In this document: piece by piece, positions 1-44,234 of the stretch | How the letters are laid out: every line of letters begins with the position of its first letter | How positions within the stretch are numbered: the first letter of the stretch is position 1 | Assembly: GCA_902793245.1 (NCBI GenBank) | Contig: CADBCX010000001.1 | Coordinates: 1-44,234, forward strand | DNA from: an uncultured Eubacteriales bacterium | GTDB taxonomy: Bacteria; Bacillota; Clostridia; Christensenellales; Aristaeellaceae | Direction of reading: 5' to 3' | DNA length: 44,234 bases | Made by a program: the position numbers and the translations under genes | The notes under the pieces: generated by a model | Told to the model about the DNA's origin: nothing | Databases searched by the model: none | What the model saw: only the letters and a program-made list of their open reading frames with translations

Positions 1-93
1 GTGAAGGCCTTTGATGATCTTCCTGAAAATTTGACATATCCTTTTGTTACACCTGTGCTGTTTTTAGAGGCAAAACAGGCAATTGACAATTGA
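1..93 (+). CDS. possible C-terminal fragment of an upstream gene
   Basis: An open frame enters from the window edge and ends at TGA 91-93, giving 30 residues that finish in EAKQAIDN. I do not recognise the protein. The stretch is AT-richer than the operon that follows. The last codons and the stop lie in a doubled CAATTGA heptamer (81-94), so part of this tail may come from a repeat. It could be the end of a gene preceding tyrA or non-coding sequence. Confidence 0.3.
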   Translation: MKAFDDLPENLTYPFVTPVLFLEAKQAIDN

Positions 94-140
94 TCTATGA
101 TACAAATTCCAATTGATACAGGCGAGAGGAGGCATCCCGC

Positions 141-974
141 ATGGTGTTCGGCATCGTGGGCCTGGGGCTGATCGGCGGCTCCCTGGCCCGGAGCATCAAA
201 TTCCATTCCCCGTATACGGTGTACGGCTGCGACCTGAAAGAAACGGCGATGCTGCAGGCCAAAATGGTCGGGGCCATCGACGGGGAACTGACGGAAGAAA
301 ACCTGAAAGACTGCGACGTGACGCTGGTGGCCCTGTATCCCGCCGACGCGGTGGACTGGACGCTGGCGCACCGGAACAGCTTCAAGCCCGGCTCGCTGGT
401 GATCGACTGCTGCGGGGTGAAGCGGTTCGTGTGCGACAGGCTGTATCCCGCCTTCGAGGGGAACCCCGCGGTGTTCATGGGCGGGCATCCCATGGCGGGG
501 CGCGAGCGCAGCGGCTTCACCTACGCCAAGGACGATTTATTCGAGAACGCCTCCATGATCCTGGCTCCCGCCCCCGGCACGGACATCGAAACCATTCGCC
601 GGGCCAAGGAGATTTTTCTCTCCATCGGCTTTGCGAAAGTTCGCTTCACTACGCCCCAGGAGCACGACGAGATGATCGCCTTCACGTCGCAATTGGCTCA
701 CGTGGTGAGCAGCGCCTATGTCAAAACGCCCCTGGCCCCCAAGCATAAGGGCTTTTCCGCGGGCAGCTTCCGGGATATGACCCGCGTCGCCCGGCTCAAC
801 GAGGACATGTGGACGGAGCTGTTCTTGGAAAACGACGATCTGCTCCTGACCCAGACCGAGGCGCTCATTCACAATTTGCAGGAGTACGCCGATGCGCTGA
901 AAGCCCGCGACGAAGAAAAACTCCGCTTCCTCCTCCGGGAAGGCCGGCAAATCAAGGAAGCGCTGGAAGAATGA
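141..974 (+). CDS. tyrA: prephenate dehydrogenase
   Basis: Oxidatively decarboxylates prephenate to 4-hydroxyphenylpyruvate, the committed step to tyrosine, in the cytoplasm. The 277-residue protein opens directly with a dinucleotide-binding motif, GLGLIGGS (residues 7-14). It then shows the family's GGHPMAG segment and a helical C-terminal half containing TPQEHDEM and SFRDMTRVA, as in monofunctional TyrA. No C-terminal ACT domain is visible, so feedback by tyrosine through ACT is not expected. The ATG at 141 follows a GAGAGGAGG ribosome site. It is the first recognisable gene of a seven-gene operon that supplies its own substrate. DAHP synthase and prephenate dehydratase are not in the window. 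Confidence 0.93.
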   Translation: MVFGIVGLGLIGGSLARSIKFHSPYTVYGCDLKETAMLQAKMVGAIDGELTEENLKDCDVTLVALYPADAVDWTLAHRNSFKPGSLVIDCCGVKRFVCDRLYPAFEGNPAVFMGGHPMAGRERSGFTYAKDDLFENASMILAPAPGTDIETIRRAKEIFLSIGFAKVRFTTPQEHDEMIAFTSQLAHVVSSAYVKTPLAPKHKGFSAGSFRDMTRVARLNEDMWTELFLENDDLLLTQTEALIHNLQEYADALKARDEEKLRFLLREGRQIKEALEE

Positions 975-999
975 AGCAAGGTAGCCAGGGGGGTTGAAC

Positions 1000-2043
1000 A
1001 TGGAACAAGTCAGAATCACGGCGTCCCACGATTATGACGTACTGATCGGGCCGGGGCTGCTGGCGCGGGCCGGGGCGGAAATCGCGAGGGTGGTCAAGCC
1101 CTGCAAGGCGGCAATCATCACCGACGACACCGTGCGCATCCTGTACGGTGAAGCGGTGGTGGATTCCCTTCGGGCGGCGGGGTTTGAACCGGAGATTTGG
1201 GCCTTCCCCCACGGGGAGCGGCAGAAAACCATGCCGACCCTCAGCGCGGCGCTGGAATGGCTGGGGAGCGTCGAGCTGTCCCGGTCTGATCTGGTGGTGG
1301 CCCTGGGCGGCGGCGTGCCGGGGGACTTGGCGGGCTTCGCCGCGGCGGTGTACAACCGGGGCACCCGGTTCGTGCAGATACCGACCACGCTGCTGGCCGC
1401 CGTGGATTCTTCCGTGGGCGGCAAGACGGCGGTGGATTTGGCGGCGGGCAAGAACATGGCCGGGGCTTTCCACCAGCCGGAAATCGTGCTGTGCGACACC
1501 GACGTGATCCGCGCCCTGCCCGCCGAGCTGAAACGCGACGGCCTGGCGGAAATGCTGAAATACGGCGTGCTGTGCGACCTGGCGCTGTTCGCTTCCCTCC
1601 GCACCAGCGCCTGGGAAAACCGGATGGAGCAGGTCATCGCCCGGTGCGTCGCCATCAAGCGGGACTACGTGGCGGGGGACGAACAGGACAACGGCCAGCG
1701 GCAATTCCTGAACCTGGGCCACACCTTCGGCCACGCGGTGGAGCTTTGCTCCGGCTTCACCCTCACCCACGGCCAGGGCGTGGGCGTGGGCATGGTGATG
1801 GCGGCGAAGGCGGCGGGTATCGACCCGGCCCCCATCGAGGACGCCTGCCTGGCCTGCGGCCTGCCCATCCGCGTGCCTTATTCCGCCGGGCAATTGGCCG
1901 CCGCCGCCCTCCACGACAAAAAGCGCCGGGGCGGGAACATCACCCTGGTGCTGCCGGAAGCCGTCGGGAAGTGTTATCTGAAAACCGTCCCCGTTGAAGA
2001 ATTGCCCGTTTATTTCCAGAGAGCCACAGGAGAAACAGCATGA
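1000..2043 (+). CDS. aroB: 3-dehydroquinate synthase
   Basis: Converts DAHP to 3-dehydroquinate, the second step of the shikimate pathway, using NAD and a divalent metal. The 347-residue product carries LGGGVPGDLAGF, the substrate-site run TTLLAAVDSSVGGKT, and the metal-binding LNLGHTFGHAVE. An in-frame TTG lies six bases upstream at 994, but it directly touches the AGGGGGG ribosome site. The ATG at 1000 has normal spacing and is preferred. Its stop overlaps the aroA start in an ATGA arrangement, which indicates translational coupling. Length and motifs match the family, with no truncation. Confidence 0.95.
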   Translation: MEQVRITASHDYDVLIGPGLLARAGAEIARVVKPCKAAIITDDTVRILYGEAVVDSLRAAGFEPEIWAFPHGERQKTMPTLSAALEWLGSVELSRSDLVVALGGGVPGDLAGFAAAVYNRGTRFVQIPTTLLAAVDSSVGGKTAVDLAAGKNMAGAFHQPEIVLCDTDVIRALPAELKRDGLAEMLKYGVLCDLALFASLRTSAWENRMEQVIARCVAIKRDYVAGDEQDNGQRQFLNLGHTFGHAVELCSGFTLTHGQGVGVGMVMAAKAAGIDPAPIEDACLACGLPIRVPYSAGQLAAAALHDKKRRGGNITLVLPEAVGKCYLKTVPVEELPVYFQRATGETA

Positions 2044-3245
2044 ACATCACCGTTCTTCCGAGCCTGCTGCGCGGCGCTGTGGACGTGCCGCCCTCCAAGT
2101 CTCACGTTCACCGGCTGCTCATCGCCGCCGGTCTGTGCGGCGAAATGACAAGAATTTACTGCCCCGTCGTGAACGCCGATATCGACGCCACGGCCCGCTG
2201 CCTTTGGGCGTTGGAATCCACGGTGGTTCGGCGGTACGACTGGTTCAGCGTTTCCCGGGATTTCCCGCCGTCCTGGTTTGAAACCCACGCCGACCTGGAC
2301 TGCGGCGAAAGCGGCTCCACCCTGCGGTTCCTCCTGCCCTTGTGTGCGTGCTTCCGGGGCGAAGTCCGGCTCACGGGCCGGGGCCGCCTGCCCAGCCGTC
2401 CCAACGGGCCGCTGCTGGAAGCGCTGCGGGAACACGGCGCGAAGATCGAAGGGGACTTCCTGCCCCTCACGGTGCGGGGCGGTTTGCAGCCGGGGGACTT
2501 CGCCCTGCCCGGCGACGTGAGCAGCCAGTATTTTTCCGGGCTGCTCTTCGCCCTGCCCCTGCTGGACGGGGACAGTACCCTGCGGTATACGTCGCCCCTG
2601 GAATCCATGCCCTATGTGAACTTGACCTTAACTGTCCTGTCGCAGTTTGGCATTCGCGTGGAGCCCCTGGCGGACGGCTGGCGGGTGCCGGGCAATCAGC
2701 AGTACCGTTCCCCCGGCACGGTCAGCGCGGAGGGGGATTGGAGCGCCGCCGCCTTCTGGCTGGGGGCCAACGCCCTGGGCAGCGATGTGACGCCGGAAGG
2801 GCTGAACCCTGCCTCCTGCCAGGGGGACAAGGCGGTGACGGCTTTATTGCCCCACATCGGCGGGGAGATCGATGTGACCGACACCCCCGACCTGATGCCT
2901 GTATTATCCGCTGTGGCTGCCGCGATACCGGGGAAAACCACCCGCATTACCGGCGCGGCCCGGCTGCGGCTGAAAGAATCCGATCGCCTCGCCGCCATGG
3001 CCCAGACCATTCGGGCCCTGGGCGGGGAAGCGGAAGAACTGCCCGACGGATTGGTCATTTATGGAAAAGAATTAAAAGGCGGCACGGTGGACGGCCAGAA
3101 CGACCATCGGGTGGTGATGAGCGCCGCCATCGCCGCCACGGTCTGCCAGGGGCCTGTGACCATTTCAGACTTGGATGCGGTGGACAAAAGCTATCCCGGC
3201 TTCTGGAACGATTTTCAGCATTTGGGAGGGAAGTGCCATGCCTGA
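2040..3245 (+). CDS. aroA: 3-phosphoshikimate 1-carboxyvinyltransferase (EPSP synthase)
   Basis: Transfers the enolpyruvyl group of PEP to shikimate-3-phosphate. The 401-residue protein has the N-terminal PPSKSHVHRLL motif, where the lysine contacts PEP and substrate. It has DCGESGSTLRFLLPL in place of the LGNAGT form found in enteric enzymes. Near the C-terminus it has RLKESDRLAAM and NDHRVVMS, all hallmarks of EPSP synthase. The ESGST variant is, as I recall, common in clostridial enzymes. Whether this one is glyphosate-tolerant cannot be told from the sequence alone. The start is at the ATGA overlap with aroB behind AGGAG. The 3' end overlaps aroC by 8 bases. Confidence 0.94.
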   Translation: MNITVLPSLLRGAVDVPPSKSHVHRLLIAAGLCGEMTRIYCPVVNADIDATARCLWALESTVVRRYDWFSVSRDFPPSWFETHADLDCGESGSTLRFLLPLCACFRGEVRLTGRGRLPSRPNGPLLEALREHGAKIEGDFLPLTVRGGLQPGDFALPGDVSSQYFSGLLFALPLLDGDSTLRYTSPLESMPYVNLTLTVLSQFGIRVEPLADGWRVPGNQQYRSPGTVSAEGDWSAAAFWLGANALGSDVTPEGLNPASCQGDKAVTALLPHIGGEIDVTDTPDLMPVLSAVAAAIPGKTTRITGAARLRLKESDRLAAMAQTIRALGGEAEELPDGLVIYGKELKGGTVDGQNDHRVVMSAAIAATVCQGPVTISDLDAVDKSYPGFWNDFQHLGGKCHA

Positions 3246-4305
3246 TTTCAACATCGGGGAGCGGTTCAAAGTGACGCTGTTCGGCCAGTCTCACGGCCTG
3301 GCCATTGGCTGCGTGATCGAAGGCTTTCCGGCGGGCGTGACGCCGGACTGGGAGAAGATCACCGCGTTCATGGCCCGCCGCGCGCCGGGGCAGAACGCCT
3401 GGAGCACGCCCCGGAAGGAAGCCGACCGGCCCGAAATCCTCTCCGGCCTGAACGAAAACGGCCTGACCTGCGGCGCGCCCATCACCGCTGTCATCCGCAA
3501 CAGCAACACCCATTCCAAGGACTACGAAGCGTTGAGGAGCACGCCTCGCCCAGGCCATGCGGATTACACAGCTTATTGTAAATACGGCGACGCCTGGGAC
3601 GGGCGCGGCGGCGGGCAGTTTTCCGCCCGCTTGACCGCGCCGCTGTGCTTCGCGGGGGCGCTGGCAAAGCAGGTTATGGAAGAAAAAGGAATCGCCATTT
3701 CCGCGCATATCAGCCGCGTCGGAACGGTGGAGGACGAAAAGCCGGACGCCGTAAATCCGCGGTTTCCATTGTATGAAAGCGGCGCGTTCCCGGTGATCGA
3801 CGCGGAAAAAGGCGAGGCCATGAAAGCGGAAATTGAAGCCGCCCGGCAGCGGGGCGACAGCGTGGACGGGGCGGTGGAATGCTTTATCGCCGGCCTGCCC
3901 GCGGGCCTGGGCGGGCCGTACTTCGGCGGGCTGGAAGGGAAGCTGGCTCAGGCGCTGTTCGGCATTCCCGCCGTGAAGGGCGTCCAGTTCGGGGATGTCC
4001 GGCATTTCGGCAGCGAAAACAACGACGCTTTTTGCGTGGAGAACGGCGCTGTCCGCACAGTTACCAACCACTGCGGCGGCATCCTCGGCGGCATTACCAA
4101 CGGCATGCCGGTGTACTTCACCGTCAGCTTCAAGCCCACGCCCTCCATTTCCCTGCCCCAGCAGAGCGTGAACCTGCGAACCATGGCAGAAACGACGCTC
4201 GCCGTCCAGGGCCGCCACGATCCCTGCGTCGTCCCCCGGGCCGTGCCCGTGGTGGAAGCGGCAGCCGCCATCATATTCCTGGATATGATTTTACAAGGAG
4301 TGTAG
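3238..4305 (+). CDS. aroC: chorismate synthase
   Basis: Removes phosphate from EPSP to form chorismate, using reduced FMN. The 355-residue protein begins FNIGERFKVTLFGQSHG, the usual N-terminal signature, with the catalytic histidine in GQSHG. It continues with the DGRGGGQFSARLT run and GGITNGMPV. A longer in-frame start at 3175 lies inside aroA and has no ribosome site. The ATG at 3238 follows GGGAGGGAAG and overlaps the aroA end by 8 bases. The chorismate mutase gene starts four bases after the stop. Confidence 0.94.
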   Translation: MPDFNIGERFKVTLFGQSHGLAIGCVIEGFPAGVTPDWEKITAFMARRAPGQNAWSTPRKEADRPEILSGLNENGLTCGAPITAVIRNSNTHSKDYEALRSTPRPGHADYTAYCKYGDAWDGRGGGQFSARLTAPLCFAGALAKQVMEEKGIAISAHISRVGTVEDEKPDAVNPRFPLYESGAFPVIDAEKGEAMKAEIEAARQRGDSVDGAVECFIAGLPAGLGGPYFGGLEGKLAQALFGIPAVKGVQFGDVRHFGSENNDAFCVENGAVRTVTNHCGGILGGITNGMPVYFTVSFKPTPSISLPQQSVNLRTMAETTLAVQGRHDPCVVPRAVPVVEAAAAIIFLDMILQGV

Positions 4306-4309
4306 AAAC

Positions 4310-4588
4310 ATGGATTTGCAGGAAATCAGGACGCAGCTGAACGGCATCGACGACCAGATATTGACGCTGTTCTGCCGTCGCATGGCGCTGGTCAAAGACG
4401 TGGCGGCGTACAAGACTGCGCACCATTTCCCCGTGCTGGACAGCGGGCGGGAGCAGGCGATTTTAGACCGGGTGTCCCAGGCGGCGGGGGAGGAGATGGG
4501 CGGCTATGCCCGGACCCTGTTTGAAACCCTCATGGCCCTGAGCCGGGACTACCAGGAAAAGCAGATGGACGGAAAAAACCATGATTGA
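4310..4588 (+). CDS. chorismate mutase, AroQ class
   Basis: Rearranges chorismate to prephenate, the substrate of the TyrA encoded at the head of the same operon. The 92-residue, all-helical protein opens with LQEIRTQLNGIDDQILTLF. It continues with RRMALVKDVAAYK, the H1 helix pattern of small AroQ mutases with its conserved arginines and lysine. It is a stand-alone domain rather than fused to prephenate dehydratase or DAHP synthase. The start lies 4 bases after aroC, and its GGAGTG ribosome site is inside the aroC end. The 3' end overlaps the aroE/aroK fusion by 8 bases. Confidence 0.9.
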   Translation: MDLQEIRTQLNGIDDQILTLFCRRMALVKDVAAYKTAHHFPVLDSGREQAILDRVSQAAGEEMGGYARTLFETLMALSRDYQEKQMDGKNHD

Positions 4589-5852
4589 ATACGGCTTGAT
4601 CGGTGAACGCCTGGGCCACAGCTATTCGCCGCAGATTCACCGGGCGTTCGGGGACTATGATTATCAATTGTACCCCATGCCCTTGCCGGACGTGGAAGCG
4701 CTGCTGAAAAGCAAGCAGTTCCGGGGCTTGAACGTGACCATTCCCTACAAGCAGGCGGTGCTGCCCTTCTGTGATGCGCTGTCCCCGGCGGTACAGCAAA
4801 TCGGCAGCGCCAACACGCTGGTGGTACGGGATGGTAAAATTTACGCGGACAACACGGATTTACCCGGCATGCTGTTCATGCTGGACAAGGCCGGGATCAA
4901 TCTGGCTGGGAAAAAGGCGGTCATTCTGGGCAGCGGCGGCACGTCCCTCACCGCACAGGGCGCGTGCCGGGTGCGGAACGCCCGGGAGACGGTGGTGGTG
5001 TCCCGGAAGGGGCCGACCACCTATGATGACTTGTACGAAAAGCACACCGACGCGGAGGTCATCATCAACGCAACGCCGGTGGGCATGTACCCCAATAACA
5101 TGGTTTCGCCCATCGACCTAAAGCGCTTTTCCAGGCTGGAAGGCGTGGCGGATGTGATCTACAACCCCGCGAAAACGAAGCTGCTGCTGGACGCGGAGGC
5201 GGCGGGCATTCCCCGCATCGACGGGCTGTGGATGCTGGCGGCGCAAGGGTACTATGCCGCCAAGCTGTTCCTCAACCGTGAAATCCCAGAGGAAACCATT
5301 GTAAAAGCCTATCAGTCCGTGCGGCGGGACTGCCTGAACCTGGTGCTGGTCGGCATGCCGGGCTGCGGCAAGTCCACCCAGGGCAGGCGGGCGGCGGAAG
5401 CCTTGGGCCGGAAATTCGTGGATTTGGACGCGGTGATCGTGGAGCGCTTCGGGCCGATTCCCAAAATCTTTGAGGAAAAGGGCGAGGCGGGCTTCCGGGA
5501 CATCGAAAGCGAAATCGTTAAAGAATTTGGAAAAGAGAGCGGCCTGGTCATTGCCACCGGCGGCGGGGCCATCCTGCGGCCTGAAAACGTTCGGGCCTTG
5601 CGGCAGAACGGTGTGCTTTGCTGGCTGCGGCGGCCTGTGGAGCAGCTGGCTACGGCGGGGCGGCCCCTGTCCACCGACGCGGAAAAGCTGCGGGCCATGG
5701 AGGAAACCCGGACGCCGCTGTACGCCGCCTGCGCGGATTACGCTGTCGACAGTCAGCCGGACAAGGCCATGACCGCAAAAGCAATCGTGGAGGGATTTTA
5801 TGAAGCTGTTGGTGCTGAACGGGCCGAACCTGAACATGCTGGGGATTCGTGA
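4581..5852 (+). CDS. aroE/aroK: bifunctional shikimate dehydrogenase-shikimate kinase (AroE-AroK fusion)
   Basis: A 423-residue fusion carrying two consecutive pathway steps. Residues 1 to about 245 are AroE. The shikimate site is in GHSYSPQIHRAF, the catalytic lysine is K57 in NVTIPYK, D93 is in NTDLPG, and GSGGTS (117-122) is the NADP loop. Residues from about 252 are AroK, with a Walker A GMPGCGKST (258-266), DLDAVIVERFG, FRDIE and the ATGGGA motif. In most bacteria these are separate proteins. The fusion makes one chain reduce dehydroshikimate and phosphorylate the product. The reading frame runs 53 bases into aroQ, so the last residues (ending EPEHAGDS) share DNA with the AroQ N-terminus. 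Confidence 0.93.
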   Translation: MIEYGLIGERLGHSYSPQIHRAFGDYDYQLYPMPLPDVEALLKSKQFRGLNVTIPYKQAVLPFCDALSPAVQQIGSANTLVVRDGKIYADNTDLPGMLFMLDKAGINLAGKKAVILGSGGTSLTAQGACRVRNARETVVVSRKGPTTYDDLYEKHTDAEVIINATPVGMYPNNMVSPIDLKRFSRLEGVADVIYNPAKTKLLLDAEAAGIPRIDGLWMLAAQGYYAAKLFLNREIPEETIVKAYQSVRRDCLNLVLVGMPGCGKSTQGRRAAEALGRKFVDLDAVIVERFGPIPKIFEEKGEAGFRDIESEIVKEFGKESGLVIATGGGAILRPENVRALRQNGVLCWLRRPVEQLATAGRPLSTDAEKLRAMEETRTPLYAACADYAVDSQPDKAMTAKAIVEGFYEAVGAERAEPEHAGDS

Positions 5853-6243
5853 AAAGCATCTGTACGGAACGGAAACCTATGAGGATTTGATCAAGTACAT
5901 TCAGGAAAAAGCAAAGGAACTGAACGTGGAAGTAGAAATCTTCCAAAGTAACCACGAAGGCGCGCTGGTAGACAAGATTCAGGCGGCTTACGGAACCGTG
6001 GACGGCATCGTGATCAATCCCGCCGCCTACACCCACACCTCCGTCGCCATTCTGGACGCGCTGAAAGCGGTCAGCATTCCCGCCGCCGAGGTGCATCTCA
6101 CCGACGTAACCAAACGCGAACCCTTCCGCCAAATCAGCTACGCGGGCATGGCCTGCCAGGCGCACTTCATCGGAATGGGCTTTGAAGGCTACGCCAAGGC
6201 GCTGACATGGCACGCAAACAGGAAAACGGAATCATACGAATAA
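5800..6243 (+). CDS. aroQ: 3-dehydroquinate dehydratase, type II
   Basis: Dehydrates 3-dehydroquinate to 3-dehydroshikimate, the substrate of the AroE half encoded just upstream. The 147-residue length is typical of the dodecameric type II enzyme. Its motifs are LLVLNGPNLNMLG at the N-terminus, YGTETYEDL, NPAAYTHTSVAI (catalytic loop and histidine) and AEVHLTD, where EVH.S is more usual. The start at 5800 follows GGAGGGATTTT and lies 53 bases inside the preceding frame. That is an unusually deep overlap compared with the 4-8 base overlaps elsewhere in the operon. It is the last gene, followed by terminator hairpins. Confidence 0.94.
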   Translation: MKLLVLNGPNLNMLGIREKHLYGTETYEDLIKYIQEKAKELNVEVEIFQSNHEGALVDKIQAAYGTVDGIVINPAAYTHTSVAILDALKAVSIPAAEVHLTDVTKREPFRQISYAGMACQAHFIGMGFEGYAKALTWHANRKTESYE

Positions 6244-6322
6244 CGTCTATATCCTTATACCATTCTTCTTCTAAAATCTTAAGAATTTAGAAAAAGAGAA
6301 GTATTAGCTGCATGGATGTTAT

Positions 6323-6354
6323 ACCCTGGCTGGCCGTTGGCTGCCAGGGTTTTT
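6323..6354 (+). terminator. rho-independent terminator of the aromatic operon
   Basis: A stem of ACCCTGGC (6323-6330) and GCCAGGGT (6343-6350) is followed by a run of T. It lies about 80 bases after the aroQ stop and ends the seven-gene operon. Confidence 0.85.
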
Positions 6355-6361
6355 ACATAAC

Positions 6362-6387
6362 AAAAACCCCGCCCTCATCGGGCGGGG
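6362..6387 (-). terminator. terminator of the Cys-rich repeat protein gene
   Basis: The inverted repeat CCCCGCCC/GGGCGGGG has a four-base loop. On the minus strand it is followed by five T. It lies 18 bases after the stop of the convergent minus-strand gene. Confidence 0.85.
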
Positions 6388-6405
6388 AAAGGAACTGGAG
6401 AGGAA

Positions 6406-7719
6406 TTAGTCCATCAGCATCAGCATCTGGCTCAGCTGGCTCTGGTGAAGCGAATCTTTGGTATTCAGCATTGCGTACTGATAGGGGGTATTCACCACAC
6501 TGCAGCGGCTGCAGAAGTACAGCACCAGGTGAGTGTCGCCGGGGAACTTCTCATTCAGGTTGATGGGCTGGTTCCGGTTGATCTTGAGCTGCATCAATCC
6601 TTCGGGCTCGTAGGTGCTCAGTTCGCCGATCCGTCCGAGCACGGTGAAGAATTCCAGGGTGATCTGGATCTGGTTGGGATATTTCAGCGTGTAATCAACG
6701 GTGAGGAAACCATCCCGGATGGTCAGCGTAACCTGGCCCACGATAATCTTTTCGCTGACGATCAGATCATAGGTCTGGACGCCGTTCATGGAAGCATCGA
6801 AGGGAGTGAACATATACCATCTGTCGCTGCTGTAGGGATACAGGTTGCTTTCGCGCAGTTCCGGGCCGAAAGAGCACACGGTGGCGGTGCTCCAGCGTTC
6901 GGTATCAAGGTATTCGGTTTGAGACAGACCGCAGACGGTGCAATGGCGTTCTCTCTCCCCTTTTTCCCAGAAAGTGGGCTGCTTGATGATCTTCCAGTCG
7001 GTCCACTTATGGCCGGGGCAGGGAATGATTTCGTTTTCAACGTGAGAAGCGTTCCGCTGGCAAACGCGGGTGCGGCTTCCGGAGGATTCGCAGGTGGCGG
7101 GGGTGATCACCTGCCACTGGCCCCACAGATGGCCCAGCGCGGAGCCGTAAGGAGCGTTCTGCGTGGTGCCGCAGACGGTGCAGGTATGGGCCTGTTCACC
7201 GGGTTCGGTGCAGGTGGGCTCTCTTAATGTGGTCCAGGGGCCCCAGACGTGGTCGCCCACCGGAATGATCTGGGTGTCAATGATCTGGCCGCAGCGGGCG
7301 CAGTACTGTTCCCTTAAGCCAGTGTTGGTGCAGGTGGCGGCCACTTTTACGCGCCACTGCAGATCGTGGCTCAGCGCGGGAACGACTTCCTTCTGAGTAT
7401 GGTGGACGCTGCGGGCGCACTGGCGGTGCCGCTGACCGGCCGTGGTGCAGGTGGCCATGCTGTCCATGACCCATTCGCCCCAGGCATGGTTGTTCAAGTC
7501 CGGGTCGCCCATGGTTTCTTCCTTCGTGCGGCCGCACACGGAACACTGATAGATCCTGACAGGGCCTTTGATACAAGTGGCGGGTTCATCTCTCAAATAA
7601 ACCCAAGTGCACTCGTCAATGTGCGTTTCGGAAGCAAAGGCAGCTGCGGAGAGGCAAAGCAGCATAGCCAGCGTGGCCGCGAAGAGCGCAATTTTGGAAA
7701 ATCTGACGGTCTTATTCAT
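6406..7719 (-). CDS. secreted protein with six Cys-rich WG/TCT...CxxCG repeats
   Basis: 437 residues of unknown function. The N-terminus is a clear signal peptide (hydrophobic residues 8-28, likely cleavage after AFA at about residue 29). Residues about 30-275 hold six units of roughly 40 residues. The general form is W.....PTCTEPGE...TC.VCG followed by GH.WG. Units 1, 3 and 4 have the full single-Cys plus CxxC set. Units 2 and 5 keep C followed by a diverged CARSVHH or CQRNASH. Unit 6 has lost its first Cys (PTFWEKGE). The remaining 160 residues look like a beta-rich domain with no recognised match and no LPXTG or membrane anchor. Such repeats recur in exported proteins of gut Clostridia. 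A GGAGGAAGAGG ribosome site precedes the ATG. Confidence 0.8.
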   Translation of the reverse strand: MNKTVRFSKIALFAATLAMLLCLSAAAFASETHIDECTWVYLRDEPATCIKGPVRIYQCSVCGRTKEETMGDPDLNNHAWGEWVMDSMATCTTAGQRHRQCARSVHHTQKEVVPALSHDLQWRVKVAATCTNTGLREQYCARCGQIIDTQIIPVGDHVWGPWTTLREPTCTEPGEQAHTCTVCGTTQNAPYGSALGHLWGQWQVITPATCESSGSRTRVCQRNASHVENEIIPCPGHKWTDWKIIKQPTFWEKGERERHCTVCGLSQTEYLDTERWSTATVCSFGPELRESNLYPYSSDRWYMFTPFDASMNGVQTYDLIVSEKIIVGQVTLTIRDGFLTVDYTLKYPNQIQITLEFFTVLGRIGELSTYEPEGLMQLKINRNQPINLNEKFPGDTHLVLYFCSRCSVVNTPYQYAMLNTKDSLHQSQLSQMLMLMD

Positions 7720-8109
7720 TTCCTCTTCCTCCTTGATATTTTACAGTGCGCCTTTTCCTGCGGCAGCCGCTGTAATCGTGCAGAAGAAACAATTCCCTTT
7801 CTTTTCCCCTGAAGCAGGACAATGCCTGGCCAGGTGTTTCCAAGGCTGAAAACCCGGATAACCTATACGGGCTGCTTGTTCCGGAAGGAAAAAACACTGT
7901 TCTTCTTCATCAAAGAATATACCATATCGTAAAGGAAAAATCAACTATTTTGAAAAAATATTTACAAGTATTTATCTTGTTTTTCTTTACGTTTTACATA
8001 AATATGAAAAAATCATTAAGATATTGTAACAATAAGATGAATTATTTTAACATAATTTCAGCAAAACCATCCGCGCCGACGCATACTCATGGATGAGGGA
8101 GGGGAAAGC
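7720..8109. other. intergenic region with divergent transcription
   Basis: This 390-bp gap separates the secreted repeat protein (-) from yunB (+). It holds the minus-strand promoter at 7916-7944, a leader of about 190 bases, and a very AT-rich stretch (7940-8060) where the yunB promoter should lie. In Bacillus yunB is under sigma-E control, but I could not fit a convincing sigma-E site. The leader contains an open frame of 67 codons (7741-7944, minus), rejected because its start lies within the promoter. Confidence 0.5.
7916..7944 (-). promoter_or_regulatory. sigma-A-type promoter with extended -10
   Basis: On the minus strand TTGATT (7944-7939), a 17-base spacer and TATATT (7921-7916) are preceded by TGG, which makes an extended -10. 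It faces the secreted repeat protein gene and implies a 5' leader of about 190 nucleotides. Confidence 0.65.
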
Positions 8110-8790
8110 ATGCGAACAAAATGCGGATTGGCAAACGGAAAGAAAAATCGGCTTCACCGCCTGGTTCGCTGGGCGGTGATTGGCGCGCTTTTGCTTGCGC
8201 TGTTTTTGCTGCTGCTTGAAAGAAATCTGGAATCGGTGATCCTGGATATGGCATATGCCCGGGCGGAGGCCATGGCGGTGGAGTACATCCACGAAGCGGT
8301 GCGCGACGTGATGGAAGAATCCGTGACCTATGAGGACATGATGCATGTGCAGACAGATCAGAACGGCCGGATCACGATGCTGCAGGCAAACGCGGTACGG
8401 ATGAACGAGCTGGCTACCGTGACCGCGCTGGAAGCCCAGTCCAAGCTGGAAAGCGCGGAAGCGCAGAGCATCGCGATTCCGTTGGGGGCGGCGCTGGGCG
8501 TGCCGTTCCTGTCGGCGCTGGGGCCGAGAATCCGGGTGCATATCGTGCCGGTCAGCGCGGTATCCGCGGCGTTTTCCACGGAATTTGAGTCCGCGGGCAT
8601 CAACCAGACGCGCCATAAGATCTATCTTTCGCTGCGTACAACCGTCCGGCTGGTGATCCCCAGCGGGGCAAGGCAGGTGTCTCTGGGCAGCCAGGTGCTG
8701 ATCGCGGAATCGATCATCGTGGGGGAAGTGCCCCAATCCTACGTGCAGGTTCCGGAGATGAGCGACGCGCTGAATTTTGCCATTCCATGA
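8110..8790 (+). CDS. yunB: sporulation protein YunB
   Basis: The 226-residue protein has one N-terminal membrane segment (about residues 20-38), then AYARAEAMAVEYIHEAVRDV and a region rich in small residues (IPLGAALGVPFLSALGPRI). It ends with the conserved SLRTTVRLVIPSG and IVGEVPQSYVQV. This is the YunB pattern. In Bacillus subtilis yunB belongs to the sigma-E regulon and its loss impairs sporulation; the molecular role is unknown. The ATG at 8110 follows GAGGGAGGGG. An earlier ATG at 8089 is seven codons upstream without a ribosome site. It is the best single indication that the organism forms endospores. Confidence 0.88.
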   Translation: MRTKCGLANGKKNRLHRLVRWAVIGALLLALFLLLLERNLESVILDMAYARAEAMAVEYIHEAVRDVMEESVTYEDMMHVQTDQNGRITMLQANAVRMNELATVTALEAQSKLESAEAQSIAIPLGAALGVPFLSALGPRIRVHIVPVSAVSAAFSTEFESAGINQTRHKIYLSLRTTVRLVIPSGARQVSLGSQVLIAESIIVGEVPQSYVQVPEMSDALNFAIP

Positions 8791-8894
8791 GGCGAAAACG
8801 GCGGCGGAAACGGTTCGCCGGGTTCAAAAAATAAAAAAACGATAAAAAATATGTAAAAAACCTTTTCTTTTGAATGAAAATAAGTCCTCCTTGC

Positions 8895-8923
8895 TTGACA
8901 GGTTGGCTTTCTTGCACTAAAAT
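8895..8923 (+). promoter_or_regulatory. sigma-A promoter of the surface protein gene
   Basis: TTGACA (8895-8900), a 17-base spacer and TAAAAT (8918-8923) make a near-consensus housekeeping promoter. It ends 65 bases before the start codon of the downstream gene. Confidence 0.8.
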
Positions 8924-8987
8924 AACCTATATGATAATTGATTGCTCCAGGCGCCCCGGCGCGCTTTTCGGAAGGAGGGATAGGGCA

Positions 8988-10937
8988 ATGAGCTTTGCCC
9001 GCAGCATGTTACGTCCCGCAGCAATTGTACTCCTGCTGCTGATCCTCGTTTTTTCGGTGAATGCCGCTGCTCTGGCGGCGGATTCCGATCCGCTGGATTT
9101 CACCATTCTCGTGTCTCCGGACCAGCTCAGCGCCCCGGGGGAAGTATCGGTGTCGCTGAATGTGTCGAACACCGGCGCTGAGGATATGATTTCGCCCGTG
9201 ACCCTTTACGATCCCGACGGCAACGTGGTCGCCTCCTTTGGCGACGGCGGCTCCTACCTGCTCAAAAGCGGGGAAAACTGCACCTGGAACGGCAAATGGA
9301 ACGTCACACAGAAGCAGCTGGATGCCGGCAGCCTGTCCTTTGAACTGCGCTACCACCTGACGGATGATACCGGTGCGTTGGCGGAAGTCAGGCGCCAGGC
9401 CAGCGTCGGGCTGAAATATCAGGGTGAACATGCGAACCTGTCCGTACAGCGTACGATCGCCCCGGAAGTTGTCCGCTCGGGCGAACAGGTGTCCGTGACC
9501 TACGAACTGACCAACAACGGCAACGTGAAGCTGAATGATATCCGCATTCAGGAAAACGTTTCCAAGACTGCCAAAACCGTCAAGACCCTCGCTCCCGGCG
9601 ACAAAACCACCGTCACGTTCTCTTCCCGCATCGGCAACGGCGACCTGAAAAGCAGCGCCACGATCACTTACAAAGCAGCCGGTGAAAGCAAATCCCAGAC
9701 CGTGAAGGTGGAGGAGACGGTGATTCCCGTCGCCAAGCCCGGGCTGAAATTCACGCTGTCCACCCCTTCCGAAGCGGTGAATGTGGGCGATAAGGCCACG
9801 CTGGTCATGACTTTTATCAATGAAGGCAATATCTCCTATTCCGATGTGACCGTCACCGATCCCAAGGCCGGCCTGTTGGCCAGCGGTATTTCCATTCCCG
9901 CCGGTGAAACCGTGACCGCCGAAAAGCAGTTCGTCCTCACCGAGAGCGTGATTTTTAAAGCCACTGCCAATCTGCCGAACAACGCCGGCGAAGCGAAAAA
10001 GCAAACATCCAACGAGCTGCGCATCGGTGTGTACGACCCGGAAAAGCAGCTGCTGCTGACGCTGAATCTGACGGCGGATCAGGACACGGTTTCCCATTTG
10101 CCGGCCGACGTGCGGTTCCACCTGATCGTGACGAACAACAGCAACATCAAGGCTGAAAAAATCGACATCACCCACGGCAAAACCGCGATCTACACCATCG
10201 CTTCCCTGGAACCCGGAGCCAGCGTCACCCTGGATCGGGACGCGCGCATTCCCAAGGCCGGCCAGTTCCGTTTTACCGCCACGCTGAAGGATACGCTGAA
10301 CAACGAAGTCAAGTTTGAATCCAATACGATTCATATCGGTTATGCCGAGACCACGCCCGCGCCGACGACGGTGCCCGTGGTGACGGTGGCTCCCCCCGAA
10401 TATGTGACCAGCGCGCCCGTTGACCCGCTTTTGACCCAGGGCCGCGATGTGCTGCGGTATGTAATCCTGGGCCTGATGGGTTTGTTTGGGGTCGCCCTTG
10501 TGCTGTTCGCCGTCAGCTCCCTGGTCCGGTTGAACCGGTATCGTAAATCCAAGGCGGCTTATGACCACCTCGATCTGGCTGAGCGCCGCGATTACACCGA
10601 GCCTGTTGACGACGACGTTTTCGACGACGACGTGGAGGACACCCGCGAGGAAGACGCTTCCGAAGAACAGGTGAAACCGGACAAAAAAGCCGGTTCCCCG
10701 GAAAACGCCACGCTTCTGCCCCATGAAAAGCTGCTGCGCTCCGCCGCTGACGACGACGCCGCAAAAGCTCCCACGCAAGAGGATATGCCGTCTGTAGATA
10801 ACCAGGGCGGTTACCGCGTGTCCCGCGCCAATGCGCCTGCCGCGCCCCAGCATGAGGAACCGGACGACAGCCAGGACAAGGGGGATGACGCTTCTCCCCG
10901 CCATCGCCGTTCCTCCCGCCGGATGGATGAGGAATAA
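8988..10937 (+). CDS. membrane-anchored surface protein with tandem CARDB/NEW3-like beta domains
   Basis: 649 residues. A signal peptide (about 8-32, ending AAALAA) is followed by four or more beta-sandwich-like units of about 110 residues with the recurrent features VSLNVSNTG, VTYELTNNG, LVMTFINEGN and FHLIVTNNS. Each introduces a pair-wise 'V.V.N.G..' strand typical of CARDB/NEW3 or COG1361 S-layer-like domains. A Pro/Thr-rich linker leads to one membrane helix (about 487-510). After RLNRYRKSK a 130-residue acidic, Ser-rich tail must be cytoplasmic, with runs such as DDDVFDDDVEDTREED and a basic end RHRRSSRR. The ATG at 8988 follows GAAGGAGGGA. It has its own promoter and terminator. Role unknown; an adhesion or scaffold function linking wall and cytoplasm is a guess. 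Confidence 0.75.
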   Translation: MSFARSMLRPAAIVLLLLILVFSVNAAALAADSDPLDFTILVSPDQLSAPGEVSVSLNVSNTGAEDMISPVTLYDPDGNVVASFGDGGSYLLKSGENCTWNGKWNVTQKQLDAGSLSFELRYHLTDDTGALAEVRRQASVGLKYQGEHANLSVQRTIAPEVVRSGEQVSVTYELTNNGNVKLNDIRIQENVSKTAKTVKTLAPGDKTTVTFSSRIGNGDLKSSATITYKAAGESKSQTVKVEETVIPVAKPGLKFTLSTPSEAVNVGDKATLVMTFINEGNISYSDVTVTDPKAGLLASGISIPAGETVTAEKQFVLTESVIFKATANLPNNAGEAKKQTSNELRIGVYDPEKQLLLTLNLTADQDTVSHLPADVRFHLIVTNNSNIKAEKIDITHGKTAIYTIASLEPGASVTLDRDARIPKAGQFRFTATLKDTLNNEVKFESNTIHIGYAETTPAPTTVPVVTVAPPEYVTSAPVDPLLTQGRDVLRYVILGLMGLFGVALVLFAVSSLVRLNRYRKSKAAYDHLDLAERRDYTEPVDDDVFDDDVEDTREEDASEEQVKPDKKAGSPENATLLPHEKLLRSAADDDAAKAPTQEDMPSVDNQGGYRVSRANAPAAPQHEEPDDSQDKGDDASPRHRRSSRRMDEE

Positions 10938-10950
10938 AGCTTAACAACAC

Positions 10951-10988
10951 AACGCCCCGCCAGGATAAATTCCTGGCGGGGCGTTTTC
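10951..10988. terminator. shared terminator between convergent genes
   Basis: A perfect 15-bp stem (AACGCCCCGCCAGGA/TCCTGGCGGGGCGTT) with a TAAAT loop is followed by TTTCTT on the plus strand. It lies between the surface protein gene and the end of murG and may serve both. Confidence 0.85.
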
Positions 10989-11001
10989 TTGGTTTGGAAA
11001 G

Positions 11002-12069
11002 CTATTTCTTTTTTTCCACTTCGTGAATCATTTTCAGCACCGGCAGGGTGCCGTCGGCGGGAGGCGCTGATTTGAGGTTCTGCACCAATCGGTCCTTGTC
11101 CTTTTGCAGGGCAAGAATGGCCTCATACAGGGTATCGCCGTTTATGTTTTCCTGGGCCAGCACATGGCACATCCCGCGCTTGCGGAAGGATTCGGCGTTC
11201 AGGATCTGGTCGCCCCGGCTGGCTCCCTTGGGGTAAGGCACCAGCAGCATGGGCTTTTGCAGCGCCTGGAACTCGCAGATGGCGTTGCTGCCCGCCCGGG
11301 ACAGCACCAGGTCGGCGCAGGCCAGGGCGTCGGGCAGGTCGTCGGTGAGAAACTCAAACTGCTTATAGCCCGGCAGTGTGTTCAGGCTTTCGTCCAGGTT
11401 GCCCTTGCCGGTCAGGTGCAGCACGTCCATGGTTTCCAGCAGCCGGGGCAGCGCCGCCCGCAGCGCTTCGTTTACCCGCTGGGCGCCGATGGAGCCGCCC
11501 ATCATGATCAGGATGGGCCGCTTGCCGGAAAAGCCGGTCAGCCTGAGCCCGCCCTCCCGGGTGCCGGAAAAAATCTGGGGCCGCATGGGCGTGCCGGTGC
11601 AGGACGCCTTCGCGCCCAGGGCCTTGGCGCATTCGGGGAAGGTGGTGGCAATGCGCCGGGCGAATTTGGAAGTGATCTTGTTGGCCAGGCCGGGGGTCAG
11701 GTCGCTCTCGTGGCACACCACGGGCACGCCGTGAAGCCATGCCCCGATCACCACCGGCACCGACACGAACCCACCTTTGGAGAAGCACACGTCGGGTTTG
11801 AGCTTGCCCATCAGCCGCCCGGACTGGAACGCCCCGGCGATGACCCGAAAGGGGTCGGTGAAGTTCTTCCAGTCGAAATACCGGCGCAGCTTGCCGCTCT
11901 TCACAGCGTGGTAGGTCACGCCCTCCATGGTCATCATCTGGTGCTCGATGCCTTCCTCCGTGCCGATGTAATGCACGTCGTAGCCCTCTTTGAGCAAATG
12001 CGGCAGAATCGCCAAATGCGGAGTCACGTGCCCCGCCGTACCGCCGCCAGTCAATACAATGCGTTTCAA
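11002..12069 (-). CDS. murG: UDP-GlcNAc:undecaprenyl-PP-MurNAc-pentapeptide GlcNAc transferase
   Basis: Makes lipid II from lipid I at the inner face of the membrane, a GT28 enzyme of peptidoglycan synthesis. The 355-residue protein starts KRIVLTGGGTAGHVTPHLAI (donor/acceptor glycine loop). It has SKGGFVSVPVVIGAWLHGVPVVCHESD, GGSIGAQRVNEA and the UDP-GlcNAc-site SRAGSNAICEFQALQKPMLLVPYP. I chose the TTG at 12069 because GGGAGG lies at proper distance and the motif begins there. The longer ATG start at 12147 would add 26 residues encoded in a repeat-bearing spacer. No other mur or fts genes are adjacent, unlike the usual dcw cluster. Confidence 0.92.
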   Translation of the reverse strand: MKRIVLTGGGTAGHVTPHLAILPHLLKEGYDVHYIGTEEGIEHQMMTMEGVTYHAVKSGKLRRYFDWKNFTDPFRVIAGAFQSGRLMGKLKPDVCFSKGGFVSVPVVIGAWLHGVPVVCHESDLTPGLANKITSKFARRIATTFPECAKALGAKASCTGTPMRPQIFSGTREGGLRLTGFSGKRPILIMMGGSIGAQRVNEALRAALPRLLETMDVLHLTGKGNLDESLNTLPGYKQFEFLTDDLPDALACADLVLSRAGSNAICEFQALQKPMLLVPYPKGASRGDQILNAESFRKRGMCHVLAQENINGDTLYEAILALQKDKDRLVQNLKSAPPADGTLPVLKMIHEVEKKK

Positions 12070-12150
12070 CGCTTCATTCCTCCCTGAGGCCCCGATCCCG
12101 TCCGGGGGCCTTGTTTCTATTATATCAAATTGGGCGGGAAGATACAACAG

Positions 12151-12263
12151 GAGAACAGAAAAGAGTACAGGGTACAGATAATAAAGACTGCGCGATTGGA
12201 ATTATTATCGTCGGCAGCATATATAAATCTGTACTCTGTACTCTGAACCCTGTGCTCTGAATT
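12151..12263. repeat. heptamer-armed hairpin element, AGAGTAC type
   Basis: The left arm (12151-12179) and right arm (12227-12263) are inverted copies built on the 7-bp unit AGAGTAC. The inner loop is 47 bp. Read on the minus strand, the loop starts TTTATATATGC directly inside the arm, the shared core of this family. The right arm touches the stop codon of the zinc-ribbon gene. Confidence 0.85.
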
Positions 12264-12516
12264 AAGCCCATTTCCCAAAGGGGCACTTTTCTTTTTTGTA
12301 CGCTGCCCGCAGCTCCACCAGGCAGCCGCAGCCCATGCAGGTGCCGTTTTGCAATTGATCGCAGGCGGAACAGACACCTAAGCGCTGCTGATACACAGTA
12401 TCGGACGCCTTGGCTGTTTCCGGGATTTTTGTCAGCAGCCCGGCCACATACTTTTCATAGTCCGCCGGGAACGCTTCCCGGAGAAGACAGCGCTTGCACT
12501 TTTTGTTTTCGGACAT
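12262..12516 (-). CDS. small zinc-ribbon protein, DUF6171-like
   Basis: 84 residues with two Cys clusters: CKRCLLRE near the N-terminus, and CSACDQL followed by CMGCGCLVELRAAYKK and CPFGKW at the C-terminus. This matches, from memory, the clostridial DUF6171 family of uncharacterised small zinc-binding proteins. I start at MSENKKCKRC (12516). An upstream ATG at 12534 sits inside the adjoining heptamer repeat. Neither start has a good ribosome site. Heptamer hairpins abut the gene on both sides, so its native upstream region may have been replaced. Function unknown. Confidence 0.7.
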   Translation of the reverse strand: MSENKKCKRCLLREAFPADYEKYVAGLLTKIPETAKASDTVYQQRLGVCSACDQLQNGTCMGCGCLVELRAAYKKEKCPFGKWA

Positions 12517-12522
12517 AATCAA

Positions 12523-12650
12523 ATGAATAGGCAATAGGCATTAGGCATTAGTCAATAGGCATTAGGCAATAGGGATTAGAAAGCAGGGGGCTTAAACCTA
12601 ATGCCTGCTGCCTAATGCCTAATCCCTAATGCCTATTCCCTCATCCCTCA
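12523..12650. repeat. heptamer-armed hairpin element, TTAGGCA type
   Basis: About eight 7-bp units (AATAGGC, ATTAGGC and variants; 12523-12578) are inverted by GCCTAAT-type units (12597-12650) around an 18-bp loop. The shared TTTATATAG core is not seen here. The right end supplies the TGA stop of the arabinofuranosidase gene (12648-12650). Confidence 0.85.
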
Positions 12651-14120
12651 CTTTACCGCCAGATGCACCACGCTGCAAGGCGGCAGGGTGGCGATGAGGC
12701 CGGTGCCGGTGATGGTGAAGCTGACGAAGGGTTGATCCGCCACCTGGTCGGGATCGTCGAAGGTGTTGTGGTCGTCCATGGCGCCGGTGAGCATCCGGCC
12801 CACCACATGGGAGGGATGCAGCCCGTTGGTTTCGATGGTGACAACCTGGCTGTCTTTCAGGCCGGGATTCACCAGCGTGATGTGCACGGTGCCGTCGGGC
12901 GCGATGGAGCAGGACTCCTGCACGGCGGGCAGCTTCACACCGTCCGATTCGATTTCGCCGGTCAGCAAATGGCTGTCCAGCAGTTCGTTTTCCTGGTGAT
13001 CCTTGAACAGCTTGAACACAAAGTACGTGGGCGTCAGCAGCATCTTGGGGCCTTCCGTCAGGATCATGGCCTGCAGCACGTTCACCAGCTGGGCGATGTT
13101 CGCCATGCGCACCCGGTCGCAGTGCTTGTTGAAAATGTTCAGGCTTAAGCCCGCCACCATGGCGTCGCGCATGGAATTCTGCTGGTAGAGGAAGCCGGGG
13201 TTGGTGCCCTCCTCCACGTCGTACCAGGTGCCCCATTCGTCCACGATCAGGGCCACCCGCTTGTCCTTGTCGTACTGGTCCATGATGGCGCAGTGGCGGG
13301 TGATGAGTTCGTCAATGAACAGGGCTTTTTTGAGCGTATCAAAGTAGTCCGCCACGGTGAAGCCCAGGGCGCTGCCCTTGTGCTGCCAGTCGTGGGGAAC
13401 GGTGTAGTAATGCACGGACAGGCCGTCGATGAACTGGCCCGCGTTCTTCATCAGGGTTTCCGTCCAGTGGTAGTCCGCGCTGTTGGCCCCGGCGGCGATC
13501 TTGAACACCTTTTGCTTGCCGTACTGGCGCACATAGGTCTGGTATTTGCGGTATTCGTTGGCGTAGTATTCGGCGGTCATGTTGCCGCCGCAGCCCCAGG
13601 GCTCGTTGCCCATGGCGAAGTATTTCAGGGGGAAGGCTTCCTCGCTGCCGTTTTCCTTGCGCAGGTTCGCCATGGGGGAAACGCCCTCGAAGGTCATGTA
13701 CTCCACCCATTCGTTCATTTCCCGCACCGTGCCGCTGCCTACGTTGCCGTTCACGTAGGTGTCGCAGCCGATTTGCTTGCACAGCTCGAAGAACTCGTGG
13801 GTGCCGAAGCTGTTATCCTCGGTGACACCGCCCCAGTGGGTGTTTACCATCTTCTTGCGCGTTTCCTTGGGGCCGATGCCGTCCTGCCAGTGGTATTCGT
13901 CTGCAAAGCATCCGCCGGGCCAGCGCAGCACGGGCAGGCCCACTTCCTTGAGCGCCTTCACCACGTCGGAGCGCATGCCGTTCACGTTGGGGATTTCGCT
14001 GTTCTCGCCCACGTACAGCCCGCCGTAGATGCAGCGGCCCAGGTGCTCGGAGAACTGGCCCTGGATGTCCTTGCTGATGTGGCCCTTGGTGACTTCCGTG
14101 TTGACGATCAGTTTGTTCAT
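12648..14120 (-). CDS. alpha-L-arabinofuranosidase, GH51 family
   Basis: A retaining glycosidase that removes terminal arabinofuranose from arabinan or arabinoxylan fragments. The 490-residue protein shows the GH51 hallmarks: SEHLGRCIYGGLYV, PVLRWPGGCFADEYHW, the acid/base glutamate E173 in AMGNEPWG, and the nucleophile E295 in LIVDEWGTWYD. No signal peptide is present, so it should act on imported oligosaccharides in the cytoplasm. The ATG at 14120 is favoured over 14129 because the AAAGGAA site would touch the latter. It follows the aldo/keto reductase gene by 42 bases and is probably the last gene of the rpiB-ybaK operon. A heptamer hairpin starts at its stop codon. Confidence 0.92.
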   Translation of the reverse strand: MNKLIVNTEVTKGHISKDIQGQFSEHLGRCIYGGLYVGENSEIPNVNGMRSDVVKALKEVGLPVLRWPGGCFADEYHWQDGIGPKETRKKMVNTHWGGVTEDNSFGTHEFFELCKQIGCDTYVNGNVGSGTVREMNEWVEYMTFEGVSPMANLRKENGSEEAFPLKYFAMGNEPWGCGGNMTAEYYANEYRKYQTYVRQYGKQKVFKIAAGANSADYHWTETLMKNAGQFIDGLSVHYYTVPHDWQHKGSALGFTVADYFDTLKKALFIDELITRHCAIMDQYDKDKRVALIVDEWGTWYDVEEGTNPGFLYQQNSMRDAMVAGLSLNIFNKHCDRVRMANIAQLVNVLQAMILTEGPKMLLTPTYFVFKLFKDHQENELLDSHLLTGEIESDGVKLPAVQESCSIAPDGTVHITLVNPGLKDSQVVTIETNGLHPSHVVGRMLTGAMDDHNTFDDPDQVADQPFVSFTITGTGLIATLPPCSVVHLAVK

Positions 14121-14162
14121 GGCGACCATTTCCTTTCTTTGGGTGTAGGGGAAAATGAGGGA

Positions 14163-15155
14163 TTAAGTTTTCAGAACGTATTCGATTTTATCCAGTTCTT
14201 CCGCCGTCAGCGGCGGGGCGTTCAGGATGCTCAGATTGTCGATGATCTGTTCCGGGCGGCTGGCGCCGATGAGGGCGGAGGTGACCACGGAATCGCGCAG
14301 CACCCATTGCAGGGCCAGATGGTGCAGCTTTTGCCCCCGCTGCTCTGCTATATCTTTCAGCAATCTGATTTTTTCCAGTTTTTCATCCGTCAGGGCGGCG
14401 GTCTTCAGGTAGCGCCCGTCCTTCGCCATGCGGGAATCGGCGGGGATGCCGTCCAGATATTTGCCGGTCAGCAGGCCGTTGGCCAGGGGCGCGAAGCAGA
14501 TGCAGCCCACCTTTTCCTCCCGGAGCACGTCGGTAAGCCCGTCCTCGATCCAGCGGTCCAGCATGGAATACCGGGGCTGGTGGATGAGGCAGGGGGTGCC
14601 CAGGCGCTTGAGTTCCCGGATGGCGGCTTTCGCCTGTTCGGGCTTGTAATTCGACAGGCCCACGTACAGCGCCTTGCCGCTGCGCACGATCTGATCCAGC
14701 GCGCCCATGGTTTCCTCGATGGGCGTGTCCGGGTCGGGGCGGTGGTGGTAGAACACGTCCACATAATCCAGCTTCATGCGTTTTAAAGACTGGTCAATGG
14801 AAGCCATCAGGTATTTCCGGCTGCCGTGGTCGCCGTAAGGCCCCGTCCACATGTCGTAGCCCGCCTTGGTGGAGATGAACAGCTCGTCCCGGTAGGGGCG
14901 GAAATCCCGCTCCATGTGGACGCCGAAATTCCGTTCAGCCTCGCCGTAGGGCGGGCCGTAGTTGTTCGCCAGGTCGAAGTGGGTGATGCCGTGGTCAAAG
15001 GCGGTGCGCAGCATGGCCTGCTGGGTTTCAAAGGGCGTGATGGCCCCGAAGTTGTGCCACAGGCCCAGGGAAAGAATCGGCAGCATCACGCCGCTGTTTC
15101 CGCACCGGCGGTACTGCATGGCGGCGTAGCGGGATGTATCGGGGGTGTAGGGCAT
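14163..15155 (-). CDS. aldo/keto reductase, L-glyceraldehyde-3-phosphate reductase-like
   Basis: 330-residue NADPH-dependent oxidoreductase of the aldo/keto reductase superfamily. Visible are HFDLANNYGPPYGEAE (the Asp and Tyr catalytic pair), FISTKAGYDMW (Lys), DVFYHHRPDPDTP (His), GLSNY, and the C-terminal ALIGASRPEQI cofactor loop. The long insert and the YGPPYGEAERNFG segment resemble the YghZ/GpR branch, which reduces L-glyceraldehyde 3-phosphate or methylglyoxal. Substrate assignment is tentative. The ATG at 15155 follows AAGGAGTG. Longer in-frame starts have no ribosome site. It sits between ybaK (26 bases upstream) and the arabinofuranosidase (42 bases downstream). Confidence 0.85.
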   Translation of the reverse strand: MPYTPDTSRYAAMQYRRCGNSGVMLPILSLGLWHNFGAITPFETQQAMLRTAFDHGITHFDLANNYGPPYGEAERNFGVHMERDFRPYRDELFISTKAGYDMWTGPYGDHGSRKYLMASIDQSLKRMKLDYVDVFYHHRPDPDTPIEETMGALDQIVRSGKALYVGLSNYKPEQAKAAIRELKRLGTPCLIHQPRYSMLDRWIEDGLTDVLREEKVGCICFAPLANGLLTGKYLDGIPADSRMAKDGRYLKTAALTDEKLEKIRLLKDIAEQRGQKLHHLALQWVLRDSVVTSALIGASRPEQIIDNLSILNAPPLTAEELDKIEYVLKT

Positions 15156-15181
15156 GAAATCACTCCTTGCAGATCTCTCAA

Positions 15182-15664
15182 TCATTGCTTCACAATCACA
15201 TCGGCTGTTTCCACAGGCACGGCTTTTCTCAATCCCTCCAGGGAGCATTCCACCTGATAGCCGATCTTGCCGCCGGAAAACAGGATGGTATCAAAATTGA
15301 CCGCGGTTTCGTGAATGACAGTGCGGAACTGTTTCTTCATCCCGATGGGGGAGCAGCCGCCGTGGATGTAGCCGGTGAGGGGCAGGAGCTCCTTGCTCTT
15401 GATCATTTCGATGGCTTTTTCGCCTACGGCAGCCGCGGCTTTTTTCAGGTCCAGTTCCTCCGCCACGGGCACCATGAACACATAATGGGTTTTGCTCTTG
15501 CCCACGGTCACCAGGGTTTTGAAGGTGTGGGCCGGGTCTTCGCCCAGGACTGCCGCCACCTCCACGCCGCTGATGGCCCCGGTGCCGCCGTAGAAATGCT
15601 CCTGATAGGGAATTTTCAAGCGCTCCAGCGTGCGCATGACGTTGGTTTTCTCTTGTTTCGGCAT
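15182..15664 (-). CDS. ybaK: Cys-tRNA(Pro)/aminoacyl-tRNA deacylase, YbaK/EbsC type
   Basis: 160-residue editing protein that hydrolyses Cys-tRNA(Pro) formed by misacylating ProRS. The fold signatures are present: EHFYGGTGAISGVEVAAVLG, the conserved lysine in HTFKTLV, and TGYIHGGCSPIGMKK, which corresponds to the family's GYxxGGxSPxG loop. The start codon overlaps the rpiB stop as TAATG, so the two genes are coupled. The pairing with a pentose enzyme is probably an operon convenience rather than a shared pathway. Confidence 0.9.
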   Translation of the reverse strand: MPKQEKTNVMRTLERLKIPYQEHFYGGTGAISGVEVAAVLGEDPAHTFKTLVTVGKSKTHYVFMVPVAEELDLKKAAAAVGEKAIEMIKSKELLPLTGYIHGGCSPIGMKKQFRTVIHETAVNFDTILFSGGKIGYQVECSLEGLRKAVPVETADVIVKQ

Positions 15665-16116
15665 TATTCTAACGGCTTTCCTTCCTCGATCAAGGAGAAC
15701 ATGTCGATGCGGCGCTGGTGCCGTCCGCCTTCAAAGGGCGTTTTGACCCAGATTTCCACGATCAGCTTGGCCAGCTCCGGCGCGATGACGCGGCCGCCCA
15801 GGGCCAGCATGTTGGCGTCATTGTGGGCGCGGCTCATCTTGGCGCTGTACGCGTCGGAACAGCAGCAGCAGCGAATGCCCTTCACCTTGTTGGCGGCGAT
15901 GGAAATGCCCACGCCGGTGCCGCACAGGATGATGCCCCGGTCGCATTCCCCGCTGACCACCGCGTTGGCGGCGCGAACGGCGAAGATGGGATAATCCCGC
16001 GGGTCGCCCTCGTTGATGCCGAAGTCCACGGTTTCAATGCCCAGTTCCTTTAAGGTTTCCTTGATCGGCTCCTTCAGCGGCACGCCGGCGGGGTCGCAGG
16101 CAATAGCAAATTTCAT
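15664..16116 (-). CDS. rpiB: ribose-5-phosphate isomerase B
   Basis: Interconverts ribose 5-phosphate and ribulose 5-phosphate in the pentose phosphate pathway. The 150-residue protein has the RpiB/LacAB pattern: IACDPAGVPLKEPIKETL, VDFG, DYPIFA, the catalytic Cys in GIILCGTGVGISIAANK, and RAHNDANMLALGGRV. It also has an unusual CCCC run at positions of moderate conservation. I start at the ATG at 16116, behind GGAGGAGG. The longer frame adds residues encoded across the promoter. It heads a probable operon with ybaK, the aldo/keto reductase and the arabinofuranosidase. Confidence 0.92.
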   Translation of the reverse strand: MKFAIACDPAGVPLKEPIKETLKELGIETVDFGINEGDPRDYPIFAVRAANAVVSGECDRGIILCGTGVGISIAANKVKGIRCCCCSDAYSAKMSRAHNDANMLALGGRVIAPELAKLIVEIWVKTPFEGGRHQRRIDMFSLIEEGKPLE

Positions 16117-16157
16117 GCGACAGGCCTCCTCCATATCGATTTGGAAAATACAGTCAT

Positions 16158-16186
16158 AGTATAGCGCATTTTGAGGTTTCATTCAA
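16158..16186 (-). promoter_or_regulatory. rpiB: promoter of the rpiB operon
   Basis: On the minus strand TTGAAT (16186-16181), a 17-base spacer and TATACT (16163-16158) lie about 40 bases upstream of the rpiB start. It separates this operon from tatD. Confidence 0.7.
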
Positions 16187-16233
16187 GGGTGTTGGTCCTT
16201 CGGCAGGAAAGAAAATGCATGCTTTTCATGGAA

Positions 16234-17007
16234 TCAATCTCTCGGAATGCGATAGAGTTCGCAGGCGTTATTCCAGGTGATTTCAGCCATTTCGTCCACA
16301 GGCAGGCCGCGGAGCTCAGCCATCTTGGACAGGGTAAACACCACCTGGGCGGGTTCGTTGCGGCGGCCGCGCCGGGGTTCAGGGCTGAGATAGGGGCTGT
16401 CTGTTTCCACCAGAAGCCGATCAAGGGGCACTTCCTGGACGGCGGCCTGCAAATGCGGGGCTTTCTTGAAGGTCAGCGGCCCGGCAAAGGAGATATAAAA
16501 GCCCATTTTGACATACTCCCTGGCTATTTCCGGACTGCCGGAGAAGCAATGGATGATGCCCGCGGGCAGGCGTTTGCGGGAACGGAAAAAGTCCACCATG
16601 TCGCCCTGGGCGTCCCGAATGTGAAAAATCACCGGCATGTCCAATGAAACGGCCAATTCCAGCTGCTCGGCCAAGATACGTTTCTGCACGTCCCGCGGCG
16701 AGAGATCATAATAATAATCCAGGCCGATTTCGCCCAGGGCCACGACCCGGGGCTGTTTCAGCATGTCCCGGAGCGTATCCAGATAATCCGGAGGGGCGTC
16801 CTTGGCTTCGTGCGGATGCACGCCGACGGCGGCGAACACGCCTGCGTGGGTATTGGCAAGGCTGATGCAGCGCCGGGAAGACGGCAGGTCGCTTCCTACG
16901 CAGACGCAGCGCTTCACGTCAGCGTCGATCATCCGCTGATAAGCTTCTTCCCGGTCTTCGTCAAATTTTTCATCGTCCAGATGGCAATGCGTATCAAAGA
17001 TGTTCAC
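16234..17007 (-). CDS. tatD: TatD-family metal-dependent hydrolase/DNase
   Basis: 257-residue TIM-barrel hydrolase related to TatD/YcfH, a metal-dependent 3'-5' exonuclease family. The ligands are visible: DTHCHLDD at residues 5-12, GVHPHEA, the glutamate in ALGEIGLDYYYD, FHIRDAQGD, IHCFSG and VETDSPYL. The start is GTG at 17007 with AAGGAG eight bases upstream. No ATG gives a complete HCHL motif. It lies between the divIVA terminator and the rpiB promoter. In many Firmicutes the neighbour is metS or rnmV, neither of which is here. Confidence 0.92.
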   Translation of the reverse strand: MNIFDTHCHLDDEKFDEDREEAYQRMIDADVKRCVCVGSDLPSSRRCISLANTHAGVFAAVGVHPHEAKDAPPDYLDTLRDMLKQPRVVALGEIGLDYYYDLSPRDVQKRILAEQLELAVSLDMPVIFHIRDAQGDMVDFFRSRKRLPAGIIHCFSGSPEIAREYVKMGFYISFAGPLTFKKAPHLQAAVQEVPLDRLLVETDSPYLSPEPRRGRRNEPAQVVFTLSKMAELRGLPVDEMAEITWNNACELYRIPRD

Positions 17008-17088
17008 GGGTCTGCTCCTTTTTATCGTTCAAATGCGGGCCGGGTCTTCGTTCCGGTGCGGCCGTTCACAGACAGTCATCCTGCAAAT

Positions 17089-17116
17089 AAAAAGCCCGGC
17101 GCGTTTTCGCGCCGGG
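17089..17116 (-). terminator. terminator of the yggS-sepF-divIVA cluster
   Basis: A nine-base stem CCCGGCGCG/CGCGCCGGG with a TTTT loop is followed by five T on the minus strand. It lies 11 bases after the divIVA stop. Confidence 0.88.
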
Positions 17117-17127
17117 GACGTTTTGGC

Positions 17128-17760
17128 TTATTCAAACAGCGCGGTTCCGGCTTTCAGAATGTCTGTCTGATCGTCGATCAGGCGCTGGAACCGTTCGCGG
17201 TAATCCCGGGCGGCGGCTTTCAGCGAGTCCACTTCCTTCAGGAGAGCGTCGCGCTGTTCCTCCAGGGAGCCGATCTGCTCCTCAGCCTTCCGTTTGGCTT
17301 CTTCCAGGATATCCTTGGCTTCCGCTTGTGCCTCGGCCAACGTTTCCTCATATACCTTCTGGGCATTGGCCAGCACCTTCCGGGCGGCTTCGCTCACGTC
17401 CTCCTTCTGAGGAGCGGGTTCTTCCTTTTTCAGCACCGCGGGCGCAGGCACAGCGGCCGGCGCGGGGACGGAGGCGGGTTCTTCCTTCTTCGCGAAAGCC
17501 GAAACAGGCGGCGGAACAGGCGCGGGCGCGGGCACTGCCGCGGGCGCAGGGACAGCCGAGGGGGCGGGCACCGCGGCGGAAGCGTAAAGGTTTCCTTCGG
17601 AAGACTGGCGTAACCGCTGGTTCAGGGTAGCGATTTCTTCCTGCAGGGCAACCATTTCATCACAGACTTCATCCAGAAATTCGTCCACTTCACTGGGATC
17701 GTAGCCCCGCATTTTGATTTTAAACTCTTTCTCCTCGATCATCGCAACGGTTATGGCCAT
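17128..17760 (-). CDS. divIVA: DivIVA-family protein with Pro/Ala linker
   Basis: 210 residues. Residues about 1-55 are the DivIVA lipid-binding and coiled-coil start (FKIKMRGYDPSEVDEFLDEV). A Pro/Ala/Val-rich linker with repeated VPAP and KKEEPA units follows (about 60-115). The rest is a long charged coiled coil (AEAQAEAKDILEEAKRKAEE). DivIVA marks negatively curved membrane at septum and poles in Firmicutes and recruits division and sporulation proteins. The ATG at 17760 follows AAGGAG. An upstream in-frame start lies in the spacer. It is last in a cluster with sepF and yggS. ylmG and ylmH, often present between these genes, are absent. Confidence 0.88.
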   Translation of the reverse strand: MAITVAMIEEKEFKIKMRGYDPSEVDEFLDEVCDEMVALQEEIATLNQRLRQSSEGNLYASAAVPAPSAVPAPAAVPAPAPVPPPVSAFAKKEEPASVPAPAAVPAPAVLKKEEPAPQKEDVSEAARKVLANAQKVYEETLAEAQAEAKDILEEAKRKAEEQIGSLEEQRDALLKEVDSLKAAARDYRERFQRLIDDQTDILKAGTALFE

Positions 17761-17917
17761 GACAATTGCTCCTTTCCGATTTTTGGAATGAATATTGCAC
17801 CAGGGGGGGTGAGACAAACGGGATCAGCCCGTTTCCAATCAGAAACAGAATCCTAAATCCTTTGAACCGGGCGCCTGCATGGGAAGGCGGGCACGGGTTC
17901 TCCGGATGGCCGCGGAT

Positions 17918-18850
17918 TTACTGCGCCACTTCGGAGTGTTCGTCAGGCGTATAGCCAACGCCCGCGGGACGGTTGGAGAAAGAAGGAATGGAGGAACCCT
18001 GCGCGACGGGCCGCTGGTAAAAATCCTGGGGAACTGCCTCGGGTATGGCTGTGCGCTGGGTGAATTCCTGCTGCTGGGGATAAGGCTGCTGCGCGGCCTG
18101 CATCGGGTTCTGGTAGACGGGCCGCTGGGCCGCGTAGGGATTCGGCTGATAAGCCGGAGCCTGCGGGCGGACAGGGCCGACGTTCATCTGGTTGGTGGCC
18201 TGGTCGGTGAATACGGCCAGGGCCTGCGGGGCCAGCAGATACACGCCGTAGCGGGATACTTTCGTGATCGTGGCGGTTAGGGAATAGCAGGCGCCGCTGA
18301 GCGTGTCCACCAGGCGGCGCATATCGCCGGGGTTCGTGATATTTTCCATCACGATGAGCACCGCGTCGCCATTGCGCAGCAGCGTGATGGCGGTCCGGCA
18401 GTCGCCCATGCCGCGGGCGTTGATCACCCGGGCGTTCAGCAGGCCGGCTGCCTGCGGCTGGGCAGGCTCCTGCTCGGGCTGCGAGGGCTGGTTTGCGCCG
18501 AAGTCCAGCTGCACCACGTTGCTCGCGTGCTGGGCGCTGCGGCGGAAACGGGGCTGGGGCTGCTCGGGCTGGGAATACTGCGGCTGCGGGGCGGCCGCCT
18601 GCGGGGATTGCTGGTAAGCCTGCTGCTGCACCGGCTGCTGAATGCCGCCGTAATACTGCTGCGGCTGATAGTTCTGATAATTCTGCCACTGCTGGCCCTG
18701 GGTCTGCTGCTGGGGAAAGCCCTGCTCCTGGCCAGCGTAAGGGCGTTCCTTCCGCGAAGCGGGGGCCGTGTCCCTGCCTTCATAAAAGAAATTGGAATAA
18801 ACCTGCGACGCTTTATTTTTCACGTTCTGGAAAAAATCCGCGAAACCCAT
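17918..18850 (-). CDS. sepF: cell division protein SepF with long Gln/Pro-rich flanks
   Basis: SepF aligns FtsZ filaments and ties them to the membrane. The core is at residues about 137-209 (ARVINARGMGDCRTAITLLR, GDAVLIVMENITN, RRLVDTLSGACYSL, YGVYLLAP). The N-terminus MGFADFFQNVKNKA is the membrane-binding amphipathic helix. At 310 residues it is about twice the usual 150. The linker (40-135) is dominated by Gln, Pro, Tyr and Ala. A 100-residue tail of similar composition follows the core, which is atypical, since SepF normally ends shortly after it. The ATG follows GGAGG. The order yggS-sepF-divIVA matches the ylm cluster. Confidence 0.93.
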   Translation of the reverse strand: MGFADFFQNVKNKASQVYSNFFYEGRDTAPASRKERPYAGQEQGFPQQQTQGQQWQNYQNYQPQQYYGGIQQPVQQQAYQQSPQAAAPQPQYSQPEQPQPRFRRSAQHASNVVQLDFGANQPSQPEQEPAQPQAAGLLNARVINARGMGDCRTAITLLRNGDAVLIVMENITNPGDMRRLVDTLSGACYSLTATITKVSRYGVYLLAPQALAVFTDQATNQMNVGPVRPQAPAYQPNPYAAQRPVYQNPMQAAQQPYPQQQEFTQRTAIPEAVPQDFYQRPVAQGSSIPSFSNRPAGVGYTPDEHSEVAQ

Positions 18851-18871
18851 GCCTGAAGTCCTCCTGCCATT

Positions 18872-19537
18872 TTATCGAAACAAAGCTGAACCTACGCGCA
18901 CCATGGTGGCTCCGCAGCGCGCGGCCAATGCGTAATCCTGGGACATACCCATGGACAGTTCCGTCATATCCGTGTTCTGAACCGCTTCCTGCCGGCATTG
19001 ATCCAACAGGCTGCGCATCCGGGTAAAGTAGCCCAGAATCACATCTTCCGGCGCGCCCAGGGGCATCATGGTCATCAAGCCTTTGACATGAAGGCCGGGA
19101 AGCCTTGCGCATTCCCGCAGGAACGGGAGCAGGTCTTCTTCCGTGACCCCGCCCTTCTGCGGTTCCCTGGCGATATTCACCTGGAGCAATACCGGCATCC
19201 GTATGCCTGCCTTCTGCGCCTGGCGGTCAATCTCCTGGGCCAGCGAGGCGTGATCCAGCGAATGAATCAAACATACGTCCTTTATTATATATTTAACTTT
19301 GTTGGATTGCAACTGTCCAATGAGGTGAATTGAAAATTTTCCTTCCAGAAAGGGCAGTTTTTCCCGCAGGGACTGCACCCGGTTTTCTCCGATATCGGTT
19401 ACGCCCAATTGCGCCAGGGGCAAAATTTCCTCCGGCGCGGAATACTTTGTCACCGCGATCAGCTTCGGGCACCGTCCCCAGGGTTCGCTTTCCCGTTTCA
19501 GGGTTTCCATCACCGCTTTGACGCGATCTTGCAGCAT
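18872..19537 (-). CDS. yggS: PLP homeostasis protein, YggS/YlmE family
   Basis: 221-residue pyridoxal-phosphate-binding protein of the PLPBP family, with the fold of alanine racemase's N-terminal barrel. Motifs: LIAVTKYSAPEEI with the PLP lysine, IGENRVQSLREK, HLIGQLQSNKVKYI, LLQVNIA, GLMTMMPLG and LSMGMSQDYALA. It buffers free PLP and affects amino acid metabolism. In Gram-positives it sits beside sepF as ylmE. The ATG at 19537 follows CGGAGG. The longer start adds codons from the adjacent heptamer repeat. sepF follows 21 bases later. Confidence 0.92.
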   Translation of the reverse strand: MLQDRVKAVMETLKRESEPWGRCPKLIAVTKYSAPEEILPLAQLGVTDIGENRVQSLREKLPFLEGKFSIHLIGQLQSNKVKYIIKDVCLIHSLDHASLAQEIDRQAQKAGIRMPVLLQVNIAREPQKGGVTEEDLLPFLRECARLPGLHVKGLMTMMPLGAPEDVILGYFTRMRSLLDQCRQEAVQNTDMTELSMGMSQDYALAARCGATMVRVGSALFR

Positions 19538-19550
19538 TGTTTTGCCTCCG

Positions 19551-19644
19551 AGTTCCAAGTTCTAAGTCCCAAGTTCTAAGCTGGTCGCCTATCCTTTTGA
19601 TGACAGCTATATCGCTTAGAACTTAAAAACTTTGAACTTAGAAC
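19551..19644. repeat. heptamer-armed hairpin element, AGTTCTA type
   Basis: The left arm (19551-19580) has four AGTTCTA/AGTCCCA-type units and the right arm (19615-19644) their inverse CTTAGAA units. The loop is 34 bp. On the minus strand the loop begins GCGATATAGC inside the arm, a variant of the family core. It lies between the HlyD-like gene and the ribosome site of yggS. Confidence 0.85.
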
Positions 19645-19650
19645 GATCTA

Positions 19651-21207
19651 TCAGAACAGTCTCACCATCACGCCCTCATATACGACTGTGGGATTGTCGG
19701 GCACGACATAGGCGTACATACCGTCGTCAGAAACGGAAATCACTTCCACTCCTATCCAGTACTCGCCGCCCGCCGTTTTCATCACGATGCCCTTGCGTCC
19801 ATTCTGCACATAGATCGCGCGGGCAGGCACGGTGAGGCTGGATACGCTTTCACTCAGGCGCACCTGGCATTGCCGCAGGTACATCACATCGGGCAGGAAG
19901 CTCACGTCGTCTATCTCCAGGCGAACCAGCAGTTCGCCGCCGGAACGGGCGCTGTCGACCACTGTGGCGGTGAGCGGATGGTTGTCGAAGCTTTCGATCA
20001 CCAGATTAAAGGTCTGGCCGTTGCCGGGGGCGCGATCCTGGTCATGGCAGAGCATCAGCACTGCCCACTTTTCTTTCCGCACCATCCGGTAAACGTCCAC
20101 CGCGTTGCGGGCGGTGACGGTCGTCTCCAGGGCGGGCACCTGGCCGTTGTACATGGCCCGCACCTGGGTGGGGCTGTAATCGGCATAGGTGCTCATGTTC
20201 AGCGCTTTCTCGAACCCGTCGGTGTAAAAGCTTACCAGCCCGTTCGCCGGTGCGGCAAACTGTTTTGTCCAGGTGGAGATGCGCTGGAGCTGGGTGTTTT
20301 CGTCGTCGTAGAGGCGGCTGAGCTTTTGCTCGTCGGGATACTTCTGCTTGATGTACAGCTGCTGCCGTTCCATGGCTTCCTTGAGCAGTTTTTCCTGGGT
20401 GCTCACGTTGCCCTGGGCCCCATGTACCAGGCGCTGCACCTCCATGGCGCGGGACTGCACCTGGGTCATCAGGTTCAGGAGGGCGGAGTCCGTGGAAGCC
20501 CCGGAAATCAGCAGTTTGTGGTATTCCTTGATCTGATCCCGGTAATGCTTGAGGGTTGTCCACTCCTTGGCGTTGAATCCTGAGGTATAAATGGTGGCTA
20601 CCAGTTGGCCGCGTTCCACATCGCTGCCTTCGTCCACCAGGTAGTCGATCTGGGACACGTTCTCCTGTACGTCCACCGTTTCATTCCGCACGACGACCGC
20701 GTCGCCGCTGTAGGAAGCGGACATGGAGCCGTATTTCACCACGCCGTACTGCGTCTGCCCGGGGGTGAGCATCCGCCAGATGAAGAACCCGCACAAGGCC
20801 AGCACGGCGATCACCAGCACGACGAGGCCCCATTTGGGCCTGGAAGGCCGCGGACGGGACATGCCGGTTTTCGGCACCTGGTATCCCGGATTCGCCGCCG
20901 TCGCCGCCGGCGCGGGCGGCTGGGTTTCGCCATAAAAGGCATTGCCGTTGGGATCTCCGGGCTGCTGCGCGTCGGCGTATGGCGGTTGTCCGCCTGGGCC
21001 GTAATAGCCTGGCTGCATGGCTGGATCCGGAGCGATCTGCGCGGGGGGCGGCGGCGCGCCCGGCATGGGGCCGCTGTTTACCTGCTGTCCCGGCACAGGC
21101 CGCTGTATCCATTGATTCAGCATGGGCGGCTGCTCCCACGGCGAAGGGCCTGGGCCCTGGCCACTCTGATATCCGCCCTGCGGATTGGAACCTTGAGGGG
21201 GCTGCAT
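19651..21207 (-). CDS. HlyD/MFP-like single-pass membrane protein with disordered N-terminus
   Basis: 518 residues. Residues 1-120 are Pro/Gly/Gln-rich and probably disordered and cytoplasmic. One membrane helix follows (about 125-147, KWGLVVLVIAVLALCGFFIW). The exterior part has a biotinyl-lipoyl-like half (GDAVVVRNETVDVQENV, VDEGSDVERGQLVATIY), a helical hairpin with coiled-coil character, and a return strand region ending with SLTVPARAIYVQNGRKGIVM. This is the layout of membrane fusion proteins, but no ABC or RND partner is adjacent. Instead it precedes yggS-sepF-divIVA, an association I have seen in clostridial genomes, so an envelope or division role is plausible. The ATG at 21207 follows TTGGAGGAA. 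Confidence 0.75.
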   Translation of the reverse strand: MQPPQGSNPQGGYQSGQGPGPSPWEQPPMLNQWIQRPVPGQQVNSGPMPGAPPPPAQIAPDPAMQPGYYGPGGQPPYADAQQPGDPNGNAFYGETQPPAPAATAANPGYQVPKTGMSRPRPSRPKWGLVVLVIAVLALCGFFIWRMLTPGQTQYGVVKYGSMSASYSGDAVVVRNETVDVQENVSQIDYLVDEGSDVERGQLVATIYTSGFNAKEWTTLKHYRDQIKEYHKLLISGASTDSALLNLMTQVQSRAMEVQRLVHGAQGNVSTQEKLLKEAMERQQLYIKQKYPDEQKLSRLYDDENTQLQRISTWTKQFAAPANGLVSFYTDGFEKALNMSTYADYSPTQVRAMYNGQVPALETTVTARNAVDVYRMVRKEKWAVLMLCHDQDRAPGNGQTFNLVIESFDNHPLTATVVDSARSGGELLVRLEIDDVSFLPDVMYLRQCQVRLSESVSSLTVPARAIYVQNGRKGIVMKTAGGEYWIGVEVISVSDDGMYAYVVPDNPTVVYEGVMVRLF

Positions 21208-21310
21208 GATTTCCTCCAACTCAAAAGGATAACTCTGAATCATTCGCCATACTATGAAGAAAATCCTTCTTTTTTTACAAAAGTTTTGCGGATTTAAGAA
21301 TATTTCCAGA

Positions 21311-21444
21311 ATTAGGGATTAATGGAAGGAGAGTACAGAGTGCAGAGTACAGATAATTTAGTTTCACGATACAACGGATTCCGCTTCTTGACAAAGTATA
21401 TCAATCTGCACTCTGTATTCTTGTTCTCCTATTGCCTAATCCCT
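21311..21444. repeat. composite heptamer-armed hairpin overlapping the cobB 3' end
   Basis: The inner arms are AGAGTAC units (21330-21354 and 21404-21419) around a 49-bp loop whose minus-strand side begins TTGATATAC. The outer arms are of a second heptamer type (ATTAGGGATTA at 21311-21321, TTGCCTAATCCCT at 21432-21444). The outer right arm encodes the last four residues and stop of cobB. Confidence 0.8.
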
Positions 21445-22172
21445 TTCAAAACCCTCATTGTCTCCTTCATCGTTTCGCCAATGGGCTGGTCGATGAGCAG
21501 ATCGGCCTGGCGATCCATATGGGTAGGCGAACGGTTAATGATGACGAGCTTTCCTCGGTAATTCTGCACAAAGCCCGCAGCGGGATACACAGCCAGCGAG
21601 GTGCCGCCAATGATCAGCAGGTCGCTGGCGGCGATGGAATCCAGCGCGTCCTCGATGGCGTCAGAGGGCAGGGATTCTTCATATAATACCACCGCGGGCT
21701 TGATGACGCCGCCGCAGGAGCAGCGGGGCACCCCGTCCGTTTTCAGGATTTCTTCCAATAAATAGGGCTTGCGGCAGCGGGTGCAGAAGTTTTTGTGCAC
21801 CGTGCCGTGCAGCTCGATCACGTGCTGGCTGCCCGCAGCCTGGTGCAGCCCGTCGATGTTCTGGGTGATGACAGCGGTCAGGATGCCCATTCGCTCCAGT
21901 TCGGCCAGCGCTTCGTGGGCGGCGTTGGGTTTGGCGTCGGGGAACAGCATCTTCTTCCGGTAAAAGCGGTAGAACTCCTCGGTGTTCTGCACAAAGAATG
22001 AGTGGCTCAGGATGGTTTCCGGGGGATAGCGCCATTCCTGGTTGTACAGTCCGCCAGTGCTGCGGAAGTCCGGGATGCCGCTCTCTGTCGACACTCCCGC
22101 CCCGCCGAAGAATACCGCCCGCTTCGATTCTTTCAGCATGTTCGCCAATCGTTCAGGCTTGCTCATATCCAT
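21429..22172 (-). CDS. cobB: Sir2-family NAD-dependent protein deacylase
   Basis: 247-residue sirtuin. The NAD site is [18 protein letters not shown] (about 21-38) with [12 protein letters not shown]. The catalytic histidine is H122 in IELHGTVH. The zinc ribbon uses C130, C133, C151 and C153. The ending [17 protein letters not shown] matches class U/III bacterial sirtuins. It removes acyl groups from lysines, for example on metabolic enzymes such as acetyl-CoA synthetase. The ATG at 22172 follows GGGGAGG. The last residues GIRQ and the stop are read from a heptamer repeat, so the native C-terminus may have been slightly altered. It has its own promoter at 22346-22374. Confidence 0.93.
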
Positions 22173-22193
22173 GGTTTCTGCCTCCCCTTGATT

Positions 22194-22335
22194 GAGTTAG
22201 GAGTGAGGAGTTAGGAGTGAGGAGTTTTATATAGCGTTTTTCCCATTATTATCTGTGAAATCCAAGCTCGGAGTCATTCAGTCACACATCACCCAAATAA
22301 CTCCTCACTCCTAACTCCTCGCTGAACAAAACTCC
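22194..22335. repeat. heptamer-armed hairpin element, GAGTTAG/GAGTGAG type
   Basis: The left arm (22194-22226) alternates GAGTTAG and GAGTGAG units. The right arm (22299-22335) carries their inverse CTCCTAA/CTCCTCA units. The loop is 72 bp and begins TTTTATATAGCG on the plus strand, the family core. It lies between the cobB promoter and the cobB ribosome site, so it would be transcribed as a leader hairpin. Confidence 0.88.
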
Positions 22336-22345
22336 TTTTGTGCAT

Positions 22346-22374
22346 ATTATGCCTCCTCTGTCGGCGATTGTCAA
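22346..22374 (-). promoter_or_regulatory. cobB: promoter of cobB, upstream of a hairpin element
   Basis: On the minus strand TTGACA (22374-22369), a 17-base spacer and CATAAT (22351-22346). The transcript would start near 22339 and run through the 142-bp heptamer element before reaching cobB. Confidence 0.72.
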
Positions 22375-22452
22375 GAAAAAATGGATTGTTCATGGTCGAA
22401 TCATACCATCGGATACATACATAGCACAAAGAAAAAGATAAATATTTGTTAG

Positions 22453-22491
22453 TTTTTCAGAATGGAAATTCTGAAAAAAGTTGTGTATAAT
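22453..22491 (+). promoter_or_regulatory. msmX: msmX promoter with an overlapping palindromic operator candidate
   Basis: A consensus TATAAT -10 (22486-22491) lies 70 bases before the msmX start. The position of a -35 at 17 bases (TGGAAA, 22463-22468) falls in the middle of a perfect inverted repeat, TTTTTCAGAAT-GGAA-ATTCTGAAAAA (22453-22478). A repressor bound there would block RNA polymerase. No regulator gene is adjacent. The rest of the 388-bp cobB-msmX spacer holds the hairpin element and the cobB promoter; I see nothing else in it. Confidence 0.65.
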
Positions 22492-22560
22492 ATGTGCATC
22501 CGAAAGGGAAGAAAGATTTCCCCGGAAAATACACGAAACGATTTTGAAGGAGGATTCATC

Positions 22561-23682
22561 ATGTCCAGCGTATCTCTGCAACACATCTACAAAATCTACG
22601 CCGGCGGCGTCACCGCTGTGAGCGACTTCAACCTCGATATCGAAGATAAGGAATTTATCGTTCTGGTCGGCCCCTCCGGCTGCGGCAAGTCCACCACCCT
22701 GCGCATGGTCGCCGGCCTGGAAGAAATCTCCGACGGCGAACTGTATATCGGCGATAAGCTGGTCAACGACGTCGCCCCCAAGGACCGCGACATCGCCATG
22801 GTGTTCCAGAACTACGCTCTGTATCCCCATATGACGGTTTATGACAACATGGCTTTCGGCCTGAAGCTGCGCAAGACCCCCAAGGACGAAATCAAGCGCC
22901 GCGTGGAAGAAGCCGCCCGCATCCTGGACATCGCCCACCTGCTCAACCGCAAGCCCAAGGCTCTGTCCGGCGGCCAGCGCCAGCGTGTTGCTCTGGGCCG
23001 CGCCATCGTGCGTGAACCCAAGGTCTTCCTGATGGACGAACCTCTGTCCAACCTGGACGCCAAGCTGCGTGTTCAGATGCGTACTGAAATCACCAAGCTG
23101 CATCAGCGCCTGCAGACCACCTTCATCTACGTTACCCACGACCAGACCGAGGCCATGACCATGGGCTCCCGTATCGTGATCATGAAGGACGGCTTCATCC
23201 AGCAGGTCGACACCCCCCAGAACAACTACGACTATCCCGCCAACAAGTTCGTGGCCGGCTTCATCGGCAGCCCCCAGATGAACTTCTTCGATGCCCGCCT
23301 CCAGAAGGAAGACGGCAAGATCGTGGCCGTGTTCGGCGACAACAAGATCGTCGTTCCTCAGGAAAAGATCGCCAAGCTGAAGGATGAATCCTACATCGGC
23401 AAGGAAGTCACCCTGGGCATCCGTCCCGAGAATATCGACGACGCTCCCGAATTCGTGGCTGAGCATCCCGACGCCACCATGAAGGTGCACGTGGAAGTCA
23501 CCGAATTGATGGGCTCCGAAACCTATCTGTACTTCTCCACCTCCGGCAAGGCCGAAAACGTCATTGCCCGCGTTGACCCCCGCACCAAGACCCGCGCCGG
23601 TGACGACGTGACCGTGGCCATGGATACCAGCCGCCTCCACTTCTTCGACAAGGACACCGAAGAAACCATCCTGAACCGCTAA
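22561..23682 (+). CDS. msmX: multi-sugar ABC transporter ATPase, MsmX/UgpC type
   Basis: 373-residue ATPase of carbohydrate importers. Walker [10 protein letters not shown] (37-45), Q-loop [10 protein letters not shown], signature LSGGQRQR and Walker [16 protein letters not shown] are followed by the C-terminal OB-type regulatory domain (LGIRPENID onwards). MsmX-type ATPases serve several sugar ABC importers that lack their own ATPase. The LplB/LplC permeases at 35277-37109 lack one and are a natural partner (inference). The ATG at 22561 follows AAGGAGG. The longer open frame starts inside the promoter. The gene stands alone between its own promoter and terminator. Its strongly C-ending codon use suggests high expression. 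Confidence 0.94.
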
Positions 23683-23702
23683 TCTTTCAAAATCGTTTTT
23701 CG

Positions 23703-23733
23703 CCGGAAGGAGCAAATGCTCCTTCCGGTTTTT
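23703..23733 (+). terminator. msmX terminator
   Basis: A 12-base stem CCGGAAGGAGCA/TGCTCCTTCCGG is followed by TTTTT, 20 bases after the msmX stop. Confidence 0.9.
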
Positions 23734-23740
23734 GTTGCGC

Positions 23741-23770
23741 AAAAAAAGAGGGAGGCTTTCTTCCTCCCTC
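23741..23770 (-). terminator. terminator of the permease-glycosyltransferase operon
   Basis: The stem GAGGGAGG/CCTCCCTC is followed on the minus strand by seven T, 30 bases after the sugar-phosphate transferase stop. Confidence 0.85.
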
Positions 23771-23800
23771 ATCCGATGACGCTGTTTTCGGCGGCTGCGG

Positions 23801-25249
23801 TCAGCTTGCGCCTTCGTGTTTAAGCACAACCTGCACTGTTTTCGCCAGGATCTTGAAATCCATCCAGATGGACCAATGCTCGATATACTGTTTATCCAGT
23901 TCCACGACCTGCTCAAAGTCGGTGATCTTGCTGCGGCCGCTGACCTGCCACATGCCGGTAATGCCGGGCTTGGTGCTCATGCGGATGCGGTGGTGGGGGT
24001 CGTAATGGTTCCATTCGTCCATGGTCGGCGGGCGGGTGCCCACCAGGCTCATGTCGCCCTTGAGCACGTTATAAAACTGGGGAAATTCGTCGATGCTGGT
24101 ATTGCGAATGAAATTGCCGATGCCCTTTGGGTGGCCGAACTTATCCTTTTTCTCGCTGCCGATGATACGCGGGTCGTCGTCCATTTTGAACATCAGGTCG
24201 CTCTGCACCTTGTTTTTCTCCATCAGTTCCGCCTTGCGCTTTTCGGCGTCCATGTACATGCTGCGGAACTTGTACATCTTGAAAATGCGTCCGTTTCTGC
24301 CCACGCGATTCTGGGTGAAGAAGATCGGGCCGGGCGACTTGATATAGATGAGCGGGGCCACAAAAATGAATATAATGCCCGTAATGAAGGTTCCCACCAG
24401 GCCTCCCAGAATGTCGAACACGCGCTTCATAAACATCGCCCGGTCAGACACGAAGTGGACGGAATTGGTGATAACCTTGTAACTGCCCAGTTCCTGCACG
24501 TCCACCTCGGAAAACGCGAAATTATCCAGCACCGAAAGGCTGGTATGGATGGTGATGCCCATGATCAGGAAGCTCTCCATCAGCTCCCGGGGATAGGCCG
24601 AACACTCATCCACCAGCACGAAAGCGTCGTCAATCCACAGCCTGGCCAGCTTATCCTGAAGATGCTCGCTGTATACGTACTCCACAGGCACATCCAGGTC
24701 GCGGAAGCGCCGGGGCTCGGCTTCGTCCAGCAGGATCACGCCGCACAGCTCGTGGTCAATGGCGGTTTTGTTTTCGCTGATGCGGCGGATGACCGTGCGC
24801 ACATGGTCGCTGGAGGCCACGATGACCACTTTACGTTTGGGCAGGCCATTGCGCAGGTGGCGCGCCTTGTTCCATGCCCGCATGAAAAAATTGATGTCAA
24901 AAAAGATGAAGGCGGAAACGATCATTTCCTTCGGGGTGGGAGCCGTATGCAGCAGCAGCAGAAACGCACCGCCGGCCAGCCAGACCAGCGCCACATCCAG
25001 CAGCAGGGCCTTAAACTCGGCGAACACATCGCGGGTGAAGATTTTCACGTAAATATCCGCAAACATGCCGATGGCAAGCTGGGCGAAGAGGAATGTGATC
25101 GCCATCACCCGATAATGCTCGTACTGGTAGATGAAGCCGTGATGGCCGGTGATCCAATACATGAGCATCAGGCTGAGCTGCAAAACGACGATATCTAAAA
25201 ACGCGAAGTCCAAATGCTGCAGCGCGCTGTCGGTATCCCTGGTATGCAT
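23801..25249 (-). CDS. polyprenyl-phosphate sugar-1-phosphate transferase (exopolysaccharide priming)
   Basis: 482-residue membrane enzyme of the WcaJ/PssY family that moves a sugar phosphate from a nucleotide sugar to undecaprenyl phosphate, starting surface glycan assembly. Four to five membrane helices occupy residues about 10-130. A Rossmann-like CoA-binding-type domain follows (KRKVVIVASSDHVRTVIRR). Another helix (about 280-300) precedes the catalytic domain, with SPGPIFFTQNRVGRNGRIFKMYKFRSM, DEFPQFYNVLKGDMSLVGTRPP and KPGITGMWQVSGRS. No other polysaccharide genes are nearby, so its pathway is not shown. The ATG follows GGGAGGAG. It lies 22 bases after the permease gene and shares its promoter. 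Confidence 0.9.
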   Translation of the reverse strand: MHTRDTDSALQHLDFAFLDIVVLQLSLMLMYWITGHHGFIYQYEHYRVMAITFLFAQLAIGMFADIYVKIFTRDVFAEFKALLLDVALVWLAGGAFLLLLHTAPTPKEMIVSAFIFFDINFFMRAWNKARHLRNGLPKRKVVIVASSDHVRTVIRRISENKTAIDHELCGVILLDEAEPRRFRDLDVPVEYVYSEHLQDKLARLWIDDAFVLVDECSAYPRELMESFLIMGITIHTSLSVLDNFAFSEVDVQELGSYKVITNSVHFVSDRAMFMKRVFDILGGLVGTFITGIIFIFVAPLIYIKSPGPIFFTQNRVGRNGRIFKMYKFRSMYMDAEKRKAELMEKNKVQSDLMFKMDDDPRIIGSEKKDKFGHPKGIGNFIRNTSIDEFPQFYNVLKGDMSLVGTRPPTMDEWNHYDPHHRIRMSTKPGITGMWQVSGRSKITDFEQVVELDKQYIEHWSIWMDFKILAKTVQVVLKHEGAS

Positions 25250-25271
25250 AGGACTCCTCCCTTCATTCTTC

Positions 25272-26690
25272 TCAGTTGTTCAGAATGGACGCCTTTTTCT
25301 TCCGGTTTGAAAACACATACACCGTGATCCCAAGGAAAACCCAGGCAATTACGCACAGAACGGCGGTTTCGCTGATAGCGGAGCTGAGCGAATGCACGGG
25401 AACAAACAGGAAGAAGATCCAGGCGAAGGAAACCAGCATGCCAAGCGCTCCCGTAAATATATACAGCGTCTTTTTCTGCTTAATGGCATTCATCAGCGCC
25501 GCCATGGAGATATAGCCGTAGCCCAGCGACGTGGCGACGGAGGCCAGCTCTTCAATGAAATCAAAAGCGTTTCTCAGCAGCGACAGGCCCAGCGCAATCA
25601 CCACCACCAGCACGATGGCGTTGACGGGCGTGCCGCGTTTGGGATCGATCTTGCCCAGCGAGGGCATCAGCGCTCCGTCCTTGCCCATCTGGAAAATCAG
25701 GTGGCTGATGGAGGCGAAAAAGCCCACCAGACCGGTCAGCGTGGCGCTGATGCACGCGGCGAAAAAGATCACCGTGCCCGTCGCGCCCATGGCGCGCTTC
25801 GCGGCCAGGGCCACCGGGTATCCGGCCACGCCCGCCAGCCCTTTGAGGGAATCCAGGTATTCGGGCCAGGAGGAAAAGCCCTCGGGCATGCCCAGCAGGG
25901 CGGTAAAGATGTTGGCAATATACGCAAACGTGCCGCACAGCACGGCGATGATCATGATGCTGCCCAGCTTTTTCAGCGAAAAATTCGCTTCCGTGGAGAC
26001 TTTGGACAGCGAATCAAACCCCACGAACGCCCAGGGCGTCATGATGAAGATCGTCATGAACGCTTTATTGGGCACCGTGCCGGGATAGTAGGCCGGGGTC
26101 AGGCAGCGGGCGGGGTCGCGCACCGTGAACAGGGCGGCGGCCAGCATGATCACAATGCCGCCCAGCAGGATAATGGCGCCGATGGTCTGAATCTTGGCGG
26201 TCTGCTTCAGGCCCCGGATGTTCAGCATTCCGAACAGCAGCAGCGCCACCACCACAATGACCGCTTCGATCATCGGCGTGTCGCTCTTGAAGAAAAACAC
26301 TTCAAAGTGCACCGCGAACAATTCTTCCAGAATCGTGCGGACCAGCATGCCCATGGCCTTGGCGTTCAGGGGAATGCAGCACAGGTGCGCCAGGCCCATC
26401 GCCCAGGAAGCGGCATAGGCCTGTTTGCGGCTCAGGGACGCTTTCACCAGATTATAAATACCGCCCTGGGTGGGGTAGGTATTGCCCAGATAATGATAAT
26501 TCAGCGCGATCACGCACATGACTGCGCCGCCGATCAGAAACCCCCAGACCGAACCGGGAATGCCGCCGACCGGCAGGAAAAACGTGGCGGGCATCACAAA
26601 CGCCGCCCAGCCGATGGCGCACGCGAAGGAAAATGCCCACGCGTTTAAGGGAGAAAGCTTTTTTGTCACGACGGGATCGTTGCTCTGCAA
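25272..26690 (-). CDS. APC-superfamily amino acid permease
   Basis: 472 residues with about 12 membrane helices and the APC family pattern: AFSFACAIGWAAFVMPATFF at helix 1, GGIPGSVWGFLIGG, and PWAFVGFDSLSKVSTEA around helix 6. Substrate is unknown; amino acid or polyamine exchange is typical. The likely start is TTG at 26690 with GAGAGGA nine bases upstream. An in-frame stop precedes it, and the nearby ATG at 26700 is in another frame. It has a strong promoter with an operator-like palindrome and is followed at 22 bases by the sugar-phosphate transferase gene. Confidence 0.87.
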   Translation of the reverse strand: MQSNDPVVTKKLSPLNAWAFSFACAIGWAAFVMPATFFLPVGGIPGSVWGFLIGGAVMCVIALNYHYLGNTYPTQGGIYNLVKASLSRKQAYAASWAMGLAHLCCIPLNAKAMGMLVRTILEELFAVHFEVFFFKSDTPMIEAVIVVVALLLFGMLNIRGLKQTAKIQTIGAIILLGGIVIMLAAALFTVRDPARCLTPAYYPGTVPNKAFMTIFIMTPWAFVGFDSLSKVSTEANFSLKKLGSIMIIAVLCGTFAYIANIFTALLGMPEGFSSWPEYLDSLKGLAGVAGYPVALAAKRAMGATGTVIFFAACISATLTGLVGFFASISHLIFQMGKDGALMPSLGKIDPKRGTPVNAIVLVVVIALGLSLLRNAFDFIEELASVATSLGYGYISMAALMNAIKQKKTLYIFTGALGMLVSFAWIFFLFVPVHSLSSAISETAVLCVIAWVFLGITVYVFSNRKKKASILNN

Positions 26691-26743
26691 TATCCTTCAT
26701 CCTCTCAAACAGGATTCTTCTTCTGAAAAAAACTATGCTGGCC

Positions 26744-26796
26744 TGAGTATATAAATACTCATAATGAAAGATACTACATCGGCGTTTCTTTGTCAA
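26744..26796 (-). promoter_or_regulatory. promoter with palindromic operator candidate before the APC permease
   Basis: On the minus strand TTGACA (26796-26791), a 17-base spacer and TATCTT (26773-26768). A perfect palindrome, TGAGTAT-ATAA-ATACTCA (26744-26761), covers the expected start site and the next 17 bases, the position of a repressor operator. The promoter begins right after the addA stop codon. Confidence 0.75.
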
Positions 26797-26799
26797 GAT

Positions 26800-29700
26800 T
26801 TATACATTATTAGCACAGGGCTCATCCAGCGCCACGGGATAGCTTTCGCCCGCGCGAAGGCCGAAAAGATACGCCTCCTTCACAGGCACGCCAGTGATTT
26901 CAGCCAGGGCCTTGGCGTACCAGCGCAATTGCAGGGCATAGCGGCGCAGCAGCGTTTCCCCGTCGGCGTCGTCGGTCTTGTAGTCCGCCAGCACCCACTG
27001 GCCGTCCTCCAAAAAGCACAGGTCGATCACGCCCTGGATCATGCTGCCGTAGGGCCCGCTGAGGTTGAACGACCATTCCCGGTGCACGGTGGAGGAGGCC
27101 AGGGCGCGTTTGCCCAGGGGCGAGGAAAAGAAATTGTTCAGCCAGTCCCGCCTGATCACCCGCTTTTCATCATCGGTGAGCAGGCTGCGGCCCTGCAGCT
27201 CCGTCAGCGCTTCGTCCAGCTTTCCTTCCCGGAGCAGGCTTTCGTCCAGCAGGCCCAGCACCCGGTGGGTGACGGTGCCGCGCTGGGCGGCGGTGAGCCT
27301 GGTTTCCCGCAGGAAGGGCGGCAGCGGCGCTTCCTCGGGCAGCTTCCGTTTGTCGGCGGGGGACTCCCATTCGTCGCGCTCGTCCCGAAGGCGCTTGGCG
27401 ATGGAGGTGACGGAGGATTTGAGCGGCGGGCGCGGCTCCACCACCCGGGTCATGCGCTCGATGGTGCGCGGATCGTCGGTGCCGGTTTGCGACATCGGCG
27501 GCGGCGTCACCCTTACGGCGGCAGGGACTGCCGCTTCCTCGGCGGGCTGCAGGGCCATGCGCCACACGCTGCCGTTTTTGCCGTCGTACTGCCCCTCGCG
27601 GAACCCGCCCAGGCTCTGCATCACCCAGTCCAGCATACATTTTGCCGTACCCGCGGCGTAGGGCGTGGCAGGCCGCGCCCACCGTGCCAGCGCCTGATCC
27701 AGCTTCCGGGGCGAGCCCACCAGAATCAGCCGTTCCCGGGCCCGGGTCATACCCACGTAGAGCAGCCGGGCTTCCTCGGCGCGGGCTTCCTTTTCCTGCA
27801 CCACGGCAAGCGCCTTCTGCCCGAAGGTTTCCCGGGTAATGCGGTTTTCCGCGTCGATGTATTGCAGCGCCATGCCATACTTCCCGTGCAGGCTGAGCAG
27901 GCTGCTGTCGCCTTTGCGGAAGGGCCGCGCCATTTCCAGCAGGAACACCACGGGAAATTCCAGCCCCTTGGATTTGTGCAGCGTCAGGATACGCACCACG
28001 TCCTCGTTCTCGCCCAACGTCTTGGCGGCTTTGCCGTCGTCGGAGGCGTGGAGGCGGCCCATATCCCGCAGGAACACGCCCAGGCCCTCTTTCCCGCCGT
28101 CGCCCTCCGCCCGTTCCACCAGCAGGCGCAGGTTGGCCTGGCGCAGCTCGCCCTCCTCCTGGCAGCCTGCCCGCATGTACAGCCCGCTTTCGTCCAGAAC
28201 CAGCCAGATCAGCGTGTCCACTGGCAGAAACCGGCTTTTGAAACGCCAGTCGGCCAGCCTGTCCCAGGCTTCCTTCGCCTTGCCGCCCAGGGGCGTATCC
28301 TGCTCCATGGCGGTCCGGAAAGCGGTATAGAAAGGCACGCCGGGCGTACGCTCCGTCAGGCGGATGCGGGCCAGTTCTTCTTCCGTAAATTGGAAGCAGG
28401 GGCAGCGCAGCGCGCCCAGCAGGGGCAGGTCCTGCAAAGGATTGTCCAGCACCCGCAGGATGTTCAGCATGTCCACCACTTCGGGCATTTCAAAAAACTG
28501 GGCGTCCGCGTCGCTGTATACGGGAATGCCCGCCATCTGCAGCGCTTTTGCGATAAACGGCGCGCGCCCGGAGGCATAACGCACCAGCAGGGCGATGTCC
28601 CGATAACGCAGGGGACGGCTGGCTTCGCCCTCGCGGACAGTGGCAAAGCGCATCAGCTCCCTGATTTTCTTTGCCACGAACGCCGCTTCATAACGATAAC
28701 CCTGGCTCAGCTCGCTGGACGGTTCGCCTTCTTCCTCCTCGCTTTCCTCTGATTTGGGAACCATCAGGTGGATCTCCACCGGCGCGCCGAAGGGCTGACC
28801 GCCGCCGGGGCGCAGCATCGCCGCTTCGTCGTAGGCGATTTCCGTTTCCTTTTCCCGCATGGCGTGGACGAATACCTCGTTCACGGCCAGCAGCACGTTT
28901 TCGTCCGAGCGGAAGTTCTGCTGCAATAGTATTTTTCTTTCCGCGGCGTTTTCATTCAAGGAATAATCCCGGTATTTTTGCAGAAACAGGGTCGGGTCGG
29001 CGAGGCGGAAGCGGTAAATGCTCTGTTTCACGTCGCCCACCATGAACAGCAGGTTGGAAAACCCTTCGTGCAGCGCCCGAAGGATGGCCTCCTGGATGCC
29101 GGACACGTCCTGGTATTCGTCGATAAACAGGGCGTCGAAGCTTCCCGCCACCGCGCTTCGCACGTCGGGGTTTTGCAGGGCGCGGAGGGTCAGGTGCTCC
29201 AGGTCGCCGTAATCCAGATAATTCTTTTGCTGCTTTAACTCATAAAACCGGTCGTGCATCCGCTTCGCCAGGCCGCACAGGGCGCGCAGCGGCTGCAGGG
29301 CGTGGCGCAGGTCGGCTTCCGCTGTTTCGGGGTTTGCGGGCAGCGTTTGCCGGGCTTCGTTCATGCGGGTTTTCCATTCTTCCCGCAGCGCCTTGTACTG
29401 TTCCGTCACGTCCGGATTTTCCGCGGGGCCGGCCTTTTGGGAGCTCAGGCGCGTAAACGAGGTTTTCCCGCCGGTCAGCGTACCGTCCCGCGCCTCCTGC
29501 AATAATTCGTTCATCAGGGCGTCGTCCCGCTCGAACATGGGCAGATACCGGTCCGGGCCGTCCGGCCGGTTGATCAGCGCTTCCATTTCAGGCATCAGCT
29601 CCGAAGCGCCCTCCAGCTTTTGCAGGCAGCTGTCCCGCAGCAGGGGCAGCCAGGCGGACAGCGCCGCTTTCCCGTCCGCGCACTGGGCTTCCGCCCATTC

Positions 29701-30231
29701 CCAGGGCGACGCCTGGGACAAAAGGAAATCGTACAGCTGATCCAGCAGCGCCACCACCTGCTGATCCTCGAACTGGTCAAACAGCGCCTGTTCGTCCTCC
29801 GTCGGTTCCGCGTATGCGCTTTCCAGCACCTCGTCCTGGGCGCGCTTGCGCAGGGCCGCCAGCTTTTCCGGCTCGGCAATCCTGCACAGCGGGTCGATGC
29901 CCACCGCCTGGAAATGCTCTTGCAGCAGGCGGTAGCAGAACACGTGCAGGGTGCAGATGGCCGCCCGGTTCAGCCGCATGGACTGCCGCCGCAGGTGGGC
30001 GTCGTGGGCGCCTTCCTCATCCAGCCTGCGCCCGATGCGCTCCCGCATTTCGCCCGCCGCGGCGCGGGTAAAGGTGACGATCAGCATCCGGTCGATGCGC
30101 TTGCCCTCCCGAAGCAGGGAAAGCACCCGTTCCACCAGCACCGCCGTTTTTCCGGAACCCGCCGCCGCGCTCACCAGCACGCTGTCGTTCCGCGCGTCAA
30201 TCGCCGCCCGCTGTCCTTCCGTCCACCGCAC
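26800..30231 (-). CDS. addA: ATP-dependent helicase/nuclease subunit A
   Basis: 1143-residue subunit of the AddAB helicase-nuclease that processes double-strand breaks for RecA loading. UvrD-type helicase motifs run in order: Walker A SAAAGSGKTAV (about 20-30), LIVTFTRAAAGEMRERI, DYGDLEHL, IDEYQDVSGIQ, GDVKQSIYRFRLADP and LTLHKSKGLEFPVVF, then YVGMTRARERLIL. The C-terminal RecB-type nuclease has D1070 in GVIDLCF and D1083/K1085 in ADYKTD. The start is GTG at 30231 with GGGGGG ten bases upstream. The partner addB, usually just upstream, is not present. Instead a heptamer hairpin and the divergent mreB-like gene follow. Confidence 0.94.
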   Translation of the reverse strand: MRWTEGQRAAIDARNDSVLVSAAAGSGKTAVLVERVLSLLREGKRIDRMLIVTFTRAAAGEMRERIGRRLDEEGAHDAHLRRQSMRLNRAAICTLHVFCYRLLQEHFQAVGIDPLCRIAEPEKLAALRKRAQDEVLESAYAEPTEDEQALFDQFEDQQVVALLDQLYDFLLSQASPWEWAEAQCADGKAALSAWLPLLRDSCLQKLEGASELMPEMEALINRPDGPDRYLPMFERDDALMNELLQEARDGTLTGGKTSFTRLSSQKAGPAENPDVTEQYKALREEWKTRMNEARQTLPANPETAEADLRHALQPLRALCGLAKRMHDRFYELKQQKNYLDYGDLEHLTLRALQNPDVRSAVAGSFDALFIDEYQDVSGIQEAILRALHEGFSNLLFMVGDVKQSIYRFRLADPTLFLQKYRDYSLNENAAERKILLQQNFRSDENVLLAVNEVFVHAMREKETEIAYDEAAMLRPGGGQPFGAPVEIHLMVPKSEESEEEEGEPSSELSQGYRYEAAFVAKKIRELMRFATVREGEASRPLRYRDIALLVRYASGRAPFIAKALQMAGIPVYSDADAQFFEMPEVVDMLNILRVLDNPLQDLPLLGALRCPCFQFTEEELARIRLTERTPGVPFYTAFRTAMEQDTPLGGKAKEAWDRLADWRFKSRFLPVDTLIWLVLDESGLYMRAGCQEEGELRQANLRLLVERAEGDGGKEGLGVFLRDMGRLHASDDGKAAKTLGENEDVVRILTLHKSKGLEFPVVFLLEMARPFRKGDSSLLSLHGKYGMALQYIDAENRITRETFGQKALAVVQEKEARAEEARLLYVGMTRARERLILVGSPRKLDQALARWARPATPYAAGTAKCMLDWVMQSLGGFREGQYDGKNGSVWRMALQPAEEAAVPAAVRVTPPPMSQTGTDDPRTIERMTRVVEPRPPLKSSVTSIAKRLRDERDEWESPADKRKLPEEAPLPPFLRETRLTAAQRGTVTHRVLGLLDESLLREGKLDEALTELQGRSLLTDDEKRVIRRDWLNNFFSSPLGKRALASSTVHREWSFNLSGPYGSMIQGVIDLCFLEDGQWVLADYKTDDADGETLLRRYALQLRWYAKALAEITGVPVKEAYLFGLRAGESYPVALDEPCANNV

Positions 30232-30252
30232 TGTAGTATGACCCCCCTTGGA

Positions 30253-30372
30253 GAGAGTGAGGAGTGAGGAGTGAGGAGTTTTATATTGTTGAACAATGAG
30301 ATGCAGACTTGGCTTTACACTGAAAGCATCATCATTCTATAACTCCTAACTCCTCACTCCTAACTCCTCACT
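30253..30372. repeat. heptamer-armed hairpin element, GAGTGAG type
   Basis: The left arm (30255-30280) has GAGTGAG units and the right arm (30341-30372) the inverse CTCCTAA/CTCCTCA units. The 60-bp loop begins TTTTATATTG. It lies between the addA promoter and the addA start codon, as the similar element does for cobB. Confidence 0.88.
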
Positions 30373-30381
30373 GTTACCTCA

Positions 30382-30410
30382 ATTCTACCGCATCGCCCCC
30401 GTTTTTGCAA
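30382..30410 (-). promoter_or_regulatory. addA: promoter of addA, upstream of a hairpin element
   Basis: On the minus strand TTGCAA (30410-30405), a 17-base spacer and TAGAAT (30387-30382). The leader would include the whole 30253-30372 hairpin. Confidence 0.65.
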
Positions 30411-30508
30411 GTCAAACGATTCATGCCCCTTTATACCGTCGAAAAACCGCAAAAAGTGGCGAATGATTTCCAAAATGCTGAAAAAAATAAAGAAAAAGTA
30501 GCAAGTCA

Positions 30509-30526
30509 TTCCCATGTGTATGGGAA
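30509..30526. promoter_or_regulatory. palindrome upstream of the mreB-like gene
   Basis: TTCCCAT-GTGT-ATGGGAA is a perfect 7-bp inverted repeat in the AT-rich region 70 bases before the mreB-like start. It could be an operator or a small hairpin. No clear -35/-10 pair could be placed around it. The rest of the 363-bp addA-mreB spacer holds the hairpin element and the addA promoter. Confidence 0.4.
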
Positions 30527-30594
30527 AAAAGAGGATTTTTTCACTCCGCGTCGAATAAAGAACAGGTAATCCTGTATAAAGAGGGAGAAGATTC

Positions 30595-31623
30595 ATGGCA
30601 ACGGTACTGGACATTGGCGTTGATCTGGGGACAGCCAGCGTCGTCATTTACGGCAAGGGGAAGGACGTGGTGCTCAACGAGCCCGCCGTGATCGCCTTTG
30701 ACCGGGATTCCCGCAACGTGCTCGCCGTGGGGGAGGAAGCGCGGCGCATGCTGGGCCGCACCCCCAGCAACATCGCCGCCATTCGCCCGCTGCAGAACGG
30801 CACGGTGGGGGATATGGAAATGGCGTGCACCATGCTGCGGTATTTCCTGGGCAAGGTGGTTGGCAAGCGGCTGCTGGGCGGCCCCAGGATCCTGATTTCC
30901 GTGCCGGACGGCGTAAATGAAATGGAACGCCATCGGATCATGACCAGCCTGTTTGAAACCGGCGCGCGGCGCACCCAGATCATGGAGCGCCCCATCGCCG
31001 CCGCTATCGGCGCGGGCCTGGCGGTGGGCGACGCCTACGGGCAGATGATCGTGGACGTGGGCGGCGGCGTGACGGATATCGCCGTGCTGTCCCAGGGCAG
31101 AATCATTGCCAGCAACAAGGACGCCACCAATAAAATCGGCGGCGATGCTTTCGACGATGCGGTCATCCGTTATGTGCGCAGGAAGCATAACTTGCTGCTG
31201 GGCGAACTGACAGCCGAGGATTTAAAGATCAGCATCGGCTCCGCCCTGCCCAGAACCGAACAGTTTTATATGGAAGTAGCCGGGCGCAACCTGATTTCCG
31301 GCCTGCCCAAGGTGATGCGCATCACCAGCGACGAAATCACCGAAGCCCTCGACGACCCGCTGCACGACCTGCTGGAAGCCATCCAGGCCGTGCTGGAAAA
31401 AACCCCCGCCGAGCTGCTGGCCGATATTTTCGAAACAGGCATCACCCTGACCGGCGGCGGCGCGCTGCTGCCCGGCTTGAGCGAAGCCATCGCCGAATTC
31501 CTGAAGGTGGACTGCCGCGTGGCGGAGTTCCCCCAGGAGTGCGTCGCCCGCGGCTGCGGCCAGACTCTCGAGCACCCCGGCGATTTCGCAAAGTATCTCA
31601 ACGACCGGCGGAGGAGAAGATAA
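30595..31623 (+). CDS. mreB: MreB/Mbl-family actin-like rod-shape protein
   Basis: 342-residue bacterial actin that guides sidewall peptidoglycan synthesis. Nucleotide-site motifs are in place: DIGVDLGTASVVIYGKGK (phosphate 1), VDVGGGVTDIAVLSQG (phosphate 2), NKIGGDAFDDAVI and TGGGALLPGLSEAI (adenosine). The ERPIAAAIGAGL segment is characteristic of MreB. The C-terminus ends in a basic run, DRRRRR. It stands alone, without mreC or mreD, so it could be an Mbl or MreBH-type paralogue rather than the principal MreB. The ATG follows AGAGGGAGAAG. The flanking addA gene is divergent. Confidence 0.92.
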   Translation: MATVLDIGVDLGTASVVIYGKGKDVVLNEPAVIAFDRDSRNVLAVGEEARRMLGRTPSNIAAIRPLQNGTVGDMEMACTMLRYFLGKVVGKRLLGGPRILISVPDGVNEMERHRIMTSLFETGARRTQIMERPIAAAIGAGLAVGDAYGQMIVDVGGGVTDIAVLSQGRIIASNKDATNKIGGDAFDDAVIRYVRRKHNLLLGELTAEDLKISIGSALPRTEQFYMEVAGRNLISGLPKVMRITSDEITEALDDPLHDLLEAIQAVLEKTPAELLADIFETGITLTGGGALLPGLSEAIAEFLKVDCRVAEFPQECVARGCGQTLEHPGDFAKYLNDRRRRR

Positions 31624-31625
31624 AC

Positions 31626-31691
31626 TTCGGCTGATCTCACCGCAGACGATGCTTCCGCCACAGGCGGGCGTCCGCGGTGGGATCAGCCGAA
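31626..31691. repeat. long imperfect hairpin between convergent genes
   Basis: TTCGGCTGATC at 31626 pairs with GATCAGCCGAA ending at 31691. CACCGC/GCGGTG, GACG/CGTC and an inner CCGCC-ACA-GGCGG stem continue inward, with single-base bulges. It begins 3 bases after the mreB-like stop and ends 10 bases before the esterase stop. There is no T run, so it may act as a 3' stabiliser or a bidirectional terminator. Confidence 0.65.
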
Positions 31692-31700
31692 ATCAAATGA

Positions 31701-32486
31701 TCAGAACCCGGGATTCCCCCGCAGGAAGCGGAATACTTCTTCCAGATGTTCATCCCAGTAGATATAATCGTGCCCGCCATGACCATACACGGCCTGATGG
31801 GGCACTTGTTTTTTATTCAGAAAAGCATCGAAGCGCCTGCAGGCGTCCCGGACGACCACATCTTCCTCTCCGCAGCACATCCAAATGTCCGGCAGCTTTT
31901 CGCCCGCCTCCAGCGCGGTATCCACCGCGAGGAAGGGATTCAGGCGCGGAGACTGAAGATAGGCTTCCCGGCTGCCGAATAAGGTGCCGAACAGGGAATG
32001 GGGCAGGATATCCTCCGGCTTGTTCAGCAGCAGGGTATCCGCTTCCACGGAGGGGGAAAGCAGCGCCATTTTGGAATACACATCCGCGTAATGCAGCCCC
32101 AGCGCCGCCGCGCCGTAGCCGCCCATGGAGATGCCGCCGATGAAGGTGTCCTCCCGTTCATGGGACAGGCAGGGAAACATCTTCCTGGTGATTTCCACCA
32201 GCTCTTTTCCGGCGTATTCCCCCATACGGAAAGCCCGGTCCGGGTGGTCGGTGTAGAAGGCGTTCTCCCCGTCCGGCACCACGACAGCCACGCCATACAG
32301 GGCGGACATCTGCCGCAGCGGCAGGGCGAACACGATTTCCTCTGCATTGGCGGAAAAGCCCGGCAGGAAATACAGGGTGGGATAAGGGCGTTTCGCATCC
32401 GGATACCCGTCATGGTAGGGCAGGATCACGTGAAAATCCGCCCCGCGCATCAGCGTCTTGGATTTTGCCGTCGCTTTGATGTACAT
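31701..32486 (-). CDS. alpha/beta-hydrolase esterase, EstA/feruloyl-esterase-like (third of three)
   Basis: 261-residue cytoplasmic serine esterase of the esterase-D/putative esterase family. The nucleophile elbow is GGISMGGYGA, the acid is in CGEEDVVV, and the histidine is in GHGGHDYIYW. The oxyanion region is YFLPGFSANAEE. Such proteins hydrolyse short acyl or feruloyl esters, including acetyl groups on plant oligosaccharides. The start codon immediately follows the preceding esterase's stop (TGAATG), so translation is coupled. It is clearly homologous to its two upstream neighbours (shared VPDGEN.FYTD and KELVEITR segments). Confidence 0.88.
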   Translation of the reverse strand: MYIKATAKSKTLMRGADFHVILPYHDGYPDAKRPYPTLYFLPGFSANAEEIVFALPLRQMSALYGVAVVVPDGENAFYTDHPDRAFRMGEYAGKELVEITRKMFPCLSHEREDTFIGGISMGGYGAAALGLHYADVYSKMALLSPSVEADTLLLNKPEDILPHSLFGTLFGSREAYLQSPRLNPFLAVDTALEAGEKLPDIWMCCGEEDVVVRDACRRFDAFLNKKQVPHQAVYGHGGHDYIYWDEHLEEVFRFLRGNPGF

Positions 32487-33269
32487 TCACGCATCCTCCT
32501 TTCCCGTCAGGAAGCGGAACATGGGCGTCAGCGCCTGTTTCCAGAAGGTGTGGTCGTGGCCGCCTTCCGCCTCGTACCAGGTGAGCGGCGTATGCAGGCT
32601 TTCCATCTGCGTGGCGAACTCCTTCGCGGGGGTGATCAGCCCGTCGCTTTTGCCGCAGGCCAGGAACATGTCTGGCATGGCTTCGGGACTCTTCGCCGCT
32701 TCCGCCGCGGCCCAGCTGTAATCCCGGTAGCTGCCCTGATATTCTTCCCAGGTGCCCAGGGTTGCGAGGAGTTCGCCCTTGGGGGACGGACTGCCCGGCG
32801 TGGGTTCATCGTCCGGCTGTTTAAAGCCCAGGGCGGGGGAAAGCATGGCAATTTTGGAGAAGGTTCCGGCAAACCGCAGGCCGTTGATCAGCGCGCCGTA
32901 ACCGCCCATGGAGATGCCGCCGATGAAGGTATCCTCCCGCCTGGGGGACAGGGGCAGGACAGACCGGGTGACCTCCACCAGCTCCTGCCCCACATACCGG
33001 CTGAACAGGGCCCCGCGCTGTTCGTCGTCGGTATAGAAGGAGTTTTCGCCGTCGCACAGCACGACGGCGACCCCGAACCGCATGGAGAACAGGGAAAAAT
33101 TGCTGAACATGGACGTTTCCAGCCCGCCGCCGGAATAGCCCGGCAGGAAGTACAGCGTGGGATACGGCGGCGGAACGTCCCGCCAGTTGTTGAAATCCGG
33201 CAGGAACACCACCGGATACACGCTGCGGGAGATGCAGTCCGAACGGAAGTTCAAGTGAAGATTGGACAT
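32487..33269 (-). CDS. alpha/beta-hydrolase esterase (second of three)
   Basis: 260-residue paralogue of its neighbours. The nucleophile is in GGISMGGYGA, the acid in CGKSDGLI and the histidine in EGGHDHTFW. The lid and loop region after LSPAL (GFKQPDDEPTPGSPS) differs from the other two, which suggests a different substrate. No signal peptide is seen. The start at 33269 lies 26 bases after the first esterase and follows the AGGTGG-type site in the gap. Substrate is unknown; acetylated or feruloylated sugar fragments are suggested by the linked sugar ABC genes (inference). Confidence 0.87.
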   Translation of the reverse strand: MSNLHLNFRSDCISRSVYPVVFLPDFNNWRDVPPPYPTLYFLPGYSGGGLETSMFSNFSLFSMRFGVAVVLCDGENSFYTDDEQRGALFSRYVGQELVEVTRSVLPLSPRREDTFIGGISMGGYGALINGLRFAGTFSKIAMLSPALGFKQPDDEPTPGSPSPKGELLATLGTWEEYQGSYRDYSWAAAEAAKSPEAMPDMFLACGKSDGLITPAKEFATQMESLHTPLTWYEAEGGHDHTFWKQALTPMFRFLTGKEDA

Positions 33270-33295
33270 TCTTTCGCAACCACCTTTTCAGCCGT

Positions 33296-34117
33296 TTACT
33301 TTTCCTTTTTACCTGCCTGAATCCAGTCCAGGGCGATGGGCAGGGCGTAATTCCAGAAGTTGAAGTCGTGGATGCCGGGATGGGTGAGCCATTCGTGGGG
33401 AATGCTCAGCTTTTCCAGGCATTCGTGCATGTCCAGGTTGGCGGGGTAGAGGAAGTCCTCCGTGCCGCAGGCCAGGAACAGCCGGGGAAGGTTCGCGCCC
33501 GCTTCCTTGCGCATTTTCGCCAGGGTCTTGGGCGCGCGGTCGCTGCTGAGCAGGGCGGAGGGCTCGCCGAAGGTGTGGGCGTAGTAGTCGTAAGGCGCCA
33601 TGAAGTTGCCGGTGCCGGGCTTCATCTGGGCCACCTCGTCGGTGATGAGGGCGGAGGACAGGGCAGCCACCGCGCCGAACACGTCGTTGTAATACAGGCC
33701 GTTCCGCAGCGCGCCGAAGCCGCCCATGGACAGGCCGCCGATATACGTTTCCTCCCGCTTGTGGGACAGGGGGAACAGCCGCCGGGTCACGTCCACCAGT
33801 TCTTTGCCGATGAACTCGGAATACGCCTGGTCGCTGCGGGGATTGTCCAGATAGAAGCTGTTCTCACCGTTGGGCATCACGAACGCGATGCGCCGCATGC
33901 CGGCCAGTTCCATGATGTGGCCGTTGTACAGCCAGTCCATGTGGTTCCCGGAAAAGCCGTGCAGCAGGTACATCGTGGGGAACGGCCCGTCAATGTATTC
34001 AATCCTGCCCTGCGGGGTGAACACGTCCACCGGAATGACCACGGAAAAGGTGACCTGCCGCTTGAGCACGACGGAAAAGTATTGGCCGGTAAATACTGAC
34101 ACTTCTTTCGCCTCCAT
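33296..34117 (-). CDS. alpha/beta-hydrolase esterase (first of three)
   Basis: 273-residue member of the same esterase family, with GGLSMGGFGA, CGTEDFLY and HPGIHDFNFW as the Ser-Asp-His triad. The oxyanion strand is MYLLHGFSGNHMDW. It resembles EstA-type tributyrin esterases of lactic acid bacteria. It is the first gene of the three-esterase run, separated from the Nif3-like gene upstream by a heptamer hairpin. The first residues (MEAKEVSVFTGQYFSVVLKR) show no signal peptide. Confidence 0.88.
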   Translation of the reverse strand: MEAKEVSVFTGQYFSVVLKRQVTFSVVIPVDVFTPQGRIEYIDGPFPTMYLLHGFSGNHMDWLYNGHIMELAGMRRIAFVMPNGENSFYLDNPRSDQAYSEFIGKELVDVTRRLFPLSHKREETYIGGLSMGGFGALRNGLYYNDVFGAVAALSSALITDEVAQMKPGTGNFMAPYDYYAHTFGEPSALLSSDRAPKTLAKMRKEAGANLPRLFLACGTEDFLYPANLDMHECLEKLSIPHEWLTHPGIHDFNFWNYALPIALDWIQAGKKEK

Positions 34118-34140
34118 TTTTATTGTGGGGATGCAACATA

Positions 34141-34257
34141 CAGAGTACAGAGAGCAGAGTGCAGAGTACAGATAATAATGTACGCGTTGTTTGACTCCGG
34201 CTTATTGGCCGACTAAATAAATCTGAACTCTGTACTCTGAACTCTGCACTCTATTGC
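34141..34257. repeat. heptamer-armed hairpin element, AGAGTAC type
   Basis: The left arm (34141-34173) has CAGAGTA-type units and the right arm (34221-34257) the inverse ACTCTGA units around a 47-bp loop. On the minus strand the loop begins TTTATTTAG. The right end abuts the stop codon of the Nif3-like gene (34258). Confidence 0.88.
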
Positions 34258-35103
34258 TTAAAGATAAATAAACGGTTCTTCCGCGTCGGTGAAGAACAAA
34301 GGAATCTCCCCGGTGATGTCCTTCATCCACTCGCCCAGGCGCTTCATGCCGGGTTCTTCGCTGCGCTCGTGGCCCAGCACGATGATGGCCTTATTCAGCC
34401 CCAACTGCGCGGCGTCGCGGACGTAGGCGGGGAGCGTCCATTCCGTGATGTCGCCGCAGAGGATCACGTCTAAGTTCCGCCGCCGCATCAGCTGCATGGG
34501 CATCTGCTCCACGCCCAGGCCCAGGCTGCCGCCGCCGGGCAGCACGCCTACCCGGGACACGGGCATGTCGGGGTCGCCGATCACCCGCATGACGGTCATG
34601 CCGATGCTCTTTTTCAGTTCTTCGCACAGGCCGCGCAGGGTGGTTTTCGGAATCTCATAGCAGCCGTCAAAGCGTCCTTTCAGGAACGCGGGGCCGGCGG
34701 GATCGTACAGGATGGGCATGCGGTACTGCGCCCAGCCCGTTTCCTGGTCGAAGCCCCGGTAAATGCCGTCCTGCTGGTCGAAGTGCATGTGGTCATGGAA
34801 GCGCCAGATGGCGACGCCGGTTTCCTCGATCAGCTGCTTTTTCCGGAGGTATACCTCGTCCCCCGCCAGCCAGTCGGTTTCGTCCATGCCGGTGAACCAG
34901 GTGGGTTCATGGGTGATGATGAGGTTGGCTCCCAGGGCCGCGGCCTTCTTGATCACGTCCACCGTGGCCATAAAGGTCATGGCAATGCCCTTCACTTCCA
35001 TGTCCCATGACCCCGCCATCAGCCGGTCGCAGGTGTCCTTGAGGGGAATCGGCGGCACCCCGGTCTTTTTGATCATCGCGTCAGTAATCTCGCGGACAGT
35101 CAT
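34258..35103 (-). CDS. Nif3-like (DUF34) dinuclear metal-centre protein
   Basis: 281 residues of the Nif3/YqfO family, whose members form a toroidal hexamer with two metal ions per subunit. Biochemical roles proposed include GTP cyclohydrolase-like activity and metal chaperoning. Metal-site signatures are changed from the usual HHP: ITHEPTWFTGMDETDW, then RFHDHMHF and VLGHERSEEPGMK near the C-terminus. This makes it a divergent member. It lies between the sugar ABC operon and the esterases, each side separated by a heptamer element. The start ATG at 35103 follows AAGGAGTGAAG. Whether it acts on a sugar-related substrate is open. Confidence 0.78.
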   Translation of the reverse strand: MTVREITDAMIKKTGVPPIPLKDTCDRLMAGSWDMEVKGIAMTFMATVDVIKKAAALGANLIITHEPTWFTGMDETDWLAGDEVYLRKKQLIEETGVAIWRFHDHMHFDQQDGIYRGFDQETGWAQYRMPILYDPAGPAFLKGRFDGCYEIPKTTLRGLCEELKKSIGMTVMRVIGDPDMPVSRVGVLPGGGSLGLGVEQMPMQLMRRRNLDVILCGDITEWTLPAYVRDAAQLGLNKAIIVLGHERSEEPGMKRLGEWMKDITGEIPLFFTDAEEPFIYL

Positions 35104-35144
35104 ATTTGCGCTTCACTCCTTATTCTGGTCGCAATTGTGTAAAA

Positions 35145-35270
35145 GGTAGGAGGTAGGAAGTAGGAGGTAGGAGGTTTTATATAGTGATTGAAAAAACATA
35201 GCGAATGACGATGCTCCTCATCACGGAAGTCATGATAAACCTCCTACTTCCTACCTCCTACCTCCTACTT
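35145..35270. repeat. heptamer-armed hairpin element, AGGTAGG type
   Basis: The left arm (35145-35176) has AGGTAGG/AAGTAGG units and the right arm (35238-35270) the inverse CTACCTC/CTACTTC units. The 61-bp loop begins TTTTATATAGTG, the family core. It ends six bases before the stop codon of the ABC permease gene. Confidence 0.88.
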
Positions 35271-35276
35271 TCTATG

Positions 35277-36173
35277 TTAGCCTTTCACCGCGCCGAGCAC
35301 GACGCCCTTGATGAAGTATTTCTGCACGAAGGGGAAGATGATCACCACGGGCAGCATGCCGATGACGGCCATGGCCATGCGCACGGAGGTGCCGGGCAGG
35401 TCGACGGCCTGGGTGCCGAGCAGGGCGGCGTTGCTGCTGCTCTTCAAGAACTGGATGTTGTTCATGATGCGGATGAGCAGGTTCTGGATGCCGAACAGGG
35501 TCGGGTCGGTGATGTAGTAGAGGCCGTTGACCCAGTCGTTCCAGTAGGCCAGCCCGGAGAACAGCGCCACCGTGGCGATGACGGGTATGGACAGGGGCAG
35601 CATGATCCTTAGGAAGATAATGAACTCATTGCCGCCGTCGATCTGGGCGGACTCGATGAGGGCTTCGGGTATGCCGGTGGCGTAATAGTTGCGCACCAGG
35701 AACACGTTGAAGGCCGTCACCAGGTAATTGGGCACGATCAAGGCCCAGATGGTGTTGCGGATGGAAATGATGCGGCTCCACATGATGTAGCTGGCGACCA
35801 CGCCGCCGTTGAACAGCATGGTGAAGAACACGAAGAAGGACAGCACGTTGCGGTACCTGAAGCTGCTCCGCGCCATGGGATAGGCCAGCATGGTGGTGAA
35901 CAGCACGCCCGCCGCGGTACCGACCACGGTGGTCAGGATGGTGATGCCATAAGAGCGCACGATCATGCTGCCCTGGCGCACCATATAATAGTAAGAGTCC
36001 GTGCTCAGCTTCGCCGGGAAGAAGGTGTAGCCGTTGGCCAGCAGCGCTTTTTCATCCGTCACGGAGGCGATCACGATCAGCAGGATGGGCAGCAGCGCGA
36101 TGACCGCGAGGATGGTCAGCACGATGGTGCAGAACAGGCGGAAACGTTTGGATTCGGCAAAATTCTGATCCAT
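35277..36173 (-). CDS. lplC: carbohydrate ABC transporter permease, LplC/MalG type
   Basis: 298-residue inner-membrane permease with six predicted helices (first at about residues 12-35). The EAA coupling motif is EALIESAQIDGGNEFIIFLRIMLPLSIP, which contacts the ATPase. The ending VQKYFIKGVVLGAVKG is typical of the LplC subgroup that imports oligosaccharides, named from Bacillus. It lies 12 bases after the LplB-type gene. No ATPase is in the operon, so a shared MsmX such as that at 22561 is expected. Confidence 0.9.
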   Translation of the reverse strand: MDQNFAESKRFRLFCTIVLTILAVIALLPILLIVIASVTDEKALLANGYTFFPAKLSTDSYYYMVRQGSMIVRSYGITILTTVVGTAAGVLFTTMLAYPMARSSFRYRNVLSFFVFFTMLFNGGVVASYIMWSRIISIRNTIWALIVPNYLVTAFNVFLVRNYYATGIPEALIESAQIDGGNEFIIFLRIMLPLSIPVIATVALFSGLAYWNDWVNGLYYITDPTLFGIQNLLIRIMNNIQFLKSSSNAALLGTQAVDLPGTSVRMAMAVIGMLPVVIIFPFVQKYFIKGVVLGAVKG

Positions 36174-36185
36174 ATCCTCACCCCC

Positions 36186-37109
36186 TCAAAACAGCGCGTT
36201 GTCCGGGTCCAGCTTGCGGACGAGCGCGTTGGCGCCCACCACCAGCAGGAAGCCCACCAGGGACTGGTACAACGCGGCGGCAGCCGCCATGCCTACGTCG
36301 TTCAGTTCCATCAGGCCGCGGTACACGTAGGTATCAATGGTCTGGGTCACGTCGAACAGGCGTCCGGCGTTCTGCGGCACCTGGTAGAACAGGCCGAAGT
36401 CGGAATAGAAGATGCGGCCGATGGCCATGAGCGTTAAAATCATCACCGTGGGCTTGAGCATGGGAATGGTGATGTGGAAAATCTGCTGCCACTTCCCCGC
36501 GCCGTCCAGGTCGGCGGCCTCGAAAATGCTCTTGTCAATGCCCGCGATGGCGGACACGTAGATGATGGAGTTGCAGCCCGCGAACTTCCACAGGTACACG
36601 AGGGTCAATATGAACGGCCAGGGGCCGGTGGTGGTGTACCAGTTGACGGGCTCCGTGCCCAGGGCCTTCGCTACCGTGTTGTTCATGAAGCCCGTGTCGG
36701 CGTTCAGGAAGGCGTACACGATGAACCCGATCACCACCCAGGACAGCAGGTTGGGCAGCAGCAGCGACGCCTGGAAGAACTTGACCCGGCGGCGCGTGCC
36801 CAGCTCATGCAGCAGGATCGCCAGGAAGATGGAGAAGACGGTGCCCAGCACGATGAACGCCGCGTTGTACAGCAGCGTGTTGCGGGTGATCAGCCAGGCG
36901 TCCCGGGTGCGGAACAGGAACTCGAAGTTTTCAAACCCGCACCAGTCGCTGCCGAAAATGCCCTGGAAGTAGTTGTAGTCCTTGAAGGCCAGGAACACCC
37001 CGAACATGGGAATGTAGTTGTTGATGATCAGGTACAGGATGCCGGGCAGGGCAATCACCAGCAGCTGCCATGTGCTGGCCCGCCCCCGGCCCGTCCGTTT
37101 TGCTTTCAT
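36186..37109 (-). CDS. lplB: carbohydrate ABC transporter permease, LplB type
   Basis: 307-residue permease with six predicted helices. LplB signatures include NNYIPMFGVFLAFKDYNY and GFENFEFLF near the N-terminus. The EAA loop is IFEAADLDGAGKWQQIFHITIPMLKP. The C-terminus ALVRKLDPDNALF is the familiar LplB ending. The start at 37109 (MKAKRTGRGRA) follows AAAGGGGGAAAG. The longer frame adds 18 codons without a ribosome site. A 376-bp spacer with an inverted repeat and a terminator separates it from the binding protein gene. Confidence 0.9.
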   Translation of the reverse strand: MKAKRTGRGRASTWQLLVIALPGILYLIINNYIPMFGVFLAFKDYNYFQGIFGSDWCGFENFEFLFRTRDAWLITRNTLLYNAAFIVLGTVFSIFLAILLHELGTRRRVKFFQASLLLPNLLSWVVIGFIVYAFLNADTGFMNNTVAKALGTEPVNWYTTTGPWPFILTLVYLWKFAGCNSIIYVSAIAGIDKSIFEAADLDGAGKWQQIFHITIPMLKPTVMILTLMAIGRIFYSDFGLFYQVPQNAGRLFDVTQTIDTYVYRGLMELNDVGMAAAAALYQSLVGFLLVVGANALVRKLDPDNALF

Positions 37110-37216
37110 GGGCTTTCCCCCTTTGGCTTTGTGTGTTTGACTCAGAATAATATTGATGTCCAATAAGTTCTTGAACTTACGGGTAGCAGAATGTATGGAT
37201 AAGCTACGATAGTTAG

Positions 37217-37330
37217 ATTGTCATCCTGAGCGCATCCGGACGCGAAGGATCTCATTGCTGGGTAGTATGTTGCTTGATTCATCTTGTTACTATGAGATCC
37301 TTCGCGTCCGGATGCGCTCAGGATGACAAT
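37217..37330. repeat. perfect 38-bp inverted repeat element
   Basis: The arms 37217-37254 and 37293-37330 are exact reverse complements and enclose a 38-bp loop. The arms start ATTGTCATCCTGAGCG and are GC-rich in the middle. Weaker pairing (TACGA at 37205 with TCGTA near 37342) extends outward. TCATCCTGAGCG/GAAGGATCT sequences of this kind occur as dispersed repeats in many bacterial genomes, as I recall. Next to it are a small CCCCT-CA-AGGGG palindrome (37396-37407) and a half copy of the ACTCTGT heptamer arm (37419-37431), so this 376-bp spacer (37110-37485) is a patchwork of repeats. Confidence 0.9.
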
Positions 37331-37434
37331 GATAGTTTCGTACTTTATAGTATCTTGATCGCTTTGTTGCTTCTTTTTAAGTTGATGACATTGCCCCTCA
37401 AGGGGAAGGCTTTTGGAACTCTGTACTCTGAAAG

Positions 37435-37471
37435 AAAAACCCGCGGCGCGGCCGGAAGGGTCGCGCCGCGG
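37435..37471 (-). terminator. terminator after the binding protein gene, inside the ABC operon
   Basis: The stem CCGCGGCGCG/CGCGCCGCGG with a GC-rich loop is followed by GTTTTTC on the minus strand. It lies between the binding protein and the permease genes. It probably lets only part of the transcripts continue, giving excess binding protein. Confidence 0.85.
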
Positions 37472-37485
37472 AAAGGTGGAGCGGA

Positions 37486-38970
37486 TTACTTGCCCTGGCC
37501 GGCCAGCCATTCATCCAGCTGAGCCTGCTTGGCGGCGATGATGTCGCCCAGGCCCGCGTCGCTCAGGCGCTGGAGGAACACGGGGATTTCCGTTTCGGGA
37601 TCCACCGCGCCGGTCATGAGGCCGGGAAGGTACTGCTCGATCACGTTGCTGACGGCGGTGTACTGGGTCTTGACCCGCTTGTTGTCAAAGGTGAAGCCCA
37701 TGGCAGCGGAGGTTTCGGCGTTCTTGTTCTGCTCCTTTTCCCATTCCAGGGATTCAAAGCTGGTGCCTTCCATGGGATACATGAGGAAGAAGTTGCCGAA
37801 GGTGCCGCAGGAGAGCTGGGCAGTGTAAGGCACGCTGGCGGCTTCCAGGCCGTCGGGATAGCGCACGGTGCCGTCGTCGTTCTTCACATAATCGCGGCCT
37901 TCGATGCCGTAAATCACCAGGTTGATGATGTCAGGATCGCAGAAGGTGAGGTTCAGGAACTTGAGGGCGGCATCCGGCACCTTGGAGGTGGAGGAGACCA
38001 TCCAGCTCAGGGCGTTCACGGCACTGGTGTCCAGGAACGCGCTGCCCACGATCTTCGCGCCCAGCTTGTAGCCGCCGCACTGGGCTTCCAGAGACGCGGC
38101 GGTGTCGGCTTCGGGATAGCTGTAGGCGGCCACGTAGCAGAAGTAGTTGCCGCTGCTCATGAGCTCGGCGGCGGTGGAGGAGGTGGTGGCGGCGTCCTTC
38201 ATCACCAGGCCCTCGTTGTACCAGGTGCGGGCCAGCTCGCAGGTGGTCTTGAAAATGTCGGAGGCGTAGTAGTCCACCACGGTCATTTCGCCGTTCATCA
38301 GCACGCCCTTGGGGGAATAGTAGTCGTCGGAGAGGTAGTCCACGTGGGGAATAGTCAGGTTCAGGCCGATGTTGCCGCTGTTGACGGCAGCCAGGGGCGT
38401 GATGTCGGGCTTGGCTTCCTTGACCTTGCGGAAGATGTCGGTCAGGTCGTTCACGGAAGAAACGGCGCTCATATCCAGGCCCAGTTCATCCGCGATGTCC
38501 TGGCGGTACACCACCATGGGGGTCAGGGCAATGGGCTTCAAGGTGGGGATGCCGTAGATGCGGCCCTTCTTGCTGCAGGCGTCCAGCCATTCCTGGCCCA
38601 CCAGCTCGCAGGCTTCGGGGGCATCCGCGGCCAGCATATCGGTCAGGTCGCGGGCCATGCCGGTGCTGACGCAGTTGTTGAAGTCGCCCAGGCTCTCGAA
38701 CAGGTCCACCTGGTCGCCGCCCTGGAGCATCAGGCTCACCTGGGAGGAGTAGTCCCAGATCACGATGGGCATCAGCTTCACTTCCACGCCGATCTTTTCC
38801 CGGGTGATTTTGTTGATTTCTTCTTCCACCACGGCCAGGTCTTCGGCGGTGGGGATGTTGTTGAAGGTGGCATAGGACATGACAACCTTGTCATAGCTTT
38901 CCGCCTGCGCCGCGCCGACGATGCAGCAGAGCATCATGAGGGCCAGCAGGAGAGAGAACGTCTTTTTCAT
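37486..38970 (-). CDS. extracellular solute-binding protein of an LplABC-type sugar transporter
   Basis: 494 residues, family 1 binding protein with the C-terminal DUF3502-type region (FGNFFLMYPMEGTSFES, AMGFTFDNKRVKTQYTAVSN) found in LplA-like proteins. The N-terminus is a signal peptide, MKKTFSLLLALMMLCCIVGA, followed by AQAES. The two cysteines lack a proper L-[AS]-[GA]-C lipobox. An AQA site for signal peptidase I fits better. How the protein stays at the cell surface is therefore unclear. Sugar specificity cannot be read; an oligosaccharide is likely from its LplB/LplC partners. The ATG follows AAGGAGGAAAAAG. Confidence 0.88.
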   Translation of the reverse strand: MKKTFSLLLALMMLCCIVGAAQAESYDKVVMSYATFNNIPTAEDLAVVEEEINKITREKIGVEVKLMPIVIWDYSSQVSLMLQGGDQVDLFESLGDFNNCVSTGMARDLTDMLAADAPEACELVGQEWLDACSKKGRIYGIPTLKPIALTPMVVYRQDIADELGLDMSAVSSVNDLTDIFRKVKEAKPDITPLAAVNSGNIGLNLTIPHVDYLSDDYYSPKGVLMNGEMTVVDYYASDIFKTTCELARTWYNEGLVMKDAATTSSTAAELMSSGNYFCYVAAYSYPEADTAASLEAQCGGYKLGAKIVGSAFLDTSAVNALSWMVSSTSKVPDAALKFLNLTFCDPDIINLVIYGIEGRDYVKNDDGTVRYPDGLEAASVPYTAQLSCGTFGNFFLMYPMEGTSFESLEWEKEQNKNAETSAAMGFTFDNKRVKTQYTAVSNVIEQYLPGLMTGAVDPETEIPVFLQRLSDAGLGDIIAAKQAQLDEWLAGQGK

Positions 38971-39179
38971 ACTTTTTCCTCCTTATATCCGTATAGATTG
39001 GATTGTCAGCTACAGTATAATCAATCGTCCTGGCGCGCGCTTTATTTTTTGACGTTTTTCTTTTTGATTTTGAAAACAAAAACGCCGCTGTTCCGGCGCG
39101 GTTCCCGCATACGGAAAAAAGTCGTTGGACGGCGGTTTTGAACGATTGATTTTTTTTCTGAAAAATATTATATTTTTCT
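38971..39179 (-). promoter_or_regulatory. upstream region of the ABC operon with a terminator-like hairpin
   Basis: On the minus strand a TATACT hexamer (39019-39014) precedes the binding protein gene by about 45 bases but has no good -35, so an activator may be needed. Farther upstream CGCCG-CTGTTC-CGGCG (39083-39098) is followed on the minus strand by TTTTTG, an intrinsic-terminator layout without any gene before it. The remainder is AT-rich spacer to the divergent sigma factor operon. Confidence 0.4.
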
Positions 39180-39207
39180 TGTAACGAATTTGCGATTTCT
39201 CCGTCTA
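39180..39207 (+). promoter_or_regulatory. ECF-sigma-type promoter before the sigma factor operon
   Basis: TGTAAC (39180-39185), a 16-base spacer and CGTCTA (39202-39207) match the ECF pattern (TGAAAC-N16-CGTC). It lies 32 bases before the sigma factor start, as expected for an autoregulated ECF sigma operon. Confidence 0.75.
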
Positions 39208-39239
39208 ACCGACGAGACCGGATGAAAGGAGGTGAGCAT

Positions 39240-39725
39240 GTGACCCAGGAAAAGCTGTACGAAACCTATTACATGCGGGTATTCTCCTTCGTCATGACGC
39301 TGGCGGGCGACCGGGTGCAGGCGGAGGAAATCACCCAGGAGACCTTCTTCCGCGCCTTTTCAAAGCGAAGCGATTTCCGGGGAGAATCGGACGAAGCCAC
39401 CTGGCTGTGCGCCATCGCCAGGAATCTGTTCCTGGACGAGAAACGGCGGCAGGGCAAACAGGAGGCTTTGCCGGAGGAACTCCCCGACACGGGAAAGGGC
39501 ATCGAGCAGACCGCCGCGGACCGGGACACCTCCTTCCGCATCCACATGGCGCTGCACGCCCTGGAGGAGCCGTACCGGGAAGTGTTTGAACTGCGCGTCT
39601 TTGGCGAACTGAGCTTCCGGGAAATCGGGATGATCTTTGGCAAAACGGAAAACTGGGCCCGGGTCACATACCACCGCGCCCGGCTCAGGCTACAGGAAAG
39701 GATGGATGAAAGCAATGGATTGTGA
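39240..39725 (+). CDS. ECF-type RNA polymerase sigma factor
   Basis: 161-residue sigma-70 family factor of the extracytoplasmic function group. Region 2 has YYMRVFSFVMTLAGDRVQAEEITQETFFRAF with the DxAEEITQETF core-binding signature. Region 4 (about 108-155) has LEEPYREVFELRVFGELSFREIG followed by RVTYHRARLRL. The start is GTG at 39240 behind AAAGGAGGTGA. The ATG overlapping it is out of frame, and the frame's first ATG (39222) lies before the ribosome site. The next gene, its anti-sigma, overlaps by 20 bases. It should direct transcription of its own operon from the promoter at 39180. Confidence 0.92.
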   Translation: MTQEKLYETYYMRVFSFVMTLAGDRVQAEEITQETFFRAFSKRSDFRGESDEATWLCAIARNLFLDEKRRQGKQEALPEELPDTGKGIEQTAADRDTSFRIHMALHALEEPYREVFELRVFGELSFREIGMIFGKTENWARVTYHRARLRLQERMDESNGL

Positions 39726-40446
39726 CGTGATTCGTGATCTGCTGCCGCTGTACGCGGATGAAGCATGCAGCGAAAAAAGCCGCGCCCTGGTGAACGAGCA
39801 TCTGCTGGACTGCGCGGATTGCCGGGCGATGCTGGAAAAAATCAAGGAAACGGAAATCGAAAACAACCTGAAAAGCGAAAAGGAATCCGTGCTCCAGTAC
39901 GGCATCAAGCAATTCAAAAAGCGCACGGCCGCCGTGGGCTCGGCGGTGTCCGGCGCGTTTCTGGTTCCGATTTTGATTTGCCTGTTTCTGTTCAGCTCGC
40001 CCCTGGGCTGGATCGACATTGTGCTGGCTTCCCTCTGCGTGGCCGCGTCCGTGAGCGTGGTGCCCATCATGGTGCAGGAGGATAAGTTTTTCTGGATGCT
40101 GTGCGCGTTTACGGCCAGCCTGATGGTGCTGCTGGGCGTTATCTGCATCCACGGCCACGGCAACTGGTTCTGGATCGCCTCCAGCGCGTCGCTGTTCGGC
40201 CTGGCGGCGGTGGGCCTGCCCTTCACCCTGAAAGCGCGGCCCATGAAAAAGCTGATTGGCAATTACAATCCCTGGATCGTCCTGGGCGGCATCGATGTGG
40301 CGCTGTTCTTTATCATGATGAGCATGATCGGTTCCCACGGGAAGCTGACGCTCGGCACCATCCTGTTTACCGTCGGCGTGCTCGCCGGCGTCGGGATCGT
40401 TGTTTCTGAAATTCTGCGGAGGAGGGGAAATAAAAATGAAAAATAA
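39706..40446 (+). CDS. membrane anti-sigma factor with N-terminal zinc-finger (zf-HC2)
   Basis: 246 residues. The cytoplasmic N-terminus carries DVIRDLLPLYADEACSEKS and the HC2 zinc motif H32-x3-C36-x2-C39 that binds and holds ECF sigma factors. Six membrane helices follow (about residues 75-245), more than the single one of RsiW-type proteins. This polytopic form is common in Clostridia. I take the ATG at 39706 (ribosome site AGGAA). The ATG at 39715 is an equally readable alternative. The gene overlaps both neighbours (20 and 11 bases), which keeps the three products in fixed ratio. Confidence 0.88.
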   Translation: MKAMDCDVIRDLLPLYADEACSEKSRALVNEHLLDCADCRAMLEKIKETEIENNLKSEKESVLQYGIKQFKKRTAAVGSAVSGAFLVPILICLFLFSSPLGWIDIVLASLCVAASVSVVPIMVQEDKFFWMLCAFTASLMVLLGVICIHGHGNWFWIASSASLFGLAAVGLPFTLKARPMKKLIGNYNPWIVLGGIDVALFFIMMSMIGSHGKLTLGTILFTVGVLAGVGIVVSEILRRRGNKNEK

Positions 40447-41419
40447 GATGATGAAGGTTTTGCCTGTTGTTTGCGCTTTGGTTTTGCTGGCGGCGGCGGT
40501 GCAATGGCTGCCCATGGCCCGCGCGGAGCAGTATCAGGTCGGCGATGCGGAAATCACCGCGCCCGTCAAGAACCTGGAAATCGATTGGACAAGCGGGAAG
40601 GTGCGCATCGCGTACCACAGCGGGAACAGCGTCAAGATCAGCGAGAAAGCTGACGGCAGGCTCAGCGAAGACAGGCGCATGCGCTGGACGCTGGACGGGG
40701 ATACGCTGAAGATTCAGTACGAAAAACCGGGATTCCATCTGTTCTCGTTTATCTCCCCCAAGAAGGAACTGACCGTTGCCCTGCCGGAGGAGCTCGCCCT
40801 GCGGGATGTGCGCATCGCAACCACCTCTGCGGACATGGACATTCCCGCCCTGCGCGCGGACAGCTTGCAGCTCAACACAACGTCGGGGGATATCCGCGCG
40901 GCGGTGAACGCCGGGAGCATCAAGAGCAAGCTGACTTCGGGGAATATTGAGCTGCAAGTCATGAATACCGCCGAGGAAATTGAGATCGGGTCAACCTCCG
41001 GCAGCATCACCCTCCAAGCGCCCGGCGCCAGGGACAAAATCAAGCTGAACTCAACCTCCGGCGCCATCCGCGCCACGGCAGGGCAGACCGATCAATTCAA
41101 GGCGGCCTCCACTTCGAGCGACATCCACGCGGTCATCGGCGAAGCGAAGAAAACGGAAATCAAAAGCACCAGCGGCAAAGTCATTGTGGAAATTGGCCGG
41201 ATGGAGGAAGTGGACATACGCACCGTTTCCGGCGGCGTGACAGTGTACCTGCCGGAAAAACCGGGATTTACGGCGCGTGTCGAAACTGTCAGCGGGCATA
41301 TTGAAAACAAGCTGCCCCTTGCGAAACAGGGAAAAGACTTCCTCTCGGGGGATGGGAGCGGCACAGTGGAGATTCGCACCACTTCCGGGGATATTATGAT
41401 CGACAAATATTCGGAATGA
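40436..41419 (+). CDS. exported DUF4097-type beta-helix protein
   Basis: 327 residues. A signal peptide (about 8-31, cleavage near ARA-EQ) is followed by a chain of about eleven short units with the form TSG.I.. or TSSDI.. (TSGKVRI, TSGDIRA, TSGNIEL, TSGSITL, TSGAIRA, VSGGVTV and so on). This is the repeating strand of DUF4097/LiaG-like right-handed beta-helices. Such proteins accompany ECF sigma factors and LiaFSR envelope stress systems. Its exact role is unknown. There is no membrane anchor after the signal. The ATG at 40436 follows GGAGGAGGGG and overlaps the anti-sigma gene end by 11 bases. Confidence 0.88.
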   Translation: MKNKMMKVLPVVCALVLLAAAVQWLPMARAEQYQVGDAEITAPVKNLEIDWTSGKVRIAYHSGNSVKISEKADGRLSEDRRMRWTLDGDTLKIQYEKPGFHLFSFISPKKELTVALPEELALRDVRIATTSADMDIPALRADSLQLNTTSGDIRAAVNAGSIKSKLTSGNIELQVMNTAEEIEIGSTSGSITLQAPGARDKIKLNSTSGAIRATAGQTDQFKAASTSSDIHAVIGEAKKTEIKSTSGKVIVEIGRMEEVDIRTVSGGVTVYLPEKPGFTARVETVSGHIENKLPLAKQGKDFLSGDGSGTVEIRTTSGDIMIDKYSE

Positions 41420-41452
41420 ACATGATAAACTATCTACCTTGGTGTAAAGGAA

Positions 41453-41487
41453 AACGAAGCAGGGGCGGCACAGGCCCCTGCTTCGTT
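41453..41487. terminator. bidirectional terminator between the sigma operon and buk
   Basis: A 14-base perfect stem (AACGAAGCAGGGGC/GCCCCTGCTTCGTT) has a short loop. The T run is on the minus strand (TTTTCC), which best serves the buk transcript. It also sits 34 bases after the plus-strand operon. Confidence 0.82.
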
Positions 41488-41503
41488 ACTCTTCATGCGC
41501 GGC

Positions 41504-42631
41504 TCAGAAGGTCACGCCTTCAAAGCCCTGCCACACGTTTTTTCCGCTGTAGGTTCTCGCCTTCGCCTGGCCGCGCAGAACCTTGAGCACCGGCAATGCC
41601 ATCGCCTCCTGCTCCATTTCGCCCGGATACACATGAATGGGAGCGATCCAGCCGCAGCGTTCCCGGATGCCCGCGGTGATGTCGTCAAAGCGCATCAGCC
41701 CGCCGGTCAGCAGAATGGCGTCCACGCGGCCGCAGAGCACGGCGCTCATGGCCCCGATGCTCTTGCAGATCTGGTAGATCATGGTGTTCCAGACCAGCGC
41801 CGCTTTCTTGTCCCCCTGTTCCACCAGCGCGTGAATCGTGTCGGAGTTGGACGTGCCGAACAGGCTGACGAACCCGCCGGAGCGGGAGCACATCCTGCGC
41901 ACATCGTCGACGGTTCGCTGGATATCGCCATGGGATTCCAGGTAGTCCAGCAGCTCCAGCACCGGTACGCTGCCGATCCGGGTGGGGGCAAAGGGGCCGT
42001 CACCGTCGGCGCCCATGGTGCCGTCGATCATGCGGCCGTGGTCATGCGCGCTGACGGTCACGCCGCCGTCAATGTGGCCGACGATGAAATTGCAGTCCTC
42101 GTACCGCCTGCCCATGGCTTCGGCGTGGGCCTCCGCCACCGCTTTGGGATTCAGCACGTGGGAGTGCGGGGTGCGGTACAGGCCGCGGATGCCGGTCAGC
42201 CGCGCGTAATCGCAGTATTCGTCCACGTTGGTGGGGTTCAGCGTGTAGGCGGGCTTATGATAGGCCAGGGCAAATTTCCAGGCCAGCATGACGCCCAGCT
42301 TCGCCGCGTGCTCGCTGCCGCCCACAGCCGCTTCGGTGTCGTCATACAGCTTCTGGTCGATGGCGGTCACGCCGCTGGGCTGGGTGCAGGCGCTGCCGCC
42401 GCGGCCGACAAATACGTCAATTTCGGAAGGGTCGGTGCCTTCCTTTTCCAGCATATCCAAAATAACCTGATACCGAAAAGGCACCTGACCGTTGACATGC
42501 GGATACTTCAGCAGAACCGGCGCGTCGTGGAACTGGCTTCTTTCATACAGTTCTTTGTCATTGAGAAAGAGGCTGATCTTGGTGGATGTGGACCCGGGGT
42601 TGATAATCAGCAATTTGTAGTTCTTTTCCAT
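41504..42631 (-). CDS. buk: butyrate kinase
   Basis: 375-residue acetate/propionate/butyrate kinase-family enzyme that makes butyrate and ATP from butyryl phosphate. Motifs: LLIINPGSTSTKISLF (phosphate 1), VGRGGSACTQPSG, HIDGGVTVSAHDHGRMID and LLTGGLMRFDD (adenosine). The branched-chain fatty acid kinases are close relatives, and sequence alone does not separate them. The usual partner ptb (phosphate butyryltransferase) is not adjacent: upstream is a 220-bp spacer without a gene, then a lipoprotein gene. The ribosome site before the ATG is weak. Confidence 0.9.
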   Translation of the reverse strand: MEKNYKLLIINPGSTSTKISLFLNDKELYERSQFHDAPVLLKYPHVNGQVPFRYQVILDMLEKEGTDPSEIDVFVGRGGSACTQPSGVTAIDQKLYDDTEAAVGGSEHAAKLGVMLAWKFALAYHKPAYTLNPTNVDEYCDYARLTGIRGLYRTPHSHVLNPKAVAEAHAEAMGRRYEDCNFIVGHIDGGVTVSAHDHGRMIDGTMGADGDGPFAPTRIGSVPVLELLDYLESHGDIQRTVDDVRRMCSRSGGFVSLFGTSNSDTIHALVEQGDKKAALVWNTMIYQICKSIGAMSAVLCGRVDAILLTGGLMRFDDITAGIRERCGWIAPIHVYPGEMEQEAMALPVLKVLRGQAKARTYSGKNVWQGFEGVTF

Positions 42632-42851
42632 CTCTGCGGTATCAGGAAGTTCCTTTGAGGGGACGCTTCAAGCTGCTCCTTCTTCTTTTCGTATGCCCCG
42701 CCGCCCGTCGGGCCGACGCGGACAAAGAACATTATTCTTCACAGACTCCTGATTTCCTGCCTGCATCGCTGCTTTTTCTGCATTGCGACACCGGAAAAGA
42801 ACCCGCCGGCAAATCCGCGCTGCCCCAAGCGCCTTTGAGCATGGAAAAACC

Positions 42852-43598
42852 TTATTTCCGGACGGTCACGGCGCAGTCCCCCAAGGTTCCGGACGCGGCC
42901 TTGCCGGTCAGCAGCACGTTGGTTCCGATGGCGAGGCTGGACGTATCGGCAGCGGAGGCAAAGGGAATCTGCCAGGAGCCGTCGTAGTAAGGATCCTGCA
43001 GCAGATTCGTCCCGGCAATGCGTCCGTAGGCGGTGAAGGATTTGCCCTCAAAGGTATCCGGGTTGTACAGGATGTTCAGAATCTGCACCCTTTCCAGGGT
43101 GCCGCTCATGGCGAGCATGTTCAGCTCGGCGGTGGCGCCCGCGTATTCCGTCTCCGTCGCCACATCCGCGTCCTTGATCCAGTAGCCGTCCAGGGCCTGC
43201 TCATCTTTGGCGAAAGTGCCGGTTACCGTAATCAGGGAGCCGGTGGGCGGCAGGCTCTTTTCGTCCTTGGGCACGATTTCCCATTGCCAGTCACAGCACT
43301 GGGTGTTGTCCAGATAGCCCCACACATAGTAGCGCGGCTTGCCCGCCCAGGCGTCCTGAATGACGGCGAACACGCCGGTCTTGGTCACGGACGTGTTTTC
43401 ATACTGGGGCCCGTAATTATTATAAAAGATATTCTGATAAAGCAGGTATTCCGCCTGGTTGAGAAGCACGGGCACCTCGGTGACGGTCTTTTTGCCCGCG
43501 TTTGCGGTGTCTGTTCCGCTGCCGGAGGAGCAGGCGGAACAAAGCAAAACCGTCATAAGAAGCAGTACCGGGAAAACGATTTTATTGATTTTCTTCAT
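42852..43598 (-). CDS. putative lipoprotein with two OB-like beta domains, linked to a metal ABC transporter
   Basis: 248 residues. The N-terminus MKKINKIVFPVLLLMTVLLCSACSS is a lipoprotein-type signal. The likely lipidated Cys follows CSA, which is near but not the canonical lipobox. Two similar halves follow, with VTKTGVFAVIQDAWAG and GSLITVTGTFAKDE..YWIKDADV, then FEGKSFTAYGRIAGTNLL, GTNVLLTGKAASG and CAVTVRK. This suggests a repeated OB-type fold, as in the tRNA_anti-like lipoproteins. It starts seven bases after the permease stop, so the two are coexpressed. Function unknown; a role in metal handling is suggested by the neighbour only. Confidence 0.75.
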   Translation of the reverse strand: MKKINKIVFPVLLLMTVLLCSACSSGSGTDTANAGKKTVTEVPVLLNQAEYLLYQNIFYNNYGPQYENTSVTKTGVFAVIQDAWAGKPRYYVWGYLDNTQCCDWQWEIVPKDEKSLPPTGSLITVTGTFAKDEQALDGYWIKDADVATETEYAGATAELNMLAMSGTLERVQILNILYNPDTFEGKSFTAYGRIAGTNLLQDPYYDGSWQIPFASAADTSSLAIGTNVLLTGKAASGTLGDCAVTVRK

Positions 43599-43605
43599 CG
43601 TTTCA

Positions 43606-44234
43606 TCACGCCTTTCTGCGGTTCACGCCCAGCCGGGCCAGGAGGGAAAAAATCAGGAACGCGGCGATGTCCACCGCCACGATGGTGGAGCCCACGGGCG
43701 TGCTGCCCAGGATGGATACCAGCATGCCGATCAATGCGCAGCTGACCGACAGCACCGCCGAGCAGATGGTGACGCCCTTGAAGGAGCGGAACAGCCGCAT
43801 GGCGCTGACGGCGGGGAAGATGATCAGTGCGGAAATCAGCAGGGAACCCACCAGGTTCATGGCCAGTACGATGATGACCGCCACCACCACGGCAATGAGC
43901 AGGTTGTAGACTTCCGCTCTGACCCCCGCCGCCCGGGCAAAGTCCTCGTCAAAGGTGACGGCGAAAATCTTGTTGTAGAACAGCAGGAAGATCACCACCA
44001 CCGCGATGGACAATCCGATGCACAGCCACACTTCCAACGGCGTCAGCGTCAGGATGGAGGTGGAGCCGAACAGGCTGGTGCATACGTCGCTGGACACGTT
44101 GCTGGAGGTGGGGAACAGGTTCAGCAGCATGTAACCCACCGCCAGGGTGCCCACGGAAATCATGGCGATGGCCGCGTCCCCCTTGATCTTGGCGTTCTGC
44201 CCGGAGCGCAGCAGCAGCACGGCGCAGAGCACGG
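43606..44234 (-). CDS. metal (Zn/Mn) ABC transporter permease, ABC-3 family, 5' end outside window
   Basis: At least 208 residues of a ZnuB/AdcB/MntC-type permease. The visible part has about seven membrane helices, the conserved AVTFDEDFARAAGVRAEVYNLL loop, VGSLLISALIIFPAVSAMRLF and SCALIGMLVSILGSTPVGSTIV. This is the C-terminal two thirds of the family. The window ends before the start codon. The binding protein and ATPase would be expected beyond the edge. Metal specificity cannot be told from the permease. Confidence 0.9.
   Translation of the reverse strand, partial: VLCAVLLLRSGQNAKIKGDAAIAMISVGTLAVGYMLLNLFPTSSNVSSDVCTSLFGSTSILTLTPLEVWLCIGLSIAVVVIFLLFYNKIFAVTFDEDFARAAGVRAEVYNLLIAVVVAVIIVLAMNLVGSLLISALIIFPAVSAMRLFRSFKGVTICSAVLSVSCALIGMLVSILGSTPVGSTIVAVDIAAFLIFSLLARLGVNRRKA

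Follow-up and report, generated by a model that had tools for sequence, protein, structure and literature searches.

Dispersed hairpins with heptamer-repeat arms, often placed behind stop codons, in an uncultured Eubacteriales bacterium

Eight hairpins in the window and many in the genome

The window, a stretch of 44,234 nucleotides from an uncultured Eubacteriales bacterium, encodes among other proteins a Gram-positive-type AddA and a sirtuin-like protein, and carries eight hairpins whose arms are built of tandem heptamers (Table 1). These eight had been picked out by a sequence-only reading of the window, and every one of them is present where it was placed. Their folding energies lie 5.0 to 9.6 s.d. 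below those of mononucleotide shuffles and they fold strongly on both strands; Rfam yields no match in the window at gathering score.

Two of the elements fall exactly between a stop codon and the following start codon or ribosome-binding site. The one at 12523 is flanked by the stop codon TGA at 12648-12650 and the start codon ATG at around 12514-12516, both on the minus strand. The one at 19551 has on one side a stop codon at around 19651 on the minus strand and on the other the CGGAGG ribosome-binding site of the following gene. The composite element at 21311 has the stop codon TAG (21429-21431, minus strand) of the sirtuin-like gene within its outer arm.

Table 1. Heptamer-armed hairpins of the window and their located cores
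Feature	Position	Strand	Details
Hairpin, class A (AGAGTNC)	12151..12263	-	Left arm short; units of the right arm at 12231, 12238; MFE -44.5, z -5.6
Core of the 12151 element			Minus-strand reading AGATTTATATAT
Hairpin, class D (TTAGGCA/ATAGGCA)	12523..12650	.	No TTTATATAG core
Hairpin, class E (AGTTCTA)	19551..19644	.	No TTTATATAG core
Composite hairpin, class D outside class A	21311..21444	-	Outer arm pieces TTAGGGA... / ...TTGCCTAATCCCT; inner class A hairpin with left units at 21330, 21337, 21344
Hairpin, class B (GAGTKAG)	22194..22335	+	Units at 22194-22221 (left arm) and 22304-22317 (right arm)
TTTATATAG core of the 22194 element	22226..22234	+
Hairpin, class B	30253..30372	+	Core subfamily also on C20, C5, C17, C25 (two), C41
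Hairpin, class A	34141..34257	-	Left units 34142-34169; right units 34225-34252
Hairpin, class F (AGGTAGG/AAGTAGG)	35145..35270	+	By exact pattern, the only one of class F in this genome
TTTATATAG core of the 35145 element	35176..35184	+

The abundance of such hairpins was assessed in 783,834 bp of the same genome (the window and 40 further stretches of 20 kb, merged; about 23% of the genome). Here the detector found 67 hairpins with period-7 arms and, in the comparison with shuffled sequence that the sequence-only reading had called for, none in the control (one block-shuffled copy of the same sequence per period). The hairpin at C7:30922 is a different repeat, so that 66 of the 67 are genuine; it was kept in the total and, being among the 8 convergent cases, in the set of 64 elements whose positions relative to genes are given below. 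Arms of period 4, 5, 8, 9 or 10 gave no hairpins at all in the same 783,834 bp, periods 6 and 13 one each, period 11 four and period 12 nine. In the window itself, eight runs reach 22/28 identity at period 7, one does so at period 6 and three at period 14, with none at any remaining period between 4 and 15. Taken together, the period counts and shuffles rule out chance or base composition as the source of the period-7 hairpins. Extrapolation to the whole genome gives about 290 of them. The detector is conservative, having missed a decayed class B hairpin at C17:24975.

Heptamer arms and their cores

The elements are about 90-150 bp in size and consist of two heptamer arms and a core of about 30-90 nt. 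Alignments of eight class A and seven class B copies show similarity spanning the arms and the core, and among the class B copies the flanks are mostly unrelated, closely related cores being found at unrelated loci. It is the arms plus core that form the dispersed unit. A larger outer frame (GGRCACTTTAAGT...) was considered as the true element and rejected for class B, where copies of one core occur both with and without it. In class A the frame is often carried along.

Within the heptamers most bases are conserved and usually one varies, with adjacent units tending to differ at that base: neighbouring units are identical in 14% of cases in class A, against 43% when shuffled, and in 32% against 56% in class B. 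There is also a second-order period of 14 nt. At the variable base the two arms do not correspond, either in register (35/93 in class A against 43% shuffled) or in the best register (sum 63 against 61, s.d. 3.4). The idea that the arms are fresh inverse copies of each other thus finds no support, the variable base being unmatched in every register tested.

These properties bear on whether the elements might be ordinary tandem arrays of the STRR type, expanded by replication slippage and folding by chance. According to MacGregor 2015, who cites Mrazek 2007, heptanucleotides form the commonest class in the majority of genomes studied (PMC4679880). Heptamer arrays with no detected hairpin are also widespread: of 54 IMG/VR stretches that contain arrays of type A or B, 43 are of this kind. 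However, the arms pair inversely around a class-specific core, adjacent units in classes A and B avoid identity, the opposite of what fresh slippage would leave, and a whole hairpin of 128 bp has been inserted in a 3-nt intercistronic gap (see below). We regard this explanation as very improbable.

Adjoining one arm, a TTTATATAG-like motif recurs. Elements from eight genomes were pooled (107, of which 9 had no clear loop), N-run artefacts in the stretches from relatives (3 of 7 matches in G034, 1 of 2 in G020) having been removed from the counts. The motif was found at 8/9 or better in 28 of the 98 loops, where 0.6 were expected, and at 7/9 or better in 51, where 5.9 were expected, in line with the enrichment of a core beside the arms that the earlier reading had anticipated. 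Six heptamer classes (A, B, C, D, F and H) show this enrichment at 8/9, with class I a seventh at the 7/9 level; the motif is rare or missing in class E (0/8), class D (1/8), J (0/1) and K (0/1). In the window, five elements have it at 8/9 or better (12151, 22194, 30253, 34141 and 35145). By eye, the core at 21311 scores 7/9, that at 19551 about 6/9 and 12523 has none, so the claim that seven of the eight carry the core holds only under lenient matching.

At least ten heptamers occur in the genome and its relatives, where at least five had been proposed. In 94 pairs of loops the similarity exceeded that of every shuffled pair. Of these, 91 join elements of the same heptamer class; the remaining three link class A to the similar class H (AGAGTTG). 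Beyond the TTTATATAG-like motif, then, cores are specific to the heptamer class and this, with the lack of the motif in class E, indicates that arms mostly travel with their own core. The view of a single family whose arms change therefore survives in part: dispersal, a common structure and the motif in six classes speak for it, but exchangeable arms are mostly rejected because cores track the class. The classes are linked by the short motif, by architecture and by hosts. Since class E has just the architecture in common, that they form one system is something we infer.

Relatives and placement relative to genes

Orthologous loci were compared in four sister genomes for seven of the eight window loci, as had been suggested from the sequence, and the hairpin is missing in all 13 site-by-genome comparisons. 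In five of these the difference in gap length is close to the element size: 128 in G020 for the 128-bp element at 12523; 94, 91 and 98 in G014, G025 and G027 for the 94-bp element at 19551; and 131 in G014 against 125 (the detector's boundary) at 34141. Just TCC separates the corresponding stop and start codons of G020 at the 12523 locus, and in G027 the stop codon and the CGGAGG ribosome-binding site abut at the 19551 locus. The other eight comparisons match poorly, with differences in G020 of 65 (19551), 20 (21311), 76 (22194), 110 (30253), 58 (34141) and 47 (35145), in G027 of 74 (30253) and in G014 of 162 (35145); here the spacer sequences are unrelated, so that exact junctions are unreadable. 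At the 35145 locus of G014, the hairpin is missing and the aligned gene ends lie 2 nt apart.

Occurrence among hosts is patchy. Class A was found in 12 of 120 relatives, all of one genus, and class B in six of the 120; the class B hairpin pattern occurred in one of 398 genomes sampled across the phylum. The named carriers are Clostridiales MAGs. A Porphyromonadaceae match in the scan of named genomes (L080) lacks a hairpin and seems to be fortuitous. Classes E and F, the further classes counted across the genus, were seen solely in class A carriers, all seven carriers of each falling among the 12 in a total of 29 genus genomes. Class F is represented by one element in the present genome, but its pattern is matched 92 and 63 times in two of the sister genomes.

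These comparisons weigh against the view that the hairpins are fixed RNA structures with a function, as terminators, stabilisers of mRNA or regulators of translation, and spread by descent alone. The hairpins are strong on both strands and sit directly behind stop codons, much as E. coli REPs are described as lying within 15 nt of stop codons (PMC12306157), and both features would suit such a role. Yet they are missing from every orthologous comparison and patchy across sister species, closely related cores occupy unrelated loci, no Rfam family is found in the window, and the core shows no significant orientation bias with respect to genes, with 19 cases in the same and 11 in the opposite direction (p = 0.20). 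Descent alone is, in our judgement, improbable.

The placement behind stop codons is pronounced. Co-directional genes flank 48 of the elements, and for 31 of these the upstream stop codon is no more than 10 nt away, although such a zone makes up 6-7% of the permitted positions (those sparing genes and the 10-40 nt before starts). The upstream stop is nearer than the downstream start for 46 of the 48, at a median distance of 5.5 nt. For 17 of the 48, the gap without the element would be shorter than 50 nt, against an expected 0.2-3.3%. Even in gaps of at least 60 nt, 15 of 26 elements are within 20 nt of the stop, where the null mean is 7.4 and the maximum of 5000 simulations 15.

Such a pattern might also arise from random insertion, were the stop-proximal position pure survivorship, with insertions persisting only where they leave genes, promoters and ribosome-binding sites intact. 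None of the 64 elements is inside a predicted gene, and the stop codons in the arms of the 21311 element suggest that insertion into last codons is tolerated. If the last 15 nt of every gene are allowed, the expectation for distances of up to 10 nt rises to roughly 17% (hand arithmetic). The excess near stop codons, in the shortest gaps and in those of at least 60 nt tells against this account. As a full account we think pure survivorship possible but unlikely; nevertheless, stop-codon proximity could be partly survivorship, given that element arms contain stop codons and that 11 of the 48 distances are zero or less.

Mobilisation and known systems

No excess of direct repeats was found at the ends of 58 elements, at fixed or variable offset, although with flanks mostly 70-90% identical very short target-site duplications are possible in single cases. 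Duplications of 3 bp suspected by eye at two sites were dropped when the systematic test gave no excess. Y1 transposition is not known to leave a target-site duplication, which directs attention to REPINs moved by a RAYT (REP-associated Y1 tyrosine transposase) or an IS200/IS605 relative. The architecture is alike: as described for Pseudomonas and E. coli (PMC3116915), REPINs have inverted arms and a spacer, form a single hairpin and are dispersed in many extragenic copies, the doublet being the replicative unit and without coding capacity. However, the arms here are tandem heptamers of many alternative sequences with no conserved palindromic REP, and the strong stop-codon placement, also inside apparent operons, is a further difference. 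The Y1 transposase domain PF01797 was not found in G000 (83.75% complete), and it is present in two of the 12 class A genomes (G003 and G020) against eight of the 17 other genus members, so that neither the host nor 10 of the 12 yielded a Y1/RAYT gene. Since PF01797 does not track the elements, RAYT/IS200 mobilisation is unsupported and strikes us as highly unlikely.

Reverse-transcriptase mobilisation fares no better: RVT_1 occurs in six of the 29 genus genomes, four of the 12 class A carriers and two of the 17 others, with no clear tracking. No autonomous copy with a gene between its arms was seen for classes A, B, C, E and F in 23% of the genome; the sole far arm pair around a gene proved to be two separate elements.

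Other known repeats resemble the hairpins in part. Cyanobacterial STRR, which according to the sequence-only reading lack this hairpin form, are mostly direct arrays. Intergenic tandem degenerate heptamers are common to both, but here the units come in inverted pairs with class-specific cores and outside cyanobacteria. Small dispersed repeats (SDRs) of 21-27 nt, which Elhai is said to have described in Nostoc in 2008, reportedly lie in tandem heptamer arrays; by description they are alike in being very small mobile repeats with heptamer arrays and nested insertions. The P6b stem of the Nostoc trnL intron qualifies the claim about hairpin form, as the account in PMC4476775 has it built on seven-nucleotide repeats, with two alternative repeat classes forming one stem and with 14-nt insertions. 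Degenerate heptamers with variable positions are found there too, and the 14-nt insertions recall the second-order period here, but P6b is one stem within a group I intron whereas the present hairpins are many, free-standing and dispersed. With MITEs they have in common small size, lack of coding sequence, inverted ends and dispersed copies, but no target-site duplication or parent transposon was detected. Eukaryotic foldback transposons, in which long inverted ends of short tandem repeats flank a loop, are larger and alike in architecture alone. BrickBuilt elements of P. gingivalis, as presented in PMC4596501, are also small, non-coding and intergenic, with inverted ends and internal tandem repeats, but their 23-nt repeats lie inside small inverted ends while here the inverted ends are themselves the tandem repeats. 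Among the matches listed from titles and abstracts of the open-licence literature, none describes heptamer-armed dispersed hairpins, which is weak evidence of absence.

The reading we favour, and consider reasonably probable, is that these are small non-autonomous mobile hairpins, REPIN- or MITE-like in working and with STRR-like heptamers, that settle behind gene ends. Its basis is their dispersal, absence in relatives, unit boundaries and position, the lack of a detectable target-site duplication and the class-specific cores. The mobile unit would be the two heptamer arms and the core, the arms perhaps gaining and losing units independently of each other. One host factor common to the classes may mobilise the hairpins in trans, acting on the folded form, probably of single-stranded DNA. 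Where transcribed, the hairpins might act in the manner of REPs, either on the termination of translation or on the upstream mRNA at its 3' end.

A bolder and rather doubtful reading is that an undescribed system of this one lineage spreads hairpins in interchangeable heptamer 'dialects', by insertion at stop codons without target duplication. What it recognises would be the armed hairpin in its folded state, which in several dialects has a TATATAG shoulder, and not a fixed sequence, and each genome would amplify its own dialects, as the class F counts may illustrate.

Among the long simple repeats of prokaryotes, those of heptamers are reported to be a prominent class. Here heptamers are the arms of dispersed hairpins with patchy hosts and class-specific cores. 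Given such hosts and sister genomes without the hairpins, a mobilising factor can be searched for by comparing the 12 class A carriers with the 17 non-carriers sampled. Where a hairpin has been inserted behind a stop codon and ahead of the ribosome-binding site that follows, nature has in turn set up an experiment in which REP-like effects on the termination of translation and on operon expression can be studied.

Abundance and architecture of the heptamer hairpins

All eight hairpins with arms of tandem seven-base units that the sequence-only reading had placed in the window were found there (see table). A detector requiring 21-bp arms, period-p identity of at least 70%, complementarity of at least 16/21 and a loop of 10-220 nt was applied to 783,834 bp of the same genome, G000, made up of the window and 40 further 20-kb stretches. 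It returned 67 period-7 hairpins, one of which is a different repeat. Block-shuffled G000 sequence, one copy per period, yielded no hairpins with period-p arms, so that the excess over shuffled sequence anticipated by that reading is borne out. The same detector found none in the same sequence for periods 4, 5, 8, 9 and 10, one each for 6 and 13, four for 11 and nine for 12. It missed at least one decayed hairpin. Scaled from the sample to 3.48 Mb, the count would come to about 290 elements per genome. Across the whole of G000, the class A pattern, AGAGTNC three times over, occurs 112 times forward and 129 times in reverse, with none for a reversed-pattern control. The exact class B pattern occurs 48 and 43 times (control 5 and 4) and, with one mismatch, 85 and 87 times (control 29 and 29, the control pattern itself resembling class B arms).

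Classes are lettered by arm heptamer. G000 contains A (AGAGTNC), B (GAGTKAG), C (GGAGTGT), D (TTAGGCA/ATAGGCA), E (AGTTCTA), F (AGGTAGG) and G (GAATGAG). Relatives add AGATAGG (G004), AGAGTTG (class H; G006, G025), an AAGTGAA-like unit (G006), and TAATGCG and GGAGAGT (G034). Within a unit the majority of positions are constant and usually one varies, the class A variable base being A in 82, G in 38, T in 32 and C in none. Identical neighbouring units are scarce in class A (14% of 126 pairs vs 43% when shuffled, 0/2000 shuffles being as low) and class B (32% of 38 pairs vs 56%, 2/2000), so that adjacent units avoid identity and a second-order period of 14 results; the class D figure (37% of 43 pairs vs 50%, 114/2000) is not significant. 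Between left and right arm the variable base does not match in any register tested, either in class A (31 pairs) or in class B (8 pairs), and the arms thus do not resemble recent inverse copies of one another.

When copies with related cores are aligned, agreement spans arms and core, and the flanks of seven class B copies are mostly unrelated. An outer repeat, GGRCACTTTAAG.../...CTTAAAGTGYCC, is common to several of eight aligned class A copies and absent from the others; it also surrounds certain elements of classes B and D, as well as hairpins of other kinds. The unit is therefore the hairpin itself, at times nested in other repeats. Besides the heptamer hairpins there is a second repeat, which has GGRCACTTTAAGTSA / TSACTTAAAGTGYCC as its inverted ends. 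Heptamer hairpins of more than one class are framed by it, and so are other hairpins such as AAAGCCTTCCCCTTGAGGGGAAGGC, the cargo lying between the two ends in the cases seen. By eye, the short motif GTTCAGTCR / YGACTGAAC recurs outside several hairpins and is possibly the end of a further enclosing repeat.

Coordinates of hairpins, repeats and neighbouring genes (C-number:position, sampled G000 sequence outside the window)
Feature	Location	Remarks
Hairpin	window 12151	class A
Hairpin	window 12523	class D
Hairpin	window 19551	class E
Hairpin, nested arms	window 21311	D around A
Hairpin	window 22194	class B
Hairpin	window 30253	class B
Hairpin	window 34141	class A
Hairpin	window 35145	class F
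Nested arms	C22:10816	B around A
Nested arms	C5:23716	A, C and B layers, right side
GGRCACTTTAAGTSA / TSACTTAAAGTGYCC, complete pairs	C22:18386, C25:1825	
GGRCACTTTAAGTSA / TSACTTAAAGTGYCC, single ends	C13:5626, C17:11953, C41:2256, C2:14602 and others	
GTTCAGTCR / YGACTGAAC	C22:18360-18386, C41:7440, C8:15640	examples
Orphan class A right arm AACTCTGTACTCTG	window 37416-37429	immediately after one half of a CCCCTCAAGGGGAAGGC hairpin; resembles a nested element that has been broken
Large palindrome, GTCATCCTGAGCG...CGCGAAGGATCTCAT	window 37199-37348	arms 57 nt, 88% complementary
Same palindrome type	C7:16467	within class D hairpin
Two similar hairpin-rich repeats, ~520 bp	L070 7430-7990 (C18), L088 ~5440-6000 (C8)	seemingly non-coding; similar GGACACTTTA...TTTAAAGTG-like ends
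Adjacent related genes, one esterase-like	window 32078-32294, 32877-32990, 33695-33809	a given segment in relatives can align with two or more of these genes

Core sequences

Cores were compared in 107 elements pooled from G000 and relatives, 98 with a usable loop, in eight genomes (G000 63, G004 11, G006 8, G019 7, G005 3, G034 3, G025 2, G020 1). The 9-nt motif TTTATATAG lies beside an arm, at 8/9 or better, in 28 of the 98 loops vs 0.6 expected, which upholds the core enrichment next to arms proposed earlier. By class the counts are A 15/41, B 6/18, C 2/6, D 1/8, E 0/8, F 2/7, H 2/5, I 0/3, J 0/1 and K 0/1; two of the three class I loops match at 7/9. In 12 loops it is near both ends at 7/9 or better, and there looks like the inner portion of an inverted repeat. 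Apart from TTTATATAG, cores are specific to heptamer class: 94 loop pairs outscore every shuffled pair, and 91 of these are within-class, against a baseline of 23% of all pairs, the other three joining A with H. The idea of a common core whatever the heptamer holds for the enriched motif except in class E, which lacks it, and class D, with a single case, and that of a single family with changeable arms is favoured by the motif's presence in several classes but opposed by the class-bound likeness of the loops.

Genomic position, absence in sisters and host range

Gene positions come from our own hexamer-based caller, which predicted 621 genes and 85% coding sequence; stop positions are independent of its start choice. 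Both neighbours were available for 64 of the 67 elements: 48 tandem, 8 divergent, 8 convergent and none inside a gene. Among the tandem elements, 46 are closer to the upstream stop than to the downstream start (median distances 5.5 and 56.5 nt), 31 lie within 10 nt of that stop vs 6-7% of permitted positions (those sparing genes and the 10-40 nt preceding starts), and 17 occupy residual gaps below 50 nt vs 0.2-3.3% expected. The distance to the stop is zero or negative in 11. Stop proximity is partly expected, since the arms carry stop codons and a gene can do without its last codons; in 20 of the 48 the stop is external to the detected element, which begins 1-10 nt beyond it. The core shows no significant orientation with respect to genes, pointing the same way in 19 cases and the opposite way in 11 (p=0.20).

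Comparable orthologous sites, in up to four sister genomes, were available for every window element but 12151 (seven in all), whose site coincided with a contig break. In the suggested comparison of loci with and without the element, it is missing in all 13 site-by-genome pairings, and a period-7 search of nine sister-genome loci detected none. At 12523, G020 has stop TGA, TCC and start ATG, and G000 an entire hairpin between those codons; at 19551 the G027 stop directly abuts CGGAGG, with 100 nt there in G000; at 35145 the aligned gene ends are 2 nt apart in G014 vs 164 in G000. The gap difference is close to element length in five comparisons but not in eight, because relatives hold other spacer sequence or G000 holds more.

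Of 120 relatives, 12 carry class A, every one a member of the own genus (29 members sampled), and 6 carry class B; these six belong to a single family, within which they span three genera. The class B hairpin pattern occurs in 1 of 398 phylum-wide genomes, namely G000, in a sample that listed no other member of its order. Classes E and F are each carried by 7 of the 29 genus genomes, every one among the 12 class A genomes; by our own arithmetic the chance is ~5e-4 each assuming independent genomes, a figure weakened by relatedness. Class F matches number 1+1 in G000 (the window element) vs 53+39 in G025 and 38+25 in G006. G014 and G020, whose DNA matches the window region best, are almost devoid of hairpins, with none in 96.6 kb and one real case in 76.5 kb, respectively. 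Among named genomes, a B arm with core occurs in the Clostridiales MAGs RUG14052 and RUG13367, RUG denoting rumen genomes. Of 54 A- or B-type arrays in IMG/VR, 11 are accompanied by a detected hairpin (A 4/29, B 7/25) and 43 are not. Class A hairpins with core-like loops are seen in contigs classed as viral (loci L214, L221, L226, L233, two belonging to one IMG genome, 2799112440), which are possibly prophage regions of related hosts. Mobilisation by Y1 transposases or by reverse transcriptases is not supported, as the occurrence of neither clearly tracks the carriers.

Relation to known elements

No target-site duplication was detectable in 58 elements, which, with their dispersal and absence in sisters, suggests that the hairpins are mobilised in trans; the 23% of G000 that was sampled revealed no autonomous copy. 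Our best guess is that the folded hairpin would be recognised by a putative factor, perhaps as single-stranded DNA.

Small dispersed repeats in tandem heptamers were reportedly described in Nostoc by Elhai in 2008, STRR are said to have been studied by Mazel and others, and foldback elements are eukaryotic. The hairpins are filed as a variant of small mobile palindromic elements, neither REPIN nor classical MITE, because tests for features that define each of these kinds came out negative. Already known are heptamer arrays (PMC4679880), a stem composed of heptamers within a single Nostoc intron (PMC4476775), REPINs (PMC3116915) and MITEs (PMC4596501). The combination of heptamer hairpins, class-specific cores and stop-codon placement with no RAYT has no description among the literature matches listed. 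E. coli REPs at most 15 nt from a stop codon are reported to stall ribosomes (PMC12306157); if transcribed, the hairpins would occupy that same place.
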